Assembly: GCA_012960415.1 (NCBI GenBank)
Contig: DUBH01000012.1
Coordinates: forward strand, 5,324-38,841
DNA: 33,518 nucleotides
Direction: 5' to 3'
Source: Henriciella sp.
GTDB lineage: Bacteria > Pseudomonadota > Alphaproteobacteria > Caulobacterales > Hyphomonadaceae
The notes beneath the pieces were generated by a model. That model was given only the letters and a program-made list of their open reading frames with translations, was not told where the DNA came from and made no database searches. Position 1 is the first letter of the stretch; each line of letters opens with the position of its first letter. Shown in pieces: positions 1 through 33,518 of the stretch. The position numbers and the translations under genes were made by a program.

Positions 1-574
1 CCTTGGACAACTGGTCGAGACGTGAGGCGGCGTCACCCGTCGCCTGTGCCGCGCGCGCCTCTTCCATGACACGCGCGCGCTCGACATCATCGCGCCCTTG
101 CGCCTTGAACCCGCCAACGACGTTGATCGCCTGCGGCCGTAGGCCCACATGACCCATGACGGGTACGCCCCGCTCGACGAGGTGCTTGATCTGATGGGCC
201 GCATAGGTGCCGCTTTCGATCTTCACCGCCTGACAGCCGGTCTCCTTCATGATTCGCGACGCATTCAGAAAGGCCTGGTCCGCGCTCGTCTCATAGGAGC
301 CGAACGGCATGTCGACGACAACGAACGCCCTGTCTGATCCGCGCATCACGGCCTGCCCATGCAGGATCATCATCTCCATGGTGACCCCCACGGTCGAGGT
401 CAGGCCGTGCACCACCATGCCCACGCTGTCGCCCACTAGTAAGAGGTCGCAATAGGGATCCATGATCGCGGCCGTCGGCGCATCATAGGCAGTCAGGCAG
501 ACGAGCGGCTCGCCCTGCTTGGCGGACATGATATCGCGAACGGTCTTTCGTCTGACTTGGGATTGTGCGGACAC
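1..574 (-). CDS. panB: 3-methyl-2-oxobutanoate hydroxymethyltransferase, 3' end outside window
   Basis: Ketopantoate hydroxymethyltransferase transfers a hydroxymethyl group from 5,10-methylene-THF to 2-oxoisovalerate, the first step of pantothenate and CoA synthesis, in the cytoplasm. The minus strand reads an open frame from about 574 to the window edge with family hallmarks: LTAYDA near the start, GDSVGMVVHG (metal-binding Asp), DMPFGSYE, VKIE and GVPVMGHVGLRPQ. About 191 residues are visible; the C-terminal part is cut off by the window edge. No ATG precedes the conserved region in frame, so a GTG at 574 with a GGAG upstream is the likely start; an internal ATG would remove part of the N-terminus. 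Identity is secure; the exact start is less so. Confidence 0.93.
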   Translation of the reverse strand, partial: MSAQSQVRRKTVRDIMSAKQGEPLVCLTAYDAPTAAIMDPYCDLLLVGDSVGMVVHGLTSTVGVTMEMMILHGQAVMRGSDRAFVVVDMPFGSYETSADQAFLNASRIMKETGCQAVKIESGTYAAHQIKHLVERGVPVMGHVGLRPQAINVVGGFKAQGRDDVERARVMEEARAAQATGDAASRLDQLSK

Positions 575-684
575 GGGCGGCGTATCTCCATCAAAAGAAC
601 TGAACGCCCGTCTCCTAACAGAGCCAGTCGCTCAGCGCCACGCGCGAAACCGAAAGCATCACAGCGCAGCTTGAGATATGCGCC

Positions 685-1272
685 TCAGCCCATCCCAGCA
701 ATCACCGGCTGCCCGAACAGGGTTTCATGCAGGCCGAAAATCATCGCACCCCAGATGAGAAGCCCGATCAGCACGGCCAGAACATCCCCCTTCACCGACA
801 CCTTGGCGTCCGACGGCAGACCCGTATCCCCGCGCTTTTTCAGCATGATCCGGTCGAACACGGCATAGGCGAGAAAGCTGCCGAAAAGCAGGATCGAATT
901 GAGCTCCCCGTTGGCGAGAAGGTGGCCGAGCGCCCAGACCTTCACAGCTACCAGCATGGGATGTTTCAGCGTCTTCTTGATGTATCCGGCAGGCACATAG
1001 GCCGCGACCAGGATCGGCATCGCGATCAGCTGGATCAGGATATTCAGGTGGCCCGTCCAGACCGGAGGCTGCCAGATGATGGCTGCCGGACGCATCGCGC
1101 CATAGCCCCAGACGATCAGCACAAACCCTGCGATGGAAACGAGCGTGTAGAGCCCCTTGAACGGCCCCGCCCCCAGCTTCGCCTCGATCCGCTTTTCTGG
1201 CGCCCTCCTCCTCAGCGCCGAATAGATGTGCGCACCAAAAAACAGCGCGATCCCCGCCAGCATGTAGATCAT
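685..1272 (-). CDS. NnrU family integral membrane protein
   Basis: This is a 195-residue polytopic membrane protein with about five to six hydrophobic segments. It matches the NnrU family, which is related to plant 15-cis-zeta-carotene isomerase and named for a gene linked to nitrite and nitric oxide reduction. Diagnostic stretches are GAHIYSALRR near the N-terminus and KHPMLVAVKVWALGHLLANG in the middle, where the conserved His residues may bind haem. The start at 1272 is chosen because a GGGGAGG ribosome site lies just upstream and translation then opens directly with a membrane segment; the frame is open further upstream, but that extension is not membrane-like. The physiological role in this organism is unknown, and no denitrification genes are nearby. 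Confidence 0.85.
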   Translation of the reverse strand: MIYMLAGIALFFGAHIYSALRRRAPEKRIEAKLGAGPFKGLYTLVSIAGFVLIVWGYGAMRPAAIIWQPPVWTGHLNILIQLIAMPILVAAYVPAGYIKKTLKHPMLVAVKVWALGHLLANGELNSILLFGSFLAYAVFDRIMLKKRGDTGLPSDAKVSVKGDVLAVLIGLLIWGAMIFGLHETLFGQPVIAGMG

Positions 1273-1401
1273 GCCTGCCTCCCCTTTTCTGTCGTGGCAG
1301 AATGGCTCTAAAGCGCGGCGCCAGCAAGCGCATTTCCGATGCGGCAATTCGCTTGACGCCAGTGCTTGCACCCGTCCCCGGCGAGCGCCAAGAGTGACGC
1401 C

Positions 1402-2604
1402 ATGACAAAGACGGACACCCACGCCCTGATCGCAGGCGGCGGCATCGGCGGCCTCACCGCGGCGCTTTGCCTTGCACGCGCAGGCTGGTCGGTCGATGTC
1501 TATGAGGCGGCAGACGCTCTCACCGAAGTTGGCGCAGGCCTTCAGCTCAGCCCGAACGCGATGAAGGTCTTCGACACGCTCGGCCTGTCTGGCGACATCG
1601 CGGAACGAGGCTTTGCCCCAGAGGCGCTGGAGCTACGACTCGGCCAGTCGGGACGCCGCATCTTCTCGGTTCCGGTGAATCAGCGGGCAGACCGGGCATG
1701 GGGCGCGCCCTATATTCATATCCACCGCGCCGACCTTCTCGATATCCTGGCAGAGGCGGCGCAGGCGAACAGCTCCATCAACATCCATCTTGGCGCGAAA
1801 GCAGCGGGCTACGAAACGGATGGCTCGAACACGAGCCTCCTGTTTGAGGATGGCACGCGCGCGGCCGGGCAGCTGCTTCTCGGTGCGGACGGCCTCCACT
1901 CCACCCTGCGCAAGCAGATGCTGGGCGACGTCCCGGCCCGCTTCACCGGCAACCTCGCCTGGCGCTTCACGGTACCGCTGGAAAAGCTTGCCTCACCGCC
2001 CCCGCCCACCGCGTGCGTCTGGGCAGGACCTGGCCGCCACGCTGTCACCTATCGGCTACGCGGCGGCACGCTTGCCAATTTCGTCGGCATCGTTGAACGC
2101 CATGACTGGCAGGGCGAAAGCTGGACAGAACAAGGCACGAAAGCCGAGGCGCTCGGCGACTTTGAAGGTTGGGACGATACGCTGGCGGGACTCATTGAGG
2201 CCGCTGACAGCCATTATCGCTGGGCGCTGTTTGACCGCCTGCCGCTGAAAACATGGTGCGACAGTCGCGTCACCTTGCTCGGCGACGCCTGCCACCCCAT
2301 GCTGCCATTTCAGGCGCAAGGCGCAGCTCAAGCCATCGAAGACGCTTACGTGCTTGCCAACGAAGTGAAAGCAGGCGGCGATATCCCCGCCGCCCTTCGC
2401 CGCTACGAAACAACTCGAAAGCCGCGCACCTCCCGCATTCAGGCCGCCTCGCGCGCCAATATGAAGACCTTTCACATACGCTCACCCGTCGAACAGGCGG
2501 CGACCTACGGGCCCATGTGGTTCGCAGGCCAGCTCCTACCAGGCGTGGTCCGCTCACGCCTCGACTGGATTTACGGCCACGACGTTACAGCGATGGGTCG
2601 ATAA
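1402..2604 (+). CDS. FAD-dependent monooxygenase (UbiH / salicylate hydroxylase-like)
   Basis: A 400-residue group A flavoprotein hydroxylase that uses NAD(P)H and O2 to hydroxylate a small, probably aromatic, substrate in the cytoplasm. The N-terminal dinucleotide fold has AGGGIGG (residues 11-17) with the ribose-binding acid in VYEAA. The middle has LLGADGLHSTLR, the DG motif that contacts both FAD and NAD(P)H. The C-terminal part has LLGDACHPMLPFQAQGAAQAIEDA (split here as GDACHP and QGAAQAIEDA), the GD motif binding FAD. The ATG at 1402 is preferred over an upstream ATG at 1366 because the fold starts right after it. The gene ends tail-to-tail with the quinone oxidoreductase, overlapping by 20 bases. 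The substrate cannot be assigned. Confidence 0.87.
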   Translation: MTKTDTHALIAGGGIGGLTAALCLARAGWSVDVYEAADALTEVGAGLQLSPNAMKVFDTLGLSGDIAERGFAPEALELRLGQSGRRIFSVPVNQRADRAWGAPYIHIHRADLLDILAEAAQANSSINIHLGAKAAGYETDGSNTSLLFEDGTRAAGQLLLGADGLHSTLRKQMLGDVPARFTGNLAWRFTVPLEKLASPPPPTACVWAGPGRHAVTYRLRGGTLANFVGIVERHDWQGESWTEQGTKAEALGDFEGWDDTLAGLIEAADSHYRWALFDRLPLKTWCDSRVTLLGDACHPMLPFQAQGAAQAIEDAYVLANEVKAGGDIPAALRRYETTRKPRTSRIQAASRANMKTFHIRSPVEQAATYGPMWFAGQLLPGVVRSRLDWIYGHDVTAMGR

Positions 2605-3583
2605 TTACCCGGCCGACGACGCGGCGCTCTTCCATCTCGGCAAAGGCCTTGCGCCAGTCATCGAGGCTATAGACGCCGTGCGCATGCGGCGTGACCGACT
2701 TGTCCTCGATCAGTTTCCAGACCGCTTCCATATTCTCGCGGCCCTTCTCGGGGAACTGGCGGCCATATTCGCCCGCGCGCACGCCGACCACTGAGAAGCC
2801 CTTGATCAGCGGCATGTTCACTTTGACCTCCGGGATTCGCCCGGACGCAAAGCCCACCACCAGAAGCCGCCCGTCAAACGCGATGCAACGTACGCTCTCA
2901 TCGAACACATCCCCGCCCACAGGGTCATAGATCACATCGGCGCCGCCATCGGTAATCTCCTTCACCTTCTCGCGAAAGCCGCCGGTGTAATTGATGACCG
3001 CGTCTGGCGCGTATTTGTCATTGATGATTTGCAGCTTGTCATCCCGCGAAGCCGCCGCGATCACTTTCGCACCAAGGTGCTTGCCGAGATCGACCGCCGC
3101 GAGGCCCACGCCGCCTGCTGCCCCATGCACCAGCAGCCATTCGCCCGGCTGGATATTGGCTCGCCGTACCAGCGACACATAGGCTGTCAGATAGGCTGAC
3201 CCGACTGACGCAGCTGACGCGAAATCAAGGTGCTGAGGTATCTTCCTTACGGTCGCCGCGCTGTAAGTGTTGTACTCCGCGAACGCCCCGCCGAGACGGC
3301 TCGTCACGACCCGGTCACCCACGGCAAACCCGCTCACACCATCACCCAGCGCCGCGATTTCTCCAGACACATCGCCGCCCGGAATGAAAGGCAGGTCGGG
3401 CTTGTGCTGATAGCCACCCTGCGTCATCAAAAGATCAGGGAAACCAAGGCTTCCTGCCCGTATCTTGAGAAGTATTTCGCCCTCGCCCGGCTGAGGCACA
3501 GCAATCTCATTCAGCCGCACACCCTTATAGTTTTCGCCCAGTTCCACCACCTGAAGGGCTCTCATTTTCTGGGGCAGGCTCAT
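2585..3583 (-). CDS. NADPH:quinone oxidoreductase-type MDR enzyme
   Basis: A zinc-independent medium-chain dehydrogenase/reductase of about 332 residues, similar to quinone oxidoreductase and enoyl reductases, reducing quinones or activated double bonds with NADPH. It shows the GroES-like N-terminal fold (GFPDLLMTQGGYQ, PFIPGGDVSGEI, GDRVV) and a Rossmann domain with VHGAAGGVGLAAVDLGKHLGA. The zinc-ligand cysteines of true alcohol dehydrogenases are absent. The start at 3583 is chosen because a GAGG site lies six bases upstream; a GTG four codons earlier (3595) is the only alternative. It is convergent with the FAD monooxygenase and diverges from the prepilin peptidase gene. Natural substrate unknown. 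Confidence 0.9.
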   Translation of the reverse strand: MSLPQKMRALQVVELGENYKGVRLNEIAVPQPGEGEILLKIRAGSLGFPDLLMTQGGYQHKPDLPFIPGGDVSGEIAALGDGVSGFAVGDRVVTSRLGGAFAEYNTYSAATVRKIPQHLDFASAASVGSAYLTAYVSLVRRANIQPGEWLLVHGAAGGVGLAAVDLGKHLGAKVIAAASRDDKLQIINDKYAPDAVINYTGGFREKVKEITDGGADVIYDPVGGDVFDESVRCIAFDGRLLVVGFASGRIPEVKVNMPLIKGFSVVGVRAGEYGRQFPEKGRENMEAVWKLIEDKSVTPHAHGVYSLDDWRKAFAEMEERRVVGRVIIDPSL

Positions 3584-3723
3584 CGGTTTCCTCACGCTTT
3601 AACGGTTCTGGCACTTATCTAGAGACGTAACACTAACTCGGCCATGTTGACGCCGCGGCCGCTCTATAATTCATCCCGCATCACAAGCTGGGCTGCAGGT
3701 CGCCAAGGTCAGGAAAACCCGGT

Positions 3724-4284
3724 ATGGGCTGGCCGATGACGCGCGCCTTGCCTCTCTTGATTCACGGCCTTCTCGCCGCAGGCATTGGCGTCACAGCATG
3801 GCTATTCGCGCCGCCAGGCATGTTGCTCCTGACGCTTGCGATGGGGGCACTCCTCCTCACCCTCGCCAGCATCGACTGGCGTACCTTCATCCTGCCGGAT
3901 CCGCTGAACGCACTCCTCGCTCTGCTCGGCCTCCTGATGGTGTGGCAGAATGCGCGGCCGGACTGGCTGGACCATTTAATCGGCGGCGCTGCAGGCTATC
4001 TCGCCCTGCTCGCGGTCGAGCTCTTCTATCGCCATGTTCGCGGGATAGACGCGCTCGGCCGCGGAGATGCGAAGCTAGCGGGCGCGCTCGGCCTCTGGCT
4101 CGGCTGGCAGGGCCTGCCTTTCCTCTTCCTCATCGCAGCCGGATCGGGCCTCATCGCCGTCCTCATCTATTCGGGCCTGCTCCGCCGTAAGATCCCCGGC
4201 GACACCCCAATCCCCTTCGGCCCATGGATCGCCCTATCAGGCTGGGTCTGCTGGCTGGCACTGCCCTTATTCTTGCCGGCATAG
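3724..4284 (+). CDS. Prepilin peptidase, short form (A24 aspartic peptidase)
   Basis: A 186-residue membrane peptidase of the type IV prepilin/pseudopilin peptidase family, which cleaves the leader of pilins and pseudopilins at the inner membrane. It is nearly all membrane helices. The two catalytic aspartates are recognisable: D51 in ASIDWRTFILPD and D115 in LGRGDAKLAG. Their separation of 64 residues equals that known for PilD and TcpJ. The N-terminal methyltransferase domain with its cysteine motif is missing, so this is the short version, as in CpaA-like or some GspO proteins. An AGGA site precedes the ATG, and a TATAAT (3665-3670) lies about 55 bases upstream without a good -35. No pilin or secretion genes are adjacent, so the client system is unknown. 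Confidence 0.88.
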   Translation: MGWPMTRALPLLIHGLLAAGIGVTAWLFAPPGMLLLTLAMGALLLTLASIDWRTFILPDPLNALLALLGLLMVWQNARPDWLDHLIGGAAGYLALLAVELFYRHVRGIDALGRGDAKLAGALGLWLGWQGLPFLFLIAAGSGLIAVLIYSGLLRRKIPGDTPIPFGPWIALSGWVCWLALPLFLPA

Positions 4285-4358
4285 CCGGCCTTGGAACGCT
4301 CTGCCGCCGGAAACTGTTTTATCTTCTAAGCACCATGCCATTCAGAAAGGGCCAGGTC

Positions 4359-4598
4359 ATGAAGAACAGACAGGATGAAACCGCCCGCAAGGACACGCTC
4401 GACGAGAAGGCCAAACCAAAAACGACGCCGGCTATAGACGCCCAGATCGAGCAGAAAAAGGCCGAGCGCCGTTCAGGTGAGTTCCCACCGCCCCCCGCCC
4501 CGGAAGACAACGACATTGAACAGGCCGTCGAACGCAAGAGCTGGGACACGCTGAAAGCCGAGCCCATCAACCGCCGCAAAGACGCTAGTGAAGATTAA
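4359..4598 (+). CDS. Small hydrophilic protein of unknown function
   Basis: A 79-residue, highly charged protein without membrane segments or cysteines; I do not recognise the family. It is rich in Lys, Glu, Asp and Arg, contains a GEFPPPPAPED proline stretch in the middle, and is probably disordered. An in-frame ATG at 4335 would add eight residues; 4359 is chosen because AAAGGG lies about nine bases upstream. It follows the prepilin peptidase on the same strand by 74 bases and could share its transcript. No other gene occupies this stretch, which supports it being real, but there is no motif to support a function. Confidence 0.5.
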   Translation: MKNRQDETARKDTLDEKAKPKTTPAIDAQIEQKKAERRSGEFPPPPAPEDNDIEQAVERKSWDTLKAEPINRRKDASED

Positions 4599-4647
4599 CG
4601 CTTCAACCCGGAAATGTGGGACCGCTGGGGCGAGCCTCGCTGGCTCC

Positions 4648-5538
4648 CTAACAGAAGCGGACGCGGAATGACTTCATGGGAAGAAATGGCTCACGCTGGC
4701 CTTCTGTAAGCAGCCATGCATCTGTAATCTCAAGCAGCCCTGCCCCGCAAATGACCGTGGGCCGCCCTTCGCGCATGAAGATCACCTTGCCCACATCGCG
4801 GATCTCGCAGTGGACGTCCTCGACAACCTCAACATTCTCGATGATGAGCTCCTGCCCCTTTGACGTCCGGCAGCGTGCGCCGAGATAGGGCGAACCGACC
4901 GCATCGACGAGCCGCTGGATTTCCTCAGAGCTCCTTGACCAGTCGATGGCGTAGTCATCATCGTCCCGCCAGATCGAATAGGTCGCGTTGGCCTCTTTCT
5001 GGGGAACCCCGACAATCTCCTCACCAGCCACCATCCTGGCGGCGATGCTTTCGGCGAGATCACAATAGTTGCGATTATTCAGCTCGATCGCATCGGCAAT
5101 CTTGAGCGGATAGCTGACCGGGCTCGTCTGCTGCCCGATGATATGCCCTCGGTCATATTCGCTGGCGCCGAACAGGGCCGTGACGCCGATCTCTCTCTCA
5201 CCATTGATCAGCATATTCACCAGCGGCGCAAAGCCCCGGTAACGCGGCAAGGGTGAGTCATGGAACACAATCAGGCGCTCTACTGGATGATTGATGAGCC
5301 ACCGCCACGAAATCGCGAAAACATATACTTCGCCTCTCAGCGCCGGTTCAGACCCCCTGAAATCAAACGCAATACCCGCAGAGCGGCAGTGCTCTGCGAT
5401 CTCTTCGCTGAAATCATTCTCGATATTGGAGTCCTTGCCGATCACTACGCGTTCAATCACGCCAGGATAGGTCGAGGTCAGGCGGCGAAGGACCTCAAAG
5501 CCCTTCTGCGTCATGATGTAGAGTACGGCGCGGCTCAT
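4648..5538 (-). CDS. Formyltransferase-family protein (Fmt/ArnA-like fold)
   Basis: A 296-residue protein with the methionyl-tRNA/sugar formyltransferase fold, which normally transfers a formyl group from N10-formyl-THF to an amino group. The signature FHDSPLPRYRGFAPLVNMLING (in part: HDSPLPRYRG) and GVTALFGASEYDRGHIIGQ match the family; H93 and D129 are 36 residues apart, as are His108 and Asp144 of Fmt. The catalytic Asn two residues before the His is replaced by Val91, so standard chemistry is uncertain. It is too divergent from fmt to be the tRNA enzyme. Its neighbour is an OafA-type acyltransferase, so amino-sugar formylation in a surface polysaccharide is a reasonable inference. A GGAGG site precedes the ATG at 5538. 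Confidence 0.75.
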   Translation of the reverse strand: MSRAVLYIMTQKGFEVLRRLTSTYPGVIERVVIGKDSNIENDFSEEIAEHCRSAGIAFDFRGSEPALRGEVYVFAISWRWLINHPVERLIVFHDSPLPRYRGFAPLVNMLINGEREIGVTALFGASEYDRGHIIGQQTSPVSYPLKIADAIELNNRNYCDLAESIAARMVAGEEIVGVPQKEANATYSIWRDDDDYAIDWSRSSEEIQRLVDAVGSPYLGARCRTSKGQELIIENVEVVEDVHCEIRDVGKVIFMREGRPTVICGAGLLEITDAWLLTEGQREPFLPMKSFRVRFC

Positions 5539-5580
5539 CCTGTTCCCCTCCAGTCAATCAGCAAGTCTGGCCACCGATCG

Positions 5581-5601
5581 GCAGGCCTATTCCCACTCAA
5601 T
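5581..5601. repeat. Direct repeat copy 1, guaA 3'-end-like (putative att remnant)
   Basis: A 21-base sequence matching 7645-7666 in the same orientation apart from one missing base and one mismatch; the shared core is TATTCCCACTC. Read on the minus strand it gives Thr-Ile-Glu-Trp-Glu-stop, the typical C-terminus of GMP synthase, although no guaA gene is attached. The stop codon of the acyltransferase gene lies inside this repeat. It is best explained as an attachment-site copy left by an island that targets the guaA 3' end, but this is inference from a short match. Confidence 0.5.
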
Positions 5602-7524
5602 CGTGCAGAATTTGTTCTGCAAATCGTTCAGCAATTAGGGCTGCGAACAAAGGGCTTGGATGGTCATCGTCGCGATAAAGCGAGCTGCCATTCAAGGTGT
5701 TGCGACATTTGTCTTGTGTTTTACCACCACATACTAAATCGTCGGTCTTCAATACATCAACATTTCCATCGGCATCCAAGATGGAAAACATATTATTAAC
5801 CAGCTCATTGCTGTTTTTGTACACTTCGTACGAAGTATAAATTTCCGATTGATCGCGTACAAATTTGCTTACTCGTGCGACTCTTTGAGGGACATTCCAT
5901 CCCGCCTCAGGTATTTGATTTATAATTATCAGCCTTCTCTCTTGGGCAACTTCCTTCAAAAAATCTATAGTATGATCAATGACGTCTGCTTCACCCTCGA
6001 CGACAGTATTTTTTCCATCGGAACCGTATTCAACACCACCTTCTTGATTGTCAAACCGCGTGCCAACCAAGTTCAATCTCCAACGGGTCGAGATAATTAT
6101 TGTTGCGTCGGTCGTCTTAATGAAATCCCAATAATTTCGCTTATCAAGAAAACAATCCTGCTGATAAGGTTCCCTAGAAGTGCCGACAATTGGGAAGCAA
6201 CCATTGCTGATCAAAGTGAGGAGATGACCATCAACATTTTCGATGACGCTCCGAAACGCCGAACTCAGCGCTTCAGCATGTGAGTCGCCAATCAGAATAA
6301 AATTATGCTCACTCCCTAAACAGTCGTTGGCGAGCATCGACTTCAAATGTTCAGGATTCGCGGCCCCTTGAACGACACATCCGCTATCATCCCGCCACCC
6401 CTCAAATTCTTCGATAACAAGTCTACTCGGAACGGCACCCGTTTGACCGAGCATGCCGACGAACATGAATGCGGATACACCAGAAAGCGAAACTAGCAGT
6501 ATTTTCTTCGCTCTTGCTATATTCCTGTTTCGAAAAGGTTTTTCTATACAAATCCAACTGAACCAAGCCATTGAAATTGAAGCTAAGCTCAAAATAGCCA
6601 TGAGACCATCAGATGGGTGGTCAAGCATTCGGATCTTGCAAACGCGAATAAAGGCTGATGCCATAAATATGCTGAGTAGCTAATCAGGCCTACGCCGACC
6701 AATATCCTAATGCTTAGGAGTTTAGCAACAATCGTCTCTTTTCCCGCAGACATAACAACTAGAAATGTGCCCCCGACGGGAAGAAGCGCGTAGACGCTTG
6801 GGAATGGCGTGTTTTGGTCATACAGAAAGATAGAGAGTAGGATTGCGCCGAAACCAATCGTTGAAAGAAAGTTGCTCGTTTGAATGCCGCGTTTGTTGAC
6901 AATGAACGCCGCGATGCTTCCCGCAAACAGTTCCCACGCACGTGTCGGCGCCAGATAGAAATTTGCAGTGGGTGCGTTTCGCCAACCCCACTCGCTCAAA
7001 AGAAGACTGCATGCCGCGAGGATGACAATCATCCAAAATACGCGACCTTTCCCAAACCTCCACGCGAAAAATAGAAATAAGGGAAAGAAGATATAATACT
7101 GCTCTTCAACCGCCAACGTCCACGTATGGAGTAAAGGCTTCTCTTCGGCCGCAGCGGCAAAGTAGCCGCTTTCTTGCCAGAAAAAAATATTCGACCCGAA
7201 GAAACTGACGGCGATAAGGCTTTGCGAGAAATCTTTCAACTGACTGGGCAGCATCCACAGCCAAGCGAATGGAATGCAGACCAGCATAACGAAGAATAGC
7301 GCTGGCAGTATCCTGCGCGCACGTCGTTCGTAGAATCCAACCAGACTAAATTTCTGGTTCTCAATCTCATTGATCAAGATCGTAGTGATGAGGTAGCCGC
7401 TGATAACAAAGAATACGTCAACGCCTACATAACCACCGCTAAATACTTCAAAGCCGGCATGAAACAGTATGACAGGAATAACTGCGACGGCTCGCAGCCC
7501 GTCAATTTCGGCTCTGTACTTCAC
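5597..7524 (-). pseudogene. OafA/YrhL-type acyltransferase with C-terminal SGNH domain, split by a frameshift
   Basis: Two overlapping frames (7524-6589 and 6664-5597) join into one protein of about 642 residues, the usual size for a membrane acyltransferase 3 protein fused to an SGNH esterase domain. Such proteins O-acetylate LPS or other surface glycans. The N-terminal frame has KYRAEIDGLRAVAV, FFVISGYLI, FYERRARRILPAL, TLAVEEQYYIFFPL and ends near ISYSAYLWHQPLFAFAR. The second frame resumes at IRMLDHPSDG and carries WICIEKPFRN, then GDSHAEA and a closing DDDHPS (Ser, Asp and His of the SGNH site intact). Restoring one base near 6633-6637 repairs the gene, so it is a recent mutation or a sequence error. 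The GTG at 7524 is the likely start. Base composition is clearly more AT-rich than the flanks, suggesting transfer. Confidence 0.85.
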
Positions 7525-7529
7525 ACACG

Positions 7530-7539
7530 CCCCCCCCCC
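7530..7539 (-). repeat. Homopolymeric tract (ten G on the coding strand) at the acyltransferase ribosome site
   Basis: Ten consecutive C on the plus strand, that is ten G on the minus strand, end five bases before the probable GTG start of the acyltransferase (7524). The tract sits exactly where a Shine-Dalgarno sequence is expected. If translation starts instead at the ATG at 7554 or further upstream, the tract is inside the coding frame and a one-base change would switch the gene off. Such tracts are typical of phase-variable surface-modification genes in other bacteria; here this is only an inference. Confidence 0.6.
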
Positions 7540-7644
7540 TCGGCCAGTCAGCATTCGACTGTAATTCGAACCAGCATCGCGGGAAGACTTATGATTGAGA
7601 ACCCAAAGCCGCGCAATAATCAATTTGCCACGCCAGATCCTGAA

Positions 7645-7666
7645 GCAGGCCCTATTCCCACTCGAT
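7645..7666. repeat. Direct repeat copy 2, guaA 3'-end-like (putative att remnant)
   Basis: Partner of the repeat at 5581-5601, with the same orientation and the shared core TATTCCCACTC. The minus strand reads Ile-Ile-Glu-Trp-Glu-stop, again like the GMP synthase C-terminus, with no guaA coding sequence to its right. The two copies bracket the AT-richer acyltransferase gene almost exactly, as expected for attachment sites of an inserted segment. Confidence 0.5.
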
Positions 7667-8087
7667 GATGAAAGAACTGCAATTTTTGTATTGAATCAAT
7701 ACCTTGCAAAAAGCCTGTGGAAAACTACCGTCGCCGATTCCGGCAATATCATTCCGTAGGCAAATTGAATGATGCACGCATGACGTATCGTTGCAGTTGA
7801 CACGATTCCGGTGCACGGCCTGAGCGTAGCCGAATTACGGTGTCGGCTCCAGTTCGCCCTGACCTCAGCACTGCCGGACTGGGCTTAAGTAGCGGGACGC
7901 TCAACACAAAGCTCGGCAAGTTACATTTCATCGGACAGAAGCGCGCCTTGTCCGAGGGTTTGAAACATACCTCAAGCTACCAGCCCCCTGACCGACGCAC
8001 GCGCCGGATCGCGGTCCTCTCGCCGTTTAGCTTTCACGCGCCCCAAGCCTACATTACCATGTGGCGAACCACACACCAATCAGCCCC
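7667..8087. other. Intergenic stretch without recognisable gene
   Basis: About 420 bases between the second guaA-like repeat and the toxin-antitoxin promoter. Short open frames exist on both strands (for example 7840-8091 plus), but none has a ribosome site, domain or persuasive protein character. I see no hairpin with a T tract and no tRNA. It may be decayed island sequence. Confidence 0.5.
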
Positions 8088-8116
8088 TTGACTGTCAGAA
8101 ATACTTGCCCTATTTT
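8088..8116 (+). promoter_or_regulatory. Sigma70 promoter of the abiE operon
   Basis: TTGACT at 8088-8093 and TATTTT at 8111-8116 are separated by exactly 17 bases, a good -35/-10 pair. The predicted transcription start near 8122 leaves a short leader carrying AAAGGAG immediately before the antitoxin ATG at 8137. Confidence 0.7.
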
Positions 8117-8122
8117 CTGACA
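8093..8122. promoter_or_regulatory. Inverted repeat operator overlapping the abiE promoter
   Basis: Perfect 9-base arms TGTCAGAAA (8093-8101) and TTTCTGACA (8114-8122) with a 12-base spacer cover the end of the -35, the spacer and the -10. AbiEi antitoxins are known to bind inverted repeats in their own promoter, so this is the likely autoregulatory operator. The binding itself is inferred. Confidence 0.65.
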
Positions 8123-8136
8123 TAAAGGAGCCGGCT

Positions 8137-8730
8137 ATGGCCATCGACAAGATCAAACGCCGCATCATCGGCAAGGGACGCGGGGCTGTCTTTACCCCCG
8201 CGGATTTCCTTGATCTCGGCTCGCGCGCCTCTGTCGATCAGACGCTGTCGCGACTGACCGATCAGGGCGTGATCCGTCGACTCGCCCGGGGCATTTATGA
8301 CTACCCGAAGACGAGTCCTCGTCTGGGCCGCCTGTCGCCCGATCCTGATGCTGTCGCCGCCGCCATCGCCCGAAAGGATGGACGCGTCGTCCAGGTCTCG
8401 CCGGCGCGCGCGGCGAACATGCTCGGCCTGACCACACAGGTTCCGGCGAAGGCTGTCTATCTGACAGATGGACCAAGCCGCACGAAGCAGATCGGGGCGC
8501 AGACCATCATCATGCGCAACGCCGCCGCCAGGAACCTTGTCGGCGCTGGCAAACCGACCGGTGCAGTGTTCCAGGCGCTGCGCTATCTCGGCAAGGATGG
8601 GGTGGATGCAAGCGTCGTAGCGCGCCTCTCCAGGACGATTGACGCCGACACCCGCCGCGCCCTCGTTAAAGATGCCCTTCAGGCACCAGGATGGATGCGC
8701 CCGGTGGTTCAGCAGATCGCGGCGGCCTGA
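8137..8730 (+). CDS. abiEi: AbiEi-type antitoxin / DUF6088 family regulator
   Basis: A 197-residue protein of the AbiEi antitoxin group (DUF6088-like), the antitoxin half of a type IV toxin-antitoxin and phage-abortive system. The N-terminus forms a winged helix (FTPADFLDLGSRASVDQTL, followed by GVIRRLARGIYDYP); the remainder is the domain that counteracts toxin activity and helps DNA binding in known members. AAAGGAG lies directly upstream of the ATG. The promoter and an overlapping inverted repeat upstream indicate autorepression. The next gene is the cognate nucleotidyltransferase toxin, translated from the same message. Confidence 0.85.
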   Translation: MAIDKIKRRIIGKGRGAVFTPADFLDLGSRASVDQTLSRLTDQGVIRRLARGIYDYPKTSPRLGRLSPDPDAVAAAIARKDGRVVQVSPARAANMLGLTTQVPAKAVYLTDGPSRTKQIGAQTIIMRNAAARNLVGAGKPTGAVFQALRYLGKDGVDASVVARLSRTIDADTRRALVKDALQAPGWMRPVVQQIAAA

Positions 8731-8732
8731 CA

Positions 8733-9770
8733 GTGGATGGTTTCGCGCAGGAAACCGCAACCATCCGCGCGGAGGTCTTTCAGGAGACGGCTGCGCGGAT
8801 GGGCGTGCAAGCCGCCATTGTCGAGAAAGACTTCTGGGTCTGCTGGACGATCAAGCGCGCTTTCTCACTTGGCGATAGGATTCCCGGCCTGATCTTCAAA
8901 GGCGGCACGTCTCTTTCGAAAGCCTATGGCCTGATCCGCCGCTTCTCCGAAGACATCGATCTCAGCCTTGACCGCCATGATCTCGGTTTCACCGGTGAGC
9001 GCGACCCGGCCAACGCGACAAGCAATAAGACCCGAAAGGCCTTGCTCGACGAACTCGAAGCCTGCGCCATTGAGGCAGTCGGCGGTTCGGTCAAAGCCGC
9101 TCTGTCAGAAGCGATGAGCGAAGCGCTTGGCAAACCGGTCCTTCTGAAAACTTCAGATGATGACCCGCAAACGCTGATCTTCACCTATCCGGAAAGCCTG
9201 CCTGCGACAGCCGCCCTGCCCTATGTGCGTTCGTTCGTTCGCCTCGAATTCGGCGCACGCTCGGATCACCTACCGGCAGAGCAGCGGGACATCTTTCCCT
9301 TTGTGAACGAACAGTTTCCGGACCTGTTCTCAGAGCCAGGCGTATCGGTGAAGACCTTGTCAGCTGCCCGGACATTCTGGGAAAAGGCGACCATCCTTCA
9401 CATGTTGGCGCACCGGGATGCGGCGAGGCCGCTCGGTGAGAGGATGTCGCGTCACTATTACGACCTCGCGCAACTCGCCCGATCCAAAACAAGGCCTCAG
9501 GCCCTGAGCGATCTGGCGCTTCTTGAAGCTGTGGCGCTTCACAAATCCGTCTTCTTCCGGGCGGCCTGGGCAAATTATGAGACGGCCCGACCGCCAACGC
9601 TCAGACTCGCGCCAGCGCCTGAACTTGAGGCCGCACTTCGATCTGACTATGCGCAAATGGCTGAAATGCTGTTCGATGCGCCCGAGCCATTCGACGCCAT
9701 TCTGGAAACGATCGCAGTGCTCGAAGCGGAGATCAATTCCATCGAGGCTCCTCCCAACAGTATCGCCTGA
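8733..9770 (+). CDS. abiEii: AbiEii-type nucleotidyltransferase toxin
   Basis: A 345-residue member of the AbiEii/AbiGii nucleotidyltransferase toxin family; characterised relatives block translation by modifying tRNA or similar targets. The nucleotidyltransferase signature is intact: KGGTSLSKAYGLIRRFSEDIDLSLD, here seen as GGTSLS (residues 57-62) and DID (74-76), preceded by the usual VEKDFWVCWTIK. The GTG at 8733, two bases after the antitoxin stop, gives the usual N-terminal length; an ATG at 8691 in the same frame would overlap the antitoxin gene by 40 bases. No frameshift or missing catalytic residue is seen, so the toxin is probably active. Two-gene operon with the antitoxin. Confidence 0.88.
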   Translation: MDGFAQETATIRAEVFQETAARMGVQAAIVEKDFWVCWTIKRAFSLGDRIPGLIFKGGTSLSKAYGLIRRFSEDIDLSLDRHDLGFTGERDPANATSNKTRKALLDELEACAIEAVGGSVKAALSEAMSEALGKPVLLKTSDDDPQTLIFTYPESLPATAALPYVRSFVRLEFGARSDHLPAEQRDIFPFVNEQFPDLFSEPGVSVKTLSAARTFWEKATILHMLAHRDAARPLGERMSRHYYDLAQLARSKTRPQALSDLALLEAVALHKSVFFRAAWANYETARPPTLRLAPAPELEAALRSDYAQMAEMLFDAPEPFDAILETIAVLEAEINSIEAPPNSIA

Positions 9771-9809
9771 CAGGCCGAAACTGCCCGGCCAAAGACTTTC
9801 GCCGCCCCC

Positions 9810-9844
9810 TTCGTGACCCATTAAAGTTTTGAATGGGTCACGAA
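9810..9844. terminator. 13-bp perfect inverted repeat between convergent genes
   Basis: TTCGTGACCCATT (9810-9822) pairs perfectly with AATGGGTCACGAA (9832-9844) around a 9-base loop. It lies between the 3' ends of the toxin gene and the opposing 241-residue gene, where a bidirectional terminator is expected. There is no T tract on either strand, so a protein-binding site or recombination remnant is also possible. Confidence 0.45.
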
Positions 9845-9899
9845 ATACCCATTGTGCGACACCCGACGGGCGCGGCTTCAAGTGCTCGAAGCGATGACG

Positions 9900-10625
9900 T
9901 CAATGCAGCGTCACCAAACCGACCTGGTCATCAAACGGGAACAAGAAGGCCTCGGACCAAAGACCGGTGGTGCTGTAGACGCGATCTGCGAAATGCTGTC
10001 GATCGTCTGACATTGTCTCGGCCAGCAACCCCATCCAGCACAGCGGCTGAAGCATTTGTGACCAGATCATTCCCGGCAAGCGGTCATAGGGCTGTCCGGC
10101 GTCCGGCGGACCGTAAAGGATTTCACGAAGCGCGCCGCATGTCACGCCTGGCACCGCCTCCGTATTCAGCACACCGAGAAACACATCCCAGTTGCCAAGC
10201 CTCGGCTCGGGCATCCGCGACGAAGCGGCATGATCGACTTCGAACAACCAGAATGGCGCGATCAGGTTGAAGAGATCGCCGGGCTTGTCAGCAATGTCCC
10301 TGCCCGCCTTGGTGAGCCGACAGGTCAGCTTGTAATGCCGGATCAGCTCGAGTTTCAGCAGAAGGAAATGCAGAGCTTCGAGCGGCGGAAAATCGTCCTC
10401 ATTCAGCACCTTATTGACGAGGAACAGCTTGTCCTCTTCCCAGCCCGGCCAGGCGAACTCGGCAGCCGCCCAGTGCACGAACTTGCGCTGAAACGCCTTG
10501 CCCTTCGTCAGGCCGATCGCATCATGTTCGGCCAGATACGCCAGAAGTTTCTGAGCCGCGCCAATCATGGGCGCACCGGCAAGTGCACGCTCATCATTCT
10601 TCACGGGCTGGAGCAGAAACGTCAT
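9900..10625 (-). CDS. Protein of unknown function, convergent with abiE operon
   Basis: A 241-residue protein I cannot assign to a named family. No signal peptide or membrane segment is visible. The middle has FPPLEALHFLLLKLELIRHYKLTCRLTKAGRDI (shown in part), which resembles a small winged-helix module of the kind seen in C-terminal parts of some SEC-C or pRiA4b ORF-3-like proteins; the start KAFQRKFVHWAAAEF and a Trp-rich C-terminal half follow. The ATG at 10625 has only a weak ribosome site, and the frame continues open upstream without a better start codon. It sits next to the toxin-antitoxin pair and ahead of a transcription terminator on the other strand, so it may be an accessory or defence gene, but nothing in the protein proves this. 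Confidence 0.6.
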   Translation of the reverse strand: MTFLLQPVKNDERALAGAPMIGAAQKLLAYLAEHDAIGLTKGKAFQRKFVHWAAAEFAWPGWEEDKLFLVNKVLNEDDFPPLEALHFLLLKLELIRHYKLTCRLTKAGRDIADKPGDLFNLIAPFWLFEVDHAASSRMPEPRLGNWDVFLGVLNTEAVPGVTCGALREILYGPPDAGQPYDRLPGMIWSQMLQPLCWMGLLAETMSDDRQHFADRVYSTTGLWSEAFLFPFDDQVGLVTLH

Positions 10626-10724
10626 CGCATATTCATCGTCAGGCTTGTTACCAAACAGGCTAACGACGAAAGCGCGGGATGCCTATTCGAGGTGTTCAAG
10701 GTTCGAACCCCGAATGTCGCGCCT

Positions 10725-10756
10725 AACCCGAAGCAGCACAGATCGTCGGGTTTTTT
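10725..10756 (+). terminator. Rho-independent terminator, plus strand
   Basis: AACCCGA (10725-10731) pairs with TCGGGTT (10746-10752) around a 14-base loop and runs into six T (10751-10756). No plus-strand gene ends just upstream, so either a small RNA or a remnant gene ends here. The preceding bases include a GGTTCGAACC palindrome (10700-10709) like a T-arm, but no complete tRNA folds. Confidence 0.5.
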
Positions 10757-11063
10757 CCGCTTGCAAATCAACGGCTTATATAGTTTAGTTTGGCGCGAGT
10801 GACGTGCCACATTCCATATTTTTTATCCATATTTTTCAATCACTTACGGGAGGTGTAATCGATTCTTGGTCCTCAGTTCGGTCTGATTTTGGTCCACAGT
10901 TTTGTAGACCGCTTGAGTTCGACGCCGCTCACCGGCACCGATAGCCATAGTTAACGCGGATTGTACTCCCTGCCAAATCAAGCTTGATCTATAGAACTAG
11001 ATTTCACCGCTAACTACAATGCACAGAGCGCCGAAACTCAACACATCATACTAAAGTCAACAC
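10757..11063. other. Intergenic stretch before the catabolic cluster
   Basis: About 300 AT-richer bases with no convincing open frame. It contains a 12-base palindrome ATCAAGCTTGAT (10977-10988) and several copies of TTTGGTCCA-like words near 10860-10910. No clear terminator for the minus-strand lipoprotein gene is visible. This is the left margin of the catabolic block. Confidence 0.4.
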
Positions 11064-12686
11064 CTAGCGCTCGACCGATATCCGCATCATGCCCAGCAAT
11101 CCTCCAAGAACGATATCGCCGCCCGGCAGGAGGTGAATGACAGAGTAAGCGCCATTGTAAATGTGGCTATCACCAAGGCGAAGCCGTGTAACGGCTTCAC
11201 CCGTCTCCCAATCAAGACCTGTGACCTCCCATTTTCCGTCTACGAAACCATTGACATAGACCTGTTGGGCGCCGCCAGAAATCATGGGGACGGTTGATGG
11301 GCTCGATACAGTGGGATTTGCCCAGGCACGCACCCAGCGGTCAGCTTCAACGTCCCATTCAAACTTTTCAGCACCCGTCGGTCCTTTGCGTAGTCTACCA
11401 GACATGACAACATTCTCCAGCATTGTTGGCAATGGCGATGGCAATGTGTTGTTTACCACCAAGGCACCGTAGCCATATACCGCAACGGATTGCTCAGACT
11501 GGGCGCGCTCAAGGTCAGACTTTCCGAAACTAACCTGAATCTGGTCGGCAATTCGACGCGATTTGGTCCCTGGCTTCTGGACGAAATCCTCTGGAATATC
11601 GTCGCGCCAGAAGGCGACGACATTCATAATCAACTCTCCGTCCGTGATGACAACAAGTTTGTCTTCCTCGTCTCCGAAGCCCATAAGTGAGGGCGTAGAG
11701 CCTGATCCGTTGCCGAGACTCACGCCGCCAAGTTTGCCGGTGAAGGAATCGTATTCTGATGACCACGCGCCATACCCTCTAGAGTGAAGTGTTTCCCCGT
11801 CCCAAACCAGTTTATGGAGCCTCCTATTTGAGAGAACATAAATGCCACCACCCTCATCAATGGCGATCGAGTTCGTAACCTGCTCATCGTCAGCCAACTC
11901 ATGAATGATCGGTGCCTGTTCAAAATTTCGGTCTACGATGACGACAACGCCGCCCATCGTCACCAGCGCCAGCATGCCATCATAAGTCAGATTCAATCCG
12001 AACACAGCATCAGGGTCTTCCAGTGTTGGATTGAAATATTCGCGCGGCAGCTGAAAGCGGCGCTTTTCCACCAGTGGTGACAGCGGATTGCCGGGTTCGG
12101 CATCACCATAAACGACGACATCGTTGTTGACGACAGTGTAGAAGTCACCATTGCGGTCGACGACATTATAGATTGCTGCTCTGGCGACGACCCGCTCAAC
12201 ATAACGTGGATAGTTCCGATTGAGATAGCCAAGCAGTTCAGCTTCTGAGGCCGTACTATCCATTTCGACGGCGATACGTTCAGCATCCTCGACAGACATG
12301 AAGGGTTGACCTTCCACAGGCAGAGCATTGATCAGTTGAAACTTGCCATCGCTAATCAGGATTTTGGAGATACGATTATTGTTGGCGGAGATGGCCACCT
12401 GCTCACCTGAAGGATAAGTTGGTAATTGCATAAGCGTGAGGTTCACCAACCCTGCCGGGACCCTTTGAATACCCTCATCATCAATCTCGTGAATACCGAC
12501 CGGCCCAGCAAACGGAAGGGAATCCTGTTGAGCCGGATTAAAATGCGTGGTGGCAAGCTCGCTGTCCACCAGATTTGGGTTCATTGGAGGAAACTCCGGA
12601 CCCGACGCATCAAAGACTGGGATAGTGGAGCATGCACCAAGCACGGCTACGATTGCGACTGCAGCAGCAGCGATATGAGGTTTCAT
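11064..12686 (-). CDS. Beta-propeller-like lipoprotein of unknown function
   Basis: A 540-residue exported lipoprotein. The N-terminus MKPHIAAAAVAIVAVLGACS is a signal peptide with lipobox LGAC (Cys19); Ser at +2 predicts the outer membrane. The mature part looks like a repeated beta-strand protein, probably a propeller, with blades such as GMLALVTMGGVVVIVDRNF, SIAIDEGGGIYVLSNRRLHKL and DKLVVITDGELIMNVVAFW. No haem motif or PQQ-binding Trp signature is seen, and the enzyme class is unknown. It follows the PQQ dehydrogenase gene by only 53 bases on the same strand, with GGGAG before its ATG, so the two are likely co-expressed and may cooperate in the periplasm, as a partner, sensor or lactonase-type hydrolase. 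Confidence 0.75.
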   Translation of the reverse strand: MKPHIAAAAVAIVAVLGACSTIPVFDASGPEFPPMNPNLVDSELATTHFNPAQQDSLPFAGPVGIHEIDDEGIQRVPAGLVNLTLMQLPTYPSGEQVAISANNNRISKILISDGKFQLINALPVEGQPFMSVEDAERIAVEMDSTASEAELLGYLNRNYPRYVERVVARAAIYNVVDRNGDFYTVVNNDVVVYGDAEPGNPLSPLVEKRRFQLPREYFNPTLEDPDAVFGLNLTYDGMLALVTMGGVVVIVDRNFEQAPIIHELADDEQVTNSIAIDEGGGIYVLSNRRLHKLVWDGETLHSRGYGAWSSEYDSFTGKLGGVSLGNGSGSTPSLMGFGDEEDKLVVITDGELIMNVVAFWRDDIPEDFVQKPGTKSRRIADQIQVSFGKSDLERAQSEQSVAVYGYGALVVNNTLPSPLPTMLENVVMSGRLRKGPTGAEKFEWDVEADRWVRAWANPTVSSPSTVPMISGGAQQVYVNGFVDGKWEVTGLDWETGEAVTRLRLGDSHIYNGAYSVIHLLPGGDIVLGGLLGMMRISVER

Positions 12687-12739
12687 TTGTTGTCTCCCAG
12701 AGTGACAGATTTGTACTGGTTTAGCGAATTGTCAGAATA

Positions 12740-14905
12740 CTATTCAGCTTGAGACGTCGACTGTTGCTCGTCTTGAAACGCCATCCAGGCTCGAGAGAGG
12801 ATGAAATCCTCAATATCATCGACTTCCTGTTGGCTTAGGCGGCCGGCGAAGTTGGGCATGCCAATCGCTTCGCCGGCCCCTTGAAGGAGGAAAGCATCAA
12901 AAGTGTCTATCCCGAGAGTCGCTGACTGCCTCAGATCGGGGAGCGTTCCGGACGAAATGGCCGCGCCGCCATGGCAGACACCGCAGAATCGACCGTAGAG
13001 GTCTGTGCCCCGTACAACCGCTTCAGCCGAATGCGGCTGTCGCGCTGGCTCAGGCGTTGCCTTCTGCGGAAGCGCGGCGACGTTTAGCTCGCCCTCTCCG
13101 CCAAGTTTGAAGGCAAGTACATGGCCTTCAACCGGGCCTCCTGTCTGCCCGACATAGAAGCCGGCGAGCAAATTGGCACCACTGCCCCAACCAGCTGATA
13201 CAGCAACATACTGCTCGCCATTGACCTCATACGCCACAGGTCCACCGACCATTGCGACACCAACCGGATACGACCACAGTTCTTCGCCTGTTTTGGCGTT
13301 GTAAGCATTGAAAACGCCGCTCGTCGTGCCTTGGAATACCAGATCTCCAGACGTTGTCAGCGTACCTCCATTCCACATTCGCTCATGCTGAACACGCCAG
13401 ACTTCTTTCTGAGCTACCGGATCCCAGGCAGCAAGATGTGCTTGGACAAGTTGGCGCAGAAGTGTGCGACGTGCTTCTTCTGTTTCCGGTAATGCGTCTG
13501 TCAGGCTGACACCGATATTGAATGCGTCTCGGTCAAAGCGGGCAATCTCGCCCTCGATCTGATCGGAATAGAGGAAAGGAACATCTTGTGCGGGAATATA
13601 TACCAGCCCTGTTTCCGGATTGAATGACATGGGGTGCCAGTTGTGGGCACCAAATGGGCTGGGTTTGACGAGCGCAGGTCCACCAGACAGATAGCGCGCC
13701 TCGGGGTTTTCAACAGGACGCCCGGTCTCCATATCGATATGTGTGGCCCAGTTAACGGGAACAAATGGCTCTGCGGAAATAAGTTCGCCGCTTATTCGGT
13801 CGATGACATAAAAGAAGCCGTTTTTCGGCGCTTGCATCAGCACCTTACGAAGCTCTCCCTCGATCTCAAGATCAGCTAGAATGATATTCTGCGTAGCTGT
13901 GTAGTCCCAAGTTTCGCCCGGCGTCGTCTGATAGTGCCAGACATATTCTCCTGTGTCTGGACGTAACGCGACGATTGATGACAGGAACAGATTGTCGCCG
14001 CCGTCCGGGCTTCGTACTTTCTGATTCCAGGGCGAGCCGTTTCCAACGCCGATATAGAGTAGGTCCAGTTCAGGATCGAATGCCATGCTGTCCCAGACAG
14101 TCCCGCCACCGCCCAGCTTCCACCATTCGCCTGTCCAGGTCTCAGCGGCCATCTCGATGGCTTCGTTTTCGAATCCATCATCCGGATTTCCCGGCACAGT
14201 GTAGAACTTCCAGGCCTGTTCACCTGTTTCAGCATCATACGCTGCAACAAATCCGCGAACGCCGAACTCACCACCGCCATTTCCGATGATGACCTTGCCT
14301 TTCACAATGCGAGGCGCCCCTGTGATCGTATAGGGTTCTTCGAGCGGTACAGTACGGGTCTCCCAGATCTGTTCGCCTGACTTTGAATCAAGAGCGATCA
14401 GACGACCATCCAGCGACCCGAATATGACCTTGTCGTTATAGACAGCCACGCCGCGATTGACGACATCGCAACAAGCATGTGCGCCCTTTGATCGGGGAAC
14501 CTCCGGATCGTAGCGCCAAAGAATTTCTCCTGTGGCAGCATTAAGCGCCAGCACTTCGCTCCACGAACCCGTAGTGTACATGACACCATCAACAATGATC
14601 GGGGTTGCCTCTACGCCACGATAGCTGCCAAGCGGTGCCGCCCAGGCAAGATCCAGCTGGTCGATTGTTTCCAGATTAATGGCGTCAAGCGCGCTAAACC
14701 GCGTTTCTGAAAACGTGCCACCATGAGTAAGCCAGTTATGTGGTTCGCCTGCAGCATTGAGCAAACGTTCCTCATTGATCCCCTGGGAGGCTTGTGTGGA
14801 AGCGTCGCCAGAGTCGACCGCCCCTCCACAGGCAGCCAGAAGACCGATCGTAGCACCCGTCAGAATGACTTTCAGCGCTGTGGCGGGCATTTTTTTGCCG
14901 TTCAT
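12740..14905 (-). CDS. PQQ-dependent quinohaemoprotein alcohol dehydrogenase, lipoprotein form
   Basis: A 721-residue type II quinohaemoprotein that oxidises alcohols in the periplasm, passing electrons from PQQ to its own haem c and on to the respiratory chain. The N-terminal propeller has VEATP (Glu99), the vicinal disulphide ACC (Cys145-146), GGGEFG (Glu213, Ca ligand), GNGSPWN (Asn289) and WDYT (catalytic Asp334). The residue two after the Asp is Thr, not Asp, pointing to calcium rather than lanthanide. The C-terminal cytochrome has CGVCH (641-645) and Met683 in GMPNF. Unusually, the export signal ends in a lipobox LAAC (Cys26) with Gly at +2, predicting outer-membrane anchoring. GGGAGG precedes the ATG. 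No pqq synthesis genes are in the window. Confidence 0.93.
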   Translation of the reverse strand: MNGKKMPATALKVILTGATIGLLAACGGAVDSGDASTQASQGINEERLLNAAGEPHNWLTHGGTFSETRFSALDAINLETIDQLDLAWAAPLGSYRGVEATPIIVDGVMYTTGSWSEVLALNAATGEILWRYDPEVPRSKGAHACCDVVNRGVAVYNDKVIFGSLDGRLIALDSKSGEQIWETRTVPLEEPYTITGAPRIVKGKVIIGNGGGEFGVRGFVAAYDAETGEQAWKFYTVPGNPDDGFENEAIEMAAETWTGEWWKLGGGGTVWDSMAFDPELDLLYIGVGNGSPWNQKVRSPDGGDNLFLSSIVALRPDTGEYVWHYQTTPGETWDYTATQNIILADLEIEGELRKVLMQAPKNGFFYVIDRISGELISAEPFVPVNWATHIDMETGRPVENPEARYLSGGPALVKPSPFGAHNWHPMSFNPETGLVYIPAQDVPFLYSDQIEGEIARFDRDAFNIGVSLTDALPETEEARRTLLRQLVQAHLAAWDPVAQKEVWRVQHERMWNGGTLTTSGDLVFQGTTSGVFNAYNAKTGEELWSYPVGVAMVGGPVAYEVNGEQYVAVSAGWGSGANLLAGFYVGQTGGPVEGHVLAFKLGGEGELNVAALPQKATPEPARQPHSAEAVVRGTDLYGRFCGVCHGGAAISSGTLPDLRQSATLGIDTFDAFLLQGAGEAIGMPNFAGRLSQQEVDDIEDFILSRAWMAFQDEQQSTSQAE

Positions 14906-15063
14906 TTTGTCCTCCCGGACACCCCAGTGGATGAGGTTCTGGATTTTTTCTCATACCAAGCAAGATTGCACTGGAACGGCGAAGTTTCTCAAGCCCCGCG
15001 CAACGCCAATGTTCCGTCATTTTGTGCCAGCGACAAAGCCTGGGACACCTACTTGCAACGGAT

Positions 15064-16170
15064 CTAGTTGCGGGTTTTCAACTCCTTGAGCAGCTCTTGC
15101 TGGTGCTGACCATGCTCAGGTGCTGGACCGGGGATTGCCTGCACGTTCGATTGGAAACGCGGGGCCGGAACAGCCTGAACATAACCCTGGCTGTTTTCAA
15201 AGATTCCGCGCGCCAGATTATGAGGGTGCAAAGGTGCACTGATCGGACTTTCCACAAGGCCAAAGCATGCATCGGTCCCCTCTAGTAAGTCTTGCCAGTA
15301 TGCAGATGGTTCGGTTGCGAAAAGAGCACGAAACTTCTCTGACTGCTTCGACCAGCTATCACGATCATACTGGTCTTCGAAGTCGGGATCGCCTGCAAGA
15401 CCGAGGCGCTGTAGAAGTTCTGCGTAAAATTTCGGTTCTAGCGCGCCAAGCGTGATGTCACGCCCGTCTGCACAGCGATAGGAACTGTACCAAGGGGAAT
15501 CATCCAGAAAGCCGCGCCCGCGCTCGGCTTGCATCATGCCGCTGGGCAGCAAATCGAAGATGAGGTTCATCATATGCGCCGACCCATCGACAATCGCTGC
15601 ATCAATCACATCGCCCTCACCGGTGGCCCTGGCCTTTAGAATGCCCGCGAGAATGCCAATCGTCAGATAGTTCGCACCGCCGCCAATGTCCCCGATCAAG
15701 CCTGGTGGCGGCAGTGATCGCGTTCCAGTTGGGCTTGCAAACCAGGCAGCTGAACTGACGGATACATAATTGATATCATGTCCAGCCGCCTGGGCGAGCG
15801 GTCCCGCCTGCCCCCAGCCCGTCATGCGACCAAAGACAAGCTGTGGGTTCCGCCCCAGACAAACTTCCGGACCAAGGCCCAGGCGTTCCATCACTCCCGG
15901 CCGCATGCCCTCGATCAGGGCGTCCGCCGTCGCAATCAGATCCAGCGCGACCGCGCGGTCTTCAGAGTCTTTCAGGTCCAGAGCGATCGAGCGCTTGCCT
16001 CTTTTCAGAATGCCGACAGGCAAAGTCGATCCCGGATCGGAGCCCTTGGTCTTTCGCTCTATGAGAACGACATCCGCGCCCAGATCGGCCAGATGCATGC
16101 CACAAAAGGGCGCCGGCCCAATGCCCTCGATTTCGACAATCCGAATGCCCTGCAGAGGTCCTTTAGACAC
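15064..16170 (-). CDS. CaiB/BaiF family protein, alpha-methylacyl-CoA racemase-like
   Basis: A 368-residue class III CoA-transferase-family protein most like alpha-methylacyl-CoA racemase, which interconverts (R)- and (S)-2-methylacyl-CoA so that beta-oxidation can proceed. The N-terminus IRIVEIEGIGPAPFCGMHLADLGADV is typical. H131 (AAGHDINYV) and D161 (GLIGDIGGG) are 30 residues apart, exactly as His126 and Asp156 of the mycobacterial racemase; true transferases instead carry an Asp nucleophile near residue 169. The start is GTG at 16170, six bases after the acyl-CoA dehydrogenase stop, so the two belong to one operon. A CoA transferase cannot be excluded by eye, but the His/Asp pair argues for racemase. 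Confidence 0.85.
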   Translation of the reverse strand: MSKGPLQGIRIVEIEGIGPAPFCGMHLADLGADVVLIERKTKGSDPGSTLPVGILKRGKRSIALDLKDSEDRAVALDLIATADALIEGMRPGVMERLGLGPEVCLGRNPQLVFGRMTGWGQAGPLAQAAGHDINYVSVSSAAWFASPTGTRSLPPPGLIGDIGGGANYLTIGILAGILKARATGEGDVIDAAIVDGSAHMMNLIFDLLPSGMMQAERGRGFLDDSPWYSSYRCADGRDITLGALEPKFYAELLQRLGLAGDPDFEDQYDRDSWSKQSEKFRALFATEPSAYWQDLLEGTDACFGLVESPISAPLHPHNLARGIFENSQGYVQAVPAPRFQSNVQAIPGPAPEHGQHQQELLKELKTRN

Positions 16171-16176
16171 GGGACG

Positions 16177-17334
16177 TCACCTGAACGCCGAGACGCCCGT
16201 CAGGCTCCGCCCGATAAGGAGTTTCTGGATCTCCGTCGTTCCATCCGGAATGGGTGCGATCATCGCTTCGCGGGCGAGGCGCTCGACAATGAACTCCTTC
16301 GTGACGCCATTACCGCCGTGAATCTGTACTGCCTGGCGCGTTGCACTGACAGCGATTTCGGTACCGTACCATTTTGCCATTGCGCACTCCTTGTCGCAGC
16401 GCTGTCCGGCGTCAATCATGCCCGCTGCGCGCAAAGACAACAGGCGCGCTGCATCGATCTCTGTGGCCATTACAGCTAACTTTTCTGCAATGAGCTGGTG
16501 GCCGGCAATTGGTTTGCCATGCTGCGAACGGTCGATTGCATATTTTATTGACTCATCAAGCGCGCGCCGCGCCATGCCATAGCCCCACGACCCGACGTGA
16601 ACTCGCGCGCGTTCGAACAGGGTGAGCGTGTTCTTCAGACCCGAGCCTATTTCACCGATAGTATTCTCGACCGGAACGCGCACATCATCGAGAAAAACCT
16701 GTGATGTTGATTGTCGATTGAGCGCGATCTTTGGAATACCGCGGACTTCATAAGGATGCTCATTGCGATCGAGCAGGATATGGGTCAGTTCGTTCTCGCC
16801 AGTTCGGCAGGTGCAGATGAAAAAATCTGAGTACTCACCATTGGTGATCCATGTTTTCTCACCAGAAATCACCCAATGGTCACCATCTCGCACAGCCCTG
16901 GTTTTCGCCGCCGCGACATCCGAACCGACATCCGGCTCGGAAATGCCGACAGACGCAAAAAGTTCCCCCGCCAACAATCTAGGCAGGTAACGTGTCTTGA
17001 TGTGCTCCGGCGCGAGTTTGACCAGCATCGACGCTGCGCTGCCATTAACAAGTGCGGCTATCGCCAAGTCTCCCGAACTATAGGCAAGCTCTTCAATTAG
17101 TTGAACGTGCAGCTTCCAGGACAACCCCAGCCCGCCGGCAGATTCCGGCTGTGGGGCGTTGACGAGACCAAATTCTGCCAGCTTTTGCGTCCAGCTTTGC
17201 ATTTTGTCCTTTGGAACGAAGTCTTCCCCATGCGCAGCCAGTTCCGGCTCCAGCTGCTCATCAAGATAGCGACGCAGGCTTTCGATTGCGGCGAGCTCAG
17301 CCTTGTCAAAGAAAATATCTAATCCCCCAATCAT
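16177..17334 (-). CDS. Acyl-CoA dehydrogenase
   Basis: A 385-residue FAD enzyme that introduces the 2,3 double bond into an acyl-CoA, passing electrons to electron-transfer flavoprotein. It has the ACAD signature ASVGISEPDVGSD, WITNGEYSDFFI, RQAVQIHGGNGVTKEF and the closing IPDGTTEIQKLLIGRSL. At the position of the usual catalytic Glu of medium-chain enzymes (the residue before GT) this protein has Asp364, a conservative change shared by some branched-chain or cyclic-substrate relatives. Its ATG overlaps the thiolase stop by four bases (ATGA), indicating translational coupling, and the racemase gene follows by six bases. Substrate is probably a methyl-branched acyl-CoA given the neighbour; this is inference. 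Confidence 0.92.
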   Translation of the reverse strand: MIGGLDIFFDKAELAAIESLRRYLDEQLEPELAAHGEDFVPKDKMQSWTQKLAEFGLVNAPQPESAGGLGLSWKLHVQLIEELAYSSGDLAIAALVNGSAASMLVKLAPEHIKTRYLPRLLAGELFASVGISEPDVGSDVAAAKTRAVRDGDHWVISGEKTWITNGEYSDFFICTCRTGENELTHILLDRNEHPYEVRGIPKIALNRQSTSQVFLDDVRVPVENTIGEIGSGLKNTLTLFERARVHVGSWGYGMARRALDESIKYAIDRSQHGKPIAGHQLIAEKLAVMATEIDAARLLSLRAAGMIDAGQRCDKECAMAKWYGTEIAVSATRQAVQIHGGNGVTKEFIVERLAREAMIAPIPDGTTEIQKLLIGRSLTGVSAFR

Positions 17335-18587
17335 GCATTTGCCCTCTTGAAAATGTTGACCACAGCAACACCCTCCTCAATGCCAATTAGGCCGCCGCTG
17401 TTTTCGTGGATAGCGTGTCGGGCACCATCAACCTGGCGCTTTCCAGCTTCGCCGCGTAATTGGGTGACAAGCTCATGAATTTGCCCCAGCCCGGTTGCGC
17501 CGATGGGGTGGCCTTTGGACTCCAGCCCGCCAGACGGATTGATCGGGATTGAGCCGCCAATCGTGAAGTCCCCGCGTTCCGCTGCCGGGCCTGCTTCACC
17601 GATCGGAACTAACATCAAGTTCTCGGCGTGCATCAACTCACCAATCGCGGTTGCATCGTGCACCTCGGCAACGTCCATGTCTTCTGGTGAAAGGCAGGCC
17701 ATTTCATACGCCCTCTCAGCGGCAATTCGCGCAACATGGCGTTCCGGTGCATCGGCGCTGCGCGCGGGGTTTCCACTTGCAACGGCGCTGGCCATGACCT
17801 GGACGGCTCGTGACGTAGTGGCACCAATCTTCCTCAAGCCTTCCTCATTGCAAAGGATGACCGCTGCAGCACCATCCGAGATCGGTGAGCACATTGGCAG
17901 CGTCAAAGGGTAAGTGATGGGAGGTGCTGAAAGAATTTCATCAATCGTGTAAGGCTGACGGTATTGCGAATACTCATTATGCTCTGAATGCTGATGATTT
18001 TTCGCGGCTATCGCAGCAATCTGGCGCTGAGTCGTGCCATAGCGCTTCATATGGTTCCGGCCGAACGCTGCGTAGATTTTCATGAATACGCTATAAGGGC
18101 GTTCAGATTCCGATCCCTCCGGTTCGGCAACACCTTCGCCCAACTGGAGAAGCCTTTTGGCATTCTCCTCAGGTGTCTCAACATCCCAACCGCCATCGAA
18201 CACAGCGAACATCCTCGCCTTGTCAGGCACGTTCATTTTCTCGACACCCGCCGCCAGGACAACGTCCTGCATACCAGCCTTAAGCGCCTGAACAGCAAGG
18301 TGAAAGGAGGATGAACTGGACGCACAGGCGTTTTCAATATTGAATGCGGGAATACCTGTCAGCCCGATCTTGCTGAGCGCAACCTGGCCAGGAACAAAGG
18401 TTTGTCCCTGCAAGAACCCTTGGGTCGCACTGGAATGGTAAACTGCCTCCACGGCGGCCTTGGTGCAGCCTGCATCATCCGCCGCACGCAAAATGGCGGT
18501 GTCCAGCAATTCAGAAATACTTGCTTCCAGATGCCGCCCGAAATGCGTCATGCCGACGCCTACAATATAAATCTTACTATCCGACAA
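17331..18587 (-). CDS. Thiolase, SCP2/lipid-transfer-protein type
   Basis: A 418-residue thiolase-fold enzyme of the SCP2-thiolase group, which cleaves 3-oxoacyl-CoA, often with branched or sterol-like chains, in the last step of a beta-oxidation turn. Cys88 in NACASSSSS is the nucleophile, His310 in EVHDAT and His360 in ESKGHPIGATG complete the site; the presence of Cys88 speaks against the aldolase-type Ltp2 relatives. The start is TTG at 18587 with GGGGAGAG upstream. The stop overlaps the acyl-CoA dehydrogenase ATG by four bases. Thirty bases upstream lies the crotonase gene, same strand. Confidence 0.92.
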   Translation of the reverse strand: MSDSKIYIVGVGMTHFGRHLEASISELLDTAILRAADDAGCTKAAVEAVYHSSATQGFLQGQTFVPGQVALSKIGLTGIPAFNIENACASSSSSFHLAVQALKAGMQDVVLAAGVEKMNVPDKARMFAVFDGGWDVETPEENAKRLLQLGEGVAEPEGSESERPYSVFMKIYAAFGRNHMKRYGTTQRQIAAIAAKNHQHSEHNEYSQYRQPYTIDEILSAPPITYPLTLPMCSPISDGAAAVILCNEEGLRKIGATTSRAVQVMASAVASGNPARSADAPERHVARIAAERAYEMACLSPEDMDVAEVHDATAIGELMHAENLMLVPIGEAGPAAERGDFTIGGSIPINPSGGLESKGHPIGATGLGQIHELVTQLRGEAGKRQVDGARHAIHENSGGLIGIEEGVAVVNIFKRANA

Positions 18588-18614
18588 GACTCTCTCCCCA
18601 TCTACAGATGGCCG

Positions 18615-19421
18615 CTACTGGCCTGAATATTTCGGTGTTCGTTTCTCACTGAAGGCTGAAAGCCCTTCGAGGAAGTCAGCGGATTTTGCATGCGCTTCGA
18701 GATGGCGCATTTCCAACGCGATGGCTTCGCGCGCGGACAAGTGTGCGCTTCCGGCAACCATCTCCTTCATACGCTGAAGTACAAGCGGGCTTTTCTCCGC
18801 CAGCTTTGCAGCAAGCGCCTCTGCAACCGATGACAAGTCGTCATCCTCAACAACTTGGCTTACAAATCCGGCTTCACGAAACGCTTCCGCCGACCAATGA
18901 TCGCCGGAGAATAGGAGATAATTCGCTTTCTTTTCGCCAACATACCTCGGCAAGAGAGATCCCCCGCCGCCCGGCAGAACACCAAAATTGGAATGGGCGT
19001 CGCCCAGCCGCGCACTGCGCGCCGCCATCACGACATCGCAGGTCATGGCTAGCTCCAGTCCGCCGGCCAAAGTCAATCCATTGAGCGCTGCAATTGTCGG
19101 CTTCGGCAAAGCACGAATAGCCAAAAACACGTTCTGAATGTCGCGAAGGAAGCCAAGAAACCCGGTATTGTCACCAGCCTGAACTTCCCCCAAAACGCCC
19201 TTCAGGTCAGCACCGCAGCAAAAGGCGCGCCCGCTCCCAGTGATAGTCAGCACTCGAATCTCATCGCGCTCGGCAACATCTTTCACACATTGCGCAAGTT
19301 CATTCACCATTAGAGCGGACAGTGCATTCATGCTGCCCGGACGCGTCAGGGTAATTCGTGCACACGAATCTTCCGCCTCAAATTTCAGGGTTTCAAACGA
19401 CAATTGTCCAATTCCAAGCAT
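18615..19421 (-). CDS. Enoyl-CoA hydratase/isomerase (crotonase) family protein
   Basis: A crotonase-fold protein of about 268 residues, expected to hydrate or isomerise an enoyl-CoA. The oxyanion-hole stretches FCCGADLKG and LNGLTLAGGLELAMTCD are present, the latter with the first catalytic Glu (residue 123 from this start). The second Glu of standard hydratases, 20 residues further on, is replaced by His143 in GDAHSNFGVLPGGGG, so the reaction may be isomerisation or another crotonase chemistry. The ATG at 19421 is chosen because the conserved fold begins soon after; a GTG at 19469 would add 16 residues. It leads the thiolase, dehydrogenase and racemase genes, probably in one transcript. Confidence 0.88.
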   Translation of the reverse strand: MLGIGQLSFETLKFEAEDSCARITLTRPGSMNALSALMVNELAQCVKDVAERDEIRVLTITGSGRAFCCGADLKGVLGEVQAGDNTGFLGFLRDIQNVFLAIRALPKPTIAALNGLTLAGGLELAMTCDVVMAARSARLGDAHSNFGVLPGGGGSLLPRYVGEKKANYLLFSGDHWSAEAFREAGFVSQVVEDDDLSSVAEALAAKLAEKSPLVLQRMKEMVAGSAHLSAREAIALEMRHLEAHAKSADFLEGLSAFSEKRTPKYSGQ

Positions 19422-19569
19422 TGGGCCGCGTTCGCTCCAAAACTTGGCCCGTTCCAGATGAGGCTTCACTTTATCGGGCCAGAAAACTTATTGAACATCA
19501 GACGCATGTCACCGTGCGCCAAAGCGTCGTCAGTCGAGCCGCCCAAGGCAATGCAGAGCTCTAGCGATG

Positions 19570-20667
19570 TCAGCTATCGTCCAGCTGGCGCTCATTCTCG
19601 AGGAATTCCTGCGGGGACTGCCCCGTTAACCGGCGAAACGCACGGGAGAAATTGCTGGGGTCCTTGTATCCCAACAGATACGATATCTCCTTGATGGACC
19701 GACGACCTGTCCGCAAATAGCCGATAGCGAGATGCTGGCGAACATCGTCGAGCACGGTGTTGAAGGTTGTGCCCTCATCCTGTAATTGGCGCTGAAGACT
19801 TCGGTTACTTGTATTTAGCTCTCTTGAAACCGACTCCAGGGAGACAGCTCCATCCGGTAGCATTTCGACAATCGCCGCCCGGATCCGCGGAATAATTTGT
19901 TGTTCATCGAACCGGGCAATGTATTCCATCGCAATCTGGTCATTCCTTCGAACAATGTCGGAATTCGCGCCGCGCAGCACGCGCGTATAGTCCTTCTCGG
20001 CCACATGCAGCTCTAGACTGTCGTGACCATATTCGATCGGACAACAGAAAAAGGCATCAAATTCATCCATCGCGACCTTACCAGGTTTCGGACGACGCAT
20101 TCTTACCAAAACAGGAGAATAGTCCGCTCGGTAAACCATTCTGACGAAGCGAAGCACCGTCGCCAAAAAAACATCCTGGCGGACCGGCGGCACGTCTTCC
20201 TTGAGTTCAATGGAATGAATGAGGCACCCCTTCCTGATTTCAGACCTTGTCTCAGCAGAATGAGAAATTAGCCTGAAAAAACGATCAAACCGGTGGAAGA
20301 ATGTTTCCAGCGTTCGGCTTGAGAACAATGAATACCCAAGCGCATGCATTGAGCCGGGCGTATTTCGCTCGGCCAGCTTCAGCCCGATCGTCTCATCACC
20401 TGTCGCCTCTACGATGAGCTCAATGAAGCGACTGAATCGTCTAGACCGCACCCTGGCATTCGGGTCCTGGAGAATATCAGGATCAACTTCCGCACGCCGC
20501 AGTAGATCTGGTACATCAATGGAAAAGTCAAATTCGTCCAATATGGCCACAATCTGTATGAGCCAGGATGCAATGACTGACCGCGTCTCACTCAATTCTG
20601 GTTGCGCCTTACCTGATGATGTGTGGTTCAAATATCGATTGTCCTGTACGACCGTCTTCGATGACAA
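19570..20667 (-). CDS. AraC family transcriptional regulator
   Basis: A regulator of up to 365 residues with the OruR-type architecture: an N-terminal arabinose-binding-like domain (about residues 35-230, with ETIGLKLAERNTPGSMHALGY) and a C-terminal double helix-turn-helix (about 265-360, with SNRSLQRQLQDEGTTF, IKEISYLLGYKDPSNFSRAF and GQSPQEF). Such proteins usually activate degradation genes when the substrate or an intermediate binds. No ATG exists near the start; TTG at 20667 opens the frame, with further TTG codons 12 and 24 codons later, so the true start is uncertain. It lies between the acyl-CoA ligase and crotonase genes on the same strand and is the obvious candidate controller of the cluster. 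Confidence 0.9.
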   Translation of the reverse strand: MSSKTVVQDNRYLNHTSSGKAQPELSETRSVIASWLIQIVAILDEFDFSIDVPDLLRRAEVDPDILQDPNARVRSRRFSRFIELIVEATGDETIGLKLAERNTPGSMHALGYSLFSSRTLETFFHRFDRFFRLISHSAETRSEIRKGCLIHSIELKEDVPPVRQDVFLATVLRFVRMVYRADYSPVLVRMRRPKPGKVAMDEFDAFFCCPIEYGHDSLELHVAEKDYTRVLRGANSDIVRRNDQIAMEYIARFDEQQIIPRIRAAIVEMLPDGAVSLESVSRELNTSNRSLQRQLQDEGTTFNTVLDDVRQHLAIGYLRTGRRSIKEISYLLGYKDPSNFSRAFRRLTGQSPQEFLENERQLDDS

Positions 20668-20720
20668 GCTTTATCGGTTCATGACGGTTTGTCCAATTTT
20701 TGAACAGGATTGTACACGCT

Positions 20721-22391
20721 TCAGCCAATACTGCGGACCTGGCCGCCCCAGTATTTCTTACGTACATCCTTTCGCAACACCTTACCAACGACGCTCAGAG
20801 GCAGTTCCTCCACGAACAACACGGATTTTGGTGTTTTGAAAGATCCGATCTGCTCTTTTACATAGGCAATCAGGTCAGATTCGGCCACCTCAACAGAGTC
20901 GTTAAGGATGACTTCCGCATGTACAGCCTCGCCCCATTCTTCGTGGGGAACACCGACAACCGCTGACATCAAAACACCAGGATGGGAGTTGACTGCGGCC
21001 TCAACCTCAGTCGCATAGACATTGAAACCACCCGTGATGATCATGTCCTTCTTCCGATCAACCAGGTAGCAATATCCGTTTTCGTCCGTATATCCGATAT
21101 CCCCTGACTTCCAGTATCCGTTGACGAATTCCTCCTTCGTCTTCTCTGGATTGCCTTCATAGCCAAGACAGGTTGAGCGCGATCGCAAATAGAACTCGCC
21201 GAGTTCGCCTACAGGAACTGGATTACCATCATCATCGCAAACCGACAGTTCGATCCCGGTTGAGCGTCGACCCGCGGACGCGAGTCGGCCTTCAGTCTCA
21301 GCGTCCACGATATGATCTTTCTTGCTTAGGCAGAGGGTTGCCGCCAGATGTTCCGTGGAGCCGTACACTTGTGTGAATATTGAACCGAATCGCTCAACCA
21401 GGAGCTTGGCCTTGGCCGGGCTCATGGGGGCCGCGCCATACAACACCGTGCGCAATGAGGATAGGTCATACTCTCGTGCTTCGGGCATTTCCAAAAGGCG
21501 GTACGCCAGAGTCGGTACGATGAAGGCGTGAGAAATCTTCTCTTGCTGGATATAGCGGCACCAGTTCTCCAGACTGGGCTCGTTCATTGTTACCGTGCAA
21601 CCACCGCTGAACAGAACCGGCAAAAGCATCATACCGCTGCCATGGCTAATGGGAGCTATATGCAGCATGCGGCAGCCATCGAAGAAATCCGGGTCTGGAA
21701 GTGTCAGGAAACTATCGCGGCACCCCAGAATGTTGTCGATTGAATACTTCGCGCACTTGCTGTCACCAGTCGTGCCTCCTGTAAAGCGCATGAGCACGAC
21801 GTGCGTTCGATCATCGATTTCAATATCTGTGTTCTCTGTCGACGCGTTCGCCAAAAGATCGGGAAGGGCCAACACGCCTGAATATGGCTTGACCAGAGCA
21901 TCCATCACAACAATCTGAATGCCGCGTTCGGTAAGCGGGCCAGCATGGGAGGCTAGGAGGTCATTCTCGATGAATGCGACTTTGGGCTTGACGATGTCGA
22001 TCTGGCCAAGATGCGTTTCCAGGCTGTCGAGGTAGTTGGCATGACAACATGTTGCATAAGCTTTTGCAGCTGACCCCCAATGGAACAGGGAGAGATTGTC
22101 ATTTTGCAGCATACAGACATATCGGTCGCCCGCGCCGAGATTCAGGTTTCCATTGAGAATATGTGCAATCTGATTGGTTATGATGTGATAGTCACGAAAA
22201 CTCAGCCGGCGGCCACGCTCAAGATTCACAATCGCCTCACGATCTCCGAAGGATTCCGCGAGCCCTTGCATGACACGGCTGTAATTTACCCGCCCGCCTT
22301 CTGTCGAAACCAATGCTGCAGCAGAACTTGGAGCGACGTCAACAGGCATCAGTTCACGGTCATTGCGCTTTTTTGAGAAAATTCCGAACAC
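20721..22391 (-). CDS. AMP-dependent acyl-CoA synthetase/ligase
   Basis: A 556-residue ANL-superfamily enzyme that activates a carboxylic acid with ATP and CoA. The A3 phosphate loop reads FTGGTTGDSKCAK, with Ser and Cys where most have Pro and Gly; later motifs are standard: VYGSTEH, GYWKSGDIGYTDENGY, DRKKDMIITGGFNVYATEVE and the closing LPLSVVGKVLRKDV with the catalytic Lys. The start is GTG at 22391 preceded by GGGAGG. It lies downstream of the aldehyde dehydrogenase gene and would take the acid made by it to the CoA level, feeding the beta-oxidation genes to its left. Chain specificity cannot be read from sequence. Confidence 0.92.
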   Translation of the reverse strand: MFGIFSKKRNDRELMPVDVAPSSAAALVSTEGGRVNYSRVMQGLAESFGDREAIVNLERGRRLSFRDYHIITNQIAHILNGNLNLGAGDRYVCMLQNDNLSLFHWGSAAKAYATCCHANYLDSLETHLGQIDIVKPKVAFIENDLLASHAGPLTERGIQIVVMDALVKPYSGVLALPDLLANASTENTDIEIDDRTHVVLMRFTGGTTGDSKCAKYSIDNILGCRDSFLTLPDPDFFDGCRMLHIAPISHGSGMMLLPVLFSGGCTVTMNEPSLENWCRYIQQEKISHAFIVPTLAYRLLEMPEAREYDLSSLRTVLYGAAPMSPAKAKLLVERFGSIFTQVYGSTEHLAATLCLSKKDHIVDAETEGRLASAGRRSTGIELSVCDDDGNPVPVGELGEFYLRSRSTCLGYEGNPEKTKEEFVNGYWKSGDIGYTDENGYCYLVDRKKDMIITGGFNVYATEVEAAVNSHPGVLMSAVVGVPHEEWGEAVHAEVILNDSVEVAESDLIAYVKEQIGSFKTPKSVLFVEELPLSVVGKVLRKDVRKKYWGGQVRSIG

Positions 22392-22448
22392 AGAGACTGT
22401 CCTCCCTTTTGTCTACACCACCCTAAGATTGCTGCGTACAGGATCGAT

Positions 22449-23873
22449 TTAAAGCAGCTTTTTAAATAGATTCAGCAACCAGCCCGTCTTCGAAGAATAG
22501 GGAGGCAGCAATTGGCTAAGCACACTGATCTTCGATTGTGAGAACACCGGCTTCAAATGACTGAACCGCTCGAAACTTCCCGGCCCCAAATAGGATCCGA
22601 TCCCGCTTTGCCCGATGCCGCCAAATGGAAGACGGCGCTGGAAGACGTGCATCACCGTGCCGTTCAGGGTCACGCCGCCAGCATGGGTTTCGCCAAGGAT
22701 TTTTCGTCGACCTGCACTGTCTTTACCGAAATAGTAAAGTGCCAGTGGCCGCTCGCCAGCATTGATGTACTCGATTACTTCGTCTTCCGTACGATAGGTC
22801 AGGATCGGCAGAATCGGCCCGAAAATCTCTTCCTGCATCAGCCCCATATCGCTTGCAACATTGGTCACAGCCAGCGGGGCTATTCGATGAGCAGCCTCGA
22901 ACATGCCATCGCCACTGCCTGCGAGATTGGTCACTCCGGCACCTTTTGCGCGGGCGTCTTCAACCAGTCCCCGCAAACGGTCAAACTGCCGGTGATTTAT
23001 AATGCTTGTATAGTCCTGATTGGCTTCGATCTCGCCAAAACACTTGTGCACCTGCCTGGCGAGCGCTGACACAAAGTCTTCTACACTCCCTTCTGGAACG
23101 AATGCGTAGTCGACACCGATGCACGTTTGTCCTGCGTTGAGGAGCTTGCCGAAAACAAGGCTCTGCGCGACTTCTGGAAAATGAGCACTTTTATCAATGA
23201 TAATGGGGCACTTGCCGCCAAGCTCAAGCGTCACTGGTGTCAAATTGGCTGCGGCCGACTGGGCGACTTTTTTACCTGTATTGGGCGAACCGGTGAAGAG
23301 AATATGATCGAATGGAAGAGACGTCATCTGCTGCGCGACATCCGGGCCGCCGATTACCACTGCCATCTCTTCTTCTGAAAAATACTTGCGAACAAGACGC
23401 TGCGAAATTTCAGCTGAATGAGCCGAAATTTCACTTGGCTTGGCAATAATCCGGTTGCCAGCCGCCAACGCACCCGCCGCACCGGCGAATACTGTGCCAT
23501 AGGGATAGTTCCAGGTTCCGAGAATGCCGACGACACCAAGGGGTTGCGGAATTAGCCGCGAAGATCCCGGCAATCCAAACGTGTCAGTTTTGACACTGCG
23601 CGGCTTCATCCAGTGTTTTAAATGGCGCCGTGCAAATTTCACATCCGACAGAACCAGCATGATGTCTGTCAGGATGGTTTCATACCGGCTGCGTATTCCG
23701 AAATCAGCCGTAACCGCGTTAATGAGTTCGTCTTCATGCGTCTCGAACATTTTCCCAAGACGAGCCAGCAGGTCCATCCGGGTTTCATAGCTGCAGGACA
23801 CCTGCTCTCGCGTGAGGGAACGCTGCAGGGTGAATATCCTCTCAAGCTCGGTGATGCCGGTTTCAATCCCCAC
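22449..23873 (-). CDS. Aldehyde dehydrogenase, coniferyl aldehyde dehydrogenase-like (class 3)
   Basis: A 474-residue NAD(P)-dependent aldehyde dehydrogenase of the class 3 / coniferyl aldehyde dehydrogenase branch, oxidising an aldehyde to its acid. Catalytic residues are intact: Asn122 (GTWNYP), Glu217 (LELGGK) and Cys251 (AGQTCIG). The C-terminus has the family end QLLPPYSSKTGWLLNLFKKLL (partly shown: LLPPY), which in class 3 enzymes can contact membranes. The GTG start shares one base with the stop codon of the SDR gene, indicating coupling. Coniferyl aldehyde itself is not implied; the context suggests it handles the aldehyde from the PQQ alcohol dehydrogenase, though that enzyme acts in a different compartment, so the aldehyde must cross the membrane. 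Confidence 0.9.
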   Translation of the reverse strand: MGIETGITELERIFTLQRSLTREQVSCSYETRMDLLARLGKMFETHEDELINAVTADFGIRSRYETILTDIMLVLSDVKFARRHLKHWMKPRSVKTDTFGLPGSSRLIPQPLGVVGILGTWNYPYGTVFAGAAGALAAGNRIIAKPSEISAHSAEISQRLVRKYFSEEEMAVVIGGPDVAQQMTSLPFDHILFTGSPNTGKKVAQSAAANLTPVTLELGGKCPIIIDKSAHFPEVAQSLVFGKLLNAGQTCIGVDYAFVPEGSVEDFVSALARQVHKCFGEIEANQDYTSIINHRQFDRLRGLVEDARAKGAGVTNLAGSGDGMFEAAHRIAPLAVTNVASDMGLMQEEIFGPILPILTYRTEDEVIEYINAGERPLALYYFGKDSAGRRKILGETHAGGVTLNGTVMHVFQRRLPFGGIGQSGIGSYLGPGSFERFSHLKPVFSQSKISVLSQLLPPYSSKTGWLLNLFKKLL

Positions 23874-24646
23874 TATCTCGCCCTCAAACGTGTTGCCGCA
23901 TCGAGGCGAATTGTTTCACCATTCAAGTATCCATTCTCGACGATGAACTGGCATGCGTGTGCAAATTCCATGGGGTCTCCGGCGCGGCGTGGCGCCTCGA
24001 CAGTGTCGACCAGTGAAACGACCACCTTCTCACCCAGACTCTTCACCATCTGTGTCAAAAACAGCCCCGGTGCGATCGCGTTGACACGGACGCCGACGGC
24101 TCCGAGTTCCCGCGCCGCCGGCATGTTCATACCGATCACACCCGCCTTGGACGCTGAATAGCCGGCCTGACCTATTTGCCCTTCATAGGCGGCACCGGAT
24201 GACACATTGATAACGACTCCCCGCTCGCCCAGATCGTCTGGTGCGTTCCTCGCCATGACGGCGACGCATTTACTCATGACGTTGAACGTGCCGACGAGGT
24301 TGACCATGATCACCTTGGTGAACTTGTCGAGCTGACAAGGGTTGCCGTCCCGGTCGAGAATTTTGGTCGGTGCCGGAATGCCTGCCGCGTTGACAGCAAT
24401 CTGAATGGCCCCGAATTTCTCGACGGTATTTGTCACCGCATCCGCAACCGATTGATCATCGGTCACATCGACCTTGAAGAACTGGCAGACCTTGTTTCCA
24501 AGTTCGCCACAGAGCGCGTTTCCTGCGACTTCGCTCAGATCGAAGAGCGCGACGCGTGCGCCCTGCTCAACAAAACTGCGCGCCGCAGCAGCGCCTAGTC
24601 CAGAGGCACCACCTGTAACCACAGCGACTTTTCCATCGAGTTTCAT
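23873..24646 (-). CDS. SDR oxidoreductase, HSD10-like 3-hydroxyacyl-CoA dehydrogenase
   Basis: A 257-residue classical short-chain dehydrogenase. It has TGGASGLG (11-18) for the cofactor, Asp36 at the end of strand 2 favouring NAD, NAAG (87-89 region) and the catalytic Ser150, Tyr163 and Lys167 (YSASK). The closest functional group by eye is type II 3-hydroxyacyl-CoA dehydrogenase (HSD10), which oxidises 2-methyl-3-hydroxyacyl-CoA and steroid alcohols; the insert DRDGNPCQLDKFTKVIMVNL is characteristic. AGGAG precedes the ATG. The gene overlaps the aldehyde dehydrogenase GTG by one base and follows the TonB receptor gene. It fits as the third step of beta-oxidation in this cluster. Confidence 0.9.
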   Translation of the reverse strand: MKLDGKVAVVTGGASGLGAAAARSFVEQGARVALFDLSEVAGNALCGELGNKVCQFFKVDVTDDQSVADAVTNTVEKFGAIQIAVNAAGIPAPTKILDRDGNPCQLDKFTKVIMVNLVGTFNVMSKCVAVMARNAPDDLGERGVVINVSSGAAYEGQIGQAGYSASKAGVIGMNMPAARELGAVGVRVNAIAPGLFLTQMVKSLGEKVVVSLVDTVEAPRRAGDPMEFAHACQFIVENGYLNGETIRLDAATRLRAR

Positions 24647-24697
24647 GTTCGCAAGCTCCTGACCTGCTATTGTCAGCTTTCAACTGCTCAAGTCTGG

Positions 24698-24729
24698 AGC
24701 AGCCTCCCTTCGATGGAAAGGAGGCTGCT
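24698..24729. terminator. 10-bp stem-loop between TonB receptor and SDR genes
   Basis: AGCAGCCTCC (24698-24707) pairs perfectly with GGAGGCTGCT (24720-24729). It lies 10 bases past the receptor stop on the minus strand. No T tract follows, so it may stabilise or process the receptor message or weaken read-through into the downstream genes rather than fully terminate. Confidence 0.5.
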
Positions 24730-24738
24730 ACAAGACGA

Positions 24739-27201
24739 TCAGAAATTTATACGGCCTTCGGCACCAATCACGCGCGGCTCTTCGATCCAGCCAACATACA
24801 CGCCCGGGCTGAGTGGCGCGTCGACCGAGGCGGTATAGGTGGCTTCATCGGTTAGGTTGCGACCGAATACACGGAATTCGTAGCGGCCAAACTCCACCCC
24901 GACATGAGCATCGAATTTCGTATATCCTTCCTGAAACGCGTTCGGGTCGAGGTCGCCATCCAGGAACATCTCGTCCTTGAAGTTGGCTCCAATCCGGGCA
25001 TTCAGATCGAAATTCTCGAAACTGCGATTGAAGGCGAGATAGACGTTACCACTGAACTCGGGCGCAAAGGCCCCGCGTTCGCCGGCAAGGTCCTTGGTAC
25101 CCACACCTGCAGAATCCGGGCATGTGCCCAAGCCCGTTTCGATCACTGAACACCCTGCCCCTGGGAAGGACTGGAATTCGTGATCGAGATAGGCGAACGC
25201 ACCGCCAATCTCGATTTCGTCGCTGAGAAGGAACTGGCCATCAAGTTCCAGCCCCTGCACTTGAAGTTCAGCCGCGTTCCCAACCACGAAGCTTGTCCCA
25301 CTCCACGAGGTTACCTGCAGGTCTTCTAACTCGCTTCGGAAAATGATTGCCCCGATGCGAGCACGGTCACCCATGAACTGGTGCTTGATACCAGCTTCCC
25401 AAGCCGTGACTTTCTCATCCTCAAATTCATGACCCGGACGCGGGCTCCCATCCGGTTCCGCCGTGTCAGGACTGAAATTGTAACCACCAGATTTATAGCC
25501 AGTGGAATAGGAAATATAGGCCGACCCGTTGTCAGCATACTGCCAGCGCAGTTTTACAGATGGATCAAGATGATCTTCTGTTCGCGTATCGTTGAGGTCA
25601 GCAGCAAAGCGGTTGAGCAATGCGGCAAAAGTCGTTGCAGAGTTCAATCCATCTGCACCCCCAACAGTAGCGGCGGCGGTTAGATATTCGGTTAGATCGG
25701 CAGACCCGATCGTGTCTGCGGGTGTGACAAGGCCAACGAAGTCTCGGGGTGTGCCGGCTCCAACAACAACACTCTTATCGATGCTCTTCTCATCTTCGGA
25801 GTAACGCAAACCTAGTTCAAGTGTGACGCTGTCGGTCAGGTCAATGCCAAGCTCGCCAAAAAGCGCAATCGTTTCGGCTTGTTGATCGAAGAAAGTGCGT
25901 TGAGCAACGTTAACAATACCGCCGGGCAAAATCGATGTTGGCAAAACGCCAAATGTGCCATTGAACGCCGTTGTCTCTTCAATATAAGCATCCTGGTTTT
26001 CATAATACAGCCCGCCCAAGAAATTTATGCGCCCATCCCAGTCTGTGGCAATGCGAAGTTCCTGGCTAAACATGTCCAGTTCTTCTTCATCAAGATTGTT
26101 AATGAAGCTGACAGGCAGAAAATCCACATCGTGATGTTGAGCGAAATCGAAAGAGGAGTAGCCAGTAATCGAAGTGAGGGTAAAGTTATCGAACTCCCAT
26201 TCTGCCTTCACAGATCCGCTCAATGATTCAGTTGTCTCCGTGTCGGAGATTGGAGGGTCGCCGACACGGAATGCGGGATTGCCGTTGAAGCTGACATAAG
26301 CGGTATCTCCAGTAGAAACTCCAAAGTCTGGATGAAGCATTTGTGAGAGCGCTATCGTGCTAGGCGTCGGCAGGCGATCATCAATCGCATTAATGGTAAG
26401 CTCCTTACCGACCCCGTCCATTTCAAGATAGCTCAGTTTCGTCTCAACGTTTAAACTCTCCGTTGGTTGCCAGGCGAGCGTCGCCCGGGCGAACATGTCT
26501 TCGCGCTCGGCTTCGTCGCGATCAAAGACACGGTTCTCAACATATCCGTCAGTCGTCGTATAACGAATTGCCAACCGGCCTGCCAAATTATCCGCCAAGC
26601 CCGCGGAAAAGACGCCCGAGTAGCTTTGCGTATTGAATTCTGGTTCCCAGGCGACACCGACCCAACCATTGAGTTCTTCCCCGACTTCTGGCGAGGCCGT
26701 TTCAAGCTTGATCGCGCCAGCAACCGTGTTCTTACCGAATAGAACGCCCTGGGGCCCACGCAGAACCTCGACTTGCTGCAGGTCGAACTGGGACTGTGAG
26801 AATTGGCGGCTGCGCGGCTGATAAACGCCATCCACATAAAGGCCAACCGATTGCTCGAACCCCTTGTTGATTCCGGATCCGACACCTCGGATAAAGATGT
26901 TCGAGGTTTGCGCTCCCCGACCGACCTGCAGGCCCGGCACGCGCGCGGAAATCTGCTCAAGGTTCGTGACCCCTTGCGCTTCCAGCTCTGCTCCGGAAAC
27001 GGCGGTCACGGCCACTGGAGCATTGATCAGCGTCTCGTCCCGTTTACGTGCCGTAACAGTCACTGTTGTCAGTCTTGCTTCCCGCTCCGCTTCTGTTTCG
27101 GCAGGGACATCTGCCACTTGCCCATAGGCTGGCGCGGCAAGGGCAATGGCGATCGGCAAAATTGCTGCGCCGCTTAAATTGAATCTAAACTTCTGGTTCA
27201 T
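24739..27201 (-). CDS. TonB-dependent outer membrane receptor
   Basis: An 820-residue TonB-dependent receptor that imports a substrate across the outer membrane using the proton-motive force. A signal peptide ends near residue 27 (PAYG before QVAD). A TonB box-like TTVTVTARKRDE lies at 45-56, followed by the plug domain (VPGLQVGRG, IFIRGVGSG, VDGVYQPRS, VEVLRGPQGVLFGKN) and a 22-stranded barrel ending in Phe, as expected for outer-membrane assembly. GGGAGG precedes the ATG. It is the first gene of the catabolic series and no siderophore genes are present, so uptake of the carbon substrate is more likely than iron. It resembles sphingomonad and Hyphomonas receptors tied to degradation operons. 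A CATAAT (27276-27281, minus strand) could be a -10 needing an activator. Confidence 0.93.
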   Translation of the reverse strand: MNQKFRFNLSGAAILPIAIALAAPAYGQVADVPAETEAEREARLTTVTVTARKRDETLINAPVAVTAVSGAELEAQGVTNLEQISARVPGLQVGRGAQTSNIFIRGVGSGINKGFEQSVGLYVDGVYQPRSRQFSQSQFDLQQVEVLRGPQGVLFGKNTVAGAIKLETASPEVGEELNGWVGVAWEPEFNTQSYSGVFSAGLADNLAGRLAIRYTTTDGYVENRVFDRDEAEREDMFARATLAWQPTESLNVETKLSYLEMDGVGKELTINAIDDRLPTPSTIALSQMLHPDFGVSTGDTAYVSFNGNPAFRVGDPPISDTETTESLSGSVKAEWEFDNFTLTSITGYSSFDFAQHHDVDFLPVSFINNLDEEELDMFSQELRIATDWDGRINFLGGLYYENQDAYIEETTAFNGTFGVLPTSILPGGIVNVAQRTFFDQQAETIALFGELGIDLTDSVTLELGLRYSEDEKSIDKSVVVGAGTPRDFVGLVTPADTIGSADLTEYLTAAATVGGADGLNSATTFAALLNRFAADLNDTRTEDHLDPSVKLRWQYADNGSAYISYSTGYKSGGYNFSPDTAEPDGSPRPGHEFEDEKVTAWEAGIKHQFMGDRARIGAIIFRSELEDLQVTSWSGTSFVVGNAAELQVQGLELDGQFLLSDEIEIGGAFAYLDHEFQSFPGAGCSVIETGLGTCPDSAGVGTKDLAGERGAFAPEFSGNVYLAFNRSFENFDLNARIGANFKDEMFLDGDLDPNAFQEGYTKFDAHVGVEFGRYEFRVFGRNLTDEATYTASVDAPLSPGVYVGWIEEPRVIGAEGRINF

Positions 27202-27531
27202 ATTTATCCTCCCAAGAGCCCTTTTGTTCTCCGTGTTTCCGTTCCACGCTATGATGCATAAGGACGCGAAAGTAGATTATGAAATCTGGTGAAAGATCGC
27301 TCTGTTAGAGTCATACCAGTTCACGCCAACAGATCGTCATTCCGCGATACGAGAGAGCCTTAACGGTTAAAAATAGGGGAGACTATCCTTGTACTTACCG
27401 ATGAACAATCGGAGTCTGGGACAGTCTAGGCGGAACCAAGGCAAGGCTGGGACTGTTGCAGTCACTGATACCGGCCAGGCCAATACCTGTCGATAAACGA
27501 CCGGTATGAGCATCTTTCTCTTAGCCTAACA
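27202..27531. promoter_or_regulatory. Regulatory spacer between CopG gene and TonB receptor
   Basis: About 330 bases without a gene, forming the junction of transfer module and catabolic cluster. CTGGGACAGT (27416-27425) and CTGGGACTGT (27447-27456) are direct repeats starting 31 bases apart, three helical turns, as AraC-type half sites often are. ATACCGG (27468-27474) and CCGGTAT (27501-27507) form a loose inverted repeat. No good -35/-10 pair is seen for the receptor. Assignment as an AraC operator is inference. Confidence 0.35.
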
Positions 27532-27930
27532 TCAGTCGTCGGAGACTACGGATCCTGGTTCTTTCAACCTGACCATCCGCCTCGCCACCTGCTGCACGAA
27601 GTGATCATATCTGCGCTTGCCCAGCGCATGCGCGGCCTCTCGCTCAGCCTCTGGCAAAGGCTCCATACGCGTGAGCCAGTACAAGACATATTGGGCAAGT
27701 GTTTCTGTGCAGAGTCGAATGTCGGTTTCAATCCGGTCCTGGCGCGCATCGTACCTGTCCATGCGTGTAAGAAGCTCACTATCACGCCGCTCGACCTGAT
27801 CGGGATGGAAGTATTGCATGAGAGCCATCTCGATGATGGCCGTCATACTTGCGTCGTGCAGGCTTGCCTCTAGCACCAGCTTCTCCCAAAGCGCATCAGT
27901 AACGCGAATGTTAATTCGATTTCGTTTCAT
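27532..27930 (-). CDS. CopG-like ribbon-helix-helix protein of conjugation module
   Basis: A 132-residue protein starting MKRNRINIRVTDALWEKL, the beta strand and helix of a ribbon-helix-helix DNA-binding domain, followed by a second helix (SMTAIIEMALMQYF) and a basic, helical C-terminal part with repeated Asp/Arg (DRYDARQDRIETDIR). In alphaproteobacterial conjugative elements a CopG-type gene regularly follows traG, and this one starts three bases after the traG stop, oriented the same way. It may regulate transfer genes or assist the relaxosome. In related elements trbB comes next; here the next gene is the TonB receptor, 330 bases away. Confidence 0.8.
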   Translation of the reverse strand: MKRNRINIRVTDALWEKLVLEASLHDASMTAIIEMALMQYFHPDQVERRDSELLTRMDRYDARQDRIETDIRLCTETLAQYVLYWLTRMEPLPEAEREAAHALGKRRYDHFVQQVARRMVRLKEPGSVVSDD

Positions 27931-27933
27931 CGC

Positions 27934-29898
27934 TCACCACCCCGGTATCACATCCTGATCGACTTCATCGAGCGCCAGCGCCTGGCGCACAGCGTCGAGG
28001 TGCTGAGCCACCGCCGGATCGGCAGGATCATCTTCCACTTCATGACCTCCGGGTTCCCCAATATTGTGACTCAGCACATCTTCGCGCTCCAACTGGTGGC
28101 GCAATTCTCGGCCGGCGTCGTCATCCGACACTGTAGCCATGCTACCCTCTTCGAAACCTTGCTCTGCGATGAAATCTGACCATTCCGACGTGTTCTTACT
28201 ATCGTCTGGCTCGCAAGCAGCCGGTGACAGAACCCGCGTCGTGAAATTCCGGTCCTCAAAATAGCGCAGCTTGTCTGCGAGCACGGGCGCAGCGCCTGAC
28301 ACCATGACCACTTCCCTGTCGGGCGGGAGCTGCATGATCTCACCGGGCGTCAGCAACTGGCGCTGGGTCTCCTGACGCGACACCATCATGTGCGATAACC
28401 AGGGTGCCAATCTGTGGCCTGTATAGTTTTTCTGGGATCGCTGTTCTGTCTTGGTTCCGAGCGCTTCGGATATCCGCTTGGCCGTGCGCTCATCGTTGGT
28501 CGCGAAGGCGACCCGCACATGGCAATTGTCGAGAATTGCATTGTTCGGCCCATAAGCTTTTTCGATCTGGTTCAGGGATTGCGCAATCAGAAAGGCGCGA
28601 ACACCGTACCCTGCCATAAAGGCGAGCGCACATTCAAAAAAATCGAGCCGCCCCAAGGCCGGGAACTCATCCAGCATCAGAAGCACTTTCCGGCGACCCG
28701 AATCTGGAAGCGTCTCGGTCAGCCGCCGCCCGATCTGATTGAGCACCAGCCGCATAAGTGGTTTCGTCCGCGACAAATCCGAGGGCGGAACCACAAGATA
28801 AAGCGAGACGGGCCGCGCTCCCTCCACCAGATCGCTGATCCGCCAATCGCTCTCAGATGTAACTGCGGCCACCACAGGATCACGGTAAAGCGACAAGAAA
28901 CTGAGCGCCGTTGACAAAACGCCTGAGCGTTCATTCTCAGCCTTGTTCAGAAGTTCGCGTGCCGCCTGAGCGACAACGGGGTGAACCGACCGCGCCCCGT
29001 CCCCGCGGGCGAGATGCTTTGTGTTCATCATCCGCGAGAGCGTTTCCTTGAAGGGCCGCGAGGGATCCGACAAGAATGACGCACATCCTGCCAGCGTCTT
29101 GTCTTTTTCGGCGTAGAGCACATGCAAAATGACGCCAACCAGCAAAGCATGTCCGGTCTTCTCCCAATGGCTGCGGCGCTCAAGCGAGCCTTCCGGATCC
29201 ACAAGGATGTCGGCAATATTCTGTACATCGCGTACTTCATTCGGTCCGCGCCGAACTTCCATCAACGGATTATATCGCGGGGAGTTCACATCCGTTGGAT
29301 CAAACCGGATGCATGGGCCGAGTTTCGAGCGCCAGCCTGATGTCAGGTCCCAGTTCTCGCCCTTGACGTCATGAATGACAGCGCTTCCTGTCCAGGACAG
29401 CAACGTCGGAACAACAAGGCCAACCCCTTTACCAGACCGCGTTGGCGCGAAAGCAAGCACATGTTCCGGGCCGTCATGACGGAGATATTTGCCTTTCCAC
29501 GTACCAAGGAAGACGCCGTCACCGCCCAGCAGTCTCGCCCGCACAAGATCGCGGCGGCCTGCCCACCGCGATGAGCCGTAGGTCGTCACGCGGCGTTCCC
29601 AGCGCGAACGCCAGACCGACCCGACAACCGCCGCCAGAATGCCGAGCAGGCCGCCACTTGCCGAAATCGCCCCACCTTTGGCAAAAACCTCCGGGGCATA
29701 CGCCTCATAGGCATACCACCATTGGAACAGTCTCCAGGGCCGATAGACTGGCTGTCCGTCCAACACGAACCATGGCCGCCCGAGCGCTGCCTGATAGCCA
29801 AGCTCATGCGCAACCCATTGCGTCGCTCCCCACAGGGTCAGCACAATTATCGATAGCACAATGAGCAACTGGCCAATCAGGATTTTGGACGGCGACAT
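27934..29898 (-). CDS. traG: Type IV coupling protein TraG/VirD4
   Basis: A 654-residue inner-membrane ATPase that brings the relaxase-DNA complex to the mating channel. The N-terminus has two membrane segments (about 8-30 and 78-95). The nucleotide-binding site shows APTRSGKG (151-158) and the Walker B VLLMLDEFPALG with Asp410-Glu411; the typical FLIAQSLNQIEKAYG and FATNDERTAKRIS stretches follow. The C-terminal 120 residues are acidic, as in other members where the tail recognises cargo. It lies between relaxase and CopG genes in the usual order. Length and motifs are complete, so it should be functional if a mating-pore apparatus is present elsewhere. Confidence 0.93.
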   Translation of the reverse strand: MSPSKILIGQLLIVLSIIVLTLWGATQWVAHELGYQAALGRPWFVLDGQPVYRPWRLFQWWYAYEAYAPEVFAKGGAISASGGLLGILAAVVGSVWRSRWERRVTTYGSSRWAGRRDLVRARLLGGDGVFLGTWKGKYLRHDGPEHVLAFAPTRSGKGVGLVVPTLLSWTGSAVIHDVKGENWDLTSGWRSKLGPCIRFDPTDVNSPRYNPLMEVRRGPNEVRDVQNIADILVDPEGSLERRSHWEKTGHALLVGVILHVLYAEKDKTLAGCASFLSDPSRPFKETLSRMMNTKHLARGDGARSVHPVVAQAARELLNKAENERSGVLSTALSFLSLYRDPVVAAVTSESDWRISDLVEGARPVSLYLVVPPSDLSRTKPLMRLVLNQIGRRLTETLPDSGRRKVLLMLDEFPALGRLDFFECALAFMAGYGVRAFLIAQSLNQIEKAYGPNNAILDNCHVRVAFATNDERTAKRISEALGTKTEQRSQKNYTGHRLAPWLSHMMVSRQETQRQLLTPGEIMQLPPDREVVMVSGAAPVLADKLRYFEDRNFTTRVLSPAACEPDDSKNTSEWSDFIAEQGFEEGSMATVSDDDAGRELRHQLEREDVLSHNIGEPGGHEVEDDPADPAVAQHLDAVRQALALDEVDQDVIPGW

Positions 29899-29967
29899 CG
29901 ATCGTCATACTCCGCGTGATAAAAACGCACCCAATGTCTCGCGTCTTTTATCGCCCGCACAGTGAGA

Positions 29968-29987
29968 ATGGCGGCAAATGCCGGCAA
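29968..29987. repeat. GCCGCCAT-type motif, copy in relaxase-traG spacer
   Basis: Plus strand ATGGCGGCAAATGCCGGCAA; on the minus strand it contains GCATTTGCCGCCAT. Related words occur in the other two spacers of the transfer module (around 32011-32030, 32131-32170 and 32951-32999). A shared regulator-binding or relaxosome site is possible. Confidence 0.4.
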
Positions 29988-30002
29988 CACTTTGCAAAAG
30001 CG

Positions 30003-31943
30003 CTATCGCGACAGGCCTCGCCCTCTGCCGGATGGAAATGACCAGGACAGATTTTTTGCCTTTTGTTCGATGATCAGGGATCGTCCCCGGTGTCGCTCCA
30101 TTTCCGGCCGCCACGGCACCAGCGCAAAAGTTGTCTCACTTCCAATGAGCGCTCTTCGCCCGGACGCGAGATCGACGGTCTTTTCAAACTTGCCTTCAAA
30201 TTGTTCACCTTTTGACAGCGTAACCTGAGATCTGCCGCTCCTTTCCGCTTCAAAGGCGCCTGCTCGCCTGAGCTCTTCTTCTCGGAGGCGCTTACGTGTC
30301 TCATCTGAGAGCTGACCTTCATCCGCCCTAAGCAATCCTCGGTCACGCAAGAAGCTGAGACGGGCCAGCTGCGCCTTGGCAAATCTCCTGTACGGATTTG
30401 CCGCCTCTGCAATCCTTCCATCCAGCCACGTCTCAGCATGGGCCTTGGTCTGGGCGTCCAGTGTCATCCAAGACCGCACCTTGAGCTTTGTGCGCCCACC
30501 TTGTCTCGTTTCATATTGCGTCGCCTTGTCCAAATAGTCCTCACCAATCTCCCAGACGCCATCCTTGCGGCGCGTCACAAATCCCGCTCGCCTTAAGGCT
30601 TCGAGCCGTCGTTTGTGAGCTTCCCGGTAATTGTGAGACGCGGTTGGTTCGGCCTCAGCGTGCAGCGCGTCAGAATAGTATCCGCCTGTCTGCCCGGCTA
30701 TCTGTGCAATGACCTTATCCGAGGCTCGCGGCGCGGGCTGAGACGGTGCGACTTCAACAATTGCCCCGCGTGGTGGCAAACCACCGGGCTCTACGCCGCC
30801 AGCAGGCACATGCCAGCGCGTACCTTCAAGGTCTTCGATCAGAAGGAAGCGCGTACCGCGCAATTCATCGTCTGGTCCCTGAGACAAGACAACACCTGTT
30901 ATTGGCTTCGCATCACTCGGCCGTTCTTCAAAGAAACGTACGCCCCGCGCAGTCTCTCCAGGTTCCAGACCCGCGCTGAGCGTTCGGACAATATCGCCGC
31001 GCCGTCCCATCGCTTTTAGCGCGGTCTGCCAGCCTTCTTTCAGCTGCCAGACGCCTCGGCTCGTTTCAGTTGCAAAATGCAGACTTTCCAAATGCCGCAA
31101 GCGCTGAAGCTGAAGGCTCCGGCGAAAGCGATCACCGGAACGATGGGCGGGTGCAACCTCAATCCAGTTCGCAACTGCCTGTTTCTCAAGCTCCCGGTCC
31201 AGCGATGTGAACCGATCCTGCGTCGCTTCATGTTGTTGGGCAGCGGCGATCTCCAAGTCGCGGCGAGGTCCGAGCAAACCTGTCACGATCTGCTTCGCGC
31301 GTCCCCTGATTCCCTTCGTCAGATAATTTCTGGCAATCACAAGATCCTTGCCGCGAGCATCTTTGCCCCTGATGACAATATGGGTGTGAGAGTGGCCTGT
31401 ATTGTGGTGATCGACGGCAACCCAGTCGAGCGGTGTCCCAAGATCACGCTCCATCGCAGCCATCAGCGCGCGTGCACTGGTCTTTAAGTCGCCGAGCTCG
31501 GCGCCATCTTCTGCTGAGACCGTCAGCCTGAACTGGTGCCGGTCATTTCCACTGCGCTCGGCAAATGCCCGGCCATCAATGTCGTCACCCTCAGGCCCAT
31601 ACAGTTTGCCACCGCTGCCATCGCGCTCAACGCCGTCACGCTGGATGTATCGTACATGCTCAGAAAATGCGCGCACACCACCCCCTCCCCGCGCCCGTGC
31701 AATATGGACTTTCACAATGACGCGGCGCATGCGTGCGCGGCTGATCTGCCGAAGCGTTTGCATTGCTTGCGGCGTCGCCCCATTTCCGCGGCCATTATTG
31801 CGTCCGGTAAAACCGCGCTTGCTTGACGGTCTACTAAGCCGGGCGGCAACTCGTTTCACCTGACGCCGAAATGACTTCCCACCAGCCTCGCCGCGATCTC
31901 GGATACGCCCAAGGCGCGGGGTGAAGTCACTGTCCCCTTTCAT
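30003..31943 (-). CDS. Relaxase/mobilisation nuclease with DUF3363 domain (VirD2/TraI-like)
   Basis: A 646-residue relaxase that nicks one strand at oriT and pilots it into the recipient. The N-terminal MKGDSDFTPRLGRIRDRG is the usual family start, supporting 31943 as the initiation codon despite a weak ribosome site. The likely active Tyr is Y99 in HVRYIQRDG, and the metal-binding histidines are in GHSHTHIVIRGKD (184, 186, 188), preceded by DHHNTG. The DUF3363 region fills the C-terminal two thirds. The 233-base spacer upstream (31944-32176) contains an inverted pair of AT/GC-patterned repeats and could hold oriT. Same strand and order as traG and traF in related elements. Confidence 0.92.
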   Translation of the reverse strand: MKGDSDFTPRLGRIRDRGEAGGKSFRRQVKRVAARLSRPSSKRGFTGRNNGRGNGATPQAMQTLRQISRARMRRVIVKVHIARARGGGGVRAFSEHVRYIQRDGVERDGSGGKLYGPEGDDIDGRAFAERSGNDRHQFRLTVSAEDGAELGDLKTSARALMAAMERDLGTPLDWVAVDHHNTGHSHTHIVIRGKDARGKDLVIARNYLTKGIRGRAKQIVTGLLGPRRDLEIAAAQQHEATQDRFTSLDRELEKQAVANWIEVAPAHRSGDRFRRSLQLQRLRHLESLHFATETSRGVWQLKEGWQTALKAMGRRGDIVRTLSAGLEPGETARGVRFFEERPSDAKPITGVVLSQGPDDELRGTRFLLIEDLEGTRWHVPAGGVEPGGLPPRGAIVEVAPSQPAPRASDKVIAQIAGQTGGYYSDALHAEAEPTASHNYREAHKRRLEALRRAGFVTRRKDGVWEIGEDYLDKATQYETRQGGRTKLKVRSWMTLDAQTKAHAETWLDGRIAEAANPYRRFAKAQLARLSFLRDRGLLRADEGQLSDETRKRLREEELRRAGAFEAERSGRSQVTLSKGEQFEGKFEKTVDLASGRRALIGSETTFALVPWRPEMERHRGRSLIIEQKAKNLSWSFPSGRGRGLSR

Positions 31944-32006
31944 CTACGCCGATACCGCGCGTATGACACCCAATCCCCAATGTTCATGGGAAAACACACA
32001 TAACCT

Positions 32007-32157
32007 GTATGTCGCAAATTGCGGCAAAAGGCGACGAAAAAAAGACGTGCAGACAAGGCATTAGATGGACGTGTACGTACATCCTTTAATCTTGCCCGTT
32101 CGGGTTCGCTGGCCCATCCCATGCCACCTTTCGCCGCAAATTGCCGCCATATGCCGG
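32007..32157. repeat. Inverted pair of GCCGCAA-TTGC motifs in traF-relaxase spacer
   Basis: The minus strand at about 32009-32034 reads TTTTGCCGCAATTTGCGACA and the plus strand at about 32130-32151 reads TTTCGCCGCAAATTGCCGCC, so near-identical 20-base units face each other about 100 bases apart. Between them lies a TGTACGTACA palindrome near 32070. This is the only sizeable spacer next to the relaxase gene and is the best oriT or control-region candidate, though no known nic sequence is recognised. Confidence 0.4.
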
Positions 32158-32176
32158 AATACGCCGCCATCTCTGA

Positions 32177-32677
32177 TCACCGCCAAGCAAGGATCAGACG
32201 CGCCACGCCAACGAGATCATGGATTTCAACGGGTCCGAAATAGCGTCCATCGAGGGAGTCCGGGTGCGCATTCATCAGGAAGAGCTGGTCTTGCCCAAGC
32301 ACCATACAGCCCTCCCAGGACGGCAAATCCCGCCCCGAAGAGTCTCGCAATCGCGCCTCTCCCCCGACTTTTCCATTGATCAGAAGCTGCGTGTCCCAAC
32401 GGCAGATTTCATCGCCGGGCAGCCCTGCAATCTGCTTCAATAAAGGCCAATCCCGCCCGACAAATCCTTGGGTCTGAGCCCACTGCGCGTCATCGCTTCT
32501 GGCTGAGACGACGACCCATCGGCCAAGGGTGAATGGCTCGTCGCTCAGCCAGTACAGCCCTTGCGGCGCGCTGCCGGTCCGGTTCCAGATCAGCCGATCC
32601 TGCGTAAAAACTGCGCCGAACAGGGCGAGCCCGATGCCCAGAAGGCCAACGCCGATCACACGTTTCCGCCGTCTCAT
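32177..32677 (-). CDS. traF: S26 family signal peptidase TraF
   Basis: A 166-residue inner-membrane serine peptidase of the TraF/LepB type; in conjugation TraF matures or circularises the pilin TrbC. One membrane segment (about 7-24) precedes the catalytic Ser36 in RTGSAPQGLYWL and the general base Lys81 in LLKQIAGLPGDEI. The start at 32677 is chosen because its ATG overlaps the stop of the AlpA-like gene by four bases (ATGA); the frame runs ten codons further upstream inside that gene. The presence of traF without trbC in the window implies that the pilus genes are elsewhere or lost. Confidence 0.9.
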   Translation of the reverse strand: MRRRKRVIGVGLLGIGLALFGAVFTQDRLIWNRTGSAPQGLYWLSDEPFTLGRWVVVSARSDDAQWAQTQGFVGRDWPLLKQIAGLPGDEICRWDTQLLINGKVGGEARLRDSSGRDLPSWEGCMVLGQDQLFLMNAHPDSLDGRYFGPVEIHDLVGVARLILAWR

Positions 32678-32910
32678 GACCGCAGTGGCTCGCCGGTCGA
32701 GGCCCATCTCTGGCGGTTAGACCAGTCCACCAGATCAGCTCTCGTGTAGTAGACGCGCCAGCCATGCTTGCGGTAGATCGGCCCGCGTCCCTGATAGCGG
32801 TAATGGCTGAGGGTGATGGGCGACAGGTTCAGAAATTCTGCCGCCTCGATAGCGGTCAGAAGCTCGGGCAGCTCCTCACGCTGTGGCGGTTTCCGGTTAT
32901 CTTTGGCCAT
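32674..32910 (-). CDS. AlpA-like helix-turn-helix DNA-binding protein
   Basis: A 78-residue winged helix-turn-helix of the MerR/AlpA excisionase-like group: LTAIEAAEFLNLSPITLSHYRYQGRGPIYRKHGWRVYY (in part) followed by TRADLVDW, the usual end of the domain. AAGGAG lies nine bases before the ATG. Its stop overlaps the traF start. In related alphaproteobacterial elements the same gene sits between the DUF736 gene and traF, and is thought to be a regulator or excision factor; its DNA target here may be the GCCGCCAT-type repeats in the module spacers, which is a guess. Confidence 0.88.
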   Translation of the reverse strand: MAKDNRKPPQREELPELLTAIEAAEFLNLSPITLSHYRYQGRGPIYRKHGWRVYYTRADLVDWSNRQRWASTGEPLRS

Positions 32911-33035
32911 GATGTCAGGCTCCTTCTCGTGGCTGTAAAGTCCACGAAAAGGATGCCGCCAGACGCCGCCATTTGTAGCCGCAAAAAGCGCATGCGCAAT
33001 TTTTCACCTGCCTGTTTACCATTGTTTCTACACGC

Positions 33036-33067
33036 AAAAACCGCCCCGGAGCTGATCTCCGGAGCGG
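33036..33067 (-). terminator. Strong rho-independent terminator after the DUF736 gene
   Basis: On the minus strand CCGCTCCGGAG and CTCCGGGGCGG form an 11-bp stem with one G-T pair and a 5-base loop, followed directly by TTTTT. It lies 24 bases past the stop of the DUF736 gene and should separate it from the AlpA-like gene. Confidence 0.85.
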
Positions 33068-33090
33068 CTCGCTTGCGATGGATCTGCCCC

Positions 33091-33414
33091 CTAGTCCCGC
33101 GGGTTCCAGAGGATCACGTGGCGGCCTTTCTTGCCTTTCACAGGGGCGAGGTTCGCGTAGATCTTGCGCGGGCCGATCTGCGGGTCTGCGAGGGTGATCG
33201 AGACATATTCGCGCCCTGATGCCTTGGCTTTGCGAAGCCATCCGCCGCCGATTTCGGTCGAGGTTTCTCCGGCGAAGATGCGGTAGTCGGGCTGTCCGTC
33301 GGCGGCTTTCTCCGCGTTCTTCTCGATGCGGATGGCAGCGGTGAGGTTCATCATTGCAAGAGCGCCTTCGAAGCCGGTTTTGGTTTCGCTGACATATCCG
33401 AGTGCGTTGGCCAT
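33091..33414 (-). CDS. DUF736 family protein
   Basis: A 107-residue protein of the DUF736 family, found in conjugative plasmids and integrative elements of alphaproteobacteria, with unproven function. It begins MANALGYVSETKTGFEGAL and contains DYRIFAG, EIGGGWLRKAKASGREYVSI and LADPQIGPRKIYANLAP, typical of the family; the fold is probably a small beta barrel. AAAGGAA lies just upstream of the ATG. It has its own terminator, so it is expressed at a level separate from the transfer genes to its left. Its presence is a marker that the right part of the window belongs to a mobile element. Confidence 0.92.
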   Translation of the reverse strand: MANALGYVSETKTGFEGALAMMNLTAAIRIEKNAEKAADGQPDYRIFAGETSTEIGGGWLRKAKASGREYVSITLADPQIGPRKIYANLAPVKGKKGRHVILWNPRD

Positions 33415-33518
33415 GGTGATAGTTCCTTTCGTTTCTGATCGTGTCCCGGAGACCCCTTGTCCCCGTCGACGCCGGACCGAAAGGACGGCGCAGGGCGGGC
33501 CTGAACCGCTCGCGGGCG

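Follow-up and report, generated by a model that had tools for sequence, protein, structure and literature searches.

The eleven-gene catabolic cluster of this Henriciella sp. contig forms the bulk of a mobile module that, as judged by comparing its near-identical copies, is spread among Hyphomonadaceae, between genera, on conjugative elements. The cluster probably constitutes a self-contained operon through which the host could use a primary alcohol with a branch beside its CH2OH group (2-methyl or 2-ethyl type) for growth. The window, that is, the whole stretch of DNA analysed, spans 33,518 bp, and its features are collected in Table 1. The set of genes, their order and families, their mobility and the absence of recognisable PqqC and PqqE can be read from the DNA itself.

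Table 1 Features of the window
Feature	Position	Strand	Basis or remark
Part of second conjugative backbone, including the module	7646..33518		Left edge about 7646; right edge past the window
Sharply bounded mobile catabolic module (16,572 bp)	10791..27362		Near-identical copies in at least two backbones
TGGCGCGAGTGACG, att core of the tRNA-Asp element; its complement reads as the tRNA-Asp(GTC) 3′ end	10791..10804	+	Sequence comparison
540-aa predicted lipoprotein, beta-propeller	11064..12686	-	No Pfam or NCBIfam family
Type II quinohaemoprotein (PQQ + haem c) alcohol dehydrogenase, predicted lipoprotein	12740..14905	-	TIGR03075, 665.5 bits
Alpha-methylacyl-CoA racemase-type enzyme (CoA_transf_3)	15064..16170	-	Best PDB matches AMACR/MCR, 284 bits
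Acyl-CoA dehydrogenase, Asp364 at catalytic-Glu position	16177..17334	-	Pfam/NCBIfam and alignment
Thiolase closest to SCP2-thiolase type 1, with HDAT for HDCF	17331..18587	-	Pfam and structure match
Enoyl-CoA hydratase/isomerase family (crotonase)	18615..19469	-	PF00378
AraC-family regulator (Arabinose_bd + HTH_18)	19570..20667	-	PF12625, PF12833
Acyl-CoA ligase (AMP-binding)	20721..22391	-	PF00501
Aldehyde dehydrogenase	22449..23873	-	PF00171
HSD10-like 3-hydroxyacyl-CoA dehydrogenase (SDR)	23873..24646	-	Best PDB matches type II HADH, 235 bits
TonB-dependent outer-membrane receptor	24739..27201	-	Pfam
Conjugative coupling protein (VirD4/TraG) of carrying element	27934..29898	-	PF02534
Relaxase-like protein of carrying element (DUF3363)	30003..31943	-	PF11843; MobA/VirD2 Relaxase under cut-off
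TraF-type signal peptidase of carrying element	32177..32707	-	PF10502

A module shared by different conjugative backbones

Of 105 genomes of the family (the named copies identify it as Hyphomonadaceae), 10 from three genera contained the module. Besides that of the window, eight full copies with 98.4-99.99% DNA identity and one partial copy were found, the named carriers including Hyphomonas sp. CY54-11-8 and H. atlantica 22II1-22F38. Copies differed by 1 to 56 substitutions per 16.6-kb module (261 in one copy), whereas the rpoB region of the carriers was 78-88% identical, i.e. 12-22% different. Two or more distinct backbones carry the full copies. The module forms the end of a 52-58-kb integrative conjugative element in tRNA-Asp in three genomes, one of which is assembled as a single 3.8-Mb contig; genomes G062 and G070 between them show direct repeats, an integrase, a relaxase and T4SS genes. 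The G062 element measures 52,103 bp between 21-bp repeats (14 + 7) and encodes a DUF6538 protein adjoining the tRNA, a relaxase, ParB and TrbB-, TrbG- and TrbI-type proteins; that of G070 yielded DUF6538 plus Phage_integrase matches (27.1 bits for the latter, at cut-off) and a TrbE-type protein. The window genome and two others (G027 and G046) harbor the module in a second conjugative backbone, for which the window is 99.83% and 99.98% identical to G027 and G046, respectively, while the DNA to the left of its edge differs in all three. Neither an integrase nor the right end of the window's own backbone was found, the right edge lying beyond the window. The tRNA-Asp att core at the left end of the module is a fossil in this location, and is altered in one other copy (G022).

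Cross-contamination between assemblies, an explanation suggested by the fact that several carrier genomes are MAGs, is extremely unlikely to account for the near-identical copies given the occurrence of at least two backbones with differing outer flanks, and of element ends within tRNA-Asp in three genomes including the single-contig one. A transposon was also considered and rejected: the eleven genes include no transposase, the ends show no inverted repeat by eye, and the left end is the tRNA-Asp att core. Mobility had escaped the original prediction, made from sequence inspection, which had set the unit at the gene span, 11064 to 27201; that span was confirmed, and the true unit proved to be the longer module.

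Gene content, enzyme families and diverged relatives

All eleven open reading frames lie on the minus strand, separated, from the TonB end, by 92, -1, 57, 53, 100, 27, -4, 6, 158 and 53 bp, such that the largest gap is 158 bp. Genes were assigned by Pfam and NCBIfam profile scans (Pfam only for the TonB receptor), and the predicted one-strand set of tightly spaced genes was borne out in its reading frames, coordinates and families. No promoter or terminator match was found at either end of the block, so a single transcript is putative.

The beta-oxidation enzymes were compared with solved relatives. In the racemase-type enzyme, GHDINY and GDxGGG align and the His and Asp that are catalytic in M. 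tuberculosis MCR are unchanged; with its best PDB matches, this upholds the predicted racemase. The top seven distinct solved sequences for the SDR were all type II HADH (230.6-235.3 bits), in agreement with the predicted HSD10-like assignment. The thiolase retains the nucleophilic Cys in ENACAS and the GHP motif; its closest structure favors the SCP2 type originally proposed, but HDCF, the SCP2-thiolase motif, present in 6hsj, reads HDAT, thus lacking the cysteine. Likewise, the acyl-CoA dehydrogenase lacks an MCAD-type active site: at the position of the catalytic Glu of the EGT motif, ten of the 11 aligned sequences, that of the window among them, have Asp and one has Glu, Glu being found in the three solved relatives shown. 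Because of these two replacements, neither enzyme was assigned strictly. The alcohol dehydrogenase is a type II quinohaemoprotein by its TIGR03075 score (cut-off 480.05), its C-terminal haem c domain (Cytochrome_CBB3, 32.8 bits; cut-off 27) and its match to PDB 1kv9 (777.5 bits). Its N-terminus carries the lipobox-like LLAAC, so that two lipoproteins are predicted instead of the one companion lipoprotein first described.

The synteny search called for by the original prediction recovered, apart from the near-identical copies, an independent copy (L154) and a recurring core. In L154, seven genes from AraC to the lipoprotein keep their order, and the aldehyde dehydrogenase is present at a different place; the proteins are 63-76% identical to those of the cassette, with pN of 0.16-0.24 and pS of 0.74-0.80 over eight genes. 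Conserved order and a pN well below pS indicate that the gene set is more than chance. The SDR, ligase and TonB receptor are absent from the L154 contig, which begins just before AraC. The beta-oxidation core was found in 27 of 74 non-cassette loci: 18 had a ligase, 12 an aldehyde dehydrogenase, 12 a GMC alcohol dehydrogenase, 10 both of the latter, and 10 a racemase. The remaining 47 thiolase-bearing loci lacked the full core by the thresholds used, many consisting of ligase and thiolase alone.

Relatives in other classes of Pseudomonadota combine the core with other alcohol dehydrogenases. GMC versions occur on plasmid pYT40 of Porphyrobacter and in Phaeobacter sp. G2, Sulfitobacter alexandrii and a Colwellia MAG. 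The first three share the aldehyde dehydrogenase (71% identity for pYT40), thiolase, acyl-CoA dehydrogenase, SDR and CaiB/racemase family with the cassette (acyl-CoA dehydrogenase 63-64% and thiolase 54-58% identical in pYT40 and G2), but have a GMC flavin enzyme in place of the PQQ-haem dehydrogenase, a distant ligase (28-31%) and an ABC importer or different TonB receptor; the records consulted name no substrate. Closer ligases adjoin the core in B. pyrrocinia (49.8%) and a racemase in Cupriavidus KK10 (52%).

The proposed route and its substrate

Each catalytic step, the regulation and the substrate are what we infer from these families. The substrate would cross the outer membrane, perhaps via the TonB receptor, and be oxidized to the aldehyde in the periplasm by the membrane-tethered PQQ-haem dehydrogenase, passing electrons to the respiratory chain. 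The aldehyde dehydrogenase and ligase would yield a 2-alkyl-acyl-CoA, both isomers of which the racemase-type enzyme may convert to the form accepted by the acyl-CoA dehydrogenase; dehydrogenase, hydratase, HSD10-like dehydrogenase and thiolase would then release propionyl-CoA from a methyl branch, or a longer acyl-CoA. The AraC regulator would switch the operon, and PQQ would be taken by the host from outside. Of the full route originally predicted from an extracellular alcohol, the sequence from alcohol through aldehyde, acid and CoA ester to beta-oxidation is still the best reading; the substrate is deduced and TonB uptake putative. The same logic of dehydrogenation, hydration, HSD10-type dehydrogenation and thiolysis of an alpha-methyl acyl-CoA operates in isoleucine (2-methylbutyryl-CoA) beta-oxidation, from which the cassette differs by its SCP2-like thiolase, racemase, periplasmic alcohol dehydrogenase and mobile carrier.

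The alpha-branched reading is suggested by the closest structures of the racemase, HSD10-like enzyme, SCP2-like thiolase and PQQ-haem dehydrogenase, by L154 and by the recurring core. Counting against it are the departures of the thiolase and acyl-CoA dehydrogenase from the textbook active site, and a receptor whose nearest solved relatives are pesticin/siderophore receptors. It may not extend to all relatives, as 47 of the 74 non-cassette loci lack the full core and 17 of the 27 core loci have no racemase nearby.

A long isoprenoid alcohol of the pristanol type, passing repeatedly through the one core, is a possible though less probable substrate: racemase, HSD10 and SCP2-thiolase process 2-methyl acyl-CoAs in animals, a TonB receptor fits a poorly soluble compound, relatives occur in Colwellia and Cycloclasticus, and in a Pseudomonadales MAG (L157) a thiolase-acyl-CoA dehydrogenase pair lies near two P450 genes. 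Against this, the core of two roseobacter relatives comes with a branched-chain-amino-acid-type ABC importer, suiting a small soluble acid, and the eleven genes include no carboxylase for 3-methyl branches. Steroid or bile-acid side chains appear improbable. Steroid catabolism does include racemases and SCP2-like thiolases, and the ligase matches the steroid-24-oyl-CoA synthetase model at 201.8 bits, though far below the cut-off of 750; against this, the single-subunit acyl-CoA dehydrogenase differs from the paired type of steroid clusters, and no ring-degrading gene is present among the eleven. The polyether alternative of the original prediction is very unlikely. The peg operon of Sphingopyxis comprises a TonB receptor, aldehyde dehydrogenase, ligase and AraC regulator, which, compared as gene types, a polyethylene or polypropylene glycol cassette would share with ours, but its hallmarks, a GMC PEG dehydrogenase and a permease, are missing from the eleven genes, and the SDR, thiolase, hydratase and racemase, a full beta-oxidation set, have no evident part in ether-chain trimming.

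Within the favored alpha-branched class, the plasticiser alcohol 2-ethylhexanol suits the chemistry on paper, and nothing in our analysis ties it to the cluster. The accessible parts of two papers on this compound name no matchable beta-oxidation gene sequence (PMC8269228, PMC10134610), and those of a report of CYP153 in Hyphomonas and Henriciella MAGs contain nothing on the cluster (PMC10654063). Titles and abstract openings retrieved by a literature search revealed nothing resembling it.

PQQ supply, receptor and propeller lipoprotein

A PQQ alcohol dehydrogenase is encoded in 97 of the 105 family genomes. None of the 105 had a PqqE over cut-off in the profile search or a PqqC match of any kind, both models being positive in two control genomes (for PqqC, in a search separate from that of the 105 genomes). 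Sub-cut-off PqqE matches (best 70 of 381 bits) occurred in 81 genomes and in named controls as well, and were read as other radical-SAM proteins. On this evidence the hosts appear unable to make PQQ and would have to scavenge it, a gap that the original prediction had missed. E. coli takes up PQQ through the TonB-dependent PqqU, and Alphaproteobacteria have been suggested to be primarily producers rather than scavengers (PMC12124388); an alphaproteobacterial family with PQQ enzymes and without recognisable synthesis runs against that suggestion. The E. coli system (PMC12124388) and the cassette are alike in placing a PQQ enzyme in a non-producing host; the cassette differs in being a mobile catabolic operon, in its alphaproteobacterial host and in a receptor without the PqqU signature.

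The lack of recognisable PqqC and PqqE, together with the PqqU precedent, raises the possibility that the TonB receptor and propeller lipoprotein serve to capture or retain PQQ on behalf of the dehydrogenase, and not the carbon substrate. We consider this doubtful. The signature residues of PqqU, Y/F/W99, R304 and R365 (PMC12124388), align to K113, H356 and I407 in the receptor, in an alignment of 24% identity in which the plug position alone is reliable and the barrel positions lie at low identity. Moreover, pBAR2 encodes a 57% identical relative of the lipoprotein next to a GMC oxidoreductase, and the 23 kb retrieved around it carries no annotated PQQ enzyme. The relative in L154 is 72% identical; the contexts of eleven more order-level relatives (36-39%) and a few weaker ones share no pathway. 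Nothing useful was found for the lipoprotein among PDB sequences, and YncE gave no significant match. The AlphaFold model of the lipoprotein is a beta-propeller (pLDDT 80.9). The 50 listed PDB matches, BamB, YxaL and tetrathionate hydrolase among them, have query TM-scores no higher than 0.52, and therefore no function follows from the model.

The module thus reveals gene flow between genera of marine bacteria, and links a defined mobile unit to chemistry testable in named carrier strains. More speculatively, Hyphomonadaceae might run PQQ alcohol oxidation on their neighbours' PQQ via a non-PqqU importer, the operon carrying its own importer, namely the TonB receptor, to which the propeller lipoprotein would be a PQQ or redox partner; if so, one conjugation event would transfer a complete cofactor-scavenging alcohol pathway.

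Gene content and enzyme assignments

The eleven minus-strand ORFs of the original prediction were all present where it had placed them, with the tight spacing it had described (table below), and profile searches against Pfam and NCBIfam upheld the families to which they had been assigned. The 540-aa lipoprotein had no match in Pfam or NCBIfam and no useful sequence match in the PDB. The top PDB match of the racemase-type protein was AMACR/MCR (284 bits), as anticipated, and both GHDINY and GDxGGG were retained in the alignment with its PDB matches; the top solved-structure matches of the SDR were HSD10, to which it had been likened. The alcohol dehydrogenase scored far above the TIGR03075 cut-off, and its alignment to 1kv9, a type II quinohaemoprotein, extends along its length. 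The SCP2-type label of the thiolase stood only in part, its top match being SCP2-thiolase type 1 (231 bits) but with HDAT in place of HDCF. Asp364 of the acyl-CoA dehydrogenase (ACAD) likewise departs from the usual active site and is retained in 10 of 11 aligned sequences. As read from these alignments, the two departures caution against naming either enzyme from its family alone.

Coordinates of the module and of associated features
Feature	Location	Remarks
Module	window 10791-27362	one block
Eleven ORFs	window 11064-27201	minus strand; intergenic gaps -4 to 158 bp
G036 substitution cluster	window 23000-24999	ALDH/SDR part
tRNA 3'-end-like stretch and T-run	window ~10640-10790	just left of the tRNA-Asp fossil; no tRNA detected here by ARAGORN; could mark where another element ends
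DUF6088/AbiEi-like regulator and AbiEii nucleotidyltransferase pair	window 8137-9770	within the carrying element
Two P450 genes and a nearby thiolase-ACAD pair	L157 (related locus) 9998-15316	pair 68-72% identical to the cassette's
AraC-ECH-THIO-ACAD-SDR-LIG row	L202 (another Hyphomonadaceae MAG) 2720-14809	~2.9 kb from a relaxase-like ORF

Copies of the module and their carrying elements

Among 105 whole genomes of the family, which we take to be the Hyphomonadaceae, the 540-aa protein was found at 100% identity in ten, the window's own included, and had no match at E <= 0.001 in the other 95; the TonB receptor was 99-100% identical in nine. Comparison of the fetched regions revealed eight other full copies of the block, and a 3.4-kb part of it at a contig end in G089. 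Over 16.57 kb, the full copies differed from the window by 1 (G046), 38 (G027), 49 (G054), 52 (G022), 54 (G062), 55 (G053), 56 (G070) and 261 (G036) substitutions. In G036, 162 of the 261 are clustered, a pattern which likely reflects a patch acquired by recombination with a diverged cassette. Eight of the ten carriers yielded an rpoB region, 77.9-87.8% identical to the window's over the best aligned stretch; that of G046, whose module carries a single substitution, was 80.4% identical. Copies of the block accounted for six of the best 80 of 515 thiolase relatives retained from a scan of genome contigs, namely in Hyphomonas sp. CY54-11-8, H. atlantica 22II1-22F38, Hyphomonas sp. NAT16, a Henriciella MAG, an uncultured Hyphomonadaceae MAG and an Aquisalinus MAG, whose 13.8-kb contig lacks the lipoprotein gene.

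The left end of the module is TGGCGCGAGTGACG, the terminal part of tRNA-Asp(GTC) on the complement, intact at the module in nine of ten carriers and altered in G022. In G062, G070 and G053 one such repeat marks the start of the block, and a complete tRNA-Asp is located at its counterpart, 52,103 or 57,987 bp distant. A DUF6538 protein adjoins the tRNA in this element (that of G070 also matching Phage_integrase, at the cut-off score), which also encodes a relaxase with DUF3363, ParB and TrbB-, TrbG- and TrbI-type proteins in G062, and a TrbE-type protein in G070; its coupling-protein gene is, at the DNA level, ~72% identical to that of the window over 1.6 kb. A second backbone, shared by G027, G046 and the window's genome, surrounds the block there, with 25.9 kb alike to the window at 99.83% (G027) and 99.98% (G046), and the DNA left of ~7646 different in all three. 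Since the intact tRNA-Asp of the window's genome is located elsewhere, the repeat at 10791 represents a fossil end. The same block being present in two conjugative backbones, it has thus moved between them. The conjugative elements (L050, L055, L063) also carry type I restriction genes in G062 and G027, a GmrSD-type protein in G027, and RND and cation efflux genes in G070.

Related loci and the proposed pathway

At L154, a Sphingomonadaceae MAG locus, AraC, hydratase, thiolase, ACAD, racemase, PQQ enzyme and lipoprotein are arranged as in the window; an ALDH follows them, where the window has its own upstream. Its proteins are 63-76% identical to the cassette's (pN 0.16-0.24, pS 0.74-0.80, synonymous sites being saturated). 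With a core defined as hydratase, thiolase, ACAD and SDR at >=35% identity, on the same strand and within 7 kb, 27 of the 74 non-copy loci among the best 80 of 515 thiolase relatives contained it; under the same rule 18 of these had the ligase and 10 the racemase and, counted anywhere within the locus, 12 had an ALDH, 12 a GMC enzyme and 10 both. The other 47 fell below the core rule, some truncated by contig ends and many with ligase and thiolase alone. A Colwellia MAG reads AraC-ECH-THIO-ACAD-SDR-AMACR-LIG-ALDH-GMC. GMC versions, in which a GMC enzyme stands where the cassette has the PQQ enzyme, occur on plasmids pYT40, Phaeobacter G2 and Sulfitobacter alexandrii; in the latter two, both roseobacters, there is also an ABC importer of the branched-chain-amino-acid type. 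The cassette lipoprotein has a relative (57%) on pBAR2, adjoining a GMC enzyme 70% identical to that of pYT40. More distant relatives (34.7%) of the 540-aa propeller protein occur on Bacteroidales plasmids and in one uncultured record (8.9-100 kb).

Judged by these gene rows, a single beta-oxidation core seems to be combined with interchangeable alcohol dehydrogenases as its head; the route is therefore probably one for an alcohol and would proceed through an acyl-CoA with an alpha-branch. The gene set of the original prediction was confirmed and its interpretation upheld in part; we infer every catalytic step of the route. Short 2-alkyl alcohols and longer isoprenoid alcohols are both candidate substrates; polyethylene glycol, which had been kept as an alternative, fits this reading less well, as does a steroid.

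PQQ supply

A PQQ alcohol dehydrogenase scored over the cut-off in 97 of the 105 family genomes. PqqE reached its cut-off in none of them (weak matches in 81, the best at 70 versus 381 bits), and PqqC had no match in any. In a control set of 17 genomes, PqqE was above the cut-off in one Pseudomonas (two copies) and one Cupriavidus, at 532-615 bits, and reached it neither in the ten carriers nor in the other five, those of L154 and the related locus L150 among them; PqqC was above its cut-off in the same Pseudomonas and Cupriavidus only (2 of 14). Unless the models miss another synthesis route, the hosts must therefore obtain PQQ externally, and, as judged from gene content, the family as a whole appears to scavenge PQQ.

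PMC12124388 describes the E. coli importer PqqU, takes Y/F/W99, R304 and R365 as its diagnostic residues, and records a single case from Alphaproteobacteria. Aligned with E. coli PqqU at 24% identity, the cassette receptor has K, H and I at these positions; a second alignment also covered the plug. E. coli PqqU matched in all 105 family genomes, as is to be expected of related TonB receptors; the eleven top-scoring matches (24-27% identity) were all in non-carriers. The added interest of the cassette lies in its mobility, together with its dependence on PQQ in hosts without recognisable PQQ synthesis.
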